Source: Acidimicrobiales bacterium
GTDB lineage: Bacteria; Actinomycetota; Acidimicrobiia; Acidimicrobiales; MedAcidi-G1
NCBI GenBank assembly: GCA_014240365.1
Contig: JAAZXC010000005.1
Location: 1-53,811, forward strand
Length of the DNA: 53,811 bases
Reading direction: 5' to 3'
Part shown: positions 1-53,811 of the stretch, one piece after another
Position numbering within the stretch: position 1 is the stretch's first letter
Layout of the letters: each line of letters begins with the position of its first letter
Made by a program: the position numbers and the translations under genes
Notes under the pieces: model-generated
What the model saw: only the letters and a program-made list of their open reading frames with translations
The model's database searches: none
Told to the model about the DNA's origin: nothing

Positions 1-1
1 C

Positions 2-904
2 CGACACCTGTTCGGCCTGGCCCTCCACCTGGAGGTCGACGGGGTCCCGTCGACAAAACCACTGGCTATCGCGTCGTGTGGCAACGCAGCCCTGGCCGCT
101 GCGACCGTGGCACGTGCCGTAGGACGACCGCTGGTCGTACAGGTTCCGACGTGGGCCGACGATGGCGTGCTGGGACGACTAGACGATCTGGGGGCCGACG
201 TTCGGGTCTGCGAACGACGGGCCGACGAGGCGGGCGACCCCTGCATCCACCGGTTCCGGGAGATGGTGGCCAACGGAGCCGTCCCGTTCTGCTGCCAGGG
301 CACGGAGAACCTCCTCACGCTCGATGGTGGCCGGACCCTGGGCTTCGAGTTGGCCGCCCAGTGGGCTGCCCATGGCGACTCACCCACCCGCCTTCTCGTG
401 CAGGTCGGCGGCGGTGCGCTGGCCAGCAGCACCGTGCAGGCCCTGGGCGATGTGGTGACCCGTGGCGGCCCCTCGACGCGACCAGGCCTGGTGGCGGTCC
501 AGCACGAGGGCTGCGCGCCCCTCGCCAGGGCGTTCAACCGGGTGGCGTCAGCCGACGATCCGATGGCGACGCTGGTCGTGGCGGACGCCTCCTCGGACGA
601 CGGCAGCGCCATGTGGCCATGGACGGACCCGGCCTCCGTGGCTACAGGACTACTCGACGACGTCGTCTACGACTGGCGGGCGCTGGTCCACGACATGCTG
701 CTGGGGCCGACCCCGGGCGGCCCGGTCGTAGCCACCGAGGCGGACCTGGTCGACGCCCATGCTCTGGTACTGGCGCATACAGAGGTGTCCGCCGACCCGA
801 CAGGAACGGCCGGCCTGGCGGGGCTGCTGGCGGCCCGACGGCACGGCTGCATCGACGCCTCCGAGGAGGTCGTGATCCTCCTCACCGGCGTCGATCGGTC
901 CTGA
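2..904 (+). CDS. PLP-dependent lyase/synthase-family enzyme, 5' truncated by window edge
   Basis: The reading frame enters from the left edge, so the N-terminus and the PLP-binding lysine are outside the window. About 300 residues remain. The segment IASCGNAALAAATVARA (from about visible residue 23) is the S-x-G-N-x-A substrate/cofactor loop of fold-type II PLP enzymes (threonine synthase, cysteine synthase, diaminopropionate ammonia-lyase). A glycine-rich phosphate-binding loop, VQVGGGALASS, follows at about visible residue 133, and the family-typical LLTG lies near the C-terminus. It converges on the ABC transporter genes with about 70 bp between. Exact substrate is not readable. A YgeX-like (diaminopropionate ammonia-lyase) role would fit a purine cluster by analogy with the E. 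coli ygeW-xdhD region, but that is inference; threonine synthase-like is equally possible. Confidence 0.75.
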   Translation, partial: RHLFGLALHLEVDGVPSTKPLAIASCGNAALAAATVARAVGRPLVVQVPTWADDGVLGRLDDLGADVRVCERRADEAGDPCIHRFREMVANGAVPFCCQGTENLLTLDGGRTLGFELAAQWAAHGDSPTRLLVQVGGGALASSTVQALGDVVTRGGPSTRPGLVAVQHEGCAPLARAFNRVASADDPMATLVVADASSDDGSAMWPWTDPASVATGLLDDVVYDWRALVHDMLLGPTPGGPVVATEADLVDAHALVLAHTEVSADPTGTAGLAGLLAARRHGCIDASEEVVILLTGVDRS

Positions 905-975
905 CCCGCAGACTGCGAGCATGCCCTGCCGGGATAACCGCCGGTCTGGACGCTCCCGAGGATCCACCCGCCCGC

Positions 976-1908
976 TCAGCGTTCCTCGCGCCTGTAGGCA
1001 ATGCCGAGTGCCGCCGGGGCCGGTGACGGTCGGTTCCGCGACCTGATGGAGATGGCCACCAGCACGCCGACGGTCAGCAGGTACGGCAGCATCGACAGGA
1101 GGATGGGCGAGAAGTCCACTCCGAAGGTCTGAAGGCGGGTCTTGAGCGCCAACGTGAGACCGAAGAGCAGCGCCCCGAGGGCCACCCGACCCGGCCGCCA
1201 TGCTCCGAAGATGACGAGGGCCACGGCGATCCAGCCCCGACCCGCCACCACGCCCTCGGTCCACTGCGGTGTGATGGACAGCGTCAGGTAGGCACCCGAT
1301 GCTCCGGCCAGAGCCCCTCCCGTCGCGACGGCCGCAAGCCGCAGCCCGGCCACCGAGTGGCCGGCGGCATCAGCGGTCGGCGCCGACTCCCCAGCAGCCC
1401 TCACCGCCAGCCCCAGACGGGTCCGTCCCAGTACGAACGAGGCAGCCAGACCGGCCAGCACTGCCATGTAGACCAGCGGCGACTGCTGGAACAGCACCGG
1501 GCCGGCCCACGGAATGTCCGACAGTGGGCCCCAGTCCACCGGTACCAGCTCGGCGCCTGCCGGCTGGCCAACCGAACCCTTGCCGATGTAGGCGGCGAGC
1601 CCGATTCCCAGGATGGTCAGGGAGAGCCCCGAGACCACCTGCTCGGCTCCGAGGACGACCGTGAACAGGCCGTGGAGTAGCCCGATGAGGGCACCTGCCG
1701 CGATGGCGGCGACCAGGGCCACCCACGGGTTTCCCGTCTGGAGCGCCACCACGAATCCGGTGACCGCTCCGATGGCCATCATCCCCTCGACGCCGAGGTT
1801 CAGGATCCCAGCCTTCTCCGAAATCATCTCGCCGAGGGCGGCAAGGTACAGGAGGGCACCGAAGGACACGGTGGCCTCCAGTAGGCCGATGAGCGAGGCC
1901 TCGGTCAC
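976..1908 (-). CDS. ABC transporter permease, nucleoside/purine (BMP-type) uptake system, second subunit
   Basis: A 310-residue polytopic membrane protein with roughly eight to nine hydrophobic segments. The motif GILNLGVEGMM (about residues 34-44) is the conserved signature of permeases that pair with BMP/Med-family lipoproteins (NupQ/YufQ type). These systems import nucleosides or other purine derivatives in Gram-positive bacteria. The start overlaps the stop of the upstream permease by 4 bp, indicating translational coupling. It is the last gene of a lipoprotein-ATPase-permease-permease set. Substrate specificity cannot be read from the sequence. The neighbouring purine-degrading enzymes suggest a purine base, nucleoside or urate-like compound. 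Confidence 0.85.
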   Translation of the reverse strand: MTEASLIGLLEATVSFGALLYLAALGEMISEKAGILNLGVEGMMAIGAVTGFVVALQTGNPWVALVAAIAAGALIGLLHGLFTVVLGAEQVVSGLSLTILGIGLAAYIGKGSVGQPAGAELVPVDWGPLSDIPWAGPVLFQQSPLVYMAVLAGLAASFVLGRTRLGLAVRAAGESAPTADAAGHSVAGLRLAAVATGGALAGASGAYLTLSITPQWTEGVVAGRGWIAVALVIFGAWRPGRVALGALLFGLTLALKTRLQTFGVDFSPILLSMLPYLLTVGVLVAISIRSRNRPSPAPAALGIAYRREER

Positions 1909-2996
1909 GACTCCGCCCCGGTCGGTGGCGCCTCGCCGGTGTCACCGGCAACCATCTGGATGCGGTAGCGAGCCAGCACGCCGGCGGCGATGGCGCCGAA
2001 GAGAATCAGCGCCTGGAGGATGGTCGAGACCGACGACGACACCCCCATGGTCTGAATGCTCTGGCCGCCGATCTGCACAGCGCCGAACAGCACGGCCACG
2101 GCGGCGACACCTGACGGACGCATCAGGGCCAGGGCCGCCACGATGATCCCTGCGAAGCCGAAACCGTTGGAGAGGCCCTCTGTGATCCGGTCTGCATTGC
2201 CCGACAATTCCACGCCACCGGCGAAGCCCGCCACGCCACCGGAAAGCACCATGACGGTCAGGATCTTGCGTTTCAGGGAGATACCGGCGTAACGGGCCGT
2301 GGCTCCGGAGGATCCTGCCACCCGGAGCTCGTATCCCCAGGCCGTGCGGCTGACCGCCAGGCCGAACAGGGCGATGACGATCCCGGCCAGCACCACGCCC
2401 AGGTGCGCCCGCTCGAAGAGCGTCGGCAGGCGGCCGTTGTCGGGAAGCATCGGCGCCAACGGAAAGTTGTGCGAATCCGGGTCCTTCCACCGGCCGTGGA
2501 CGAGCCACTGGACGAGCCGTATTGCCACCTCGTTGAGCATCAGCGTGGTGATGATCTCGTTGACCCCGATCCGGGCACGGGCGATCGCCGGACCCAGGGC
2601 CAGAAGGCCACCGCCGACCACCGCAGCCGCCAGCATCGCTGTCACGAGGACCGGTCCAGGCCAATCACCTCCAAGACGCGCCACCCACGCGGCCCCGATC
2701 GCCCCTGCCATGATCTGCCCCTCGGCTCCGATGTTCCAGAGCCCCATGGACCCGGCCACCGCCACCGCCAGACCGGCAAGACCCAGTGGCACAGCCCGGT
2801 TGAGGGTCACCGACCAGGCCCGCGGATCACCCAGCGAGGCTTCGAACATGCGCCCGTAGACGCGCAGCGGATCGTGGCCTGAACCGACCAGCAGGAACAC
2901 TCCGACCACGAGGGCCACCACCAGGCCCACGCCGAAGGCCAGCGGCTGGCCGCCTCGCAGCATCCGATCGCGGGGGGCGAGTACCGGACGCCTCAT
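1905..2996 (-). CDS. ABC transporter permease, nucleoside/purine (BMP-type) uptake system, first subunit
   Basis: A 363-residue membrane protein with a short basic cytoplasmic N-terminus (about residues 1-17) and about nine to ten hydrophobic helices. It carries LWNIGAEGQIMAGA (about residue 86), the equivalent of the permease signature seen in its partner, and MLNEVAIRLVQWLVHGRW in the cytoplasmic-loop region typical of NupP/YufP-like subunits. It overlaps both neighbours by 4 bp (ATPase upstream, second permease downstream), so the three membrane-complex genes are probably translated as one coupled unit. The two permeases are distinct in length and form the usual heterodimer. Confidence 0.85.
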   Translation of the reverse strand: MRRPVLAPRDRMLRGGQPLAFGVGLVVALVVGVFLLVGSGHDPLRVYGRMFEASLGDPRAWSVTLNRAVPLGLAGLAVAVAGSMGLWNIGAEGQIMAGAIGAAWVARLGGDWPGPVLVTAMLAAAVVGGGLLALGPAIARARIGVNEIITTLMLNEVAIRLVQWLVHGRWKDPDSHNFPLAPMLPDNGRLPTLFERAHLGVVLAGIVIALFGLAVSRTAWGYELRVAGSSGATARYAGISLKRKILTVMVLSGGVAGFAGGVELSGNADRITEGLSNGFGFAGIIVAALALMRPSGVAAVAVLFGAVQIGGQSIQTMGVSSSVSTILQALILFGAIAAGVLARYRIQMVAGDTGEAPPTGAES

Positions 2997-4570
2997 GCGG
3001 ATGCCCCACCAGTCGGGACATGACCGACCATGGCCTCGCCGATCTCGCGGCGTCCGGCCACCGCGGGATCGAACTCGGCTACTACCCGGCCCCCGTGCAT
3101 GACCAGCAGGCGGTCGGTCAGCGTCAGGAGCTCATCGAGGTCCTCGGAGATCAGCAGGATGGCGACGCCCGCCCCGCGCTCCGCCACCAACAGGTCCTGG
3201 ATGGCCTTGACCCCCTGCACGTCCAGGCCGCGGGTCGGCTGGGCGGCCACCACCACCCTGGGTCGGTCGCTCAGCTCCCGTCCGACCAGGAGGCGCTGCA
3301 GGTTGCCGCCCGACAGTCCGGCGATCGGCTGGTCGAGCGGCCCGGTACGCACGCCGAAGCGCTCCACGAGGTCACGGCAGTGGGCGGTCGCCGCTTCGGG
3401 ATCCAGGAACGGGCCACGCCGATGTGTGGAGTAGGTGCGGAGTATGGCGTTGTCGGTGACGCTGAGACGTGGCGCCAGGCCCACCCCCATCCGGTCCTCG
3501 GGTATGTAGCCCAGCCCGGCTCCGAACCGCTGGCGTGGCGTGGCTGCCGTGAGGTCCATCCCGTCCAGCTGCACAGTTCCACCGGTCGTCGGACGCAGCC
3601 CGGCAATGGCCTGGGCGAGCTCGCGCTGACCGTTGCCTGCCACCCCGGCTATGCCGACGATCTCGCCGGCACGGATCGTCAGGTCGACACCGTGCAGTGC
3701 CTGGAGGCCCCGGTCGTCCAGACACCTCAGGCCGACCACCTCCAGTTTCGGCCCGCCGACCACCACCGGTGGTGGACGTTCGCTGATCACCGGCGATGAA
3801 CCCACCATCAGCTCGGCCAGGGCTGCGGAGTCGGTCTGGGACACCGGCAGCGACACTGCGACCGTCTCGCCACCGCGGAGCACCGTGGCCTCGTCGCAGA
3901 AGCCGGTCACCTCGTGCAGCTTGTGGCTGATGAAGATCACCGTGCGGTCGTCGTCGGCCATGTGTCGCAGGATGCGACCCAGCTCGTCGGCCTCTCCGGG
4001 GGTGAGCACCGCCGTCGGCTCGTCCAGGATCAGGATGCGGGCGTCACGCCAGAGTGCCTTCAGGATCTCGACGCGTTGGCGCTCACCCATCGAGAGCTGC
4101 CAGACCGGCCGGTCGGGCTCCGTGGCCAGGCCGAATCGTTCAGCCAGCTCGCCGACCGCCGACTCCACGGCCTGGCGACGGACGATGCGCTCCGCCGCAC
4201 CCAGCACCACGTTCTCGGCAACGGTGAACGACGGCACCAGCCGGAACTCCTGGTGGACCATTCCCACCCCGGCGGCCAGCGCATCGGATGGCGATCGGAA
4301 GTGGTGGACGACGCCGTCGATCCGGACCTCTCCCTCATCGGGCCGGTAGACGCCCGACAACACGTTCATGAGCGTCGACTTCCCGGCCCCGTTCTCGCCG
4401 AGGACCGCGTGCACCGTGCCGGTCCGAACCGTCAGGTTCGCACCCGCGTTGGCCACCACCCCGGGAAAGCGCTTCCAGATGCCGCTCAGCTCAACCGCCG
4501 GCGGCGTCGCCGTCGGGGCATCGTCGGGAGGTGGGTTCATCGGATCATCCGGTGTCGGGGCCGCAGGCAA
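2993..4570 (-). CDS. Duplicated-domain ABC ATPase, nucleoside/purine (BMP-type) uptake system
   Basis: A 525-residue protein with two fused nucleotide-binding domains. The first has Walker A GENGAGKS (about residues 58-65), signature LSMGERQRVEILKAL and Walker B ILILDEPT. The second is degenerate in the family-typical way: GVAGNGQREL replaces Walker A, with LSGGNLQRLLVGREL and VVVAAQPTRGLD. This arrangement matches the RbsA/NupO (YufO) class that works with BMP lipoproteins. The gene overlaps the first permease gene by 4 bp. It is separated from the lipoprotein gene by 61 bp that hold a strong stem-loop, suggesting lower expression than the binding protein. A second in-frame ATG ten codons in is an alternative start. 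Confidence 0.9.
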   Translation of the reverse strand: MPAAPTPDDPMNPPPDDAPTATPPAVELSGIWKRFPGVVANAGANLTVRTGTVHAVLGENGAGKSTLMNVLSGVYRPDEGEVRIDGVVHHFRSPSDALAAGVGMVHQEFRLVPSFTVAENVVLGAAERIVRRQAVESAVGELAERFGLATEPDRPVWQLSMGERQRVEILKALWRDARILILDEPTAVLTPGEADELGRILRHMADDDRTVIFISHKLHEVTGFCDEATVLRGGETVAVSLPVSQTDSAALAELMVGSSPVISERPPPVVVGGPKLEVVGLRCLDDRGLQALHGVDLTIRAGEIVGIAGVAGNGQRELAQAIAGLRPTTGGTVQLDGMDLTAATPRQRFGAGLGYIPEDRMGVGLAPRLSVTDNAILRTYSTHRRGPFLDPEAATAHCRDLVERFGVRTGPLDQPIAGLSGGNLQRLLVGRELSDRPRVVVAAQPTRGLDVQGVKAIQDLLVAERGAGVAILLISEDLDELLTLTDRLLVMHGGRVVAEFDPAVAGRREIGEAMVGHVPTGGASA

Positions 4571-4580
4571 CTGGACGTGA

Positions 4581-4611
4581 CGGCGCCGGCGGGTCCTCCC
4601 CGCCGGCGCCG
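4581..4611 (-). terminator. Strong intercistronic stem-loop between lipoprotein and ATPase genes
   Basis: A perfect 13-bp GC-only stem (arms 4581-4593 and 4599-4611) encloses a 5-nt loop, in the 61-bp gap between the BMP lipoprotein gene and the ATPase gene. No T-run follows. A hairpin at this point commonly acts as partial terminator or as a 3' stabiliser that keeps the binding-protein mRNA more abundant than the transporter mRNA. Structure is seen directly; function is inferred. Confidence 0.6.
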
Positions 4612-4631
4612 ACTACGTCAGGAGTTGGGGA

Positions 4632-5711
4632 TCAGCCGAGTGAACCGACCACCCCTTCGACGAATACGTCCATGCTGAGCATGGTGCCGTCGTCGAGGAC
4701 GTCACCTGCCGCCACGTAGAGGCTGCCGTCCTGGGCGTTGATCGGACCCTGGAACGGGTGGAAGGAACCGTCGATGATCTGCTGCCTGCGCTCAGCGACC
4801 GCCGCCTTCACGGCTGCGTCGACATCGGAAGCGATGGGTGCCAGGTCGACGACGCCGTCGGCCATCGAACCCCAGTAGTAGCCACCCTCATAGGTGCCGT
4901 CAATGGCCTGCCCGATGATCTCGGCGTAGCGCGGACCCCAGTCCCAGACCGGAGCGGTCAGGTGTGCCGCCGGCGCATGTGCGCTCATGTCGGAGTTGTA
5001 GGCAACCCAGCGGGCTCCTGCCGCTTCGGCCTTCTCGCCGGCCGCAGTGGAGTCCTGGTGCATGGCAATCACGTCGGCACCCTTGTCCAGCAGGGCCTGG
5101 GCGGAATCGCCCTCAACCACCGGATCGAACCAGGTGCTTGTCCAGACCACCTCGACCTGGGCATCGGGGTTGGTCTCCAGCACGCCGAGGGTGAAGGCGT
5201 TGATGCCTCTGATCACCTCAGGGATCGGGAATGCGGCCACGTACCCGATGAGGTTCGAAGAGGTCGCAGAACCGGCGACCATGCCGGACAGGTAGCGGGG
5301 CTCGTACATGCGGCCGAACGAATTGCCGAAGTTGGTCCCGTTGGCCTTGTAGCCCGACACGTGGTCGAACACGACGTCCGGGAACTCCTCGGCCAGGGCC
5401 TCCATGTCGTCCATGTAACCGAACGAGGTGCCGAAGATGACGTTGAATCCCTGACCGATGAAGTCACGGGCGTGGTTGCCGAAGTCGGCGGTGCCCTCCG
5501 GGACGGTCTCGACGAATGCTGTCTCCACGCCGGTCTCGGCTGCGGCCGCCAGACGGCCCTGATTGTGTGAGTACGTCCAGCCGGCATCGCCGACAGGTCC
5601 CACATAGATGAATGCCGCCTTGGTCGAATCGTCATCGTCGGATCCGCAGGATGCGGCGACGAGCGAAAGGCCCAGGACGACGGCCAGCAGGCCGAAAAGA
5701 CTACGTCTCAC
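4632..5711 (-). CDS. BMP-family substrate-binding lipoprotein (nucleoside/purine-type)
   Basis: A 359-residue extracellular binding protein. The GTG at 5711 is chosen because GGGAG lies about 8 nt before it and because it directly starts a lipoprotein signal peptide: VRRSLFGLLAVVLGLSLVAA then SC at residues 21-22. The Cys is followed by an acidic GSDDDD tether. The mature part begins KAAFIYVGPVGDAGWTYSHN, the hallmark N-terminus of the basic membrane protein/Med family (BmpA, TmpC, NupN). These bind nucleosides and related purines. Upstream in-frame codons have no SD and would bury the signal peptide. It heads the ABC operon and follows the purine catabolic genes on the same strand, so it is the likely uptake component for their substrate. 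Confidence 0.9.
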   Translation of the reverse strand: MRRSLFGLLAVVLGLSLVAASCGSDDDDSTKAAFIYVGPVGDAGWTYSHNQGRLAAAAETGVETAFVETVPEGTADFGNHARDFIGQGFNVIFGTSFGYMDDMEALAEEFPDVVFDHVSGYKANGTNFGNSFGRMYEPRYLSGMVAGSATSSNLIGYVAAFPIPEVIRGINAFTLGVLETNPDAQVEVVWTSTWFDPVVEGDSAQALLDKGADVIAMHQDSTAAGEKAEAAGARWVAYNSDMSAHAPAAHLTAPVWDWGPRYAEIIGQAIDGTYEGGYYWGSMADGVVDLAPIASDVDAAVKAAVAERRQQIIDGSFHPFQGPINAQDGSLYVAAGDVLDDGTMLSMDVFVEGVVGSLG

Positions 5712-5807
5712 TTTGTTCTCCCTCTGGCCGAACCGGAACGGACCCCGATGGTCCTGGACACCCGGGCACGGCGCAGTTCGCAGCATGCCACATGGGGACG
5801 GGAACCG

Positions 5808-5841
5808 CCTGACCGCGGCCCGCATGCAGGCCGCGGTCAGG
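5808..5841 (-). terminator. Stem-loop terminator overlapping the stop of the MTH1187-like gene
   Basis: Perfect 13-bp stem (arms 5808-5820 and 5829-5841) with an 8-nt loop CGCATGCA. The upstream arm contains the TGA stop (5837-5839) of the small gene on the minus strand. No U-tract follows, as is common in high-GC actinobacteria. It likely ends the catabolic operon and separates it from the transporter operon. Confidence 0.6.
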
Positions 5842-6091
5842 CGACGGTGAGTTGCAGCGAGACCCGGGTGGCACCGTTGGCGATGGCCGCCCGGACCACC
5901 GCTTCCACGGTGTCCAGCACCGTCCCGGAGTCCCCCCTGAGTGCTGTACCGAACGGCCCCACCTCGACATTCAGTCCGGCTGATTCGGCCACGGCTATGG
6001 CCGCCCGTACGTGCGGGCCGGGCGCACCCTCCACGAAGGGCTCGATGGTGAACTCGGCTGCTATCTCCACATCGCCATCATGACCCATCAC
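5837..6091 (-). CDS. MTH1187/YkoF-type thiamine-binding family small protein
   Basis: An 84-residue protein matching the MTH1187 family (Thiamine_BP, formerly DUF77) in length and pattern. It begins with strand DVEIAAEFTIEPF, then has AIAVAESAGLNVEVGPFGTALRG and ends in a helix plus final strand ATRVSLQLTV. Members form ferredoxin-like oligomers and bind thiamine or its pyrimidine moiety, but many have unknown ligands. It lies 21 bp after the 8-oxoguanine deaminase-like gene, as the last member of the catabolic run before a strong hairpin. A role in binding a pyrimidine- or purine-like intermediate is conceivable but inferred only from position. Confidence 0.7.
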   Translation of the reverse strand: MMGHDGDVEIAAEFTIEPFVEGAPGPHVRAAIAVAESAGLNVEVGPFGTALRGDSGTVLDTVEAVVRAAIANGATRVSLQLTVA

Positions 6092-6112
6092 CGCAGTCGG
6101 TGCGTACGCCGT

Positions 6113-7411
6113 TCAGGCCTCCCAGAGGCGGCGGGAGCGCTCGGCCAGATCGCGGTGGGCGGCCGCAAGGTCGGTGCCGACCACCTCCCCGTCGGCGACC
6201 ACGGCCCGGCCCTCGACGAAGAGGTGCCTGACCCTGCGATCCGGACCCAGCACGAGGGCGGTGAGAGCATCGCCCATGTCCCCCAGGTCACCTCCCGGCC
6301 AGACGGCCAGGTCGGCTCTCATGCCGACCTCCATCGATCCCACGTCGTCAACGCCCAGGCATCTGGCACCGCCGAGTGTGCCCATCTCGACCACATCGGC
6401 CGGCATGAGGGCGTCCGGACGGAGTTCCCGGAGTCGGGCCGTGTAGAGGGCCTGGCGCATCTCGGCGAACAGGCCTCCCACCTCGTTGGAGGCAACGCCG
6501 TCCACGCCCAGGCCCACAGGGCAGCCGGCGACCCTCAGATCGGTGACCCGGCACATGCCGGCCGCCAACCGGGCATTGGAGGAGGGACAGTGGGCCACGC
6601 CGGTGCCGGCGGACCCGAGTCGGGCCATCTCGTCGTCGCCTATGTGGATCCCGTGGGCCAGCCACACGTCGTTGCCCACCCAGCCCCACTCGTCGAGCAT
6701 CTCGACAGGTCGGCGGCCAAACCGCTCCAGGCAGTGCTGCTGCTCCTGGACCGTCTCGCAGAGGTGGGTGTGGAGGCGCAGCCCGTGGCGTCGGGCCAGC
6801 TCGGCGGACTCCACCATCAGCTCGGGGGTGACCGAGAAGGGACTGCACGGCGCCACGGTGACATGGACCATCTCGCCGTCGTGGTGGCGGGCGATCACCG
6901 ACTCCGTGGAGGCCAGGATGGCGTCGCGGTCCTCCACCACATGGTCAGGTGGCAGCCCGCCCATGCTCTCCCCCAGGTCCATCGACCCCCGGGAGAGGTG
7001 CAGTCGGATGCCGACCTCGCGTGCGGCGTCCACGATGGCGTCGAACACCGTGTCATCGCCACGCGGCACCAGGTAGTGGTGGTCCGATGCCGTTGTACAG
7101 CCGGTGGCAGCCAGCTCGCCCAGCCCCACGAGGGCAGCGGCCCGCACGTCGTCGACCGAGAGTCGACCCCAGACCGGGTACAGCTCGACCAGCCATCCGA
7201 AGAGGTCGCACCCGACGGCTCGGCCCCGGGTCATCCACTGGTACAGGTGGTGGTGGGTGTTGACCAGGCCGGCGGTGACGATGTCGCCGTCGCAGCGGAC
7301 CACCTCGTCGCCCGGCTCGGAGGCAATGGTCCCCACTCCCACGATCCGGCCGTCGGCGATGGCCACGTCACCCGGGTGACGGGCACCACGCAGCACCAGT
7401 CGGCGGCTCAT
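6113..7411 (-). CDS. 8-oxoguanine deaminase-like amidohydrolase (cyclic deaminase, COG0402)
   Basis: A 432-residue amidohydrolase-superfamily deaminase. An N-terminal beta-domain is followed by TAGLVNTHHHLYQWMTRG (metal HxH at residues 53-55), TTASDHHYL, APCSPFSVT, LHTHLCETVQEQQ, LAHGIHI, VAHCPSSNARLAAG and GVDGVASNE, which supplies the catalytic Asp. This combination is typical of 8-oxoguanine/isoxanthopterin deaminases and their hydroxyatrazine-hydrolase relatives. The product with 8-oxoguanine would be urate. ATG 7411 is preferred over GTG 7426 because the beta-domain begins directly after it. Context among xanthine dehydrogenases strongly supports a purine substrate. Guanine or another aminopurine remains possible. 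Confidence 0.85.
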   Translation of the reverse strand: MSRRLVLRGARHPGDVAIADGRIVGVGTIASEPGDEVVRCDGDIVTAGLVNTHHHLYQWMTRGRAVGCDLFGWLVELYPVWGRLSVDDVRAAALVGLGELAATGCTTASDHHYLVPRGDDTVFDAIVDAAREVGIRLHLSRGSMDLGESMGGLPPDHVVEDRDAILASTESVIARHHDGEMVHVTVAPCSPFSVTPELMVESAELARRHGLRLHTHLCETVQEQQHCLERFGRRPVEMLDEWGWVGNDVWLAHGIHIGDDEMARLGSAGTGVAHCPSSNARLAAGMCRVTDLRVAGCPVGLGVDGVASNEVGGLFAEMRQALYTARLRELRPDALMPADVVEMGTLGGARCLGVDDVGSMEVGMRADLAVWPGGDLGDMGDALTALVLGPDRRVRHLFVEGRAVVADGEVVGTDLAAAHRDLAERSRRLWEA

Positions 7412-7474
7412 GCCCACCGATCCCACAGCACAGGCCTGTTCTTCACGCCGACCAGCCTCGCAGCATCGGTCGGC

Positions 7475-8476
7475 TCACGGGGTCCAGTCAGCGAACGTGT
7501 CGATCATCAGGCGTACGTCGGGGCCCAGTGGGTACAGGATCGGGCAGGTGCAACCATCGGCCATGTACCCGGCCACCTTCTCCCGCACCTCGTCGACCGT
7601 GCCCGCCGCGCAGATCATCTGCACGATGTCGTCTGGTACCAACTTCGAGGCGGCCTCGACCTGGTCATGGGTGGCAGGCCAGGTCAGCACCCGGCCGACC
7701 GCTTCCAGCAACGACTCCGGCACGCCGGAGGCCTTCATGATGTGCGGCTGCTGTCCCAGGTACTGGGTGACCATCATCCTGGCTCCGTCCAGGGCCTCGG
7801 CGCGGGTCTCGGCCACCGAGCAGACCACCAGTTGGGGCCGGTCCAGGTCGTCCAGCGACCGGCCCGCCCGGGCCGCCCCATCGGCCAGGCGGTCCATTGC
7901 CCGCCGGTTGTACTCGGGCGACACCAGGTAGTTAAGGACCACGCCGTCGGCGATCTCACCGGTCAGTTCCAGCATCTTGTCGCCGGTAGCGCCGATGTAG
8001 ATCGGGACGTCCTTGGGTCGGCGCTCCTGGTACACGTAATCCAGCTCGACGCCGTCGAGGTGCACGAACTCGCCGTGGTAGGTAACCGTCTCGTCAGCCA
8101 GCAGGGCCCGGCAGGCCTCCACGGTCTCCCGGATGGCCAACAGTGGCCTACGGCGATCAACGCCCACCTTGGATGCCAGCGGCTCCCACCAGGCGCCGAT
8201 GCCCAGGATGATCCGCCCCGGTGCCAGGTCGTCCAACGTCGAGAATGTGGATGCAAGCCGGGCCGGGTTGCGGGTCCAGCAGTCCACGACACCGGAGCCG
8301 ACCGTGATCGTCTCGGTGTTGGCGGCAATCGCCGCCATGGGCACGACGGCATCGCGCACGAGGCGCGAATCGGCCTGCCAGACGGCCTCGAAGCCGCGCT
8401 CCTCGGCGTACCGGGCGTACTGGATCGCCTCCGGTATCGGATGGGCGTCCTGCAGGTAGATGGCCAGTCGGGTCAT
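7475..8476 (-). CDS. Luciferase-like (LLM-class) flavin/F420-dependent oxidoreductase
   Basis: A 333-residue TIM-barrel protein of the bacterial luciferase-like family, nearest in pattern to methylene-tetrahydromethanopterin reductase-like F420-dependent enzymes. Visible blocks include [50 protein letters not shown] and [21 protein letters not shown]. The start has GGTGAGGAA just upstream. It is embedded between the SsnA-like and 8-oxoguanine deaminase-like genes (34 and 63 bp gaps). RutA of pyrimidine degradation belongs to the same superfamily, so a ring-opening or reductive step on an N-heterocycle is plausible, but neither cofactor nor substrate is proved. A CofC gene elsewhere in this window shows that the organism likely makes F420. 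Confidence 0.75.
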
Positions 8477-8510
8477 CGGTTCCTCACCTTCTGGAAGTCG
8501 TCGTCAGAGT

Positions 8511-9569
8511 TCATGCGTCGTCGATCCGGCGGTGCAGGCGCACCGCCTCCTCGGCGGCCCGGGCCCTGATCTCGTCGGGGTCCACCCGGGTGGGGCGTCC
8601 GTCGACCAGCACCAACTCACCGTCGACCTCGACCGTGAGCGGCCCCACGCCCGTGGTGAAGGCCAGGCGCCACGGGTCCATGTCCGCGTACGACCAGGTC
8701 ACCCGGTCGGAACGGGCCTCCGGGAAGAGGTCCCACCCAGTCGCCAGCCACCCCCAGGCCGTCTCCGGTGAGGCGGTCACGTCATTCTCCCGTTGGCGCA
8801 CGTAGGCCAGTCGGAACTCGTCGAGCATGTCGGCACCAATGCCGTCGGAGCCCAGCGCCACCGGGTTGGCAAACCGGGCGGGGCGGGCGTAGCCGACGGC
8901 GTTGTTCATGTTGGACCGCGGGTTGTGGACCATCGTCCCGGCCAGGCCGTGGTCGTCGGGAAGGTGGACACCGTGGACGAGCAGCCAGTCGTCGGCGGCC
9001 AGGTCCCGGAGCCGGTGCAGCGCGTCAGCGTCCCCGGGCCCCTCGGCGACGTGCACGTGGACGCCCACGCCCATCTCCACAGCAAGGCCGGCGGCAGCCT
9101 CCAGGGTCCCGTCGGTGCAGGTGAAGGCCGCGTGCACGCCGACCATCCCACGACCCCCGTCGCGCAGGAACCGTTCGTTCTCCGCCAGGCCCTGGAGTGC
9201 CCCATCGGCTCCGTGCCGATCGGTGACCCCGTAGGCACAGTTCACCCGGATCCCCACCTCGGCACAGGCATCGGCAATGACCGTCAGCGAGCCCTCGATC
9301 GCCTCCGGTGACTCGTGGTGGTCGATCACCGCCGTGCAACCCCGCTCGAGGGCCTCCAGGGCACCGAGCATCGCCGACCATCGGATCGACTCCAGGTCCA
9401 GCGCCCGGTCCAGGCGCCACCACACCATCTCCAGGATCTCGACGAAACCGGACGGGGTACGCGGCGGTGCCGGCATGCCGCGGGCCAGCGCCGAGTAGAG
9501 GTGATGGTGCGCACAGACCAGGCCCGGCGTCTGGTTCGAGGCCAGGCCTGATCCGACGTCAGCCGGCAT
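8511..9569 (-). CDS. SsnA-like amidohydrolase, short at the N-terminus
   Basis: A 352-residue amidohydrolase whose ATG overlaps the stop of the fused xanthine dehydrogenase gene (ATGA). It carries TPGLVCAHHHLYSALARGM (metal HxH near residue 21), IDHHESPEAIEGSL, VHVHVAEG, LLVHGVHL, MVHNPRSNMNNAVG and GSDGIGAD. HESP, NPRSNMNNAVG and LYSALARG are characteristic of SsnA, a predicted aminohydrolase found beside selenium-dependent molybdenum hydroxylases. SsnA proteins are usually about 440 residues. This one lacks most of the N-terminal beta-sandwich strands before the HxH motif, and the only upstream coding room lies inside the previous gene. Whether it remains active, or borrows the strand from a partner, is unknown. 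Confidence 0.8.
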   Translation of the reverse strand: MPADVGSGLASNQTPGLVCAHHHLYSALARGMPAPPRTPSGFVEILEMVWWRLDRALDLESIRWSAMLGALEALERGCTAVIDHHESPEAIEGSLTVIADACAEVGIRVNCAYGVTDRHGADGALQGLAENERFLRDGGRGMVGVHAAFTCTDGTLEAAAGLAVEMGVGVHVHVAEGPGDADALHRLRDLAADDWLLVHGVHLPDDHGLAGTMVHNPRSNMNNAVGYARPARFANPVALGSDGIGADMLDEFRLAYVRQRENDVTASPETAWGWLATGWDLFPEARSDRVTWSYADMDPWRLAFTTGVGPLTVEVDGELVLVDGRPTRVDPDEIRARAAEEAVRLHRRIDDA

Positions 9570-12142
9570 CAGACTCCACGTCCGTCCCATTCGGCCCAGT
9601 TTTCCTGCTGGCCGGGAGCGGCCATCGGCAGGCTGTGACGCCACTCGCCGTCGTGGGCGTGCAGGGCTGCGGCCACGGCCCCGGCCGTCGGCACCAGACC
9701 GATCTCGCCTACGCCTTTGATGCCGTAGGGCGAGTCAGGCTGTGGCGATTCGATAAGGCGCACGTCGACCTCCGGCATGTCCTTGGGGCGGATGATGCCG
9801 AGGCTGCGGAGGGTCTCGTTGCGAGGCCGGGCATCGGCGTCGGCCGGGAATCCCTCGGTGAGGGCGTAGCCGAGCCCCATGTGGACTGCCCCTTCGACCT
9901 GGCCCTCGCAGAGCATCGGGTTGACTGCCCGGCCCACGTCGTGGGCGGCCACCACCAGGTCCACGTCACCTGTCTCCGGATCCAGGACCACCATCTGGGC
10001 GGCGTATCCGAATGTGGAATGGATGATCGGGTTCTCCACCCCTTCGCTCATCGAGTTGGTCCAGTCCACCCGGTACTCGCCCTCGTAGTCGACGCCGGTC
10101 CGACAACCGTCGGCAATGGCGACCCGGCAGGCATCGGCGACTGAGCCGGCCCCCATGAGCGTCCCGCGGCTGCCGGTGGTCTGGCCGGCTCCCAGTTCTC
10201 TGGTGGTGTCAACGATCACGTCGACCTGGTCGGGGTCCACGCCGAGTTCCTCGACGGCCACCTGTACGACCACGGTGTGGATGCCCTGGCCCATCTCGGT
10301 CCAGCAGTGCCGGACCTCGATCCGTCCGTCGTGGCGAAAATGCACTACAGCCCTGGCTATCTCCTTGAAACCGTTGCCGAGACCGGAGTTCTTGAGGCCC
10401 AGACCCAGGCCGACCGGTAGGCCGCCGGCCACCGCGTCGTCGTAGGCCTCCTTCACGTTGTCCAGGCAGGCCCGGGCGCCGAGGCAGCCATCATCCATGA
10501 TCTGGCCGGGACCCCAGACGGCACCGGGCGTGATGACGTTGCGGCTCCGGATCTCCCATCCGGATATCCCCACCTTCTCGGCGAGGCGGTCCATGACACC
10601 CTCCATGGCGAACTGGGCCTGGTTGGCACCGAAGCCCCGAAATGCCCCGCAGACCGGGTTGTTGGTCCTCACCGCCGTGGCCTCCACGTCGATGGTGGGC
10701 AGCATGTAGGGGCCGCTGGCGTGTCCGGCCGCCCGCTCCAGGACCTTCATTCCCACAGATGCGTACGGACCCGAATCGCCGATCATCCGGGCCCAGAGGC
10801 CGGTCAGCATCCCTTCGGCGTCGCAGCCCGCCCGGTAGGCCATCCGGATCGGATGGCGCTTGGGGTGCATCAGGAGCGATTCCTCGCGCGACAACGTGCA
10901 CTTCACGGGCCGCTCCAGCAGCCAGGCTGCCAGAGCCGTGTGGGCCTGGTTGGACATGTCCTCCTTGCCGCCGAAGGCCCCACCATTGGACACCAGTTCG
11001 ACGGTTACCCGGTCAGTGTCGACGCCGAGCACCGACGCGATCTGGTTGCGGTCGTCCCAGACGCCCTGCCCGCCGGAGTAGACGTACAGTCCACCGTCAC
11101 CTGCAGGCACGGCGAGGGTGGACTCGGGCTCCACGAAGGCGTGCTCAACGCGCTGGGTCTGGAAGACCTCGTCGACGACGTGGGCCGAGCCGACCAGGGC
11201 GGCCTCGACGTCGCCGCGGGCGTACGTCGACACCGAAAGCACGTTTCCGTCCAGTTCCCAGACAGCGTCCTCGTCAGCCGTAAGGGCCACCACAGGGTCG
11301 CTGTAGACGGTCAGCGGCGCCACCTGGACATCGATCAGCGTCGCCGCCCGACGGGCGGTTTCCCGGTCATCGGCCACGACCACGGCCAGCACGTCTCCCA
11401 GGTAGGAGGTCCGACCACCCTCAGGGATCATCACCGGCCAGTCCGTGTGAATGATCCCCACCCGGTGCTTCCCCGGTATGTCGGCGGCCGTGAGCACCCG
11501 CTGCACGCCGTCGACGGCTTCTGCTGCCGTGGTGTCGATCCGCACCACGTCGGCACGGGCGTGGTCGGCGAAGCGGAGCGCTGCGTGCAGCAGGCCCTCA
11601 GGCGACATGTCGTCGATGAAGGGGCGGTCTCCGAGGCTCAGCTCGGTGGCCTCCACCTTCACCACGCTGGTCCCGATGCCGCCGCGGGGCATGGCCACCG
11701 GGATCTCGCCCGATGCAAGGGATTCGACTGCATCCAGAATCTTCACGTACCCGGTGCACCGGCAGAGGTGGGCGCCCAGGTGACGGGACGCATGGTCACG
11801 GGTCAGGGCGGTGCCCTTCTTGTCCACGAGGGCCTTGGCGCGCATGACGATGCCCGGCGTGCAGAAGCCGCACTGCAGGGCGCCATGTGCGGCGAAGACA
11901 CTGGCGTAACGTTCCCGCTCAGCGTCAGGCAGGCCCTCCAGGGTCGTGATCGAGCAACCTTCGGCCTTCTCCATCGACGTCTGACAGGCGATCCTGGCCT
12001 TCCCGTCGACCAGCACGGTGCAGCAACCGCACTGACCCGACGGAGCGCAGCCGTCCTTGGGCGAGGTGACGCCCAGTTCGTCGCGCAGGGCGGCCAGCAG
12101 GTGGGGGTGGTCAACGGAGGCATCGACCGGCCTCCCGTTCAA
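9569..12142 (-). CDS. Fused 2Fe-2S/molybdopterin xanthine dehydrogenase-like enzyme, selenium-dependent XDH type
   Basis: An 857-residue single chain. Residues 1-150 form the two [2Fe-2S] domains (C32, C38, C41, C53; then CGFCTPGIVMRAKAL and HLCRCTGYVKILDAVE). The remainder is the Mo-cofactor domain with GAFGGKEDMSNQAH, CGAFRGFGANQAQ and KGVGEIG, whose Glu is catalytic. Fe-S plus Mo domains without an FAD domain, and next to ssnA, match the selenium-dependent xanthine dehydrogenase family (XdhD-like). The start is uncertain. The first standard start is TTG at 12142, but the conserved first strand reads ITSFELNGRPV, and a strong GGGGGAAGGG stands just before an ATA codon at 12157. Purine hydroxylation is likely; true selenium dependence cannot be judged here. 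Confidence 0.85.
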   Translation of the reverse strand: MNGRPVDASVDHPHLLAALRDELGVTSPKDGCAPSGQCGCCTVLVDGKARIACQTSMEKAEGCSITTLEGLPDAERERYASVFAAHGALQCGFCTPGIVMRAKALVDKKGTALTRDHASRHLGAHLCRCTGYVKILDAVESLASGEIPVAMPRGGIGTSVVKVEATELSLGDRPFIDDMSPEGLLHAALRFADHARADVVRIDTTAAEAVDGVQRVLTAADIPGKHRVGIIHTDWPVMIPEGGRTSYLGDVLAVVVADDRETARRAATLIDVQVAPLTVYSDPVVALTADEDAVWELDGNVLSVSTYARGDVEAALVGSAHVVDEVFQTQRVEHAFVEPESTLAVPAGDGGLYVYSGGQGVWDDRNQIASVLGVDTDRVTVELVSNGGAFGGKEDMSNQAHTALAAWLLERPVKCTLSREESLLMHPKRHPIRMAYRAGCDAEGMLTGLWARMIGDSGPYASVGMKVLERAAGHASGPYMLPTIDVEATAVRTNNPVCGAFRGFGANQAQFAMEGVMDRLAEKVGISGWEIRSRNVITPGAVWGPGQIMDDGCLGARACLDNVKEAYDDAVAGGLPVGLGLGLKNSGLGNGFKEIARAVVHFRHDGRIEVRHCWTEMGQGIHTVVVQVAVEELGVDPDQVDVIVDTTRELGAGQTTGSRGTLMGAGSVADACRVAIADGCRTGVDYEGEYRVDWTNSMSEGVENPIIHSTFGYAAQMVVLDPETGDVDLVVAAHDVGRAVNPMLCEGQVEGAVHMGLGYALTEGFPADADARPRNETLRSLGIIRPKDMPEVDVRLIESPQPDSPYGIKGVGEIGLVPTAGAVAAALHAHDGEWRHSLPMAAPGQQENWAEWDGRGV

Positions 12143-12153
12143 CTCGAAGCTCG

Positions 12154-13140
12154 TTATGGCCCTTCCCCCTTCGGCTCAGCGCTGGACTCCACGTTGTCAT
12201 CAAGGGCCGCACGGACACCGGCAGGAACCTCCGGCCCCCGCTGGGCGGTGATCCGACCGTAGACCTCGGGCCTGCGGTACCTGTGGAAGTCGAACAGCGT
12301 CCCGGTGTAGCCGGCGCAAAGGTCCAGGTCCACCTCAGCCACGGCCAACTCGTCACCGTCGGTGGTGCACAGTGCGGCGATCTCGCCCGATGGGGCAATG
12401 ATGGCGCTCTCCCCCAGCAGGGCGCACCCCTCCTCCTCGCCGGCCTTGGCCACGCCGACGACCCACATGCCGTTCTGGTAGGCGCCGGACTGCAGGACGA
12501 GGTGGTTGTGGAATCCCTGCAGGCGGTCCTGGGCAGGATCCGGGGCGTAGTGGATAGGCGTGTTGTATCCGATGAGGGCCAGCTCGCACCCCTGGAGTCC
12601 GAGCACCCTGTAGGTCTCAGGCCAGCGGCGGTCATTGCAGATAGCCATGCCGACAACCCCGCCGAACGCCGCGTGCACGGCGAAGCCGTCGCCCGCCTCG
12701 AAGTAGTACCGCTCCAGGTGCTGGAAGGCCCGCCACGGCTCGTGCTCGGAGTGGCCCGGCAGGTGCACCTTGCGGTACCGGCCGACGATCGAACCGTCCC
12801 GCTCGACGAGGATCGCCGTGTTGTAGCGGTGGCCGGCCGCCGTCAGCTCTGCATAGCCGAGGTGGAACCCCACCCCCAGGCGCCTGGCCTCGTCGAAGAG
12901 GGGTCGGGTATCCGGGCCCGGCATCTCGGTCTCGTAGAAGTGGTCGGCGTCGGCCAGGTCGTCCACCCACCACCTGGGAAAGAAGGTGGTGAGGGCCAAC
13001 TCGGGGAACACCACCAGGTCGCAACCTGCCGCAGCGCCGGAGCGGAGCAGCGCCACGAGCCTCTCCACCACCTCGGGCCGGGCGTCGGCCAGCTGGATCG
13101 GACCCATCTGCGCTGCGCCCACCGTCAACACCCGACTCAT
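12154..13140 (-). CDS. Carbon-nitrogen hydrolase, N-carbamoyl amino acid/ureidopropionase-like
   Basis: A 328-residue nitrilase-superfamily enzyme. The Glu-Lys-Cys triad is visible: FPELALTTFFP (Glu near residue 47), GRYRKVHLPG and MAICNDRRWPETYRVLGLQG. The ICNDRRWPE and GYNTP blocks are those of N-carbamoyl-D-amino acid hydrolase and related beta-ureidopropionases, which split a carbamoyl group to amine, CO2 and ammonia. ATG 13140 is chosen because it begins the first strand (RVLTVGAAQMG) and overlaps the stop of the preceding M20 gene (ATGG/TGA arrangement, 4 bp). In this context it probably releases ammonia from a ureido product of purine or pyrimidine ring opening. Confidence 0.85.
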   Translation of the reverse strand: MSRVLTVGAAQMGPIQLADARPEVVERLVALLRSGAAAGCDLVVFPELALTTFFPRWWVDDLADADHFYETEMPGPDTRPLFDEARRLGVGFHLGYAELTAAGHRYNTAILVERDGSIVGRYRKVHLPGHSEHEPWRAFQHLERYYFEAGDGFAVHAAFGGVVGMAICNDRRWPETYRVLGLQGCELALIGYNTPIHYAPDPAQDRLQGFHNHLVLQSGAYQNGMWVVGVAKAGEEEGCALLGESAIIAPSGEIAALCTTDGDELAVAEVDLDLCAGYTGTLFDFHRYRRPEVYGRITAQRGPEVPAGVRAALDDNVESSAEPKGEGP

Positions 13141-14435
13141 GGTGCGCTCTTCGCACCGTCGGTCGAAGCCCCGCCACTCCCGTCCGGAGCGCCGGTCGTC
13201 GAGAGGTCCATCGCGTCCAGTGCCAGCATGCTCCCCAGTAGGACGTCGGCGCCGGCCACCAGGTCGTGAGGCTCGGTGTACTCGGCCGGGTTGTGGCTGA
13301 TGCCGTCGCGACTGGGTACGAAGACCATGCCGGTCGGACATAGTCGGGCCATCATCTGGGCATCGTGTCCGGCACCCGACGGAAGCCGCTTCACGGAGTG
13401 GCCCAGCTCGGCGGCGACCGCGGCGACGGTATCGACCACCCGGTCGTCGAACGCCACCGGCTGGAACCTGGCCAGGGTGCGATCTTCGACGGTCACCCCC
13501 TCGGCGGCAGCGGCTTCGGCCACGAACTGGGCCAGGTCGGCCTCCGCTTCGGCGAGGAGGGCCTCGTCGGTGTTGCGGAGGTCCACGATCATGGTGGCGC
13601 TGCCGGCGACGACGTTGACCAGGTTGGGGTGGAGCTCCAGGCTCCCGACGGTGGCCACCTGACGGCCACCCATCCGAATCGCCAACCGGCGCACGTGGGC
13701 GGCGATCGCAGCCGCCACGTAGCCGGCATCGTGGCGAAGGTCCATGGGCGTGGTGCCGGCATGGTTGGACTGGCCTGCGATGGCCAACTCGGTCCACGAG
13801 ATTCCCTGCACTCCGGTCACGGCCCCGATCGTGATGCCCTCGACCTCCAGCACCGGTCCCTGCTCCACATGGAGCTCCACGAATGCCCGGGGGGCGACGC
13901 CGGGGCAAGGTGAGGTTCCCCGGTAGCCAATGCGGTCCAGCTCCCCACCCAGGACCGCCCCGTCGATGCCCACGATGTCCAGGGCCTCCTCCAGACCCAT
14001 GCCTCCGGCGTATACGAGGCTGCCGAGCATGTCCGGTTGGAACCGGGCGCCCTCCTCGTCGGTAAAGAAGGCGACTGCGAAGGGATGCTCCGTCGTGATC
14101 CCGTTCTGCTCGAGGGTCTCGATCACCTCGAGGCCGGCCAGCACCCCGAGGTTGCCGTCGAAGCGGCCGCCCGTCCGGACGGTGTCTATGTGGCTCCCGG
14201 TCATGACCGGGGGGCCGTCGGTGCGACCGGGCCGCACGCCCACGACGTTGCCGATGCCATCCATGCTGACGTCCAGGTCCAGGTCGGTCATCCAGGCCAC
14301 GACCAGGTCCCGGCCGTCCCTGTCCTCGTCCGTCAGGGCAAGGCGACAGGAACCGCCCCCGTCGATCGGACCGATGGTGGCCAGGTCGTCGATGCGGCGC
14401 AGCAGCCGATCACCGTCGATGTGCAGGTCGCTCAC
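13137..14435 (-). CDS. M20 Zn-dependent amidohydrolase, allantoate amidohydrolase/N-carbamoyl-L-amino acid hydrolase group
   Basis: A 432-residue metallopeptidase-fold hydrolase. Metal ligands are visible in TGSHIDTVRTGGRFDGNLG (His and Asp), TDEEGARF (bridging and catalytic Glu pair), VELHVEQGPVLE (His/Glu), and the C-terminal GISHNPAEYT (His). The dimerisation/lid domain contains GQSNHAGTTPMDLRHDA. These are the motifs of the hydantoinase/carbamoylase family (AllC, HyuC, PydC), which hydrolyses allantoate, ureidoglycine or N-carbamoyl amino acids. It overlaps the nitrilase gene downstream and the Mo-hydroxylase gene upstream by 4 bp each. Allantoate is the natural guess in a urate-producing cluster, but no allantoinase or uricase gene is present in the window. 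Confidence 0.85.
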   Translation of the reverse strand: MSDLHIDGDRLLRRIDDLATIGPIDGGGSCRLALTDEDRDGRDLVVAWMTDLDLDVSMDGIGNVVGVRPGRTDGPPVMTGSHIDTVRTGGRFDGNLGVLAGLEVIETLEQNGITTEHPFAVAFFTDEEGARFQPDMLGSLVYAGGMGLEEALDIVGIDGAVLGGELDRIGYRGTSPCPGVAPRAFVELHVEQGPVLEVEGITIGAVTGVQGISWTELAIAGQSNHAGTTPMDLRHDAGYVAAAIAAHVRRLAIRMGGRQVATVGSLELHPNLVNVVAGSATMIVDLRNTDEALLAEAEADLAQFVAEAAAAEGVTVEDRTLARFQPVAFDDRVVDTVAAVAAELGHSVKRLPSGAGHDAQMMARLCPTGMVFVPSRDGISHNPAEYTEPHDLVAGADVLLGSMLALDAMDLSTTGAPDGSGGASTDGAKSAP

Positions 14436-16738
14436 CGGTCGGCTCCCGCCGAGGCGTCGGCCAGGGCAATGTCTGCAGGGCGTACCGGTACACGGGCCAG
14501 CTCCAGGCCTGTGGCGTTGCGCAGGGCACCGACCACAGCGGCGGTCGAGGAGATGCAGGGCGGCTCCCCGATTCCCTTGGCCCCGAAGGGTGCCCCCGGT
14601 TCAGGCTGTTCTATGAGGGCAGCGATCTCCACCGGTGGCATGTCCAGGGCGGTTGGCACCAGGTAGTCGGTGAACGATGCGTTGCGGATCCGGCCGTTAT
14701 CGACCAGGACCTCCTCCATGACGGCCAGCCCGACGCCCTGCGCGGCACCGCCCTCCAGTTGCCCGATGGCCTGGACCGGGTTCAGCACCCGTCCCACGTC
14801 CTGGGAGGTAGTCAGCTCCACGACCCGTACAAGGCCCAGGTCGGGGTCCACGTCGACGATCGCCCGGTGGGCTGAGACGGCGAACGAGACGTGGGCATCG
14901 CCCTGGCCGTCGTCATCGAGCGGCGACGTCGGGGCGTGGCGATAGACGACGTCGGCCGACAACGGTTCCGCTGTGACTTCGGCCAGGTCCACGGACACAC
15001 TGCCGGAGAGCGACTCCACCCGACCCTCCACCAGGACCAGATCATCGACCGGTACGTCGTGGGTCACCGCCACGCGGGCCACGACGGCGGCCCGAACTTC
15101 CTCGCAGGCCTTCTGCACGGCACCTCCCGACATCCATGACTGGCGGCTGGCCGAGGTGGAGCCGGCCGACCCGATGCCCGTGGTATCGACCGGAGCGAGG
15201 ACCACCTCGTCCACCCCCAGCACCTCGCTTGTGATCTGGCCGATCAGGGTCACGAAACCTTGTCCCACCTCGGCGCAGGCACACGTGATCGTCGCCACGC
15301 CGTCACGCAAGTCGCACCGGGCGGCCGACGAATCGTCGAAGCCCTCCGAGAACATGAGATTCTTGAACCCGACGGCCAGCGCCTCGCCACGCACCACGTG
15401 GTCGGCGTCGGCGGTACGTCCGGCACCGCCCGGCCTGGTCATGGGCTCGTCGGACCTCATGGCTGCCGACGGATGTTCCGCGCACGTCCGGATGACCTCG
15501 GCCACAGGGAGCGTGCCGGTCAACACCTGTCCGGTGATCAGGCGGTCACCGGGTGCCAGCGCGTTCTTCAGCCGGAGGTCGATCGGGTCCATATCCAGGG
15601 CGGCGGCCAGGCGGTCCATCTGGGCCTCGTGGGCCATGCAGGTCTGGACCGCCCCGAATCCCCGCATAGCCCCGCAAGGTGGGTTGTTGGTACGCACCAC
15701 CACGCCGTCGATGTCGGCCGACGGAACCCGGTAGGGCCCGGCCGCGAAGCAGGTGGCGTTGGCGATCACCGCACCGCTGGAGGAGGCGTATGCCCCACCG
15801 TCGAGGAGCAGTCGGGCTTCCACCCGGACGAGCGTGCCATCGGACTCGGCGTGATGGCGGTACCACATGCGGGCCGGGTGCCTGTGCACGTGACCGTGGA
15901 AGCTCTCGCTTCGCGAGTAGACCATCTTCACCGGCCGGCCGGTGTGCATGGCGAGCATGCAGAGGTGGACGTGCAGGCTGAGGTCCTCCCGGGCACCGAA
16001 CGCCCCGCCAACGCCGGCCAGGGTCAGCCTGACCAGGTCGGGGTCCATGCCCAGGCAGTCGGCCACCTGGTCGCGGTCCACGTGGAGCCACTGGGTGGCG
16101 ATGAACAGGTCGACTCCGCCGTCGGCGGCCGGAACGGCCAGCCCGGACTCCGGTCCGAGGAAGGCCTGGTCCTGCATGCCCACCTCGTAGGTGCCCTCCA
16201 CCGTCACCAGGCCCTCACGATCGGCGGCCAACGGGTCGCCGTGGCGCAGGTGGATACGACGGATGACGTTTCCGTCCGGGTGGATCGGCGTGGCCGTCTC
16301 CGCCCGGGACGGGTCCACGAGCGGCTCGGTCACCTCGTACTCGACCTGTATGGCGGCGAGTGCCTGACAAACGGTGTCGGGATGGTCAGCGGCCACGATG
16401 GCCACCGGTTCGCCCTCGTAGCGCACCACATCGCCGGCCAGCACCGGCTGGTCGAGGTGCTCCAGGCCGAAGGTGGCCACCCCGGGCACGTCGGAATGCG
16501 TCAGGACGGCGTGCACGCCGGTGAGGGCCACCGCCGGTCCCACGTCAATCGACAAGATCCGGGCCGACGGGTGGGGCGACCGCAGGGTGCCGCCCCAGAG
16601 CATCCGGTCGTGCCGAAGGTCGCTGGAGAAGGCGAAGGCACCGGTCACCTTGGGGGTCGCGTCGGGGCGCTGGACGCTCTCCCCGATCCCGGAGGGGCGG
16701 GTCCGCCCACGAGTCGGCGTGGCCTGAACCTCGCTCAT
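14432..16738 (-). CDS. Xanthine dehydrogenase-family molybdopterin-binding subunit
   Basis: A 768-residue large subunit of a three-component Mo hydroxylase. ATG 16738 overlaps the stop of the 2Fe-2S subunit gene (ATGA) and precedes GESVQRPDATPKVTGAF, the usual entry to domain I. Mo-cofactor motifs are GVGGAFGAREDLSLH, PPCGAMRGFGAVQ and the C-terminal PFGAKGIGEPP with the catalytic Glu. With the following two genes it forms the medium/small/large set typical of bacterial xanthine dehydrogenase or carbon monoxide dehydrogenase-like enzymes. The AYXCSFR motif of CO dehydrogenase is absent, favouring a purine or other heterocycle substrate. This is the second, structurally different Mo hydroxylase of the same operon. 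Confidence 0.9.
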   Translation of the reverse strand: MSEVQATPTRGRTRPSGIGESVQRPDATPKVTGAFAFSSDLRHDRMLWGGTLRSPHPSARILSIDVGPAVALTGVHAVLTHSDVPGVATFGLEHLDQPVLAGDVVRYEGEPVAIVAADHPDTVCQALAAIQVEYEVTEPLVDPSRAETATPIHPDGNVIRRIHLRHGDPLAADREGLVTVEGTYEVGMQDQAFLGPESGLAVPAADGGVDLFIATQWLHVDRDQVADCLGMDPDLVRLTLAGVGGAFGAREDLSLHVHLCMLAMHTGRPVKMVYSRSESFHGHVHRHPARMWYRHHAESDGTLVRVEARLLLDGGAYASSSGAVIANATCFAAGPYRVPSADIDGVVVRTNNPPCGAMRGFGAVQTCMAHEAQMDRLAAALDMDPIDLRLKNALAPGDRLITGQVLTGTLPVAEVIRTCAEHPSAAMRSDEPMTRPGGAGRTADADHVVRGEALAVGFKNLMFSEGFDDSSAARCDLRDGVATITCACAEVGQGFVTLIGQITSEVLGVDEVVLAPVDTTGIGSAGSTSASRQSWMSGGAVQKACEEVRAAVVARVAVTHDVPVDDLVLVEGRVESLSGSVSVDLAEVTAEPLSADVVYRHAPTSPLDDDGQGDAHVSFAVSAHRAIVDVDPDLGLVRVVELTTSQDVGRVLNPVQAIGQLEGGAAQGVGLAVMEEVLVDNGRIRNASFTDYLVPTALDMPPVEIAALIEQPEPGAPFGAKGIGEPPCISSTAAVVGALRNATGLELARVPVRPADIALADASAGADR

Positions 16739-17232
16739 GAGCGGGCCTCCCGCCGCATGGCGGCCGCCCGGTCCACGGCTTCCAGGATCCGGCCGTAGCC
16801 GGTGCACCGGCACAGGTTGCCGCTGATGGCCTCGCGCACGGTCAGGTCATCAGGATCCGGCTCCTCACACAACAGGGCATCCACGGCCATGAGCAGCCCC
16901 GGGGTGCAGAAGCCGCACTGGACTGCGCCGGCCTCCACGAATGCCCGTTGCACGTCGGCCAACGGTCCGACCTCGCCATCGGCATCCGACAGACCCTCCA
17001 CGGTGACGACATCGCGGTCGGCGGCCGCAGCAGCAAGCACCAGGCAGCTGCAGACCAGGTCGCCGTCAAGGCGGACCGAGCAGGACCCGCACTCCCCCTC
17101 CTCGCAGGCGTTCTTGGATCCAGGGAGGCCCAGGCGTTCCCGTAGGACGAACAGGAGGCTCTCACCGGCATGACTGTCGACCACCTCCACAGGCCGGCCG
17201 TTGACGGTGAGGCGGTACGGATCAGTCCTCAC
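16735..17232 (-). CDS. Xanthine dehydrogenase-family [2Fe-2S] subunit
   Basis: A 165-residue iron-sulfur subunit. The plant-type ferredoxin cluster is bound by C43, C48, C51 and C63 (NACEEGECGSCSVRL...CSC). The second, four-helix cluster domain has QCGFCTPGLLMAVDALL and NLCRCTGYGRIL. Length is normal for this subunit. It overlaps the FAD subunit gene upstream by 4 bp and the Mo subunit gene downstream by 4 bp, so the complex is probably made stoichiometrically. Electrons would pass from the Mo site through the two clusters to FAD. Confidence 0.95.
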   Translation of the reverse strand: MRTDPYRLTVNGRPVEVVDSHAGESLLFVLRERLGLPGSKNACEEGECGSCSVRLDGDLVCSCLVLAAAAADRDVVTVEGLSDADGEVGPLADVQRAFVEAGAVQCGFCTPGLLMAVDALLCEEPDPDDLTVREAISGNLCRCTGYGRILEAVDRAAAMRREARS

Positions 17233-18092
17233 GCCGCCTCCTCTCCGACCATGCCGAAGGCCCGGACCAGGGCGCGTCGTGCCATCACCCCGACGACGTG
17301 CCTGCGGTAGGCGGCCGTTCCCCGGTGGTCGTCGATGGGGCGGGTGGCATCGGCCACCATCTGGCCGAACCGATCCACATCGCCGGCCGTGGGCGGTCGT
17401 CCGCCCTCCCAGTCAATACGGCCGCCGATCATCGCCTCGGCCTCGGTGGCCCGCAACGGAACCGGGGCCACGGATCCCAGGCCGACCCGGACCGTTCGTC
17501 CAGGAGGGTCGACCACGAGGGCGAGGGAGGCCACCGAGATGACCATGGCATTGCGGGGCCCGACCTTCATGAACTCCTGGGGGCCGTGCAGAACCGGGAC
17601 CCTCACGGCGACGATCAGCTCACCGGCTGACAGGGCGTTGGCCTTGACGCCTACGACGAACTCATCGAGGGGAAGATGCCTTCCGCCGTTCGAGGAGCGG
17701 AGTTCGACCACGGCATCCAGGGCGACGAGCACCGGCAGCATGTCACCGGCCGGCGACGCCGTGGCCAGGTTTCCGCCGATGGTGCCGGTGGCCCGGATCT
17801 GCGGTGAACCGACCGTACGGGCGGCCTGGCCAAGGGCCGGTGCGAGGGCGCCGAACCCGGGATCGGCCATCTCCGCATAGGTCATCCCGGCGCCGATTCG
17901 CAGGACGTCCCCCTCGCGGGTCCACCCCCGAAGCTCAGGGACCCGGTCGATCGCCACCACGTTGCCGATGCTGAGGTCCCCCCGGTTCACCTGGACCATG
18001 AGATCCGTGCCCCCGGCCAGGACGATCGCTGTCGGATCAGCGGCCAGGGCCGCACAGGCATCGTCCAGCGTGAGTGCGATGGTCATCGTCAC
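17229..18092 (-). CDS. Xanthine dehydrogenase-family FAD-binding subunit
   Basis: A 287-residue FAD subunit. Flavin contacts are visible in VLAGGTDLMVQVNRGDLSIG (about residues 20-39) and in RATGTIGGNLATASPAGDMLP (T-x-G-G-N flavin-binding loop). The C-terminal CO_deh_flav_C-like domain follows from about residue 170. ATG 18092 has GGGGTG about 5 nt upstream. It is the first gene of the long minus-strand run and is divergent from a small HTH regulator gene across a 73-bp gap that holds a direct repeat. Expression of the whole pathway therefore probably starts here. Confidence 0.9.
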   Translation of the reverse strand: MTMTIALTLDDACAALAADPTAIVLAGGTDLMVQVNRGDLSIGNVVAIDRVPELRGWTREGDVLRIGAGMTYAEMADPGFGALAPALGQAARTVGSPQIRATGTIGGNLATASPAGDMLPVLVALDAVVELRSSNGGRHLPLDEFVVGVKANALSAGELIVAVRVPVLHGPQEFMKVGPRNAMVISVASLALVVDPPGRTVRVGLGSVAPVPLRATEAEAMIGGRIDWEGGRPPTAGDVDRFGQMVADATRPIDDHRGTAAYRRHVVGVMARRALVRAFGMVGEEAA

Positions 18093-18122
18093 CCCGCAAT
18101 GCTCCCGCCCGACAGCCCCCGC

Positions 18123-18159
18123 GTCAACATTTTGTCAACCTTATTACCTTGGCTAGGGT
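18123..18159 (+). promoter_or_regulatory. Leaderless promoter of the HTH gene with GTCAAC direct repeats
   Basis: TTGTCA (18132-18137) and TAGGGT (18154-18159) are separated by 16 bp. The GTG of the regulator gene lies 6 nt after the -10, so its transcript should be leaderless. GTCAAC occurs at 18123-18128 and again at 18134-18139, exactly one helical turn (11 bp) apart, and the second copy overlaps the -35. On the minus strand the same bases read GTTGAC and lie upstream of the xanthine dehydrogenase operon. This is a plausible operator for both directions; the binding protein is inferred. Confidence 0.55.
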
Positions 18160-18165
18160 TCTGGC

Positions 18166-18534
18166 GTGAACCGGCCCGTGCATCCCCTGGTGGAGGCGAT
18201 CCAGCCGATAGCCGATGCCCTCGGCTGCACCATCCTGACCCTCGGAGAACTGACCGAGTCCGACCTACCACTTGAATGGGAGGGGGAGGTGGTCGGTGGC
18301 CTCAGGCGACCCGACCTGCACTGTGCCCTGGACACACTGCTGACAGCGGCCGAGCACGAGGTCGGGCTCCCGTGCGTCGAGATGGACCGGTCCCAGAAGC
18401 AGGGAACGGTTGCGCTGCTGAACGACTGGGGGGCGTTCACGCTCCGGAAGTCCGTCGAGGACGTAGCCGAGGCCCTCGGGGTGAGCCGCTTCACCGTCTA
18501 CAACTACCTGGAGCGTGCCGAAGCCGGCGATTAG
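18166..18534 (+). CDS. Small HTH regulator (YheO/DauR-type C-terminal HTH_22 domain)
   Basis: A 122-residue protein. The N-terminal part (PLVEAIQPIADALGCTILTL) resembles the start of a small sensory domain. The C-terminus, LRKSVEDVAEALGVSRFTVYNYLERA (about residues 93-118), is a helix-turn-helix of the type that ends YheO/DauR-like regulators. A full YheO protein is about 220-240 residues, so this one has a shortened sensor region. It is divergent from the purine catabolic operon and begins at a GTG directly after a -10 box, so it is likely the local regulator. An amidase gene follows 48 bp downstream on the same strand. Confidence 0.7.
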   Translation: MNRPVHPLVEAIQPIADALGCTILTLGELTESDLPLEWEGEVVGGLRRPDLHCALDTLLTAAEHEVGLPCVEMDRSQKQGTVALLNDWGAFTLRKSVEDVAEALGVSRFTVYNYLERAEAGD

Positions 18535-18582
18535 GCACCCCGACCCGGGCTGCCATTGCTGCCACCGCTACGGTCCAGCACC

Positions 18583-20058
18583 ATGGACGACGCCACCCAG
18601 CCCGATAACCGACAGGCCAACCACGACGACGAGCTGGCCCGGGTCGACGCCGTCGGGCTGGCCTCCATGATCCGCTCCGGAGACCTATCGGCGGTTGAGG
18701 CCGTGCAGGCCACGATCGACCGCATACAGCGCCTCGACGGAGACCTGAACGCGGTCATCCACCGCCAGTTCGAACAGGCACTGGAGCTGGCAGCCTCCGA
18801 CGACCTCCCTGCGGGGCCGTTCCAAGGCGTTCCGATGCTCATAAAGGACCTTTGGGCCGAGGAGGCCGGCCAGCCCCACCACGGCGGGATGCAGGCTCTC
18901 AAGGACGTCGGGTTCACCGCCGACTCCGACTCAAACCTCGTCATCCGCTACAAACAGGCGGGCTTCATCAACGTGGGTCGCACCAACACGCCGGAGCTGG
19001 GCCTCGTCGCCACAACCGAACCCCACGCCTACGGCCCCACGCGCAACCCCTGGAACCCCGACCACAGCCCCGGCGGATCCTCCGGCGGGGCCGCCGCAGC
19101 GGTGGCCTCAGGCATGGTCCCGGCCGCCAACGCCAGCGACGGCGGCGGCTCCATCCGCATCCCGGCAGCCATGTGTGGGCTGGTCGGCCTCAAGCCATCC
19201 AGGGGTCGGATCTCGCAGGGCCCAAAGGAGGAATGGGGCTTCTCCTGCCAACATGCCCTGACCCACACGATGCGCGACACCGCTGCGATCCTGGACGCCT
19301 GCGCCATTCCCTTTCCCGGGGACGGCGTGGTGGCCCCCGACCACGGACGGCCCTACGCCGACAGGGTCGGCTGGGATCCGGGACGACTCCGCATAGGCCT
19401 GATGCCGGACAACCACCGGATACCCACGCATGCCGACTGCGAGGCGGCCACCCGCAGGACAGCCGACCTGCTGGCCGACATGGGCCACGACGTGGTCGAG
19501 TCACGGCCCGAGGCGTTCGGACAGATCGGGGAGATGAAGGAGCTCGTCTGGGCCTTCAACCTGAACTGGGGCGTGGGAGCCGTCGTGAGCATCGAGACCC
19601 TGGGTGCCAGGCTGGGACGCACAATCACGGCCGACGACGTGGAGCCCGGCACCTGGTTCCTCGCCGAGCGCGGCCGCGGGATCGCCGCTCCCGACTACGC
19701 CAGAGCACAGGCCGTCATGGGGTCATGGCGCAGGGCGATGGCAACCTGGTGGGAGGACTTCGACCTGCTGCTCACCCCGACCACGGCCGATCCGGCGCCC
19801 CGCCTTGGCCAGCTCACCCCAACCCCCGACGACCCGGTCCGTGGCTCCAAGGGATCCATCCCCTACTCGGTGTTCACCTCACCGTTCAACGCCTCGGGCC
19901 AACCAGCGATCTCGCTGCCGCTCGGCTCCTCTGACGGCCTACCTGTCGGGGTGCAGTTGGTCGCCGCCTATGGACGCGAGGACCTGCTCATAGCGGTCGG
20001 GGCACAGCTCGAGGCCGAGGTGCGCTGGTCGCAGAACAGGGCGCCCATCCACGCCTGA
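18583..20058 (+). CDS. Amidase signature family hydrolase
   Basis: A 491-residue amidase. The Ser-cisSer-Lys triad is complete: Lys88 in GVPMLIKDLW, cis-Ser166 in SPGGSSGGAAAAVASG and nucleophile Ser190 in DGGGSIRIPA. The family covers GatA, aryl-acylamidases, allophanate hydrolase and 6-aminohexanoate-cyclic-dimer hydrolase. Length and C-terminal pattern suit a general amidase rather than GatA, and no GatB or GatC gene is near. ATG 18583 is chosen; a TTG nine codons upstream is possible. It follows the HTH regulator and so probably belongs to the purine/N-heterocycle programme, releasing ammonia from an amide intermediate. Substrate is unknown. Confidence 0.85.
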   Translation: MDDATQPDNRQANHDDELARVDAVGLASMIRSGDLSAVEAVQATIDRIQRLDGDLNAVIHRQFEQALELAASDDLPAGPFQGVPMLIKDLWAEEAGQPHHGGMQALKDVGFTADSDSNLVIRYKQAGFINVGRTNTPELGLVATTEPHAYGPTRNPWNPDHSPGGSSGGAAAAVASGMVPAANASDGGGSIRIPAAMCGLVGLKPSRGRISQGPKEEWGFSCQHALTHTMRDTAAILDACAIPFPGDGVVAPDHGRPYADRVGWDPGRLRIGLMPDNHRIPTHADCEAATRRTADLLADMGHDVVESRPEAFGQIGEMKELVWAFNLNWGVGAVVSIETLGARLGRTITADDVEPGTWFLAERGRGIAAPDYARAQAVMGSWRRAMATWWEDFDLLLTPTTADPAPRLGQLTPTPDDPVRGSKGSIPYSVFTSPFNASGQPAISLPLGSSDGLPVGVQLVAAYGREDLLIAVGAQLEAEVRWSQNRAPIHA

Positions 20059-20067
20059 GATGGGGGA

Positions 20068-20235
20068 AGGGAGCACCCACACGCTGTTGACGATCGACTC
20101 GACAGCGGTGCGTCGCTCCACCCGGCGCCCATCAGAGGGAAGGTGGAATCCCACCTCCAGCTCGGCGACGGTCACCACGGAGATGGCCACATCGTCCTCA
20201 TCCAGGAGGATTGAATCCAGGTCACAGCCTGCTCG
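20068..20235 (-). pseudogene. Remnant of a VapC-type PIN-domain toxin
   Basis: The 180-bp gap between the amidase and phosphoribosyltransferase stops encodes, on the minus strand, the stretch DEDDVAISVVTVAELEVGF followed by LPSDGRRVERRTAVESIVNSVWVLP. This matches the second strand, the catalytic Glu helix (VAEL) and the following helix of VapC toxins. The N-terminal start with the first catalytic Asp is missing, and the reading runs into unrelated sequence after VWVLP, so the last two acidic residues are lost too. No vapB antitoxin gene is adjacent. It is a decayed fragment of about 56 residues, showing that a toxin-antitoxin locus once sat here. Confidence 0.6.
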
Positions 20236-20237
20236 CC

Positions 20238-20756
20238 TCAGGCGTCGAGTACCGCCGTACCGGCAGAGGAGAGGTCCACGACCGGTGGCTCGGTTGACCA
20301 CGGAAAGTTGATCCACCTGTCCGTGTAGTGCCAGACGTACTCGCAGTCGACCGTCGACTGCGGCTTCTGGTACAGCACTGCGGAACGCACCTCGGCGACC
20401 TGGGCCAGCGCCGTCTCACGCACCAGAGCCAGGGTGTGTCCGGTGTCGGCCACATCATCGACGATGAGAATGCGCTTGTCGCCGAGATCCACCCAGTCCA
20501 CGTACGGAGGGAGGATCACCGGGATGTCCAGCCGCTCGTCCACGCCGGTGTAGTACTCGACGTTCATCACATAGAGGTTCTTGACCGCCAGGGCGTAGCC
20601 CAGCGAGCCGGCCACGAAGAGTCCACCGCGCGCTATGCACAGGATCATGTGGGGCCGGTAGCCATCGTCGGCGACCATCCTCGCCAACTCGCGGACCGCC
20701 GTCCCGTAGCCGGTCCAGTCCATCTCCTCCCGCTCGGCCACCGCTTCTCCCATCAT
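20238..20756 (-). CDS. Purine-type phosphoribosyltransferase
   Basis: A 172-residue type I phosphoribosyltransferase. The PRPP-binding loop RILIVDDVADTGHTL (about residues 95-109) has the two acidic residues and the DTG turn. The hood region GYRPHMILCIARGGLFVAGSL precedes it. Such short proteins (hypoxanthine/xanthine/guanine type) salvage purine bases to nucleotides. Two ATGs occur in tandem at 20756 and 20753, and a GTG with GGGAGA just before it lies four codons further in, so the start is uncertain. It lies beyond the amidase and the toxin remnant, oriented toward them. Its position beside a purine catabolic island suggests a linked salvage or substrate-balancing role. Confidence 0.8.
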   Translation of the reverse strand: MMGEAVAEREEMDWTGYGTAVRELARMVADDGYRPHMILCIARGGLFVAGSLGYALAVKNLYVMNVEYYTGVDERLDIPVILPPYVDWVDLGDKRILIVDDVADTGHTLALVRETALAQVAEVRSAVLYQKPQSTVDCEYVWHYTDRWINFPWSTEPPVVDLSSAGTAVLDA

Positions 20757-20853
20757 GTGCGTAGCGAGGCCCGGGCCCGGGCATCGCCGTGGCTGGGAAA
20801 CCTACTCCGCTAACCCGGCCCGGTCACTGGTCGGCCGGGTCCGGTCGCAGGCC

Positions 20854-22512
20854 TCAGTCGTAGGTGGCGGCGACCCGCCACACGCCGCCCTCCAGCACCA
20901 CGAGGCGGGCAGCCCCGTCAGCAGTCACCACCTGGAGACGGGCACTGCGCCTCCGGCGTTCCGGATCCCACCAGCGCTCATCCAACGGCCAGGGTCCTGC
21001 CCATGCCACCACCCGGTCCCCCGCCCCCCGAGCCACCGACCCACCCGGTCCGGGGGGCGACAACAGCAGGTGCGGTGGCGCCGATAGCACTCCCCGCCCG
21101 TCGACGGCCACCATCTGACCAGATGCGTCGCGTACCTCCACGCTGACCGGATCCACGTGGACCGCTGCCGGAAGGGGGCCGGGCAGGGCCCCCGGCCACG
21201 GTGGCCCATCAGCCGCCGCGAGCACCGCCGGGGCGGAGACGTCAGAGCCGTCGCCCGCCCTCCGGACGCACGGCACCAGGGCCAGGCACTCCCCCGGATC
21301 CCGGCCACCGCGCCACTCCGGTACCCGCACCGACCCGGGGCCCATGAGGCCCTCCACCCGGATGCAGGCCCGGGCCGCCCGCTCGTCGGCCGCCGATGCC
21401 CCACCCCAAAACCCCTGCTGGCGGCCGGTGGCCGGCACCACCTCGTCAGGGGTGAGGACCAGCGTGGTGATCCCCGATGTGGGTCGGGTCGCCGGCGGCC
21501 CGTTGAGCCACCCCTCCAACTGCCACCGCACCCGGTCGGCCACCGCCCCCGGGCCCAGCACCCCCTCGTCCCGCCAGCGCCGGGCCAGCCGCTCCCCGTG
21601 CTCCGTCTCGGCCTCGACCAGCACCAGGGTGCAGGCCAGACCGCTGTCCGAGAGCCGGCCGTGGAGGACCTCGGCCAGGGTCCGGGCAGCGAACGCCGCC
21701 TGATCGACACGCTCCACCGGCGGATCGAAGGCCACGGACACCGCCAGGTCCGGCGGTACCGGTCCCGGGGGCGGTGGCCACCCGTCGATCCCGGATGCCA
21801 GGCGGTGGGCGTCACGCCCCTCGGCCCCGAAGCGGGCAACGACGTCGGCGACTGGCAGGGCAGCGAACGCCCCCAGGGTGTCGAGCCCCAGACGAACCAG
21901 GACATCCACCAGCGCCGGGCGCTCCAGCACCGATATCGACAGCGGGGCCAGGAATGCGGGCACCCCACCCGGCGGAACCACCACCGCCCCGCCACCGTCC
22001 ACGCCCGAGGCATCGGCCGCCCCGGCAGCCAGGCCGGCGGCGAACCTCCCGTCGGCGACACCGATCCCACACCCCGGATGTCCGGCCGGCGACCCCACCA
22101 GGTCATCGAGGGCAGCGGACGCCAGCCGGGCGGCCCTACGCACGAGGTTCGCCTCACCGCCGGAAAGGCGGACCGGACCCTTCACCCCGAAGGAGCACGA
22201 CCCCGGATGCCACGTCTCCAGCCACGGGGTGACGTCCTGGAGGGCTGCCACCACGGCCTCGAACCGGCGGGCCTCCCGGGAATCGTCGCGCTCCAGCACC
22301 CGGACCTCCGGACACCGGAACTGGGCTTCCCGCAGCCGTTGGCCCCGGGCTACACCGGCCTCCCGGGCGGCAGGCGTGGCTGCCACCACCCGACCGGAGG
22401 CCAGCACGAGGGCAGGCTGCAACGGCCCGACCCCCAGGGCCGTCAACGGCCAGTCGGGACACCGGACCACCAGGGTCCGGACACCGGCATCGACGGTCGT
22501 TGTACCGCTCAC
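20854..22512 (-). CDS. imuB: ImuB-like catalytically inactive Y-family polymerase homologue
   Basis: A 552-residue DNA polymerase Y-family paralogue. GTG 22512 overlaps the stop of the upstream gene (GTGA), and the protein then begins RTLVVRCPDWPL. Palm-domain acidic residues of active Y polymerases are absent: the normal first-Asp position lies in RCPDWPL and the SxDE-type motif is replaced by SCSFGVKGPVRL. That loss is the known mark of ImuB, which serves as an adaptor between the sliding clamp, ImuA' and DnaE2 in SOS mutagenesis. The pair is preceded by a LexA box. The dnaE2 gene itself is not in this window. Confidence 0.85.
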   Translation of the reverse strand: MSGTTTVDAGVRTLVVRCPDWPLTALGVGPLQPALVLASGRVVAATPAAREAGVARGQRLREAQFRCPEVRVLERDDSREARRFEAVVAALQDVTPWLETWHPGSCSFGVKGPVRLSGGEANLVRRAARLASAALDDLVGSPAGHPGCGIGVADGRFAAGLAAGAADASGVDGGGAVVVPPGGVPAFLAPLSISVLERPALVDVLVRLGLDTLGAFAALPVADVVARFGAEGRDAHRLASGIDGWPPPPGPVPPDLAVSVAFDPPVERVDQAAFAARTLAEVLHGRLSDSGLACTLVLVEAETEHGERLARRWRDEGVLGPGAVADRVRWQLEGWLNGPPATRPTSGITTLVLTPDEVVPATGRQQGFWGGASAADERAARACIRVEGLMGPGSVRVPEWRGGRDPGECLALVPCVRRAGDGSDVSAPAVLAAADGPPWPGALPGPLPAAVHVDPVSVEVRDASGQMVAVDGRGVLSAPPHLLLSPPGPGGSVARGAGDRVVAWAGPWPLDERWWDPERRRRSARLQVVTADGAARLVVLEGGVWRVAATYD

Positions 22513-23255
22513 GCTCCGCTGGTCGTCCCGTCCGGGCCGGGCAGCAGCAGCTCCGTGCGGCGACCGGTGGATTCCATACCCCGACCGGATGCGGTCACAA
22601 CCGTCCGACGGGAGCAGAGCCGGCCGTGCCCGGCATCGGGTCCGTCCCAGATGGCCCCATCCACGACCAGACGCAGATCGAGTCGACCCGGCCACGGGCC
22701 GTCTCCGAGGTGGAACAGAACCGAACCCCGTTCCCGGCAGCGGGCGGCCAGGCGGCGGACGTCGACCGCCCCGACACGGTGCCGGGGCGCCACCACAATC
22801 AGGTCGAACGCCCCCACAAGGGTGGCCACCACCGGCCCCCACCCCGTCGGGTCAGGAGCATCCACAATCACCAGGCGCTCCATTTTCAGGCCCTGTCCGG
22901 CCGCCGCTGCCAGACCCAGGTCGGGGTCCCCCACCACGGCGACCCAGGACCCTGCAGCCGTGGCCCGGACCATCAGGGCCATGGCCAGGGAACGGGCCCC
23001 CATACCCGAGACACCGATCGTGGTGCCCCGGCGGAGTCCCCCGGGAAACAGCCCGGCGAGGGCCGGCAGCACCGGCAGGGTCCGGTCGACGGCCAGGACC
23101 GTGGGTCGGATCCGACCGGCGACCTCGCCCACCGTGGGCACAGACCTTGGACGGGACAGCCCACCGGTCGGCTCGGCCCGCCCGTCGACCTCCAGGTCGT
23201 CGAACGGGTCAGGCTCGGCCAGCAGGGAGGCCGGAAGCCGGTGGTATGCAGTCAT
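22509..23255 (-). CDS. ImuA'-like SOS mutagenesis protein
   Basis: A 248-residue protein of the RecA/ImuA'-like group that partners ImuB. The core PALAGLFPGGLRRGTTIGVSG corresponds to the RecA-like strand-loop entry but lacks a true Walker A lysine/serine pair, as is usual for ImuA'. It overlaps imuB by 4 bp. The ATG at 23255 lies 5 nt after a GATACT -10 box and directly behind a perfect LexA palindrome, so it should be leaderless and DNA-damage inducible. The protein probably helps recruit DnaE2 for translesion synthesis. Confidence 0.75.
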   Translation of the reverse strand: MTAYHRLPASLLAEPDPFDDLEVDGRAEPTGGLSRPRSVPTVGEVAGRIRPTVLAVDRTLPVLPALAGLFPGGLRRGTTIGVSGMGARSLAMALMVRATAAGSWVAVVGDPDLGLAAAAGQGLKMERLVIVDAPDPTGWGPVVATLVGAFDLIVVAPRHRVGAVDVRRLAARCRERGSVLFHLGDGPWPGRLDLRLVVDGAIWDGPDAGHGRLCSRRTVVTASGRGMESTGRRTELLLPGPDGTTSGA

Positions 23256-23260
23256 GCCCC

Positions 23261-23289
23261 AGTATCGAACATATGTTCGATACTGGCAA
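23261..23289 (-). promoter_or_regulatory. LexA (SOS) box within the imuA'-imuB promoter
   Basis: CGAACATATGTTCG at 23266-23279 is the consensus SOS box of Bacillus/mycobacterial LexA, and the dyad extends as a perfect 24-bp palindrome over 23261-23284. On the minus strand it fills the 17-bp spacer between TTGCCA (23284-23289) and GATACT (23261-23266), with the ATG 5 nt further on. LexA binding would block RNA polymerase completely. Confidence 0.9.
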
Positions 23290-23303
23290 GGGGGGCCGTG
23301 ACC

Positions 23304-23918
23304 TCAGATGGGCGGTTGGGCGGCGTGCTGACGAATCCAGGCGTGCATCGCTATGCCCGATGCCACCCCGGCGTTGATAGACCGGGTGGACCCGTACTGG
23401 GCGATCGAGCAGACCATCGTCGCCGCATCCCGGACCTCGTGGGAAAGCCCCGGGCCCTCCTGTCCGAAGACCAGCACGCACCGCTCCGGCAGGGCCGTCG
23501 ACTCCAACGGCACCGAGCCGGGCAGGTTGTCGATCCCGACGACGGCCAGGTCGGCCGTCGCCGCCCATGCCATCAGGTCGACCACGTCCGGATGGTGGGT
23601 CACGTGCTGATAGCGGTCCGTGACCATGGCACCCCGACGGTTCCAGCGGCGACGGCCCACTATGTGCACCCCACCGGCCATGAAGGCATTGGCGTTGCGC
23701 ACCACCGTTCCGATATTGAAGTCGTGCTCCCAGTTCTCCACCGCAACGTGGAACGGATGTCGTCGGCCGTCCAGATCGGCCACGATGGCCTCGCGCGACC
23801 AGTACCTGTAGCGGTCCACGACGTTGCGCCTGTCGCCGTCCGCCAGCAACTCAGGGTCCAGCCGGGCATCGTCAGGCCACGGCTCGGGGTGCGGTCCAAC
23901 GCCTACCTCTTCAGTCAC
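23304..23918 (-). CDS. SpoU/TrmH-family RNA 2'-O-methyltransferase
   Basis: A 204-residue SPOUT methyltransferase. Motif 1 is NWEHDFNIGTVVRNANAF with the catalytic Arg; motif 2 is LVFGQEGPGLS; motif 3 is YGSTRSINAGVASGIAMH. Together these form the SAM-binding trefoil knot. GTG 23918 is used because it abuts the stop of the upstream serine hydrolase gene; longer readings would run through that gene. The target (a tRNA or rRNA ribose) is not determinable. It lies tail-to-head before the SOS genes with a separate promoter between them. Confidence 0.85.
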   Translation of the reverse strand: MTEEVGVGPHPEPWPDDARLDPELLADGDRRNVVDRYRYWSREAIVADLDGRRHPFHVAVENWEHDFNIGTVVRNANAFMAGGVHIVGRRRWNRRGAMVTDRYQHVTHHPDVVDLMAWAATADLAVVGIDNLPGSVPLESTALPERCVLVFGQEGPGLSHEVRDAATMVCSIAQYGSTRSINAGVASGIAMHAWIRQHAAQPPI

Positions 23919-23920
23919 AT

Positions 23921-25153
23921 TCAGTCCAGGATCGCCTGGTTGACCAGCGTGCGCAGGTCCCACCGCAGCGACACGTGGGTGCCCGACGGCACCAGTTGGG
24001 TCATGAACACCGCATGGATCCCCTCCGTCGGATCCACCCAGAAGGCCGTGCTGGCCATGCCACCCCATGAGGCCTCTCCACGCGAGGCGAGGATCCTCCC
24101 GACAGCCGGGTCCTCCACGGTGGCGAAACCCAGGCCGAAGCCGCAGCCGGCGAAGAAGTCCGGCGTGTAAAGGGGGTCTCCGACCTGGTCCAGGTGGGCT
24201 CCACCTGGCAGATGGTTGGACATCATGGAGCGGACGGTCCGCGGCCCCAGGATGCGTGCCCCGTCCAGCTCCCCGCCGCGCAGCAGCGCACTGCAGAACC
24301 GGTGGTAGTCCCCTGTCGTGGAGACCAGCCCACCTCCGCCGCTTTGCCATGACGGCTCCAGGTAGGCGCTCGTGGGTCCGGCGTCCAGCAGGGCCGGTTC
24401 CGACCCCGGCGCGAAGCCATAGCAGGAGGACAGCCGTCCGACCCTCTCGTCGGGGACCAGGAACGACGTGTCGTCCATGCCCAACGGTTCCAGGATCCGG
24501 TCGGCGAGGCAGTCGGCGAACGGTCGACCATCTAGCACCTCGACGACGCGACCCAGCACGTCGGTGGCCATCGAGTACGACCACCGGGTCCCCGGGTGGT
24601 GGCGGAGCGGCAGGACGGCCAGCCGACTGATCCTGTCAGCCAGGGTTCCTCCCCGTTCCATCGTCGCCAGGCCTGCCCGTCGATAGATCTCGTCCACCGG
24701 GTGCTGGTCCAGAATGGAGTAGCTGAGGCCCGAGGTGTGGCTGAGCAGGTCAGTAATGGTGATGGGCCGATCGGCGGGAACCACCTCCGGAGAATCGGCG
24801 GTCCCACCCACGAACACCTGCGGGTCGGCGAACTCCGGCAGGACGCCAGCCACCGGATCCCGCAACCCGAGGCGGCCCTCCTCCACGAGCTGCATGACCG
24901 CCACCGACGTGATCGGCTTGGTCATCGAGAAGATCCGCCAGAGGGTGTCGTCGGCTACGGCGACGGCGTTCTCCCGGTCAGCCAGGCCGGCCGTGGAGCG
25001 AAGCACGACGCGTCCGTGGCGGGCGACCAGCACGTCGGTGCCCACCATGTGACCGTCTTCCACGAACGCCCCGGCGAAGTCGGCCACGCGTCGCAGGCGG
25101 TCGGCATCCAGACCCACCTCGGAGGGATGGACGTCGACCTGCAGTATTCCCAT
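23921..25153 (-). CDS. Serine hydrolase, class C beta-lactamase/esterase family
   Basis: A 410-residue beta-lactamase-fold hydrolase. The nucleophile motif SMTK is at residues 76-79 (LWRIFSMTKPITSVAVMQL), and the Tyr motif lies in RWSYSMATDVLGRVVE. No signal peptide is visible, which fits cytoplasmic EstB-like esterases and D-aminopeptidase-like enzymes more than a true beta-lactamase. The HSSG-type loop appears as LLSHTSGLSYS. A CAGACT element 8 nt before the ATG may be a weak -10. It is followed directly by the methyltransferase gene, apparently as a two-gene unit. Substrate unknown. Confidence 0.85.
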   Translation of the reverse strand: MGILQVDVHPSEVGLDADRLRRVADFAGAFVEDGHMVGTDVLVARHGRVVLRSTAGLADRENAVAVADDTLWRIFSMTKPITSVAVMQLVEEGRLGLRDPVAGVLPEFADPQVFVGGTADSPEVVPADRPITITDLLSHTSGLSYSILDQHPVDEIYRRAGLATMERGGTLADRISRLAVLPLRHHPGTRWSYSMATDVLGRVVEVLDGRPFADCLADRILEPLGMDDTSFLVPDERVGRLSSCYGFAPGSEPALLDAGPTSAYLEPSWQSGGGGLVSTTGDYHRFCSALLRGGELDGARILGPRTVRSMMSNHLPGGAHLDQVGDPLYTPDFFAGCGFGLGFATVEDPAVGRILASRGEASWGGMASTAFWVDPTEGIHAVFMTQLVPSGTHVSLRWDLRTLVNQAILD

Positions 25154-25199
25154 GGGTGTCGAGTCTGGTGCCGGGTCGCCTACGGCGCCCCAGCGGGCA

Positions 25200-25535
25200 T
25201 CAACCGACGACGTCGGTCAACTCGTCGTCGTCGGGAACCTCGACACCGTCGACCCAGTAGAGGTAGAGGCTGGCGATGATCTCCTCGATCCCCTCAGGGT
25301 CAGAATCAGCGCCTGCCATCTCGACGGTGACGACGCTGCCGTTCATGTGGAGACCGGCGATTCCGCCACGTGCGAACAAGCGGCGGGCCAGCTCATCGGC
25401 CGGCGTGGCGCCGGCTATGTCATCACCGGCCCGGTAGCGCTCGTGACCCATACCGGTCAGGGAACGGTTGGTCTCGAAGCGGATGACGCCGGTACGCGAC
25501 GACGGCCTGCGGACGACGGTGATCGGCTGCCCCAT
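25200..25535 (-). CDS. Small Nfu/NifU N-terminal-domain-like protein
   Basis: A 111-residue acidic protein. The centre, VIRFETNRSLTGMGHERY followed by PADELARRLFARGGIAGLHMNGSVVTVEM, follows the Nfu N-terminal fold pattern (strand, loop, helix with LF...G...V, final strand). Nfu scaffold proteins carry this domain before a CxxC domain, but no cysteines are present, so it cannot itself ligate a cluster. A TAGCCT box lies 8 nt before the ATG. Stand-alone versions are seen in several actinobacteria without known role. Family assignment is moderate. Confidence 0.55.
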   Translation of the reverse strand: MGQPITVVRRPSSRTGVIRFETNRSLTGMGHERYRAGDDIAGATPADELARRLFARGGIAGLHMNGSVVTVEMAGADSDPEGIEEIIASLYLYWVDGVEVPDDDELTDVVG

Positions 25536-25546
25536 GGATGGTGAGG

Positions 25547-25990
25547 CTAGCGGTCGCTGTCAGCGCCTCGGTACGCCTCAGGGTCCGCTTCTCCCGAGTC
25601 GACCGCTCCAGCGGCGACGGCACGGTCAGCCCGCTGCAACAGCACCGCCAGGCCGATGGACACGCCGGCCAGCACCGTGTGTACGACCTTGAAGCCTGCC
25701 TCGTGGTCGGCGAGCAGCAGACCGACACCCCGAATGCCCCAGAAGGCGATCGTCCAGAGGCAGAAGATCGCCACCAGTCGGGTCGAGCCCAGCGGGCGGC
25801 GATGCCAGAGACCCAGCGGCAGGGTGGCGGTGACGGCGGCCAGCACCAGGAAGAGGAGGGCGACCACGATCCCCCATGCCCTGTCCCAGTTCACCAGGGT
25901 GTCGTCGCCGATGAGATTACGGATGCGACCCACCCACACGATGGCCGTCCAGGCGACCAGGAGCCAGAGGAGTACTACGACGCGCTGCAC
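25547..25990 (-). CDS. Conserved four-helix membrane protein, function unknown
   Basis: A 147-residue protein with four hydrophobic segments (about residues 3-20, 40-60, 70-90 and 98-117) and a hydrophilic acidic C-terminal tail (GEADPEAYRGADSD). No catalytic motif is recognisable. GTG 25990 lies 7 nt after TACCGT, a -10-like box, fitting a leaderless transcript. It is followed 11 bp later by the Nfu-like gene on the same strand, so the two may be cotranscribed. Function cannot be stated. Confidence 0.65.
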   Translation of the reverse strand: MQRVVVLLWLLVAWTAIVWVGRIRNLIGDDTLVNWDRAWGIVVALLFLVLAAVTATLPLGLWHRRPLGSTRLVAIFCLWTIAFWGIRGVGLLLADHEAGFKVVHTVLAGVSIGLAVLLQRADRAVAAGAVDSGEADPEAYRGADSDR

Positions 25991-26034
25991 GGATCAGACG
26001 GTAGCGACCACGCACCCGCATGGGAGAAGACGAC

Positions 26035-26730
26035 TCAGAACAGGCGGGTCGGGGCTCCGTGCCTGTCGCGGGGCGGCGCGCCAATGGACGGCAGCCCGTG
26101 CATGAACGACCAGCTTCGGCGGTGGTATCCGGTGGCACCCCGCTCGGCCAGTGCTGCACGGTGCACCGGGCTGGGATAGCCCTTGGACTGGGCGAACCCG
26201 AAACCCGGGTAGCGACCGTCGGCGTCACGCATGATCCGATCGCGGGTCACCTTGGCCAGCACCGAGGCCGCCGCTATCGAGAGGCAGGTTGCGTCGCCCT
26301 TCACGATCGTGCGGGCCCGGCCCCCACCCACGAAGTCCCAGTTGCCGTCAAGGAGCACCCGGTCCACGGTGACGCCCAGACCGTCGAGCGCCCGGCGGGC
26401 GGCCAGGCGTTGGGCGTCAGACATGCCCAGGTCATCGCACTCGTCGTTGCTGGCGTGGCCCACGGACCACGCCTCGGCCCATCCGGTGATGCGGTCGAAC
26501 AACGCCTCGCGCTCGGGCTCGGTGAGCATCTTGGAATCCCGAACCCCGGTGATGCGCCGGTTCCGGTCGGGAACCACCACCCCGACCGTCAACGGTCCGG
26601 CCCAGGCTCCCCTACCCACCTCGTCGAGGCCCGCCACCACCCTGTGGCCCGCGTCCCACAGGTCGCGTTCTGCAACCAGCCCCGGGGCCCTTCCCCTCAG
26701 AGCTGAGCGCATTCGGGTCCTACCGGCCAT
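26035..26730 (-). CDS. rnhB: Ribonuclease HII
   Basis: A 231-residue RNase H2 that cleaves RNA of RNA-DNA hybrids and misincorporated ribonucleotides. Catalytic residues are visible: Asp36 and Glu37 in AGLDEVGRGAWAGPL, then DRVLLDGNWDF and the VKGDATCLSIAAASVLAKVTR block. The YPGFGFAQSKGYPSPVH substrate-binding loop follows. ATG 26730 begins 6 nt after TAGGGT (26737-26742), so the transcript is probably leaderless. That promoter overlaps the stop codon of the upstream unknown gene. Confidence 0.95.
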   Translation of the reverse strand: MAGRTRMRSALRGRAPGLVAERDLWDAGHRVVAGLDEVGRGAWAGPLTVGVVVPDRNRRITGVRDSKMLTEPEREALFDRITGWAEAWSVGHASNDECDDLGMSDAQRLAARRALDGLGVTVDRVLLDGNWDFVGGGRARTIVKGDATCLSIAAASVLAKVTRDRIMRDADGRYPGFGFAQSKGYPSPVHRAALAERGATGYHRRSWSFMHGLPSIGAPPRDRHGAPTRLF

Positions 26731-26739
26731 GGCCCGACC

Positions 26740-28269
26740 CTAGGAGAACGATCCACCCTCGGCAGATGGAGAGGTGGACGGACCACCAGATTCTCCGGGC
26801 GGTGGCCCGGGCGCCGGGCCGGATGGGGAACGGGGTGGGGGCACCCGACCCGCCGGAGCTGCCAACAGGACCTCACCGGTCGCTTCGACCGTCGAGAAGG
26901 CGGTGTCCAGACCCGGGACCCGCAGCACCACAGGGCCGTCATCGTGACGCTCCAACTCCCACAGCAGGGCAGGCCTCTCGCCATGCCACCTGACGGCGTA
27001 GCCGAGACGTCCGAACGGAGTTGCCAGGCCGTGGACCTCGACGCCGCCGCCCAACCAGGAATCCGGGATGTCCACCAACAGGTCCAGCCCGTCCACCGAA
27101 CTGTGCGCCAGGCGGTCAGCCAGAGAGCGCAATGAGATCGTGGCCGCATCGGTCGTCACCAGGTTCGACGGCCCGGCCACGTCCACCAGTACGCCGGCGT
27201 CGGCGGCCGCCCGGGTGTCACCCAGGGCCGTGAAGAGCCCTGACATCCGCTCCAGGGCCCACCGGTCTGTCGGGATGTCTCCGGCCGACCGGACCAGGTC
27301 CTCCAGCGGGATCCCACCGGAACCGGAGAACCACCCGGGTTCGCGATCCAGCATCCAGAGCCATGCGGCAGCCACCAGACGGTCCCCGGGCGCACCGTTC
27401 GACTCGAGCAGGCACTCCACCGCCCTACGCCCGATACCCCACCTGCACAGCTCCACGGCTCCGGCTGGGGTCGGGTCCGCCAGCATGAGGTCCACGAGGT
27501 TCCGCTGTACCGAGTCCGCCAGAGGCTGGTCCGGCAGGTCCACCGTTGCCGCACCTGCCAGGTGACCCGCCCACCCGGCGGCAACCCGTTCCGCCGACGG
27601 GAACACGGCCGACGGGTTGTCCACCAGGTCGCCTGCCGGCACCGCGAACCTGAGGGCCGCACGATGCGGCAGGGGAACGATCAGAGCGCCGGCTGCGGCG
27701 CCGATCCGGCACCTGACGGGTTCGGGCACTTCGAGCACCGCCCGACCGCTGGTCACCGTCTCCCAGAGGTCGTCCGCCGCATCCACGATGGCGTAGCGAC
27801 CGGGTTCGCGGTCCACGACCAGGGCCGTTTCACCATCCACCTCAAGGCGCCGACCGTCCACCGCTATGCGACGTAGCGCCCCACCCTGAGCGGCCTGGAC
27901 GGTCACCGCCACGGCCACCGGAACCGGGGTCTCGTTGACCAGCTCGACTACGACGGCAGCGCCTGAGGACCCGCTGGCAAGGGTCGCCCAGGTCGTAGCC
28001 ACCACGTCGCCACCTGCCACGCGCATGCGGGTGACCAGCACTGGTGCAGGCCCCGGCCGGTCCTGGCGCACGGCTGCTTCCACGGCCGGGGCGTACCAGC
28101 GGTCCTCACCACCGATCCAGAACTCCACCCGACGCGGGGTTCCGGACGGATAGATGGAGGCCCGGGCGTCGACCACGGCCCGGAAGCCATCGTCGGTACC
28201 CAGGCGGGTGCCTGCGGGTTCCAGAACCGGAGTTCTACGTCTCCGGAAAAGGTCGGTGAACCGGGACAT
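26740..28269 (-). CDS. Conserved hypothetical protein, 509 residues
   Basis: Not recognised. ATG 28269 overlaps the stop of gpsA (ATGA); a longer reading would lie inside gpsA. The N-terminus is basic (SRFTDLFRRRRTP). Residues up to about 250 are rich in beta-strand patterns (VVVELVNETPVPVAVAVTVQA), suggesting a beta-sandwich. The middle is helical with Trp-rich segments (AAWLWMLDREPGWF), and a further beta-rich part follows (RLGYAVRWHGERPALLWEL). The last 45 residues are Pro/Ser/Gly-rich and probably disordered. The middle-plus-beta layout recalls glycoside-hydrolase-associated proteins only loosely. Coupling to gpsA hints at envelope or lipid metabolism, but this is inference. Confidence 0.7.
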   Translation of the reverse strand: MSRFTDLFRRRRTPVLEPAGTRLGTDDGFRAVVDARASIYPSGTPRRVEFWIGGEDRWYAPAVEAAVRQDRPGPAPVLVTRMRVAGGDVVATTWATLASGSSGAAVVVELVNETPVPVAVAVTVQAAQGGALRRIAVDGRRLEVDGETALVVDREPGRYAIVDAADDLWETVTSGRAVLEVPEPVRCRIGAAAGALIVPLPHRAALRFAVPAGDLVDNPSAVFPSAERVAAGWAGHLAGAATVDLPDQPLADSVQRNLVDLMLADPTPAGAVELCRWGIGRRAVECLLESNGAPGDRLVAAAWLWMLDREPGWFSGSGGIPLEDLVRSAGDIPTDRWALERMSGLFTALGDTRAAADAGVLVDVAGPSNLVTTDAATISLRSLADRLAHSSVDGLDLLVDIPDSWLGGGVEVHGLATPFGRLGYAVRWHGERPALLWELERHDDGPVVLRVPGLDTAFSTVEATGEVLLAAPAGRVPPPRSPSGPAPGPPPGESGGPSTSPSAEGGSFS

Positions 28270-29285
28270 CAGGTGGTCGACACCTCGGGGCCTGCCCGGC
28301 GTGACATGAGGGTCGACCACACCTCGGTTGGCGAGTGGCCGAGGTCGAACACCGACCGCACGCCCTCGGCGACGGGAACCTCCACGCCCACGGTGGCGGC
28401 CATCTCGCAGGCGACAGCAGCGGTGCGAACCCCTTCGGCAACCTGGTCCATGCCGGCCAGCACACTCTCCGGCGAAGCGCCACGCCCCACCTGCTCGCCT
28501 ACCCAGCGGTTCCGACTCTGGGGACTCACGCAGGTGGCCATGACGTCGCCCATGCCGGCCAGACCGGCAAAGGTCATCGGGTCGCCGCCCATAGCGACAC
28601 CGAGTCGCGTCATCTCGGCCAGGCCACGGGTGATGAGGGCCGCCCGGGCATTGTCGCCCGTGTCGAGCCCCTCGGCCATCCCGGCGGCCAGGGCAATCAC
28701 ATTCTTCAACGCCCCAGCCAGCTCGCAGCCGACCAGGTCGTCGTTGGTGTAGACCCGCAGCCGCTCGGATGCCAGCAGTCCCTGCAGCGCAGTTGCGGCT
28801 GCCGGATCGGTGGCAGCAATGACGGTCGCCGCCGATCGCCCCTCCAGGATCTCCCTGGCCAGGTTCGGCCCGGTGAGGACTCCCACGGGTCGCCCCGACA
28901 GCACGTCGGCGGCCACCTGGCTCATGCGTAGCCCGGTCGAACGCTCGAACCCCTTCGTCAGGCTGATGACGGGAACCTCCGGTCCGACGGCGTCCACCAC
29001 CGATTCGAGAACCTGGCGGAATCCGTGGCTGGGAACGCCCATCACCAGCATGTCAGCGCCCCTGACAGCCGACCCCAGGTCGTCGGTGGCATCGAGTTGT
29101 GCGGGTAGCGCGTAGCCGTCAAGGTGGCGGCGATTGCCGCGACCGGCGGCCACGTCGGCAGCTACGTCGGCTCTCCGGGACCACAGCACGGTCGACACCG
29201 CGGGAGCCAGCAGGGCGGCAACCGTCGTCCCCCATGAGCCGGCCCCGATGACCGCCACCCTCGATACCGCGCTACCGCCAGACAT
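28269..29285 (-). CDS. gpsA: NAD(P)-dependent glycerol-3-phosphate dehydrogenase
   Basis: A 338-residue enzyme making sn-glycerol 3-phosphate from dihydroxyacetone phosphate for phospholipid synthesis. The Rossmann loop AVIGAGSWGTTVAALL (GxGxxG at residues 14-19), ISLTKGFE and the substrate-binding/catalytic stretch ALKNVIALAAGMAEGL (with the conserved Lys) are all present. ATG 29285 lies 6 nt after TAGGGT (29292-29297), indicating a leaderless mRNA. The downstream unknown gene overlaps by ATGA. Confidence 0.95.
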   Translation of the reverse strand: MSGGSAVSRVAVIGAGSWGTTVAALLAPAVSTVLWSRRADVAADVAAGRGNRRHLDGYALPAQLDATDDLGSAVRGADMLVMGVPSHGFRQVLESVVDAVGPEVPVISLTKGFERSTGLRMSQVAADVLSGRPVGVLTGPNLAREILEGRSAATVIAATDPAAATALQGLLASERLRVYTNDDLVGCELAGALKNVIALAAGMAEGLDTGDNARAALITRGLAEMTRLGVAMGGDPMTFAGLAGMGDVMATCVSPQSRNRWVGEQVGRGASPESVLAGMDQVAEGVRTAAVACEMAATVGVEVPVAEGVRSVFDLGHSPTEVWSTLMSRRAGPEVSTT

Positions 29286-29385
29286 GGCGCAACCCTACGG
29301 GCCGGTACCCGGTGCCCCCGGCCGCAGCGCCGCCCGGACGCGCTACGCAACGGCGGCTCCCGGCATCGACCCATAGGCTGCGCCG
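29286..29385. promoter_or_regulatory. Divergent leaderless promoters for gpsA and cofC
   Basis: On the minus strand TAGGGT (29292-29297) precedes the gpsA ATG by 6 nt. On the plus strand TAGGCT (29374-29379) precedes the cofC GTG by 6 nt. No convincing SD lies before either start, so both are probably leaderless. -35 elements are weak. Confidence 0.6.
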
Positions 29386-29949
29386 GTGTCCGGAACCGTG
29401 GCTGTGCTGATCCCGGTGAAGGCCTTCGGAGCGGCCAAGGGCCGTCTCGCCGAGGTCCTCGACGCTGAGGCCCGGGCCGACCTGGCCCGGAGCATGGCCG
29501 CCATCGTGGTGGCCGCTGCGGCTCCCCTCCCCGTGACCGTGGTCTGCGACGACGATGACGTGGATGCCTGGGCCCGATCGGTGGGTGCCGACGTGGTCAG
29601 GGTCGAGGGACCCGGCCTGAACCGCGCTGTGGAAGCCGGAATGGATGCCCTTACCGCCGACGGGGTGGCAATGGTGGTCGTGGCCCACGCAGACCTGCCA
29701 CGCGCCACCCGGCTGGACCACTGCGCCGGGTTCGACGGGATCACGCTGGTGCCGGACCGCCACCATGACGGCACTCCGGTGGCAGCAGTACCCACCGGTA
29801 CCGGTTTCCGGTTCGCCTACGGTTCGGGCTCGTTCGCGGCCCACGTGGCCGAAGCGGAACGCCTGGGGCTGGCTTGGCGCAGCCTGCTGGACCCCGATCT
29901 GGCCTGGGACGTGGACGGCCCCGACGACCTGGCGGCGCTGGAGGGCTGA
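29386..29949 (+). CDS. 2-phospho-L-lactate/phosphoenolpyruvate guanylyltransferase of F420 biosynthesis (CofC/FbiD)
   Basis: A 187-residue nucleotidyltransferase with the family's entry VLIPVKAFGAAKGRLAEVL (Lys-rich nucleotide loop), VVCDDDDVDAWA, VVVAHADLPRA and DLAWDVDGPDDLAAL near the C-terminus. It activates 2-phospholactate or phosphoenolpyruvate with GTP to supply the side chain of deazaflavin F420. GTG 29386 follows TAGGCT by 6 nt. No other F420 genes are adjacent. Its presence supports F420-dependent chemistry in this organism, relevant to the luciferase-like oxidoreductase in the purine cluster. Confidence 0.85.
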   Translation: MSGTVAVLIPVKAFGAAKGRLAEVLDAEARADLARSMAAIVVAAAAPLPVTVVCDDDDVDAWARSVGADVVRVEGPGLNRAVEAGMDALTADGVAMVVVAHADLPRATRLDHCAGFDGITLVPDRHHDGTPVAAVPTGTGFRFAYGSGSFAAHVAEAERLGLAWRSLLDPDLAWDVDGPDDLAALEG

Positions 29950-29952
29950 GTT

Positions 29953-29971
29953 CGGCGCCGGGTCAGCGCCG
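29953..29971. terminator. Hairpin between convergent cofC and ABC exporter genes
   Basis: CGGCGC (29953-29958) and GCGCCG (29966-29971) pair around a 7-nt loop in the 13-bp gap and the 3' end of the ABC permease gene. It is placed to stop transcription from both sides, but the stem is short and no T-run is present. Confidence 0.4.
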
Positions 29972-30790
29972 GCTGCTGCGGCCCCGGCCACCACCGGAGC
30001 CGGTACCCGTGGACGGCTCCCACCGGAACCGCCGGACGACCACGATGGCCCCGAGCAGGCCCCACGCTGCGATCCGCAGTAGCAGGTCGGGCTCCCACGC
30101 CGAGCCTGTCCGGAACGGATCGAAGGCCGCATAGAAGGCCTCCACGAATGGCTTCACCGGGAAGACGTCACCGGCGACGTCCAACCAGCGTGCCGGATCC
30201 GGCACGACCACGAACACGTTGGAGATGAACGCCACCGGCAGGATCGTGGCCTGGGCCAGCGCCGGTGCCGACTGCCCCGACGGGGCGACTGCCGCCAGGG
30301 CGAGGCCCAGCATCGAGAAGGAGGCCACCCCCACCACGAAGGTGACCACGGCCGCCGGGATCCGGTCCGCCTGCATCTCGAGGCCGTAGAGGCCGAAGCC
30401 GACGGCCAGCATCACCAGCGAGCCGACCACCGCTATGGCAACGGCCGATCCGACGATTCCGCCCATGTAGACCCACCGTGGCAGCGGCGTGCTGCGGATC
30501 CGCATGAGGATCCCCTCGTCGCGGTAGATCGCCGTGGTAATCCCGATGTTGGTGTAGGTGGCCGAAACGGCGGTGAACACGGCCAGGCCCGGGGCGTAGA
30601 ACTGCGCTGCCGCCACCGCCTGTCCGGGTGCCACTTGTATGTCGTCGAAGATCGCCCCGAAGAGGAGCAGGAAGATGAGAGGGAACGCCAGGGTGAAGAA
30701 CGCCGAGATGGCGGTCCGCCTGAACAGGCGGTTCTGGTAGCCGACCTGTCTGACCAGCAGCGCCATCGAGGAGGGGAAGCGGTCAACCAC
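29963..30790 (-). CDS. ABC-2 type exporter permease
   Basis: A 275-residue membrane protein with six main hydrophobic helices and the ABC-2 profile: an N-terminal amphipathic stretch (RQVGYQNRLFRRTAISAFF), an ITTAIYRDEGILMRIRSTPLP loop that contacts the ATPase, then a helical hairpin domain. It overlaps the ATPase gene by 8 bp. Together they resemble daunorubicin-type (DrrAB) exporters for drugs, lipids or polyketides. The C-terminus is Gly/Arg-rich. Substrate is unknown. Confidence 0.85.
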   Translation of the reverse strand: MVDRFPSSMALLVRQVGYQNRLFRRTAISAFFTLAFPLIFLLLFGAIFDDIQVAPGQAVAAAQFYAPGLAVFTAVSATYTNIGITTAIYRDEGILMRIRSTPLPRWVYMGGIVGSAVAIAVVGSLVMLAVGFGLYGLEMQADRIPAAVVTFVVGVASFSMLGLALAAVAPSGQSAPALAQATILPVAFISNVFVVVPDPARWLDVAGDVFPVKPFVEAFYAAFDPFRTGSAWEPDLLLRIAAWGLLGAIVVVRRFRWEPSTGTGSGGGRGRSSRR

Positions 30791-31733
30791 CGGAGGTCCC
30801 GCCGGCTTCGAGGTCGTCGGGGTCCCCGCCGTGACCGATGAGGTCCAGGTAGACGTCCTCGAGGGTGGGGCGGTTCACCTCCAGGCCGTCAAGTTCAAGG
30901 GAGCGCTCCAGCGCCCACGTCGTGAGGTGGTGGAGGTCGGCCGTGGGAGCCGGGGTCCTGACCTCCAGCACGCCGTTGCGCACAGAGGCCCGGCCCGCCA
31001 GCGCGGACAACAGGCCGTCGACGGTTCCGCTCGCCTCGGCGGGGAACCGGATCCGGATCAGCGTGTCGCGCTCGGCGCCGCCCCGCAGTTCGTCGGGGGT
31101 ACCCGTGGCGACCACCCGACCATCGGCGATGACCAGGACGCGGTCGGCCAGGGCCTCCACCTCGTCCATGTAGTGGCTGGTCAGCAGGATGGTCTTTCCC
31201 AGCGAGCGCAGGCCGTCCACCATCTCCCACGCCTGGCGACGCGCCGACGGGTCGAAGCCGGTGGTCGGCTCGTCCAGGAACAACAGGTCCGGGTCGCCGA
31301 TCAGGCCGGTGGCCAGGTCGATGCGCCGCTTCTGTCCGCCTGACATCCGATGCGTACGCCGGTCGCCGAGGCCGTCGAGGCCCACGAGGTCCAGCACGTC
31401 GTCCACTCCCAGGCGCCGCGTGTAACAGGCGCCGTAGTGCTCCAGCACCTCGCGCACGGTCAGCTCCCGCTCGATCCCGACCTCCTGGAGGACGATCCCG
31501 ATGCGGTCCCGGAACTCCCGACCACCATCGGCTGGGTCCCGACCGAGCACCTCGACCGTGCCCGCGTCACGGTGCCGGTGGCCCTCGAGGATCTCTAGCG
31601 TTGTCGACTTGCCTGCTCCGTTGGGACCCAGCAGGGCGAACACCTCACCACGCTCCACGGTGAACGAGATGTCGTCGACTGCCAGCACCTCGCCGTATGA
31701 CCTGGTCAGGCTGGAGACGGCGACCGCTGGCAC
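30783..31733 (-). CDS. ABC-2 type exporter ATPase (DrrA-like)
   Basis: A 316-residue ATPase. Walker A GPNGAGKS is at about residues 36-43, signature MSGGQKRRIDLATGL at about 135, Walker B LLFLDEPTTGFD next, and the switch His in LLTSHYMDE. The roughly 95-residue C-terminal extension is typical of DrrA-type exporters. GTG 31733 is preferred: TAGGGT (31741-31746) stands 7 nt before it, indicating a leaderless transcript, and it directly precedes VPAVAVSSLTRSYG. Longer readings add low-quality arginine-rich sequence. It is cotranscribed with the permease gene. Confidence 0.85.
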   Translation of the reverse strand: MPAVAVSSLTRSYGEVLAVDDISFTVERGEVFALLGPNGAGKSTTLEILEGHRHRDAGTVEVLGRDPADGGREFRDRIGIVLQEVGIERELTVREVLEHYGACYTRRLGVDDVLDLVGLDGLGDRRTHRMSGGQKRRIDLATGLIGDPDLLFLDEPTTGFDPSARRQAWEMVDGLRSLGKTILLTSHYMDEVEALADRVLVIADGRVVATGTPDELRGGAERDTLIRIRFPAEASGTVDGLLSALAGRASVRNGVLEVRTPAPTADLHHLTTWALERSLELDGLEVNRPTLEDVYLDLIGHGGDPDDLEAGGTSGG

Positions 31734-31835
31734 GCCGGCGACCCTACCGGTCGGGTTCGCGCGCTCCGGCCCACGCCCGTGCCGTCGACTCCGGTTCCTT
31801 TGCGGCGCAACGCCCACCTGTCAGACTTCCGTCCC

Positions 31836-32414
31836 ATGGAGACAGTTGGCTTCGAGCACATGGTGGACGGCACCCCGGAGGACTACGAGTTGATCTGCCG
31901 CGAGCTGGTGGCCCACAAGGCGGCACACCTCACGGACCACCTTCTGGCCACCCTGAAGGCCATGGCCGGTCCGATGCTGGGCTACCCGGTGGACCGGTTC
32001 CACCACAGCCTCCAGAGCGCCACCCGGGCGCTACGCAACGGCGAGGCTGACGAGATGGTGGTGGCCGCCCTGCTGCACGACGTGGGCGACCCCATTGCCC
32101 CGGAGAACCACAGTGCCGTGGCCGCCGACATCCTGAGGCCGTATGTGGACGAGCGCACCCACTGGATCGTCCGGCACCATGGCGTATTCCAGGGGTACTA
32201 CTACTTCCACCACCTGGGCGCCGATCCCGATGCCAGGGAGCAGTTCCGGGAGCACGAGTGGTTCGACGACTGCGCGGCGTTCTGCGCCGAGTACGACCAG
32301 AACTGCTTCGAGCGGAACTACGACGAGATGGCGTTGGAGGACTTCGAGCCGCTGGTGCGCGAGGTGTTCTCACGCGACAGCCGCTACCCGCTCCCGTCCA
32401 TGACCCTGGCCTGA
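31836..32414 (+). CDS. HD-domain phosphohydrolase-like protein
   Basis: A 192-residue HD-superfamily protein. The first metal His lies in DRFHHSLQSATRA (H56/H57), the HD doublet is in AALLHDVGD (H81-D82), and WIVRHHGVFQGYYYFHHLG provides further histidines. It resembles predicted HD phosphohydrolases (COG4341) and the PhnZ-like oxygenase branch that uses a di-iron HD site; the family cannot be split by eye. ATG 31836 is used; an upstream in-frame start would add 19 poorly conserved residues. It is monocistronic between divergent or convergent neighbours. Confidence 0.75.
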   Translation: METVGFEHMVDGTPEDYELICRELVAHKAAHLTDHLLATLKAMAGPMLGYPVDRFHHSLQSATRALRNGEADEMVVAALLHDVGDPIAPENHSAVAADILRPYVDERTHWIVRHHGVFQGYYYFHHLGADPDAREQFREHEWFDDCAAFCAEYDQNCFERNYDEMALEDFEPLVREVFSRDSRYPLPSMTLA

Positions 32415-32457
32415 TTCACCGTCATCCGGCTTCTGGCGACCATCCGGACGGCCCGCG

Positions 32458-33399
32458 CTAAGGCTCCAACACCACCTTGATGGCCCCGACGGAACGATCG
32501 GCGGCCACCCGGAAGGCCTCGGGGGCGTCGTCCAGGGAGAACCTGTGGGTGATAACCGCCTCGGACAGTTCGGGGACCGCCGCCAGGAGCGCCGCCGCCT
32601 CGTCCACATCACGTACGTCCGGCCCGTGCCGGCCCGAGCAGCCATACATGGACGACGGCCGGAGGCTGACCTCCTTGAGAAACATGGACATGACGTTCGG
32701 GATGGCGATCCCCTCCCAGTAGACGGCCGGTATCGACACCGTCCCACCCGGACGGGCATGGTCGATCGCCGCCACCAGGGCGCTCTCGGTGCCGGCTGCC
32801 TCGATGACCACGTCGTACTCACCCGACGCAGCCGTACCAGCGCCCAGGCGTTCACCGGCCGCCACCTGGTGGGCATGGCGGGCAGACAGATCCACCTCGG
32901 CGCCCAGGTGACGGGCCGCAGCCACCGCGGTCAGGCCGATGGTCCCTCCGCCAACCACCAGGACGCGCTGGCCCGACTGCACGTCGGCCACGTTCACGGC
33001 GTGCACCGACACGGCGATCGGCTCGACCAGGCAGGCATCGCTGACTGGCACACCGCCCACCAGCGGGACGATGCATGCCGGGTCAACCAGGATCCGGTCG
33101 GCCATACCGCCATCCATGGCCAGGCCGTAGAGCGCCATGGCCCGGCACTGCTGCTCGGCGCCAGCCGCACACCGGTCGCAGGTGCCGCAGGCCAGCGTGG
33201 GCCGGATGGCAACCTCCGTGCCGTCGGAGAGGCGGCCGGCCACCTCGTGGCCGAACGTGTTGGAGAGGCCGAATCCGGCCATGTGCAGGTCGGAGCCGCA
33301 GATGCCGGCGGAGGCCACATCGACCATCACGCCGTCGCCGGTCGGATCGTCCACCTCGACGACCCGGAACCCTCCGTCAACCGTCCGCACCGCGCGCAT
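32458..33399 (-). CDS. Zinc-dependent alcohol dehydrogenase (MDR superfamily)
   Basis: A 313-residue medium-chain dehydrogenase. The catalytic zinc site uses Cys34 (SAGICGSDLH) and His51-Glu52 (FGHEVAG). The structural zinc lobe is intact at C71, C74, C77 and C85 (CGTCDRCAAGAEQQC). The NAD(P) fold shows LVVGGGTIGLTAVAAARHLG. The ATG has GAGGAGGGGG just upstream. Length is slightly short for the family (about 340). It is divergent from the cytochrome P450 gene over an 80-bp gap, so it could oxidise an alcohol formed by the P450, but the substrate is unknown. Confidence 0.85.
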   Translation of the reverse strand: MRAVRTVDGGFRVVEVDDPTGDGVMVDVASAGICGSDLHMAGFGLSNTFGHEVAGRLSDGTEVAIRPTLACGTCDRCAAGAEQQCRAMALYGLAMDGGMADRILVDPACIVPLVGGVPVSDACLVEPIAVSVHAVNVADVQSGQRVLVVGGGTIGLTAVAAARHLGAEVDLSARHAHQVAAGERLGAGTAASGEYDVVIEAAGTESALVAAIDHARPGGTVSIPAVYWEGIAIPNVMSMFLKEVSLRPSSMYGCSGRHGPDVRDVDEAAALLAAVPELSEAVITHRFSLDDAPEAFRVAADRSVGAIKVVLEP

Positions 33400-33479
33400 G
33401 GTGCCCCCTCCTCGCTGTCGAACACCGCGGACCGCTGCCCGCTTTCAGTCGATCAATGACACGACCGTACGATCCATCC

Positions 33480-34691
33480 ATGGACCCGGACGAGCCGCGC
33501 AGCATCGACCTACTGGACGGCGACTTCTACGTCACCGACCCGTACCCCACCTACGTCTGGCTCCGCCAGCATGATCCCATCCACCACGACACCGCCAACG
33601 ACCTGCTTGGGGTATCGCGCTACGACGACATCGTCACCATCGAGCGGGACAAGGCCACCTTCATCTCCTCTGGCACCGAACGCGGCTACCGGCCCAACAT
33701 CGCCGCCGACCGGTCCATCATCGGGCTCGACGACCCCCACCACACGGCCCGCCGCAACCTGGTGTCCCGTCGGTTCACGCCGCGGGCGTCCGGCCGCTGG
33801 GAGGACCACGTGCGCGGCGTGGTCACCGGCCTGATCGACGCCGTGCTGCCGGCCGGCGAGGCCGAGGTCATCGCCGATCTCGCTGCGCCGCTTCCAGCCC
33901 AGATGATCGGGCTGCTGCTCGGGTTCGGTAACGAGATGTGGCCGAAGCTCCAGGACTGGTCGGAGCGGACCATTGCCCTTGGTGGTGGACCCCGCTACCA
34001 CGACCATGACGGGGTGGCCGCGGCCATGGAGTTCGCCGGGGCGGCAGCGGATCTCTACGAGGCCAAGAAGCCCACGGTTACCGAGGGCTGCCCCATGGAT
34101 GACGTCATGACGGTCTGGATCGACCGGGAGCGCCGGGGCCTTGACGGGTACGACTTCGGCCTGGATGAGATGATCTCGGACTGCCTACTGCTGCTGGACG
34201 GCGGCGCCGAGACCACCCGGACCGTGATAGCGCGCACGCTCGTGGAACTGGCACAGCGCCCCGACCAGTGGGCGTTGCTGCGTGGCGGCGCCGACATGAC
34301 GGTGGCCACCGAGGAGTTCATCCGCTGGGTGACGCCGATCCACAACATGTGCCGGACGGCCGCCATCGACACCGAGGTGGCCGGGATCCCGGTCCGGGCC
34401 GGCGACCAGCTACTCCTCATGTACTCATCGGCCAATCGGGACCCGTCGCACTTCGAGGATCCCGAGTCGTTCGATGTCACCAGGACGCCCAACAACCACC
34501 TGGCGTTCGGCTTCGGCACCCACTTCTGCCTGGGCGCCGCCCTGGCCCGCCTGGAGATCCGGGTCTTCTTCGAGGAGTTCGTCCGGCGCGTCGCCGAGCT
34601 GCGCCTGAAGCCGGGAACCACACCGGTGGAGATGCCCAACGCCTTCGTCTACGGGCTGCGTCAGGCACACCTGGAGTTCGACCCGGCCTGA
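33480..34691 (+). CDS. Cytochrome P450, CYP125/CYP142-like
   Basis: A 403-residue soluble P450. I-helix oxygen motif LLDGGAETTRT (about 239-248), ExxR in EEFIRW (279-282), PIHNMCR and the heme loop FGFGTHFCLGAAL with Cys350 are all present. The opening IDLLDGDFYVTDPYPTYVWLR, DDPHHTARRNLVSRRFTPR and ANRDPSHFEDPESFDV resemble the sterol C26/C27 hydroxylases CYP142 and CYP125 of mycobacteria more than most groups, by recollection of those sequences. ATG 33480 lies 6 nt after TACGAT (33468-33473), so a leaderless start is likely; an ATG eight codons upstream is the alternative. An SDR gene converges and an MDR gene diverges. Confidence 0.85.
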   Translation: MDPDEPRSIDLLDGDFYVTDPYPTYVWLRQHDPIHHDTANDLLGVSRYDDIVTIERDKATFISSGTERGYRPNIAADRSIIGLDDPHHTARRNLVSRRFTPRASGRWEDHVRGVVTGLIDAVLPAGEAEVIADLAAPLPAQMIGLLLGFGNEMWPKLQDWSERTIALGGGPRYHDHDGVAAAMEFAGAAADLYEAKKPTVTEGCPMDDVMTVWIDRERRGLDGYDFGLDEMISDCLLLLDGGAETTRTVIARTLVELAQRPDQWALLRGGADMTVATEEFIRWVTPIHNMCRTAAIDTEVAGIPVRAGDQLLLMYSSANRDPSHFEDPESFDVTRTPNNHLAFGFGTHFCLGAALARLEIRVFFEEFVRRVAELRLKPGTTPVEMPNAFVYGLRQAHLEFDPA

Positions 34692-34705
34692 CGGCCGGCG
34701 TGGCG

Positions 34706-35563
34706 TCAGTCGTCGGCGGGCCTGTTGCCGGCCATGACGTCGTCGCCCAACCCTGGGGCGACGAACGACGAGAAGTCGGGCCCGGCCCGCAGGGCCTGGC
34801 CGCCGTCCACGTTGATGGCCGTCCCCGTGATCCAGCGCGACTCGGGGCCGATCAGGAACCTGGCCAGGGCGCCCACGTCGGACGGCTCCCCGACGCCGGT
34901 ATCAGAAGCCGGGGCCAGCGGCGTGTTTCGCAGGTAGCTGGCGAACACCTCTGAGTCACGCGCCACGAAGTCCATCATCTCAGTGGCGATGAAGCCGGGA
35001 CGAATGGAATTGAACCGCACGTTGGACCGACCGAACTCGTCAGCGGCGTTGCGCATCATGGCCTCGATCCCGGCCTTGGCAACGGTGTAGGCACCGAAGT
35101 GGAGATGGTTCTGATGGCCGGCGATCGACGACATTCCGACGAACGAGCCACCACCGGAGGCCACCATCTCGGGAACCGAGTGCTTCACGCACAGCATCGT
35201 GCCGACCACGTTGAGACGCAGGACCGCCTCGAACCGGGCCAGGTCCTGGACGTTGTACGGCCCGAGACCCCCGCCACCACCGGCGTTGGCCACCACGCCG
35301 CGCAGGTTCCCGGCGTTGGCGACGGCTGCGGCCACGGCCGCACGCACGTCGTCCTCCGACGTCACGTCGGCCACGATGTGGTGCACGCTGCCTCCGTAAC
35401 CGGGCCCGATGGCCTCCACCGCATCGGCCAGGCTGGCTTCGGTCCTGCCACAGATCGTGACCACGGCGCCGTCGGCGGCCAGCGCCTCGGCGCAGGCCCG
35501 TCCGATTCCGGTGCCGCCACCGCTCACCAGCACCCCGTAGCCCCTTAGTGCGCCATCAGCCAT
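34706..35563 (-). CDS. Short-chain dehydrogenase/reductase (SDR)
   Basis: A 285-residue classical SDR. The cofactor loop VSGGGTGIGRACAEAL (about residues 13-28), GVVANAGG, the active-site Ser in MSSIAGHQ and the YxxxK pair in FGAYTVAKAG are present; WITGTAINVDGGQAL is near the end. ATG 35563 is chosen for GGGGGAG about 9 nt upstream. Residues around TRP suggest dinucleotide preference is not clear-cut. It converges on the P450 gene with 14 bp between stops. Possible substrates include hydroxysteroids or beta-hydroxyacyl-CoA, but this is inferred from neighbours. Confidence 0.85.
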   Translation of the reverse strand: MADGALRGYGVLVSGGGTGIGRACAEALAADGAVVTICGRTEASLADAVEAIGPGYGGSVHHIVADVTSEDDVRAAVAAAVANAGNLRGVVANAGGGGGLGPYNVQDLARFEAVLRLNVVGTMLCVKHSVPEMVASGGGSFVGMSSIAGHQNHLHFGAYTVAKAGIEAMMRNAADEFGRSNVRFNSIRPGFIATEMMDFVARDSEVFASYLRNTPLAPASDTGVGEPSDVGALARFLIGPESRWITGTAINVDGGQALRAGPDFSSFVAPGLGDDVMAGNRPADD

Positions 35564-35613
35564 CAGGTCGTCTCCCCCATCGTCTTCCCCATGGTCTTCG
35601 GACCTGATCCTCC

Positions 35614-35631
35614 CACCGGGGGTACCCGGTG
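35614..35631 (-). terminator. Hairpin downstream of the DUF3159/VC0807-like gene
   Basis: CACCGGG (35614-35620) and CCCGGTG (35625-35631) form a 7-bp stem with a 4-nt loop, 18 bp beyond the stop of the membrane-protein gene and before the SDR start. A modest intrinsic-terminator candidate without T-run. Confidence 0.4.
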
Positions 35632-35649
35632 ACCCATTCGCATGGCGTG

Positions 35650-36291
35650 TCAGTCCTCCGACGGGCCATCCATCAGCTCCATGATCCCGGGGTAGTCCGG
35701 TATGGGCCGCAGGGCCCTGTCGGCGTATGCGAAGGCGATCATCGTGGCGAGGGTGCCGGCCGGCCAGCCGACGGCGAAGCGGATCAGGACGTAGCCGTCG
35801 GTCGACGTCCGGTTGAACAACCAGATATCCCAGACCGACGTCAGAAGCTGGTACACGCCCAGGAACACGGTCAACCGGCCCATCACCTTCAGGTAGAGCG
35901 GGTGGGCCATGGTCCCGGAGCTGAACGGGACGAGCATCGGGGCGTAACGGGCCAGGACCGGTCGACCCGCCACGGCGGTGCCGATGAGGGCTACGCCGAC
36001 GGCAGCCTTCGTGCCGATGCCGATTCCGAAGTACACGGCCTCGGAGTCCGTGAGGATCCCGATGATCGCCCGGACCACCAGGTAGCTGATCAGCAATGGC
36101 AGGAACCTGCCGACTGACTCCCCCCGGCGACGGCGGTCCACCGCCACCTTGATACTCCACAGCGTGGCGCCAGCCACCCCCGCACCAAGGCCCCAGATGC
36201 GGTTCAGCACCAGGAACAGTGCGATCGGGATGACCGAGTCGAGGGCACGCCCCTTCTGGGAGCCCGACCGTCCGGCCGGATTGAGGATCAC
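35650..36291 (-). CDS. DUF3159/VC0807-like integral membrane protein
   Basis: A 213-residue protein with about five hydrophobic segments and a positively charged loop (VAVDRRRRGESVGRF). The pattern SVIPIALFLVLNRIWGLGAG, then a central SYLVVRAIIGILT and MAHPLYLKVMGRLTVFLGVYQ resembles the actinobacterial DUF3159/VC0807 membrane family, whose role is unknown. Family membership is judged by pattern only. It lies after the 168-residue unknown protein gene on the same strand with 27 bp between, and could be cotranscribed. Confidence 0.6.
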   Translation of the reverse strand: MILNPAGRSGSQKGRALDSVIPIALFLVLNRIWGLGAGVAGATLWSIKVAVDRRRRGESVGRFLPLLISYLVVRAIIGILTDSEAVYFGIGIGTKAAVGVALIGTAVAGRPVLARYAPMLVPFSSGTMAHPLYLKVMGRLTVFLGVYQLLTSVWDIWLFNRTSTDGYVLIRFAVGWPAGTLATMIAFAYADRALRPIPDYPGIMELMDGPSED

Positions 36292-36318
36292 CGTGTACCT
36301 GGGTCCGGGTCGTGCCGG

Positions 36319-36825
36319 TCAGGAAGCCCGGGCAGGTGCGTCGGCGGCAGCATCCGGACGCAGGTCACTGTCCGCAACGAGATCGACGATGCGTCGCACC
36401 TCGGAATAGTGGTGGTGGTGGGATGCCTCGGCGAAGAGGCGACGACGCTCGATCAGGCGCTCCCCGGTGGGCGGGTCCTCCAGGAACCCGAACAGGCCGA
36501 AGGCCACCTCCAGGTCGGCGGCGACCGGGGCCCTGCCGAACAGGGCCGCACGCTTCAGCGCCACGCCCACGCAGCCGGCCACGACGTCGGGTATCCGCTC
36601 TCCAGCACCAGGGCGGAGACGCCCCACGAACAACCTGGCGAGGCGGAACGCAAAGCCCTGGTCCGGGCCCTGGTTGCCGAGACTGGTCCCGGTGGGCTGG
36701 CCGCCGAGGTCCACAACCTCGCCGGGGCGACCGGCCCGCCATGGGCCGAGTCGACGCAGCGGACCGGAGTATGCGGGGCCGGTGGAACGGACCGCAGGCG
36801 TCGGAACGTGGGAGGGGGCTGACAC
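36319..36825 (-). CDS. Conserved hypothetical protein, 168 residues
   Basis: Not recognised. GTG 36825 is chosen because TAGAAT (36833-36838), the best -10 in the window, lies 7 nt before it and no SD is seen. The N-terminal 40 residues are Pro/Gly-rich. From about residue 60 the protein is mainly helical (FAFRLARLFVGRLRPG, ADLEVAFGLFGFLEDPP) and ends with an AEASHHHHYSEVRRIVDLV segment. The His run may be a metal site. It has its own promoter although it follows the NUDIX gene by only 28 bp. Confidence 0.55.
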   Translation of the reverse strand: MSAPSHVPTPAVRSTGPAYSGPLRRLGPWRAGRPGEVVDLGGQPTGTSLGNQGPDQGFAFRLARLFVGRLRPGAGERIPDVVAGCVGVALKRAALFGRAPVAADLEVAFGLFGFLEDPPTGERLIERRRLFAEASHHHHYSEVRRIVDLVADSDLRPDAAADAPARAS

Positions 36826-36853
36826 GTTGCCAATTCTACGGGTGACGATCGGT

Positions 36854-37735
36854 TCAGGCCCACCCGGTCGTCGGATCGGGACGGTCCCCGGCGGGAAGCC
36901 ACATCCAGCCGAAGCTCTCGCGTGTGCCGGTCTCGTCGAAGCCCGGATCCCCCTCGAAGCGCACGGGGGTGGTCGAGTCGTCCAGGATCCGTGCCCTCCT
37001 GGCAGGCCCACCGGCCGCCGCCGCGGCCAGTACCCCAGCGGCCGTCCCATAGGAGGCCAGCCGCTGGAACATTGCAATGGTCGGGCTGATCATCGTGAGC
37101 TGGCGGTCACGCCACCGTTCCAGCACGTCGATCGGCGTACACCACTCGGCGTGCACCGCCTCGCGGCCGTCCACCACCGGTCGGACATCGGGATCCACGG
37201 CGGCCACGAAGAAGTACGTGTCGTATCTCTTGATGCTGGGCATGGGCGTCACCCAGCGGGCCACGGCGTGGATGCCGGACAGCTCCAGCGTCGTGGCTCC
37301 GTCGTGGACGAGGTCCGCCAGGCCGACCGTCCCCGCCTCCAGGTCATGGCGGTGCGCGACCATGCGGGCTGCCAGCGCCGGATCGGTGGTCCCGACCGCC
37401 ACGCCGACCTCCTCCACCGTCTCGCGGACCGCCGCCGTCCAGTACCCCAGGCCGTCGGCCACGCCGAGGCGCTCCGCAGCCTCGACGGCCGTCAGACCGG
37501 TCACCAGGGACGGCCAGCGTGGATCGTGGTCACCGTCATCCACCGCCCCACCGGGAAACAGGGTGTGGCCGGCCACGAAGGTCGATGCATCGGTCCGCCG
37601 CAGGGTCAGGACCTGCAGGTCCGGGCGGTCGGCGACCAGCAGGATCGTGGCAGCCGACCTGATCGGCACGCCATCGGTTGCCATCTCATGACGTGGCGTC
37701 CCGGTGTCGCGAATGTCACCCCGCCCTTCATCCAT
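36854..37735 (-). CDS. NUDIX hydrolase, NUDT19/RP2-like with long insertion
   Basis: A 293-residue NUDIX protein. The box is split: the Gly element is in PGGAVDDGD (residues 61-69) and the REUxEEx element in AAVRETVEEVGV (R104, E105, E108, E109), separated by about 35 residues instead of 5-7. That insertion is typical of NUDT19/RP2-like coenzyme A diphosphatase relatives. The substrate could be a CoA ester or other nucleotide diphosphate. ATG 37735 lies 6 nt after TAGCCT (37742-37747). It diverges from the SulP gene, which also appears leaderless. Confidence 0.8.
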   Translation of the reverse strand: MDEGRGDIRDTGTPRHEMATDGVPIRSAATILLVADRPDLQVLTLRRTDASTFVAGHTLFPGGAVDDGDHDPRWPSLVTGLTAVEAAERLGVADGLGYWTAAVRETVEEVGVAVGTTDPALAARMVAHRHDLEAGTVGLADLVHDGATTLELSGIHAVARWVTPMPSIKRYDTYFFVAAVDPDVRPVVDGREAVHAEWCTPIDVLERWRDRQLTMISPTIAMFQRLASYGTAAGVLAAAAAGGPARRARILDDSTTPVRFEGDPGFDETGTRESFGWMWLPAGDRPDPTTGWA

Positions 37736-37741
37736 GGCCCG

Positions 37742-37853
37742 AGGCTACGGCCACCCGCAATCGCGCCGACCCGACCGGTCCCACCATCTGGGGTAAGCGG
37801 AGAGGGCCCTGAACGGATCCGGCGACGGGGACCGACGACCGGGCACCTAGGGT
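37742..37853. promoter_or_regulatory. Divergent leaderless promoters for the NUDIX and SulP genes
   Basis: TAGCCT (37742-37747, minus strand) precedes the NUDIX ATG by 6 nt. TAGGGT (37848-37853, plus strand) precedes the SulP GTG by 6 nt. Neither start has a clear SD. The arrangement mirrors the gpsA/cofC pair. Confidence 0.6.
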
Positions 37854-37859
37854 GCCGGG

Positions 37860-39101
37860 GTGTCCGATGGAGCCAGCGCCGAGGCCCTGACCGAGCCGCC
37901 CGGGCGACCGGGCCCAGCCGATCTGCTGGCTGGGCTGAGCGTCGCAATGGTGCTGATCCCCCAGTCAATGGCGTACGCCGAACTGGCCGGGCTGCCACCC
38001 CACCTGGGGCTCTTCGCATCGGCCCTACCTCCGATCCTGGCCGCATTGTTCGCCTCCTCGCCGTACCTCCAGACAGGGCCTGTGGCTCTCACCAGCCTGC
38101 TCACCTTCGGGGCCCTGGCCAGCCTGGCCGACCCCGGAAGCGCCGACTACGTGGCCCTCGCCGCCCTGCTGGCACTCGTGGTCGGGGTCACCCGCCTGCT
38201 CCTCGGGCTCTTCCGCCTGGGCGTAGTCACCTACCTGATGCGCGATCCGGTGGTCGCCGGCTTCACCTCCGCCGCGGCGATCCTGATCCTGGCCTCACAA
38301 CTCCCGAAGGCACTCGGCACGGCAACACCCGCCGGAGGGGTGCTCTGGCGCGCCGGCTGGTCCCTCGGCCATCCCGTCGCCTGGGAGACGGCGTCGGTGG
38401 CCATCGCCGCGGCGACGGTTCTGCTCGTGCTGGCCGGTCGCAGGGTCGTGCACCGGATGTTCCCCGGGGCCCTCATCGCCGTCGGCGGTGGCGTCATCGT
38501 GAGCCGAATGACCGACTACTCAGGACCTGTGGTCGGCGACGTTCCCACGGGCCTTCCCGTCCTCTCGCTGGACCTCCCGTGGGGATCGACCGGCTCGCTG
38601 CTGGTCGGGGGAATCCTCATAGCCCTGGTCGGCTTCGCCGAGCCGGCATCCATTGCCCGGGTGTTCGCCGAGGAGGATCGCCAGAGGTGGAGCGCCAGCA
38701 GGGAGTTCGTGAGCCAGGGGGTGGCCAACGTGGCCGCTGCCGTTTCCGGCTCCTTCCCGGTGGGCGGATCCTTCAGCCGCTCCTCGCTGAACCGTCTGGC
38801 CGGAGCCCGCACCCGCTGGTCCGGCATGGTGACGGGAATCACGGTCCTCGCCTTCCTGCCGTTCGCCGATGTGCTGGCACCGCTCCCACGCGCCACCCTC
38901 GGTGGGGTGGTCATCGCTGCCGTGATCGGCCTGGTGAAACCTGGCCGACTCCTCCGGATGGCCCGGATATCACCGGCGGACGCGGTCGTGGTCTCGATCA
39001 CGTTCTGCGCCACCCTGGCGCTGAGCCCGCGCGTCGAACAGGGAGTCCTGGTCGGGATCCTGGTCTCGCTGGCTGTAGGCCTTCGCAGACGTCGGCGCTG
39101 A
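37860..39101 (+). CDS. SulP-family anion transporter without STAS domain
   Basis: A 413-residue transporter with about 12 hydrophobic segments. The SulP signature is clear: LLAGLSVAMVLIPQSMAYAELAGLPP and later SFPVGGSFSRSSLNRLAGARTRW. SulP proteins move sulfate, bicarbonate or other anions. The usual cytoplasmic C-terminal STAS domain is absent: the chain ends in RRRRR soon after the last helix. GTG 37860 follows TAGGGT by 6 nt. It converges on the sulfatase module, so sulfate handling is a reasonable guess, though bicarbonate cannot be excluded. Confidence 0.85.
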   Translation: MSDGASAEALTEPPGRPGPADLLAGLSVAMVLIPQSMAYAELAGLPPHLGLFASALPPILAALFASSPYLQTGPVALTSLLTFGALASLADPGSADYVALAALLALVVGVTRLLLGLFRLGVVTYLMRDPVVAGFTSAAAILILASQLPKALGTATPAGGVLWRAGWSLGHPVAWETASVAIAAATVLLVLAGRRVVHRMFPGALIAVGGGVIVSRMTDYSGPVVGDVPTGLPVLSLDLPWGSTGSLLVGGILIALVGFAEPASIARVFAEEDRQRWSASREFVSQGVANVAAAVSGSFPVGGSFSRSSLNRLAGARTRWSGMVTGITVLAFLPFADVLAPLPRATLGGVVIAAVIGLVKPGRLLRMARISPADAVVVSITFCATLALSPRVEQGVLVGILVSLAVGLRRRRR

Positions 39102-39121
39102 GGTCCTGTCCGATCAGGCCT
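39101..39121. terminator. Hairpin between convergent SulP and isochorismatase-fold genes
   Basis: AGG-T-CCTG pairs with CAGG-CCT over 39101-39121 (7 bp, one bulged T, 6-nt loop) across the 12-bp gap between the two stops. It may serve both directions; stability is moderate. Confidence 0.35.
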
Positions 39122-39737
39122 GCAGCCACGCCTCGGTGAGGGTCACCACGTCGGTGAGGGTCGATACGTAGGCCAGGGTGTGGGCGAGCATCTGGTCGCC
39201 GTAGCCATCGGCGGTGGCCACCGAGCCGTCCGTCGGCACCACGACCTGGAAGCCCGCGTTGACTAGGTCGAAGACGGTGTTGGGGATGGCCAGGTTCAGC
39301 GTCACGCCCACCACCACGACGGTGGTGATGCCTTCGTTTCCCAGCATGGCCGAGAGCCCTGATCCCGAGTCCGCCGAGAGTCCGTGGGACCGGGGCACGA
39401 TCACGTCCGCATCCGGGTCGAAGGCCAGCTCGGGTGCCGGCTGCACGGCCGGTGTACCGACCAGCTGCTGCACGTCGGCCTTCCTTCCGGCTGCGAAGAG
39501 TCGGGAGTTCCGGTTGCCACCCCACATGTCGGCCCTCGTCTGGAACGTGGAGTGGATGACCCTCACGCCAGCCGAACGGGCCGCCACGGCCAGGCCACCC
39601 AGGCGGGGCAGCAGCCCGACGGCAGCCACGGCCTCGGCCACGGCAGGCATGCTGGATTCCGGACCGACCACGCCGTTCTGGCACTCCACGATGCACAACG
39701 CCGTGTGGTCCGGGGAAACCAGTTCCTGAAGGTCCAT
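39114..39737 (-). CDS. Isochorismatase-fold (cysteine hydrolase-like) protein with replaced triad
   Basis: A 207-residue protein with the isochorismatase layout: strand ALCIVECQNGVVG, strand RVIHSTFQTRADMWGG, and VVVVGVTLNLAIPNTVFDLVNAG. In active members the first strand ends in Asp (xDxQN), a Lys follows in the middle, and Cys precedes V-x-x-T. Here these positions read Glu18, Arg/Pro near 115 and Ala150. The triad is therefore absent as a set, suggesting a non-hydrolytic, perhaps ligand-binding protein. ATG 39737 is chosen for a GGAG about 8 nt upstream. It follows the arylsulfatase gene by 43 bp. Confidence 0.75.
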   Translation of the reverse strand: MDLQELVSPDHTALCIVECQNGVVGPESSMPAVAEAVAAVGLLPRLGGLAVAARSAGVRVIHSTFQTRADMWGGNRNSRLFAAGRKADVQQLVGTPAVQPAPELAFDPDADVIVPRSHGLSADSGSGLSAMLGNEGITTVVVVGVTLNLAIPNTVFDLVNAGFQVVVPTDGSVATADGYGDQMLAHTLAYVSTLTDVVTLTEAWLQA

Positions 39738-39780
39738 GCTCGACTCCGTTTCCCGTCCGCCCCGGAGGTAACCGGGGCAC

Positions 39781-42111
39781 CTACTCGTACTTAGTCCCCG
39801 ACTCGCGTAGGACGTCAAGCCAACGCCGCCCGGCGTCCGGGGCCAACTCCCCCGGACGGTAGGTCACGTGGTGGATGGTCCCACTCCACCGGAAGGTTCC
39901 GTGTGCCTCCCGGATCGACCATGAGACCGGCGAACGCCTGTCGACTCCCACGTCTATGCCCTGGAACGGTGCCATGGCGGTGAGCGCCGGCAGGTCCCGG
40001 GCAGCGGCCACGACGGTTTCGTCCACCCTCAACTCCACGTGCACGGCCAGGTTCCCCACCGCTTCGACCGCCAGGATGATCGAGGACGTACCGGCAGCCA
40101 ACCGACCACCGTCCACCTCTACTAACGAGCCGTAGCCGTTCCAGGCCAGCTGGAGCCACCCGTCCACTACGTAGAGGGCGTAGCCGCCACCCTGGTCGCC
40201 GTGGGCCACGAGCGCGCCTCTGTCGCCGTCAGCCATTTCAAGGGACACCTCCACCTCGAAGGAGCGGGAGTTCACGAGCTGCAGGGACCGGTAGCGCTCG
40301 GTGGTCGGGCTGCCGGGGCGGAAGCGGGCCTCGGCTTCCGTGTCGGCGTTCCACGGTGGCCGCAACAGGTTCTTGACGTTGTTGCCCTCGTCGAGGGGAA
40401 ACACCTGGTTGGCCCAGGCGGCCCGCTCCCATGCCTCGACCAGCTCGGCCACCTTCTCCGGGTACTCGTCGGCCAGATTCCGACTCTCGGTCGGATCCTC
40501 CGCCAGGTTGTGGAGTTCCCAGACCTCCTCGCTGAACGGCGTGCGGGCCTCTCTACAGACCACCGCCGACCAGCCGTCGCGGTACATGCCTCGGTGGCCC
40601 ATCTGCTCGTAGTACTGCTCGGGATGGGTACTTGCCGCCGAGACGTCGCCCATCGAGGCCGTGAAGCTGGCGCCGGCCGGGGCCGGCACTGGCTTCCCGC
40701 CCTTACTGGTCGCCATCTCCACGCCGACAAGGTCCAGGATGGTGGGCAGCAGGTCGGTGACGTGCTGGTACTGGCCGCGGATCCCACCCCCGTCCGACAG
40801 GCCAGAGCCCTTCGAGACGATCAGCGGCACCTGGTGACCGCCCTGGTGGGTGTTGATCTTGTAGAGCCGGAACGGCGTGCCGGAGACCATGGCCCAGCCG
40901 GACGGGTAGTGGGGAAGGGTCTGAGGCCCGCCCATCAGGTCCATGCGCGAGTGGTCCAACTCCACTGAGTCCAGAGGATTTGTCCGCACCTGGCTGATGA
41001 GCGTGCGGAAGTAGGCCGATGTGCCGTTCTCCAGCCCCTCCCGACTGCCGCCGTTGTCAGAGGTGAACACGACAATGGTGTTCTCCCATTCGCCCATCTC
41101 CTCGAGGCCCTCACGGAGACGCCCAAGGTTCTGGTCGACGTTGTCGACCATGCCGGCGAAGACCTCCTGGTATCTGGCAAACACCTCCCTCTCCATGTCC
41201 GAAAGGTCGTCCCACGCCTTCACGGCGTAGTTCTCCTCGGTGTTGCGGGGCGGCAGGACGACATCATCAGCCATGATCCCGAGTTCCTTCTGGCGCTCGA
41301 AGCGTCGGCGACGGACCTCGTCCCAGCCGGCCTCGTAGCGCCCCCGGTACTTCTCGATGTCTTCGGCCCTGGCCTGAAGCGGGGCGTGGACCGCCCCGTG
41401 GGAGAAGTACAGGAACCACGGGCGGCTGGGGTGGCCATCGCGGACCTGACGGACCATGTCGAGTGCCCGGTCGGTCAGGTCGTCCGTGAAGTAGTAGCCC
41501 ACCGGGTAGTCGTCGATGTCCAGCGCCCGGTTGTCCTCGTAGAGGCGGTGAGGCTGGTGGAAGTTGGTGAAGCCGTCCAGGATCCCGTAGAAGCGGTCGA
41601 AGCCCTTCTGGCATGGCCAACCGTTCCTGGGGCCGGCCTCGGTGAGTTGGGAGTCCGGGCAGAGGTGCCACTTGCCGACCATGAGCGTCGACCACCCGGC
41701 GTCTCGTAGGACCTCTCCCATCGTGACGGCGTCGTCACGGATCGACGCTGCGTAGCCGGGGAAACCCGGCTCCATGTGGCATACGGTGCCGACGCCAGCC
41801 AGGTGGTGGTTCAGCCCTGTGAGGAGCGATGCCCGTGTGGGTGAGCACATCGGGTTGACGTGGAAGTTCGTGTAGCGCAGGCCTTCAGCGGCCAGCCGAT
41901 CGATGTTCGGGGTGTCCACCTCGGAGCCGTAGCACCCGACGTCGCTGTAGCCCAGGTCATCCACCAGCACGACCAGGACATTGGGTGAACCGTCCGGAGC
42001 CGTGGGCGGCTCGGGCCAGTCCGGCGTCGACGTGGACATGATCCGCCCGACCTCGCCGCCGAAGCCCGCGTACGCCCCGGTCGGATCGGTCCGCGCGTCG
42101 CTGCTGGTCAT
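39781..42111 (-). CDS. Arylsulfatase (type I, Cys-type formylglycine sulfatase)
   Basis: A 776-residue sulfatase. The active-site signature CSPTR (C89-R93, in VNPMCSPTRASLLTG) would be converted to formylglycine. Metal ligands Asp51/Asp52 are in VLVDDLGYSDVGC, with VVFTSDNGG and GKWHL further on. No signal peptide is visible, as in mycobacterial cytosolic arylsulfatases, whose AYAGFGGEVGRI-like N-terminus it shares. The C-terminal 150 residues form an extra beta-rich domain (SFEVEVSLEMADGDRGALV). GGGAG precedes the ATG. It releases sulfate from aryl or steroid sulfates or similar esters. No formylglycine-generating enzyme lies in the window. Confidence 0.92.
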   Translation of the reverse strand: MTSSDARTDPTGAYAGFGGEVGRIMSTSTPDWPEPPTAPDGSPNVLVVLVDDLGYSDVGCYGSEVDTPNIDRLAAEGLRYTNFHVNPMCSPTRASLLTGLNHHLAGVGTVCHMEPGFPGYAASIRDDAVTMGEVLRDAGWSTLMVGKWHLCPDSQLTEAGPRNGWPCQKGFDRFYGILDGFTNFHQPHRLYEDNRALDIDDYPVGYYFTDDLTDRALDMVRQVRDGHPSRPWFLYFSHGAVHAPLQARAEDIEKYRGRYEAGWDEVRRRRFERQKELGIMADDVVLPPRNTEENYAVKAWDDLSDMEREVFARYQEVFAGMVDNVDQNLGRLREGLEEMGEWENTIVVFTSDNGGSREGLENGTSAYFRTLISQVRTNPLDSVELDHSRMDLMGGPQTLPHYPSGWAMVSGTPFRLYKINTHQGGHQVPLIVSKGSGLSDGGGIRGQYQHVTDLLPTILDLVGVEMATSKGGKPVPAPAGASFTASMGDVSAASTHPEQYYEQMGHRGMYRDGWSAVVCREARTPFSEEVWELHNLAEDPTESRNLADEYPEKVAELVEAWERAAWANQVFPLDEGNNVKNLLRPPWNADTEAEARFRPGSPTTERYRSLQLVNSRSFEVEVSLEMADGDRGALVAHGDQGGGYALYVVDGWLQLAWNGYGSLVEVDGGRLAAGTSSIILAVEAVGNLAVHVELRVDETVVAAARDLPALTAMAPFQGIDVGVDRRSPVSWSIREAHGTFRWSGTIHHVTYRPGELAPDAGRRWLDVLRESGTKYE

Positions 42112-42184
42112 GGGGCTCCCACCCGGCGCTTCGAATCGGCCGGTCCGACCATCAGGCCGCTATCGAAACTATCCCGGACGCCGA

Positions 42185-43450
42185 TCATCGGTGAAGATCC
42201 TGATCGGTGAACCGTCGCAACCGCCGGACAGGTACGAGCATGAGGACGCACACCAGGGCCACCAGCAGGAGTGCCCCACCGAAGCCGGCGGAGGTGTCGG
42301 CCACGCGGCCCAGCACCAGGGGACCGGTCACGCCACCAATCTCGGCAACGGCGAACCAGAGGCCGTATGCGACACCGGTGTTGGACGGCTCCACGGCGTC
42401 GGACTCCATGAGGGCCACCAGCACGAGCGGGACCATTGCCGAACGCAACCCGGCCATGGCCACCGGAATCGGATCCAGCATGGTCGGAAGGACGACCACG
42501 GCCATCACCCCCACCGCGACCGCCACCAGGATCATGGCCAACGCCGAAGGGAGCCGGTGACGCTCGGTGCGACGTGGAACCACCAGGGAGGCGACCACCC
42601 CCACGAGGCCACCCAGCGCTACCCAGTTGGCGGCCGCCATGGCCGAGAAACCGCTGTGCTCCCTGAGGACCTCCGGCATCCAGCCGCCCAGGCCGTGGCC
42701 TATGAACATCACCCCGAGGCCCAGGAGGAGCACCAGCCTGAACTCGGAACTGACCAGCAGGCCCCGACGCCCGACGGCCACCGAGCCCCCCCTGGAGGTC
42801 ACGGCCACAGGCGGCTCGGGTGCGCGACCCGACACGACCAGCCAGACGACGACGGCCACGACCATCAGCCCGGTCTCGATGACAACGGTGGCCCGCCAGG
42901 AGCCGGTCAAGGGCATCAGCACCGAGTTGGACAACACGAGGGTCGCCATTCCTCCGATCGCCGGCATCGTGCTGTAGATGCCGATGGCCAGACGGCGCTC
43001 CCTCTCCGCGGCGAACCACAGGCCCACGGCCTTGGGGGCACCGGCCGATACGAGCGGACCTCCCACCCCGAATAGGGCTATGGCCAGCCAGAAGGTGCCG
43101 AAGCCACCGGCGGCCGCCCGGACCAGGCCACTGGCTGCCACCACGAGTCCACCAAGGAGGATCCCGTAGTGGATTCCCAGCCGGTCGATGAGGCGCCCAC
43201 CCACGGGTGCGCTGACTATGTAGACGACCTGCCAGGCGCCCAGCGCCAGGCCCATCGAACCACGGCTCAGGCCGAGGTCGGCCCGGATGTCACCCACCAG
43301 CGGCGGGATCGACATGGCCACGACCCCGAAGGCGAAGTAGACGCCGCAGATGCCCGTGAACAGGACCCACCTGTACGGGTGGTGGTGGTCCCCGGCGATC
43401 GTCACCTGCGGATGCTCCCACGGAGACCTCCGGTAGGCCCGACCCGGCAT
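42185..43450 (-). CDS. Major facilitator superfamily transporter
   Basis: A 421-residue transporter with 12 hydrophobic segments. The MFS loop-2 signature appears as GRLIDRLGIHYG, preceded by MGLALGAWQVVYIVSAPVGG, and a charged central loop (VVPRRTERHRLP) divides the halves. ATG 43450 is used; the GTG 14 codons inside is an alternative just before HHHPYRWVLFTG. It precedes the arylsulfatase gene by 73 bp on the same strand, so it may import a sulfate ester or export its product. Oxalate/formate- or monocarboxylate-type MFS members look similar; substrate not assignable. Confidence 0.85.
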   Translation of the reverse strand: MPGRAYRRSPWEHPQVTIAGDHHHPYRWVLFTGICGVYFAFGVVAMSIPPLVGDIRADLGLSRGSMGLALGAWQVVYIVSAPVGGRLIDRLGIHYGILLGGLVVAASGLVRAAAGGFGTFWLAIALFGVGGPLVSAGAPKAVGLWFAAERERRLAIGIYSTMPAIGGMATLVLSNSVLMPLTGSWRATVVIETGLMVVAVVVWLVVSGRAPEPPVAVTSRGGSVAVGRRGLLVSSEFRLVLLLGLGVMFIGHGLGGWMPEVLREHSGFSAMAAANWVALGGLVGVVASLVVPRRTERHRLPSALAMILVAVAVGVMAVVVLPTMLDPIPVAMAGLRSAMVPLVLVALMESDAVEPSNTGVAYGLWFAVAEIGGVTGPLVLGRVADTSAGFGGALLLVALVCVLMLVPVRRLRRFTDQDLHR

Positions 43451-43501
43451 GATCCCGGCGCTGGTCCCTGATCTGACGGCTGCATCTGCGAACCTGTAGG
43501 G

Positions 43502-44374
43502 ATGGACGAACTCCGGTGGACCGCCGACGACCAGTTCACCACCGGGTTGGACAGGCCCATCCTGGTCGTGGCCTTCCACGGGCTCTTCGACGCCGCCGGA
43601 TCCGCCACCTCGGCCGTCGAGTGGCTGGCCGAACGCCTCGACAGCATGCAGGTTGGCGACGTGGACCCGGAGACGTTCTTCGACTTCACCCAGGAACGAC
43701 CGGTCGTGGAGTTCGACGAGCACGACGTCCGCCGGATCCGATGGGCCTCGAACCGGGTGCTGGCCGTCCGCACGCCTGAAGGCCAGCGGGACCTGGTGCT
43801 GGTCTCAGGGATCGAACCCCACCTCCGCTGGCGCACCTTCACCGAGGCCCTCCTCGAGGCTGCCACCAGGTCCGGTTCACGTCTGGTCGTGACCCTCGGA
43901 TCCATGAGCGGCATGACACCCCACACCCGACCGCCGGCGGTCACCGGCAGCTCCACCAACAGCGATCTGGCCGACCGGCTGGGCCTGGACCGGCCCTCAT
44001 ACCAGGGCCCAACGGGCGTGGTCGGCGTGCTCCACGACACCCTCGACCGGGCCGGGATTCCGGTCATCTCCCTGCGGGTGTCGGTCCCCTACTACCTGCC
44101 GGACTCCCCCAACCCCAAGGCGACCCGTGCCCTGCTGCGCCGCTTCGAGCAGGTCAGCGGGATAGACACCGCCCACGCAGACCTGGATGGTCCCGCTACC
44201 GAGTGGCAGTCACGCGTCGAGCTCGCCGTCGCCGGAGATGCCGAGGTGCGTGAACACGTCCGGCGCCTCGAGTCCCAGGTGGACCAGAGCGAGGACCTCA
44301 TGGCCAGCGGCGACGACCTCGCCGCCGAACTGGAGGCATTCCTACGCGAGCAGGATGCGCCACCTGACGCCTGA
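43502..44374 (+). CDS. PAC2-family (proteasome assembly chaperone-like) protein
   Basis: A 290-residue PAC2 protein. The N-terminal RPILVVAFHGLFDAAGSA and the middle PSYQGPTGVVGVLHDTLDRAG match the actinobacterial family, and a C-terminal coiled helix follows (REHVRRLESQVDQSEDL). PAC2 homologues in actinobacteria accompany proteasome-bearing genomes, but their function is not settled. It begins with an ATG preceded by TAGGG only 1 nt away, an unusual start context. It is divergent from the MFS gene. Confidence 0.8.
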   Translation: MDELRWTADDQFTTGLDRPILVVAFHGLFDAAGSATSAVEWLAERLDSMQVGDVDPETFFDFTQERPVVEFDEHDVRRIRWASNRVLAVRTPEGQRDLVLVSGIEPHLRWRTFTEALLEAATRSGSRLVVTLGSMSGMTPHTRPPAVTGSSTNSDLADRLGLDRPSYQGPTGVVGVLHDTLDRAGIPVISLRVSVPYYLPDSPNPKATRALLRRFEQVSGIDTAHADLDGPATEWQSRVELAVAGDAEVREHVRRLESQVDQSEDLMASGDDLAAELEAFLREQDAPPDA

Positions 44375-44446
44375 GCCCGGTGGGCCGCCGGGCGACCGGT
44401 CTCCGGCGACTGGTCGCCATGGACCGGATCAGGCCAGACTCCGGCA

Positions 44447-45154
44447 ATGGAACCTTCCGAGTACCTTTCCGCCATCCGGGATCAGGGCCGCGCCCTGCTG
44501 GCCGCCGTCGGCACCACCCCTGATGCTCGAATCGAGCACTGTCCCGACTGGGACGGCAACGACCTCGCCGACCACATGGGCAACGTGTGGGGGTTCATGG
44601 CCGCCCAGGTTTCGGCAGCATCGACCGAACGGCCCGCCCGCCCCGACCCTGACGACACATCAACACCGGACCAGATCCTGGACTCGCTGCTGGAGATCCT
44701 GACCGGGACCGATCCGACGGCACCGGCATGGAACTGGTGCCCCGAGGAAGGCCGGACGGTGGCATGGATCCAGCGTCGAATGGCGCACGAGACAGCCGTC
44801 CACCGTTGGGATGCGCAGAACGCCACCGGCGATGCCGAACCCCTCGACGCCGACCTGGCCATGGATGGCATTGCAGAAGCGCTCGAGGTGGCATGGGGCT
44901 CGCGTCTCCGCGGCCCTGCCCCCGACTACCCGGAAGGCTCGCTCCACCTGCACCGGACCGACGGGGACGGGGAGTGGATGGTGCGTACCGTCGATGGCGT
45001 GCTCCAGGTCACCAGAGAGCACGGCAAAGGCGACGTCGCCGTCAGGGGCACGGCGTCGGACCTGAACCTGTTCATGTGGAACCGCCTCCGACCCGGCCTC
45101 GAATACTTCGGCGACACCGCCGTGGTCGAGGCCTGGGCAGCCATCGCCCCCTGA
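44447..45154 (+). CDS. Maleylpyruvate isomerase-family mycothiol-dependent protein
   Basis: A 235-residue member of the DinB/MDMPI superfamily. The N-terminal four-helix domain supplies metal ligands in DGNDLADHMGNVWGF (His) and RRMAHETAVHRWDAQ (Glu and His). A C-terminal SCP-like domain follows (about residues 150-235). Members use mycothiol for isomerase or transferase reactions, which supports an actinobacterial host. ATG 44447 lies 6 nt after CAGACT, a possible weak -10. The actual substrate is unknown; it is monocistronic after the PAC2 gene. Confidence 0.85.
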   Translation: MEPSEYLSAIRDQGRALLAAVGTTPDARIEHCPDWDGNDLADHMGNVWGFMAAQVSAASTERPARPDPDDTSTPDQILDSLLEILTGTDPTAPAWNWCPEEGRTVAWIQRRMAHETAVHRWDAQNATGDAEPLDADLAMDGIAEALEVAWGSRLRGPAPDYPEGSLHLHRTDGDGEWMVRTVDGVLQVTREHGKGDVAVRGTASDLNLFMWNRLRPGLEYFGDTAVVEAWAAIAP

Positions 45155-45180
45155 TCGATCGGGCGATCGGCGGGCGCTAC

Positions 45181-46377
45181 TCAGCCCAGCTCGGTACCGA
45201 CGATCCCCACGAACGACACCATCTCGCCGGGATAGCCCCCGAGGTTGTGGATCAGCGCACGGCTGCGATCGGCGAGAGTCGAGATCCGTCGCTCCACCGG
45301 CGCTTCACCCCGGAGCTGCAGCCAGGCCTCGTAGTGCATGCGTAGGCCGCTCGCGCCGACCGGATGGCCGAAGCTCTTCAGGCCACCGTCCGGGTTGACC
45401 GGGAGGTCCCCGTCCAGGGCGAACGTGCCGTCCAGCACCTCGCGCCACGCCGTGCCCCGATCGCAGAAGCCGAGGTCCTCCATGAGCACCAGCTCGGTCG
45501 GTGTGAAGCAGTCGTGGACCTCGGCCATGGCCAGCTCGGTCCGCGGGTCGGTGATGCCGGCCTGGGCGTATGCGTCCGCAGCGGCCGCTGCACACTCCGG
45601 CAGCGTGGTGAAGTCGAACCCGGGGTCCACCAGCCCACTGCCATTGCCGGCCACCAGCGAGAGGGCCTTCACGTACAACGGTGCGTCGGTGTAGTCCGTT
45701 GCCCGGTCTGCAGCCACCACGACGGCGGCGGCTGCGCCGTCGGCCACCCCGGCGCAGTCGAACACCGAGAGCTCACCGGCCACTGCCGCCATCTCGCAGA
45801 TGGCTTCGGCCGAGGTCTCGCGCCGGAATTGGGCCAGCTCGTTGCGTGCCCCGTTGTAGTGGTTCTTCTCGGCGATCTTCGCCACCACATAGCGCAGCTC
45901 GTCGCCGTCCACGCCGTAGCGCTCCGCGTAGGCCGGAAGGATGAGGCTGAACATCGCCGCGGCGGTGAGCGTCCGGTTGGTGCCATCGGTGGGGATGGGG
46001 AAGGCGTTGAGTCCCTGGTAGCCGCCGTCCTTGACCTTCTCAGCGCCGATCGCCACCGCCACGTCGTAGGCCCCTGACGCCACGGCGTAGCAGGCCTGCC
46101 GGAGGGCATCGGACCCCGTGGCGCAGTAGTTCTCGACACGGGTCACCGGCTTGTCGACCAGCCGCAGCGGCGTGGCCAGCGAGATGCCCGACGCCGAGGA
46201 CTGCGACGTTCCGTACCAGTAGGCGTCGATGTCGTCGGCGACCATGCCTGCCGAGGACAGTGCCAGGCCATGGGCGTCGATCAGGAGGTCGTCCAGGGAG
46301 GAATCCCAGTGCTCCCGGAACGGCGTGCAACCCATACCGACGATCGCCACGCGGTCCCGTATGCCATGTGAGGCCAT
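45181..46377 (-). CDS. Thiolase-fold acyl-CoA thiolase (SCP-x/lipid-transfer type)
   Basis: A 398-residue thiolase-superfamily protein. Nucleophilic Cys85 lies in VENYCATGSDALRQA, the His motif in AEVHDCFTPTE (H288-D289) and GHP in LKSFGHPVGASG (residues 337-339). This is the SCP-x-type thiolase branch, related to Ltp2 of cholesterol degradation, but it keeps the histidine where the retro-aldolase Ltp2 has a Tyr, so thiolytic activity is likely. ATG 46377 is preceded by GGAG. It follows the HMG-CoA-synthase-like/OB fusion by 26 bp. Such thiolases often need an OB-fold (DUF35) partner, which is exactly what the upstream gene carries. Confidence 0.88.
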   Translation of the reverse strand: MASHGIRDRVAIVGMGCTPFREHWDSSLDDLLIDAHGLALSSAGMVADDIDAYWYGTSQSSASGISLATPLRLVDKPVTRVENYCATGSDALRQACYAVASGAYDVAVAIGAEKVKDGGYQGLNAFPIPTDGTNRTLTAAAMFSLILPAYAERYGVDGDELRYVVAKIAEKNHYNGARNELAQFRRETSAEAICEMAAVAGELSVFDCAGVADGAAAAVVVAADRATDYTDAPLYVKALSLVAGNGSGLVDPGFDFTTLPECAAAAADAYAQAGITDPRTELAMAEVHDCFTPTELVLMEDLGFCDRGTAWREVLDGTFALDGDLPVNPDGGLKSFGHPVGASGLRMHYEAWLQLRGEAPVERRISTLADRSRALIHNLGGYPGEMVSFVGIVGTELG

Positions 46378-46403
46378 GTGGACTCCAGTCCCCTCGTACC
46401 GGC

Positions 46404-47807
46404 TCAGCCCCGGAGGGGCCGGCCCTTCCAGAAGTAGTTGTGTAGGCCATCGGACGTAGACAGGCGTCGGAAGGTCATCTCCACCCTGTCGCCGATGGCC
46501 ACGGCCGTGGGGTCGACGTCGGTCAGCTCGATCGGCATCCGACCGCCACCGTCGAAGTCGACCACGGCGAACACCACAGGCGGGCTGGGCGAGTGGGCCA
46601 GCCGGTCCACGGTGAAGGTGGCGACGGTGCCGATGGCATCGGCCATGGGCGTCGGATCCATGTCGTCGACGGTTCCACCGGAGATCCCGACCCGCGATGG
46701 CGGAAGGTGCGTGATGCCGGTGGTGCGGTCCGTGGAACCCACGAAACCATGCTTCCAGTCGGTCCGGCGCAGGGCTGCCGGTGCCGACGTCCGATTCGGC
46801 CCCGGGCGGTTGGGGGGCTGCACCTGGAGCAGGCCACGCCATGTGAGATAGCGGGCGTAGGCGACGTCGGCCCTGTCGGCGACCTGGTCCGCCACCGATC
46901 GCCCAGGTCGGCCAGTCGCCAGGGCGTGGGTGGCCCGGAAGAGGAGGACCTCGCAGCCGTCGGCCAGCACCACCAGGGCAACCACGTCTCCGGGGTCGGC
47001 CGCGTCCAGGACGTCGGCCAGGAGCAGGGCCGGGTGGGCGGCTCCGGCGTTGCCGACGGTGTCGGCCAGATCTCCGGCAATGGCCACGCCGAGGCCGGAG
47101 GCTGCCTTCCTGGTCGCACGGGCGTGTAGCCCGGTGACGGCTGCGACGGCCACATCGTCAGGCGCCAGTCCGGTGGTCGCCAGCGCTTCAGCCCAAGCCT
47201 TGCGGACCAGCGGCAGGTAGGCCTGCTCTCCGAAGCGGTCCTCCCAGTTGCGGGAGTGGTCGCTACCCGGGGTGCGCCAACGGTCGGTGAACTCTGCGGT
47301 CGCCGAGGCTCCGCCCAGGTACTCGGCCAGCAGTGGGCCGTCCTCGGAACACCCGACCAGCACGGCTACGGCTGCATCACCGCCACCACCGTCCTCCGGC
47401 CCGGTGGGAAGGCTCACTCTTATGTCAGACGCCACCATCAGGGTGCGCTTCGGGCCGTCCAGTGCCGTTCGCAGGGCGCCGATGGCTGAGCGTGCGGCCC
47501 CGCCGAAATCAAGCGCCGGGACCAGTGAATCCAGCCGGAGGGCTGCGTGCATGACGGTGGCGTTGGTCTTGTCCAGGTACGCCGGGGCGACGGTGGAGAA
47601 CCAGACTGCCTCCGGTGCGGGTACACCGCCAGCCAGGGCCCGGCGGGCGGCCTCCACTCCCATGGTGGTGGTGTCCTCGTCGTAGGACGCCACGGACCGG
47701 TGCCCGCGTCCGCCACCGGATCCCATCACCTCGCCAATGGCCGAACGGGCCAGCCTGTTGTAGGGCAGGTGGACGCCATAGGCCAGGATTCCCCTGCTGG
47801 TGCTCAT
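46404..47807 (-). CDS. HMG-CoA synthase-like protein fused to an OB-fold (DUF35-type) domain, active sites degenerate
   Basis: A 467-residue fusion. Residues 1 to about 310 form a thiolase-fold HMG-CoA synthase-like unit (SRGILAYGVHLPYNRLAR, AVWFSTVAPAYLDKTNA). Its nucleophile position reads PALDFGGAARSAIGAL, with no Cys. Residues 320-340 should be the zinc-ribbon of DUF35 (CxxCG), but read YLTWRGLLQVQPP and contain no Cys. Residues about 370-467 are a clear OB fold (TFTVDRLAHSP, FAVVDFDGGGRMPIELTD, GDRVEMTFRRL). A structural/regulatory partner of the following thiolase is likely, as in archaeal thiolase-HMGCS-DUF35 complexes. ATG 47807 has GGGAG upstream. Confidence 0.8.
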   Translation of the reverse strand: MSTSRGILAYGVHLPYNRLARSAIGEVMGSGGGRGHRSVASYDEDTTTMGVEAARRALAGGVPAPEAVWFSTVAPAYLDKTNATVMHAALRLDSLVPALDFGGAARSAIGALRTALDGPKRTLMVASDIRVSLPTGPEDGGGGDAAVAVLVGCSEDGPLLAEYLGGASATAEFTDRWRTPGSDHSRNWEDRFGEQAYLPLVRKAWAEALATTGLAPDDVAVAAVTGLHARATRKAASGLGVAIAGDLADTVGNAGAAHPALLLADVLDAADPGDVVALVVLADGCEVLLFRATHALATGRPGRSVADQVADRADVAYARYLTWRGLLQVQPPNRPGPNRTSAPAALRRTDWKHGFVGSTDRTTGITHLPPSRVGISGGTVDDMDPTPMADAIGTVATFTVDRLAHSPSPPVVFAVVDFDGGGRMPIELTDVDPTAVAIGDRVEMTFRRLSTSDGLHNYFWKGRPLRG

Positions 47808-47851
47808 GCTCCCATCCTGCTCTGCTTTCCGCCGCGTGGGTGTGACCACCA

Positions 47852-47874
47852 GTTTCTGACGGTCCGTCAGAAAC
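47852..47874. promoter_or_regulatory. Perfect palindromic operator upstream of the HMGCS-like/thiolase operon
   Basis: A 23-bp sequence with perfect 11-bp arms around a single central T. Its core is TTCTGACGGTCCGTCAGAA. It lies 45 bp upstream of the minus-strand start. Size and symmetry are typical of TetR-family operators controlling acyl-CoA metabolism; no TetR gene is in the window. Confidence 0.75.
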
Positions 47875-47959
47875 GATCCTAGGGGCGTGTAGTCCACGAC
47901 ACCGACCCCGGCCAGCCACCCGGGCCTCCCGGAGGGGAAAGCAGTGCCCGTATCCGCTA

Positions 47960-47992
47960 CGTTGAAGGCCTGACACACCGTCAGATTCAACG
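47960..47992. promoter_or_regulatory. Second operator of the same type upstream of the acyl-CoA dehydrogenase operon
   Basis: CTGACACACCGTCAG at 47970-47984 has the same arms and spacing as the core of the first operator (CTGAC-N5-GTCAG). Outer arms CGTTGAA (47960-47966) and TTCAACG (47986-47992) extend the dyad. It lies 32 bp before the plus-strand start, so both divergent operons probably answer to one repressor. Confidence 0.65.
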
Positions 47993-48024
47993 CCACCGGA
48001 CCGGACCGGAGACCCCGACCAGGC

Positions 48025-49218
48025 ATGGACTTCGACTTCTCACCCGACCAGCAGGCCTTCGCCATCGAGGTCGAGGCGTTCCTCGACGCCAACGACGACC
48101 CCGATGTGTTCGACCCCACGCGCGAGAACATGGCCCAGATCGTCGACACCCCGAAGCGCAGGGCACTGATGCGCAGGCTCGGCGAACAGGGCTGGCTGGG
48201 AATGACCTGGCCGAAAGAGTATGGGGGCAAGGAGGGCGAGGGGATCTACGAGTACATCCTGAACGAGGCCCTGGCCGCACGGGGAGGCCCCCAGATCGGC
48301 AAGGGTGTCGGCATAATCGGCAAGACCCTCATAGCCCACGGTTCGGAGTTCCTGAAGGAGGAGTTCCTGCCGAAGATCCTGGCCAACGAGGTGGAGTTCG
48401 CCGTCGGCTACAGCGAACCCGAAGCAGGGTCGGATGCCGCTGCAATGAAGCTGAAGGCCACCGAGACCAGCGGCGGCTGGATCCTGAACGGCCAGAAGAC
48501 CTGGACCACGTCGGCCCACTTCGCCGAGTGGTACTGGGTGGGTGCCCGCACCGATCCGGATGCCCCCAAGCACTTTGGAATCACCCTGTTCCTGGTGCCG
48601 ATGGACCACCCGGGAATAACCGTCCAGGGCATCATGACCATGGGCGACGAACGCACCAACGACGTCTTCTTCGACGACGTGTTCGTACCCGACGAATACG
48701 TCGTCGGCGAGCTGAACCACGGCTTCCGGTACATCTCCCAGGCCCTCGACCTGGAGCGGTTCACCATGTTCACCTTCTCTCCGGTGAAGCAGCGCCTGGA
48801 CCTACTGGTGGACCACGTGAGAAACGCCACCCGCGACGGCGAGCCGCTCAGGGACGACCCGAAGGTGCGGTCCCGGATCGCAAGGTTGGCCACCACCGCT
48901 GAGGTCGCCCGGGGCATGGGCCTCCGGGTGGTCGACGCCTCGATGAGGGCGGAATCCGAGGGCGGCAACCCTCCGACCATGGAAGCCTCGGAGTACAAGC
49001 TCTTCACCACCGAGTTCTCCAAGCGGCTGGCCGACGCATCCATGGACCTGGGCGGGCCAGGCACCCAGCTAAGGGTCGGCACAGAAGAGGCACCCATGGC
49101 AGGGCGGGCTGAATCCACCTACCGCTACACGGTGCTCGACACCATTGGTGGCGGCACCTCCGAGGTGCAGAAGAACATCATCACCCGACGGGGCCTAGGC
49201 CTCCCGAAGAACTTCTAG
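48025..49218 (+). CDS. Acyl-CoA dehydrogenase, FadE29/ChsE2-like subunit
   Basis: A 397-residue flavoprotein. MDFDFSPDQQAF, the FAD/substrate loop FAVGYSEPEAGSDAAAMK, LNGQKTWTTSAHFAEWYW and the C-terminal GGGTSEVQKNIITRRGLG are complete. The closest remembered relative is FadE29 (ChsE2) of the mycobacterial igr operon, which forms an alpha2beta2 dehydrogenase with FadE28 and acts on a short steroid side-chain CoA thioester. It leads a five-gene operon that ends with a FadE28-like partner. A matching operator lies just upstream of the start. Confidence 0.9.
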   Translation: MDFDFSPDQQAFAIEVEAFLDANDDPDVFDPTRENMAQIVDTPKRRALMRRLGEQGWLGMTWPKEYGGKEGEGIYEYILNEALAARGGPQIGKGVGIIGKTLIAHGSEFLKEEFLPKILANEVEFAVGYSEPEAGSDAAAMKLKATETSGGWILNGQKTWTTSAHFAEWYWVGARTDPDAPKHFGITLFLVPMDHPGITVQGIMTMGDERTNDVFFDDVFVPDEYVVGELNHGFRYISQALDLERFTMFTFSPVKQRLDLLVDHVRNATRDGEPLRDDPKVRSRIARLATTAEVARGMGLRVVDASMRAESEGGNPPTMEASEYKLFTTEFSKRLADASMDLGGPGTQLRVGTEEAPMAGRAESTYRYTVLDTIGGGTSEVQKNIITRRGLGLPKNF

Positions 49219-49228
49219 GCGACCCCGC

Positions 49229-50395
49229 ATGCCAGAGCGCTCCTTACTGGATGGGATCACCGTCCTGGACCTCGCCTCGGTCGGACCAGCCGTACGCGCC
49301 TCACGCTGGCTGGCCGACTGGGGTGCCGACGTGGTCAAGGTCGGACCGGTCCCGAAGGACGCCGGGGTCCAGATCGTGCCGCCCGCCTACGCATACAGCG
49401 CCCAGCGGGGCATGAGCCGGGTGCTCCTGGATCTCAAGTCAGATGGCGGGCGGGACGCCTTCCTGCATCTCGCCGCAGGCGCCGACGTGGTGATCGAGAG
49501 CTTCCGTCCCGGGGTGGTCGACCGCCTAGGCATCGGCTTCACAGCCGTACACGCCGTCAATCGGGGAATCGTCTACTGCTCCACCACCGGCTTCGGACAG
49601 ACCGGCCCACGCTCCGACTGGGCCGGCCACGACCTGAACTACCTGGCGGTCGGCGGCTACCTCCACTGCTCGGGGCGCGACCCGCGTGGCGGGCCGGCAC
49701 TGCCGGGAGCCACCGTTGCCGACAGCGCCGCCGGGGGCCTCCACGCCGTCGCCGCCATCTGCGCCGCCCTGACCGCCCGAGCCACTACCGGCGAAGGCAC
49801 CTACCTGGACGTGTCGATCGCCGACGGCGTGCTGTCGCTCATGTCCCTGGCGATTGACGAATACCTGGCCGAAGGCGTCGAGCCGGGCCCCCGCCACGGT
49901 CTGCTCACCGGCCGCTACGCCTGGTACGACCTCTACGAGGCCGCCGATGGCGGCTGGTTGGCCGTTGCCGCCATCGAACCCCGCTTCTTCGCCAACCTCT
50001 GCACGGAACTGGACTGCACCCGGTGGCTGGACCACCAGTACGACGACCTCGCCGTGGAACCCATGCGGGCCGACTTCGCCGCTGCCTTCGCCACCCGCGA
50101 CCGCGACGAGTGGGCGTCGGACCTAGGGCCGGCCGACACCTGCGTGTCGGCCGTACTGGCGATACCTGAGGTGGTGGCCGACGAGCAGTTTGGTGCACGT
50201 GGCGGCTTCACCGAGGTCATCCATCCAACCGCCGGCACCATCCGCCAGGTGGCCGCTCCGCTGGCAGGCCAGGTGGATGCCTCCACCCTGCAGGTACGCG
50301 ACCAGTCGGTTCCCGACACCGACCGGATCCTGGCCCACGCAGGGCTCAGCGCCATCGAGATCGGCGAACTCAGGGACGCTGGGGCCATCGCATGA
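49229..50395 (+). CDS. CaiB/BaiF-family (class III) CoA transferase
   Basis: A 388-residue enzyme. The N-terminal ITVLDLASVGPAVRASRWLADWGADVVKV is the family entry; the catalytic Asp is Asp165 in GATVADSAAGGLHA. The small domain (HPTAGTIRQVAAPL) is near the C-terminus. It would transfer CoA between acids or activate a free acid for the surrounding beta-oxidation steps. Bile-acid and alpha-methylacyl-CoA racemase enzymes belong to the same family, so racemisation of a branched acyl-CoA is also possible. It sits 10 bp after the first dehydrogenase gene and overlaps the next gene by 4 bp. Confidence 0.88.
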   Translation: MPERSLLDGITVLDLASVGPAVRASRWLADWGADVVKVGPVPKDAGVQIVPPAYAYSAQRGMSRVLLDLKSDGGRDAFLHLAAGADVVIESFRPGVVDRLGIGFTAVHAVNRGIVYCSTTGFGQTGPRSDWAGHDLNYLAVGGYLHCSGRDPRGGPALPGATVADSAAGGLHAVAAICAALTARATTGEGTYLDVSIADGVLSLMSLAIDEYLAEGVEPGPRHGLLTGRYAWYDLYEAADGGWLAVAAIEPRFFANLCTELDCTRWLDHQYDDLAVEPMRADFAAAFATRDRDEWASDLGPADTCVSAVLAIPEVVADEQFGARGGFTEVIHPTAGTIRQVAAPLAGQVDASTLQVRDQSVPDTDRILAHAGLSAIEIGELRDAGAIA

Positions 50396-50958
50396 GCAAC
50401 ACGGTCCACGCAGGAGAGCCGATGCCCATACCCGCAGCGGTGACCGACCTCATAGGTGTCACCCAGTACGCAGAGGAGGGCGGATTCCCGGTCGAATACG
50501 GCTACGTCTGGACGACGTGTGCAGCCGTGGAGAACGGCAATCCGCTGTTCTGGGACGAGGACGTGGCCGCCGCCATCACCGACGGCCCCATAGCGCCACC
50601 CACCATGCTCTCGGTCTGGTTCCGACCCCACCACTGGTCACCGGGCCGCAGCGAACCGGCCGTCCCGCTCCAGGCCCACTTCGACCTGAAGGCCCAACTG
50701 GAACTGCCCGAGGCGATCATCTCGTCGAATACCAACACCTTCCATGAGCCGGTACGCATCGGCGACCGGGTGAGGTCCCGCCAGGTCCTCCGGTCGGTCA
50801 GCGAACCCAAGACCACGAAGCTCGGCAGGGGACGGTTCTGGACCATCGACGTGGAGTACCTGAACCAGGACGACCAGTTGCTGGGCGTGGAGTCGTACAC
50901 GGCCTTCGGTTACCGGCGACCCGCCGACACGGGCCCGACACCGCAGGACACGCCGTGA
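50392..50958 (+). CDS. MaoC-like/FAS1-type dehydratase N-domain protein (ChsH2-like half)
   Basis: A 188-residue hot-dog-fold protein. ATG overlaps the CoA transferase stop (ATGA). The stretch GNPLFWDEDVAAAITDGPIAPPTML and FHEPVRIGDRVRSRQVL match MaoC N-terminal dehydratase domains. The catalytic Asp/His pair of hydratases is not obvious, so it is probably the structural half of a heterodimer. In the mycobacterial igr operon the equivalent ChsH2 carries an extra DUF35 domain; here that domain is missing, but an OB-fold is attached to the HMGCS-like protein of the opposite operon. Confidence 0.8.
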   Translation: MSNTVHAGEPMPIPAAVTDLIGVTQYAEEGGFPVEYGYVWTTCAAVENGNPLFWDEDVAAAITDGPIAPPTMLSVWFRPHHWSPGRSEPAVPLQAHFDLKAQLELPEAIISSNTNTFHEPVRIGDRVRSRQVLRSVSEPKTTKLGRGRFWTIDVEYLNQDDQLLGVESYTAFGYRRPADTGPTPQDTP

Positions 50959-51434
50959 GCCCTCCACTGCTGGTGCTCGGTGACGTCGCCGTCGGTGACA
51001 CGTTGCCGGGTCTCGACCACGACGTGACCGCCAGCACGGTGGTCCTCGGCGCCCTGGCATCCAGGGACTGGCGCCCGATGCACCACGACCAGGACTTCGC
51101 AATCAACCACAACGGCACCCGTGACATATTCCTGAACACCCCCAACCAGGCCGCCTGGTTCGAGCGCTACGTGACCGACTGGACCGGACCCACCGGTCGC
51201 CTCGGCCGGATGACCTTCCGCATGAACACGTCGGTGTTCCCCGGTGACCTGATGTCCTTCAACGCCACGGTCACCCTCGTCGGCACCGATGATGCGGGTT
51301 GCGGATGGATCGACCTGGACGTGGCCCTGACCGTGGGTGACGTGGTCGCCACGACGTGTGCAACCCGCGTGGCCGTCCCGGTGGACGGTCAGGACAATCC
51401 ATGGTCGCGCCACGGCGACGACTGGCGCCCCTAG
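50955..51434 (+). CDS. MaoC-like enoyl-CoA hydratase (ChsH1-like half)
   Basis: A 159-residue hot-dog hydratase. The catalytic R-hydratase motif is present as ASRDWRPMHHDQDFA (H43, H44, D45, D47), followed by GTRDIFLNTPNQAAWFERYVTDW, which closely follows ChsH1 of the igr operon. GTG overlaps the previous stop (GTGA). Paired with the neighbouring MaoC protein it should hydrate an alpha,beta-unsaturated acyl-CoA made by the dehydrogenase. Confidence 0.88.
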   Translation: MSPPLLVLGDVAVGDTLPGLDHDVTASTVVLGALASRDWRPMHHDQDFAINHNGTRDIFLNTPNQAAWFERYVTDWTGPTGRLGRMTFRMNTSVFPGDLMSFNATVTLVGTDDAGCGWIDLDVALTVGDVVATTCATRVAVPVDGQDNPWSRHGDDWRP

Positions 51435-51442
51435 GAGAACCG

Positions 51443-52552
51443 ATGGACCTCGCCTTCACCGATGAACAGGAAATGCTCCGCCAGGCCGTGCGCGGCCTCT
51501 GCACGGACGCCCTGGAGTCCGTACGCCTGCTGGAGGACGACCCGAAGGGCTTCGACGACGGCTTCTGGGGCCAGCTGGCATCCATGGGCCTGACCGGCCT
51601 GATGCTGGGCGAGGAACACGGTGGCTCGGCCATGGGACTGCTGGACGCCGTCATCGTCTACGAGGAGTTCGGCCGCAGCCTCGTGCCCTCGCCGCACCTG
51701 GAATCCACGGTGGTATCGGCCGGTGTGCTGGCCCGGGCCGGGACGCCCGACCAGCAGGCCGAGTGGCTGCCCGGCATCGCCGACGGCCGATCCATCCTCA
51801 CCCCGGCCTGGCTGGAACCGGACAACAGCTCGGGCCCGTCGGGTATCCGTCTCTCGGCCGTCGCCGACGGCGAGGACGTGATCCTGACCGGAACCAAGCG
51901 CCATGTGGCCTACGCATCGACGGCTGAGCGCCTGATCCTCCTGGCCCGGGGCGAGACAGGCATCGACCTCTACCTGGTCGACCCGAAGGCGAACGGGGTG
52001 ACGCTGACCCTCCAGCGGACCGTCGCCGGCGACACCCAGTACCGGGTGGACATGGACGGCGTCAGGGTGCCGGGCACCGACCGCATCGGAGCACCGGGCA
52101 CCGGCTGGGCGACCTGGCACGCAGTGATGCTCGACGCCCTGGTGCTGGTGGCCGCACGGGCCGTGGGCGCAGCAGAGGCCGTACATGCGCTGACCACCGA
52201 CTACGCCAGGGAACGCCACCAGTTCGGCAAGCCGATCGCCGCCTTCCAGGCCATCAGCCACTCGCTGGCAGACGGCATCACCGCCATCGACGGGGCCAGG
52301 GTGCTCGTACAGCGCGCAGCGTGGACCCGTGATGAGCGCCGCTCCATCGAGACGCTGGCACCCATGGCGAAGATGTTCGCCACCCGAACCTGTCGGGATG
52401 TCACCGGTGTCGCCATCCAGGTCCACGGCGGCATGGGGTTCACCCTGGAGTGCGACGCCCAGCTGTACTTCCGACGCGCCAAGTCATGGCAGCTGAACTG
52501 GTTCGAGGACGATCACCTCGAGGAGCTCATCGCCCGCCAGGTCCTGGACTGA
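51443..52552 (+). CDS. Acyl-CoA dehydrogenase, FadE28/ChsE1-like subunit
   Basis: A 369-residue dehydrogenase-fold protein. ATG 51443 has AGGAGAA about 6 nt upstream, overlapping the end of the hydratase gene. MDLAFTDEQEMLRQAVR begins the helical domain, LPGIADGRSILTPAW replaces the usual substrate loop, and ERHQFGKPIAAFQAISH and VHGGMGFTLECDAQLYFRR are present. The GGTxE flavin motif near the C-terminus, seen in its partner, is absent. This matches the non-catalytic or complementary subunit of alpha2beta2 steroid acyl-CoA dehydrogenases (FadE28 type). The two operon dehydrogenases probably work only together. Confidence 0.87.
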   Translation: MDLAFTDEQEMLRQAVRGLCTDALESVRLLEDDPKGFDDGFWGQLASMGLTGLMLGEEHGGSAMGLLDAVIVYEEFGRSLVPSPHLESTVVSAGVLARAGTPDQQAEWLPGIADGRSILTPAWLEPDNSSGPSGIRLSAVADGEDVILTGTKRHVAYASTAERLILLARGETGIDLYLVDPKANGVTLTLQRTVAGDTQYRVDMDGVRVPGTDRIGAPGTGWATWHAVMLDALVLVAARAVGAAEAVHALTTDYARERHQFGKPIAAFQAISHSLADGITAIDGARVLVQRAAWTRDERRSIETLAPMAKMFATRTCRDVTGVAIQVHGGMGFTLECDAQLYFRRAKSWQLNWFEDDHLEELIARQVLD

Positions 52553-52628
52553 GCCCTAGCGCCACCCCACTCTGTGGGCGGCGGCGCGAAACTCCATTAC
52601 CGCAGGTCCACGGCGTGTGCGACAGGGT

Positions 52629-52661
52629 CCGGTTGCGCGAATTGGCAATTCCGGTTACGCG
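52629..52661. repeat. Direct repeat flanking a small palindrome
   Basis: CCGGTTGCGCG (52629-52639) and CCGGTTACGCG (52651-52661) differ by one base and are 22 bp apart, two helical turns. Between and into them lies the palindrome GAATTGGCAATTC (52639-52651). It may be an operator for the small open frame 50 bp downstream. Confidence 0.5.
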
Positions 52662-52710
52662 CAGACCCACCGGTATGGAACATCACGGCAACGTGTAGAC
52701 AGGAACCGAC

Positions 52711-52830
52711 GTGGCGATCGAGACGTCGGACCTCACGATCGTCTCCGGCGACCTGAGGGCCGTTGCCAATACGATCGCGCCCTCGCGACGGACTCCGGCC
52801 ACCATCAAGGGCAACCTCTTCTGGGTGTAG
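52711..52830 (+). CDS. Possible 39-residue small protein
   Basis: GTG 52711 is preceded by AGGA 7 nt upstream. The frame reads VAIETSDLTIVSGDLRAVAN and ends with IKGNLFWV before TAG. Third codon positions are about 88% G/C (35 of 40 codons), like real genes of the window, whereas the region around it is less biased. No family is recognised. It could be an authentic small protein or the remnant of a larger gene. It is oriented away from the acyl-CoA operon. Confidence 0.35.
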   Translation: MAIETSDLTIVSGDLRAVANTIAPSRRTPATIKGNLFWV

Positions 52831-52885
52831 GTGCACCACCACGAAGGGGACAGATCCCAGGAAGGTTGTTGCGGGCATCGCTGCC

Positions 52886-53716
52886 TCAATCCTGAATCGA
52901 CTCTCCGAGCTGGATGATTCTCGGTCGAACGATCATCGTGTAGGTATCAGCAATCGCTGCCTCGCGATGGTCATGTTGAGCTTCCAGACGGGTTGGATCA
53001 GCAACGACGGCCATGAACGCTGCCTTGCTTGGAAATTGGTTGAAGCGCACCTGGTGCCAGTCCCGTCCGTCACCGATGATCGTTCCTTCAACTGTGAACC
53101 AGGCAGGGGTCCTTACGCCGTGCTTCGAGGCGACTACTGCCGCAGTCGACTGGTAAGCCTCCATATGTGCGGGGGTCTGAACCCCGGCATCTGCGTCTTC
53201 GAACCGCAACACGTGCATCACCACTACCGGACCATCGTCTTTCGTCGGCGGGTATGGAACATCGGCCCAGTCGAGGAGTTCCAGGTCGGGTGGCAGCTCC
53301 GGAACCTGCAGGGGTTGGCACCCGATGACGAAGGTCTTCTGCATCCCAGCCTCCTTGTGTTTGTGGGATTCCTGGAATTGGGGGCGCGACTGCATGTCGA
53401 TGAACGACCTGCGGGTTGGGTATTTCACAACAGCGATGCGATCCCAGACGGTGTTGTCGCCGAGGAGTTGCTGGTCGACGTCTCCCAGGAAGACGATCTC
53501 GGCTCCGACCGCCGTCAGCGAGTCGATAGGCGAGTAGAGGTCATCTGCCTCTTGACCAGAGATGGCCGTCTTTCGGCCGTCTACGTAGTCGGCAACTTCA
53601 CGATATTTCATCAAGTTGACCATCCATACCGGGCCATCGTCAGATGGTGAGGTAGTGGCCAACCGGATGCCGTATTCCCGGTCGACGAGGCCGTAGCGAG
53701 GTGCACCGCTTGTCAT
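52886..53716 (-). CDS. DUF1330-like two-domain dimeric alpha/beta-barrel protein
   Basis: A 276-residue protein made of two related halves. The first has VWMVNLMKYREVADY, DRIAVVKYPTRRSFIDMQSR; the second repeats the pattern as VVVMHVLRFEDADAG and HQVRFNQFPSKAAFMAVVAD. Each is a DUF1330/EthD-type ferredoxin-like barrel unit. Such proteins are usually about 100 residues; this is a tandem fusion. ATG 53716 is chosen over GTG 53722 because GAAGGAAG ends 5 nt before it. Function is unknown; some relatives bind small aromatic or steroid-like ligands. GC content is a little lower than in most neighbours. Confidence 0.75.
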   Translation of the reverse strand: MTSGAPRYGLVDREYGIRLATTSPSDDGPVWMVNLMKYREVADYVDGRKTAISGQEADDLYSPIDSLTAVGAEIVFLGDVDQQLLGDNTVWDRIAVVKYPTRRSFIDMQSRPQFQESHKHKEAGMQKTFVIGCQPLQVPELPPDLELLDWADVPYPPTKDDGPVVVMHVLRFEDADAGVQTPAHMEAYQSTAAVVASKHGVRTPAWFTVEGTIIGDGRDWHQVRFNQFPSKAAFMAVVADPTRLEAQHDHREAAIADTYTMIVRPRIIQLGESIQD

Positions 53717-53759
53717 CCGCACTTCCTTCAGTTACGAGTCGTGGTCATCCTGGATGGGG

Positions 53760-53811
53760 CTACAGATCCTGGGCAACCAGGAGTTCCATCATTTCCCTTG
53801 CAACCATCGGA
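53760..53811 (-). CDS. C-terminal end of a minus-strand gene cut by the window edge
   Basis: On the minus strand the last bases read an open frame ending MVAREMMELLVAQDL before TAG (stop 53760-53762). It lies 43 bp upstream of the DUF1330-like start, so that gene would be next in an operon. Only about 16 residues are visible; no family can be named. Confidence 0.35.
   Translation of the reverse strand, partial: PMVAREMMELLVAQDL

Follow-up and report, generated by a model that had tools for sequence, protein, structure and literature searches.

How might an actinobacterium break down urate if its genome encodes no uricase of the PF01014 family? The question is raised by the window, a 53,811-nucleotide stretch of an Acidimicrobiales genome in which genes for two kinds of molybdenum enzyme lie among deaminase, amidase and transport genes. 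The first-pass annotation saw no uricase here and proposed an alternative route starting from 8-oxopurines. All the genes that it named between 4632 and 20756 are present, as judged by profile matches, the uricase family PF01014 has no match in the window's genome, and it is probably right that urate is handled by a route without a PF01014 uricase and that the two Mo enzymes have different jobs. The core of such a route was, however, already described in 2025, through biochemistry on the enzymes of the reductive urate pathway of E. coli and C. difficile, which are encoded by xdhD-ygfM, ygfK or uacX, ssnA, hyuA, ygeW or uacY, ygeY and ygeX (PMC12507026). The same study predicted an F420-dependent luciferase-family dehydrogenase as an alternative yanthine reductase in Chloroflexota ssnA clusters. 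From sequence comparisons and a predicted protein model, we consider it likely that the window's cluster is an F420-type variant of this pathway in an actinobacterium. The F420 reductase idea is already published as a prediction for Chloroflexota; an actinobacterial version is what we did not find in the literature searched. The genes, and the matches that name them, are as follows:

976..1908, minus strand: ABC permease (BPD_transp_2, PF02653; B6-type permease family 192.7 bits, cut-off of 465 not reached)
1905..2996, minus strand: ABC permease (BPD_transp_2, PF02653)
2993..4570, minus strand: ABC ATPase with two ATP-binding stretches (PF00005 twice; NF047930 451 bits, below the cut-off of 670)
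4632..5825, minus strand: PnrA/BMP-type substrate-binding protein (PF02608, 183.6 bits)
6113..7426, minus strand: 8-oxoguanine deaminase (PRK08203, 549.8 bits, above the cut-off of 532)
7475..8476, minus strand: Mer-like LLM protein, putative F420H2-dependent yanthine reductase (LLM superfamily PF00296; Mer 150 bits)
8511..9569, minus strand: compact SsnA, 352 amino acids, putative dihydro-yanthine hydrolase (PRK07203, 263 bits, partial model, cut-off 444)
9569..12142, minus strand: fused 2Fe-2S/Mo enzyme without FAD domain (XDF), putative urate-to-yanthine reductase (TIGR03311, full length, 823.7 bits, just below the cut-off of 830.45)
12154..13131, minus strand: N-carbamoyl-D-amino-acid hydrolase (D-carbamoylase) of the nitrilase superfamily, putative 2-ureido decarbamoylase (394 bits to 8i99, E 4e-117)
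13137..14435, minus strand: M20 carbamoylase, putative 3-ureido decarbamoylase (PRK09290.1-3, 454.4 bits, above the cut-off of 452)
14432..16813, minus strand: xanthine dehydrogenase (XDH) Mo subunit (pucD, 815.8 bits, above the cut-off of 783.65)
16735..17232, minus strand: XDH 2Fe-2S subunit (XdhC 161 bits, below the cut-off of 217; PF01799)
17229..18092, minus strand: XDH FAD subunit (XdhB 175 bits, below the cut-off of 310; PF00941)
18166..18534, plus strand: small HTH_22 transcriptional regulator (PF13309, 67.8 bits)
18583..20058, plus strand: amidase-signature amidase (PF01425, 308.7 bits)
20238..20756, minus strand: purine phosphoribosyltransferase-like protein (PF00156; xanthine PRT model 55.5 bits, below the cut-off of 138)

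The minus-strand run of the first-pass annotation continues without a gap from 18092 to 976; two plus-strand genes that it overlooked, those for the HTH_22 regulator and the amidase, intervene before the phosphoribosyltransferase gene. The importer that it called purine-type is present and is of the PnrA/BMP type, but the ATPase and the two permeases (976–4570) lie outside the island as first drawn. Homology of the XDH Mo subunit begins at about residue 42, and its true start is probably near 16700. The regulator gene is divergent from the XDH genes and has homologues close to related clusters, relatives of the amidase adjoin the cluster in loci L031–L033, L042–L045, L056 and L071, and the permease encoded at 976..1908 is cluster-adjacent in L032 and L033 too. 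Searches of the window for Rfam families and tRNAs gave zero matches, and a P450 match lies within it.

On another reading urate is not the substrate, and the same enzyme logic acts on a different N-heterocycle or on a purine derivative of the 8-oxo/2-oxo kind. Such a reading would suit the PnrA-type importer, the amidase and HTH_22 regulator that are otherwise unaccounted for, and the many relatives whose core stands without the three-subunit XDH or the 8-oxoguanine deaminase in the stretch. Around several related loci, nevertheless, there are genes for XDH, 8-oxoguanine deaminase, adenine and adenosine deaminases and a phosphoribosyltransferase; these indicate purines, and we think a non-urate substrate unlikely.

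In the reductive urate pathway that we prefer, the three-subunit XDH would convert hypoxanthine and xanthine to urate and the deaminase would convert 8-oxoguanine to urate; the deaminase of the route first proposed is present, but its reaction would be a feeder rather than the start. Urate would be reduced to yanthine (2,8-dioxopurine) by the fused FeS/Mo enzyme running as a reductase, yanthine would be dearomatised with F420H2 by the Mer-like LLM protein in place of YgfK, and the dihydro product would be hydrolysed by the compact SsnA to a ureidomethyl-hydantoin. A D-hydantoinase/dihydropyrimidinase encoded elsewhere would open the hydantoin and yield 2,3-diureidopropionate. Of its two ureido groups, the one at position 2 would be removed by the D-carbamoylase and the one at position 3 by the M20 enzyme, the two replacing YgeW/UacY and YgeY. 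The resulting diaminopropionate would be deaminated to pyruvate by a PLP enzyme, which would be PALPb, with YgeX in its place in other members. Ring opening had first been offered to the luciferase-like enzyme or to the amidases. The former is probably wrong, as the protein looks like a Mer-type F420 reductase and opening is assigned to SsnA, and the carbamoylases are placed after ring opening, on ureido groups. Against the whole scheme, a reductive route costing four electrons would be odd for aerobic-looking organisms, and the source organism looks aerobic.

Conservation of the gene set, where the first-pass annotation had suggested a check of gene order in other genomes, was followed through 148 genomes of the order. 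An XDF orthologue (at least 66% identical) is present in 56; at E 1e-40 there are 93 matching genomes, but 37 have distant paralogues only (no more than 41% identity) and were not counted. The core of M20 enzyme, D-carbamoylase, XDF, SsnA and LLM protein is found again, complete or partial, throughout the order, and because of this recurrence the gene set is far beyond chance. PF01014 uricases are found in none of the 56 XDF genomes and in three of the 92 others (p 0.29), and since this does not separate the groups the absence of uricase was dropped as statistical support.

The main evidence for the proposed pathway is the distribution of the LLM protein. Its orthologue (at least 67% identical) is found in 38 of the 56 XDF genomes and in one of the 92 others; 40 genomes match at E 1e-90, and G016, with a 53% paralogue, was not counted. 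TIGR03315 proved misleading as a genome-wide marker for YgfK (117 of 148 genomes match), and only its N-terminal half, matched by at least 16 genomes among the matches listed (down to 144.7 bits), was used to score YgfK-like proteins. Among these matches, such a protein occurs in 16 of the 56 XDF genomes and none of the 92 others, and together with the LLM protein in none of the 56; the two XDF genomes with neither, G063 and G138, are 78% and 74% complete. The window's genome matches TIGR03315 in the generic later part only, and YgfK is not called there. At locus level (65 loci, two duplicates having been removed beforehand, scored with identity cut-offs of our choosing: 60% for LLM, 38% for YgfK, 40% for YgeY and 55% for M20 enzyme and D-carbamoylase), 40 have LLM, 15 have YgfK and none has both. 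An XDF tree was built with 66 rows, of which 60 carry an LLM or YgfK label; genome-level matches were used to add four of the labels by hand and to confirm a fifth. The labels need at least five changes on this tree. The LLM protein looks to fill the slot of YgfK in the cluster. Two observations pull the other way: there are more distant LLM paralogues at 50–55% identity, including the 53% one of G016, which is a YgfK genome, and no genome of the 148 passes the model cut-offs for YgfK (TIGR03315) or YgeX (TIGR01747), the YgfK-like protein of relatives without LLM being itself below the former. YgeX, YgeY, HyuA and YgfK are all found beside related clusters.

What kind of enzyme is the LLM protein? 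Against PDB sequences it has 11 matches, with F420-dependent Mer first (150 bits); one of them, 9hav, is titled a luciferase family protein and is an F420-dependent G6P dehydrogenase according to the fold search. In that search, run with a predicted model, ranks 1–29 are all F420 enzymes and the resemblance to F420-dependent Mer reaches TM 0.82–0.91, so that sequence and fold agree on F420 enzymes as the nearest. CofD, one F420-biosynthesis protein, is encoded in the window's own genome. RutA, a flavin monooxygenase, opens the uracil ring, and one might suppose that the LLM protein likewise opens a purine or pyrimidinedione ring oxidatively, leaving the carbamoylases to finish. Membership of the LLM superfamily (PF00296) and an organism that looks aerobic, given the P450 match, would both fit. 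FMN monooxygenases nevertheless rank below F420-dependent reductases and dehydrogenases in sequence and fold, the partner with which the LLM protein swaps, YgfK, is a reductase, and F420-biosynthesis and NADPH-dependent F420 reductase genes lie by LLM at some Chloroflexota loci; oxidative opening therefore seems to us very unlikely.

The Chloroflexota loci also speak to the preferred reading, in which the LLM protein is a reductase. Fifty-seven of 400 Chloroflexota genomes carry it at 56–70% identity (59 match, two at 45% not being counted), and 41 of the 57 loci were fetched, 16 being left out, with neighbour-gene families confirmed on representatives. An ssnA gene is near LLM in 17 of the 41, and cofD and cofC lie close upstream in 19, of which 16 have ssnA; E. 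coli-type XdhD occurs in nine, and some loci have a gene for an NADPH-dependent F420 reductase. Less favourably, 24 of the 41 have no ssnA in the fetched stretch. In six rows compared, the window's protein is 58–69% identical to Chloroflexota proteins (L174, which has an internal stop, was excluded from the alignment). By identity, linkage and swaps, the window has the F420-type luciferase-family protein that would replace YgfK in the Chloroflexota variant, and an F420 role is predicted in both, whereas the window's cluster has the fused TIGR03311 enzyme, the D-carbamoylase and the M20 enzyme. The cluster offers a concrete test of the F420 yanthine reductase, so far a prediction, which the repeated LLM/YgfK swaps sharpen.

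A point against the assignment of the Mo enzyme is that XDF keeps E394 and R470, which align with substrate residues of classical XDH such as the bovine enzyme. In E. coli XdhD these positions are occupied by Q and N. The active-site alignment is ambiguous; XdhD E606 was dropped as a marker residue because the alignment is gappy there. Being XDH-like at E394 and R470, XDF could be an ordinary purine oxidase. The same likeness favours a xanthinase-type scheme, in which XDF would turn urate and xanthine into each other, the oxidised ring would be the substrate of SsnA as an amidohydrolase, and 4-ureido-imidazole carboxylate would lose its ureido group to the carbamoylases. LLM/YgfK, hydantoinase and diaminopropionate lyase would then be superfluous, yet they co-occur with XDF, and we regard this scheme as highly improbable. 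For XDF as a urate reductase, a parallel is offered by XdhAC of Clostridium sporogenes, which reduces urate to yanthine (PMC12990295), and by C. difficile xdhA5 (PMC11448449); the likeness is by description, FeS and Mo parts being predicted in one chain.

The SsnA-like gene of the first-pass annotation is present in compact form (about 350 amino acids). Its best family is PRK07203/TIGR03314, as a partial match and below the cut-off; it is 37% identical to E. coli SsnA, retains the motifs and lacks the N-terminal segment, and in the sequence TGATG its ATG shares bases with the stop codon of the preceding gene. Family, identity and motifs mark it as the SsnA of a reductive urate cluster (PMC12507026). 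Points against are that XDF and SsnA both fall below NCBIfam cut-offs and that 11 of the 65 XDF loci have no SsnA in the examined stretch, some of these being contig ends. YqeB, which C. difficile requires for growth on urate (PMC11448449), has no match in the window's genome at E 0.001, a search that had been proposed at the outset, and is above the cut-off in only seven of the 148 genomes, all among the 56 with XDF; on this account we do not regard these enzymes as generally selenium-dependent.

For the later steps, the D-hydantoinase family (E 1e-60) is represented in 51 of the 56 XDF genomes and 14 of the 92 others. The window's genome has a fragment at a contig end and three relatives of its family have a protein above the cut-off; it counts against our explanation that this, the sole hydantoinase found in the family, lies in an apparent pyrimidine operon. 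A YgeX-like protein or PALPb is found in 55 of the 56 (PALPb in 45, YgeX-like in 20), and one YgeX representative passes PRK08206. In the window's genome YgeX (TIGR01747) has no match at E 1e-20 and PALPb is present instead, but its reading frame is interrupted by an internal TAG, a further difficulty. Against the PDB, PALPa and PALPb match distant threonine and cysteine synthases only.

Compared with the E. coli/C. difficile pathway, the window's organism shares an XDH-superfamily Mo enzyme, SsnA, ureido-cleaving enzymes and, in the genome, a hydantoinase (as the contig-end fragment) and a PLP enzyme, and its relatives carry YgfK-like, YgeX, YgeY and HyuA proteins. It differs in having LLM for YgfK/UacX, a TIGR03311-type Mo enzyme for the XdhD type, a D-carbamoylase and a different M20 family for YgeW/UacY and YgeY, and a compact SsnA, with PALPb more widespread than YgeX-like proteins. 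This suggests a gut-anaerobe pathway rebuilt from other parts in the little-studied Acidimicrobiia. In the literature searched we found no account of this version, which is set apart by its D-carbamoylase, its compact SsnA and a different PLP enzyme. It would extend the pathway of gut and other anaerobes reported in 2025 to lineages with named members from sources that include seawater, lakes and bog, and would add candidate enzymes to those of urate degradation in bacteria. More tentatively, and with slightly less than even confidence, we propose that oxygen-exposed Acidimicrobiia have a complete F420H2-powered form of this pathway, which has been regarded as one of anaerobes. In it the Mer-like protein would stand in for YgfK, the D-carbamoylase for YgeW/UacY and the M20 enzyme for YgeY, while the part of YgeX would be taken by a PLP enzyme resembling cysteine synthase, with (R)-2,3-diureidopropionate as the natural substrate of the D-carbamoylase. 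That would give the D-carbamoylase a physiological substrate and bears on the stereochemistry question raised in PMC12990295.

The 'nitrilase' of the first-pass annotation was placed in the right superfamily but is specifically a relative of N-carbamoyl-D-amino-acid hydrolases, about 60% identical to 8i99 over 299 residues. It retains the motifs VVFPELAL, YRKVHLPG and AICNDRRW, which we take to supply the Glu-Lys-Cys of the superfamily; superfamily motifs and similarity to solved D-carbamoylases together identify it, and its catalytic motifs are like those of 8i99, 6lcg and 1fo6, here in a purine cluster. The best solved match of the M20 enzyme is to an uncharacterised deacylase/carbamoylase family (354 bits), followed by the N-carbamoyl-beta-alanine amidohydrolase 8c46 (301 bits). 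YgeW, UacY and YgeY are not among the cluster proteins scanned, the D-carbamoylase and the other M20 family being there instead. Five loci were scored as having YgeY, all without M20 enzyme and D-carbamoylase, and L113, outside these five, with a YgeY-like protein at 32%, likewise has no match to either. The M20 enzyme and the D-carbamoylase are present together in 33 of the 65 loci.

The purine cluster is real and conserved. Predicted from its genes, it most likely encodes a previously undescribed form of the reductive urate pathway, in which F420 chemistry is combined with stand-in enzymes. The window comprises the entire contig C148 (53,811 bases) of a 2.2 Mb genome that is 95% complete in 192 contigs, and the cluster is laid out as follows:

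18092 to 14432, minus strand: three-subunit xanthine dehydrogenase, transcribed first in the run
Thereafter, minus strand, in order of transcription: M20 carbamoylase, N-carbamoyl-D-amino-acid hydrolase (D-carbamoylase), fused 2Fe-2S/Mo enzyme (XDF), compact SsnA, Mer-like luciferase-like protein (LLM), 8-oxoguanine deaminase
Down to 976, minus strand: PnrA/BMP-type importer, last in the run
From 18166, plus strand: small HTH_22 regulator, then an amidase, opposite in direction to the main run
Beyond the amidase, minus strand: phosphoribosyltransferase gene

The stop codon of XDF overlaps the start codon of SsnA (TGATG).

XDF orthologues are found in 56 of the 148 genomes of the order, counting the window's own, at 66–85% identity and with some fragments at contig ends; a further 37 genomes, which have distant paralogues only, were left out of this number. 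The nearest named locus is that of an Acidimicrobiales MAG (with 'ALOHA' in the isolate name, L071; 87% identical), and other near relatives are Acidimicrobiia or Actinomycetota MAGs, one titled Candidatus Microthrix; judging from these relatives, the host is most likely an acidimicrobial actinobacterium and perhaps marine. XDF matches TIGR03311 over its full length and is without the FAD part. Its aligned active-site residues appear nearer to classical XDH than to E. coli XdhD, so the reaction may run in either direction. When 40 fetched neighbourhoods (of up to 20 kb) and 25 named loci were compared (65 non-duplicate loci), the core of M20 carbamoylase, D-carbamoylase, XDF, SsnA and LLM was found repeatedly, with pieces often absent or relocated. 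Fused Mo enzymes 50% identical to XDF also lie beside SsnA and a YgfK-like gene in L087, L089 and L113, titled Rhodospirillales, Rubrivivax and Acidobacteria.

LLM, the putative yanthine reductase, is closest among solved structures to F420 enzymes, with Mer the best match. Its AlphaFold model (pLDDT 89) aligns with Mer at a TM of 0.82–0.91, and ranks 1–29 of a fold search are all F420 enzymes. Among the 65 loci, LLM is present in 40 and YgfK in 15, with both in none; where a YgfK-like gene is present it takes the place of LLM, and searching the YgfK loci for LLM at E 1e-8 gave no match. The YgfK-like representative has 622 amino acids and a ferredoxin-like end, matching TIGR03315 at 437 bits (cut-off 835.3), mostly over the first 400 positions. 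Across the order, an LLM orthologue occurs in 38/56 XDF genomes versus 1/92 without XDF, and a YgfK-like protein, among the matches listed, in 16/56 versus 0/92. No genome has both (YgfK again among the matches listed) and two, both incomplete, have neither. A 53% LLM paralogue in one YgfK genome (G016) was excluded from the orthologue count; in the sole LLM genome without XDF (G119), LLM lies near a contig end, with the PLP-enzyme gene PALPb on the same contig. Under independence, the probability of zero overlap is 4e-12, kinship of the genomes being ignored. A tree of XDF, built by a quick method under LG+G4 from 66 rows (60 labelled), requires at least five changes between the LLM and YgfK labels, and family codes f7 and f53 each include genomes of both types. 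Exclusion together with repeated swaps is the pattern expected if both proteins perform the same job.

LLM is not confined to the order: one record titled Chloroflexi holds an orthologue at 58% identity, and 59 of 400 Chloroflexota genomes have matches at E 1e-80 (57 at 56–70% identity, two at 45%). Neighbourhoods were compared for 41 of the 57. ssnA lies within the stretch in 17 and is absent from it in 24. In 19, cofD and cofC are no more than a few kb away from LLM, 16 of these with ssnA too. Of six of these loci, three have the order ssnA, npdG, cofE, cofD, cofC, LLM (with small extra genes between cofE and cofD in two) and three are missing the ssnA end; NCBIfam confirms the family assignments, for one representative per family. 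The neighbouring Mo enzyme is an E. coli-type XdhD in nine of the 41 and XDF, at 51–52%, in two instead; YqeB is present in six. LLM thus accompanies SsnA next to different Mo enzymes, partly with genes for making and reducing F420. An F420-type protein adjoining SsnA in Chloroflexota has already been reported (PMC12507026). Orthologues up to 70% identical, with ssnA absent from the stretch, occur in L187–L192 and other Chloroflexota loci and may hint at a second use.

The 352-residue SsnA model (pLDDT 87.5) adopts an amidohydrolase fold. Its best structural match is isocytosine deaminase, with a TM of 0.79 when normalised to the length of the model and 0.64 when normalised to that of the target. 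The segment with which E. coli SsnA begins is missing from the protein, and only four residues precede the motif in two close relatives. The D-carbamoylase is ~60% identical to 8i99. An R configuration has been proposed for the 2-ureido carbon, according to a commentary (PMC12990295); if so, a D-carbamoylase is the kind of hydrolase expected, which we count in favour and not as proof.

YgfK, YgeX, YgeY and D-hydantoinase all appear by name in the published reductive urate pathway (PMC12507026). Representatives near other relatives match PRK08206 (YgeX; 286 bits, cut-off 276), TIGR03526 (YgeY; 411, cut-off 321.5) and TIGR02033 (D-hydantoinase; 496, cut-off 393). Two further PLP-enzyme families form a pair:

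L074:15400-16962 and L040:5203-6423: PALPb (cysteine-synthase-like) and PALPa (threonine-synthase-like)

PALPb occurs in 45/56 XDF genomes versus 1/92 others, being nearly restricted to genomes with XDF, and YgeX-like proteins in 20/56 versus 2/92. As one or the other is present in 55/56 XDF genomes, PALPb is a candidate stand-in for YgeX, although both are present in 10 genomes. In G054 and G128, of the same family as the window, PALPa and PALPb lie directly beyond the importer on the opposite strand. In the host itself PALPb is on a short contig, C4 (L156 3486-5054), its frame interrupted by an in-frame TAG that reflects either assembly error or decay. The D-hydantoinase family (E 1e-60) is found in 51/56 XDF genomes versus 14/92 others. 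In the window's family its neighbours are a methylmalonate-semialdehyde dehydrogenase, an N-carbamoylputrescine amidase-like gene and another LLM, and it therefore probably sits in a pyrimidine operon; our guess is that it is shared with the urate route.

Adjoining the island is a mutagenesis cassette (20854-24584) of an ImuB-like polymerase (weak matches to DNA polymerase IV models) and an ImuA' gene (NF058630, 125 bits, cut-off 65), followed by a SpoU methyltransferase. At 33075-34691 (plus strand) only the later part of a 538-residue frame matches cytochrome P450 (PF00067, 75.8 bits), suggesting oxygen use. A large sulfatase (PF00884) occupies 39781-42111 (minus strand), and the thiolase, ChsH2-type OB-fold protein, two acyl-CoA dehydrogenases and CoA-transferase at 45181-52552 look like a set for acyl-CoA or sterol side-chain degradation.
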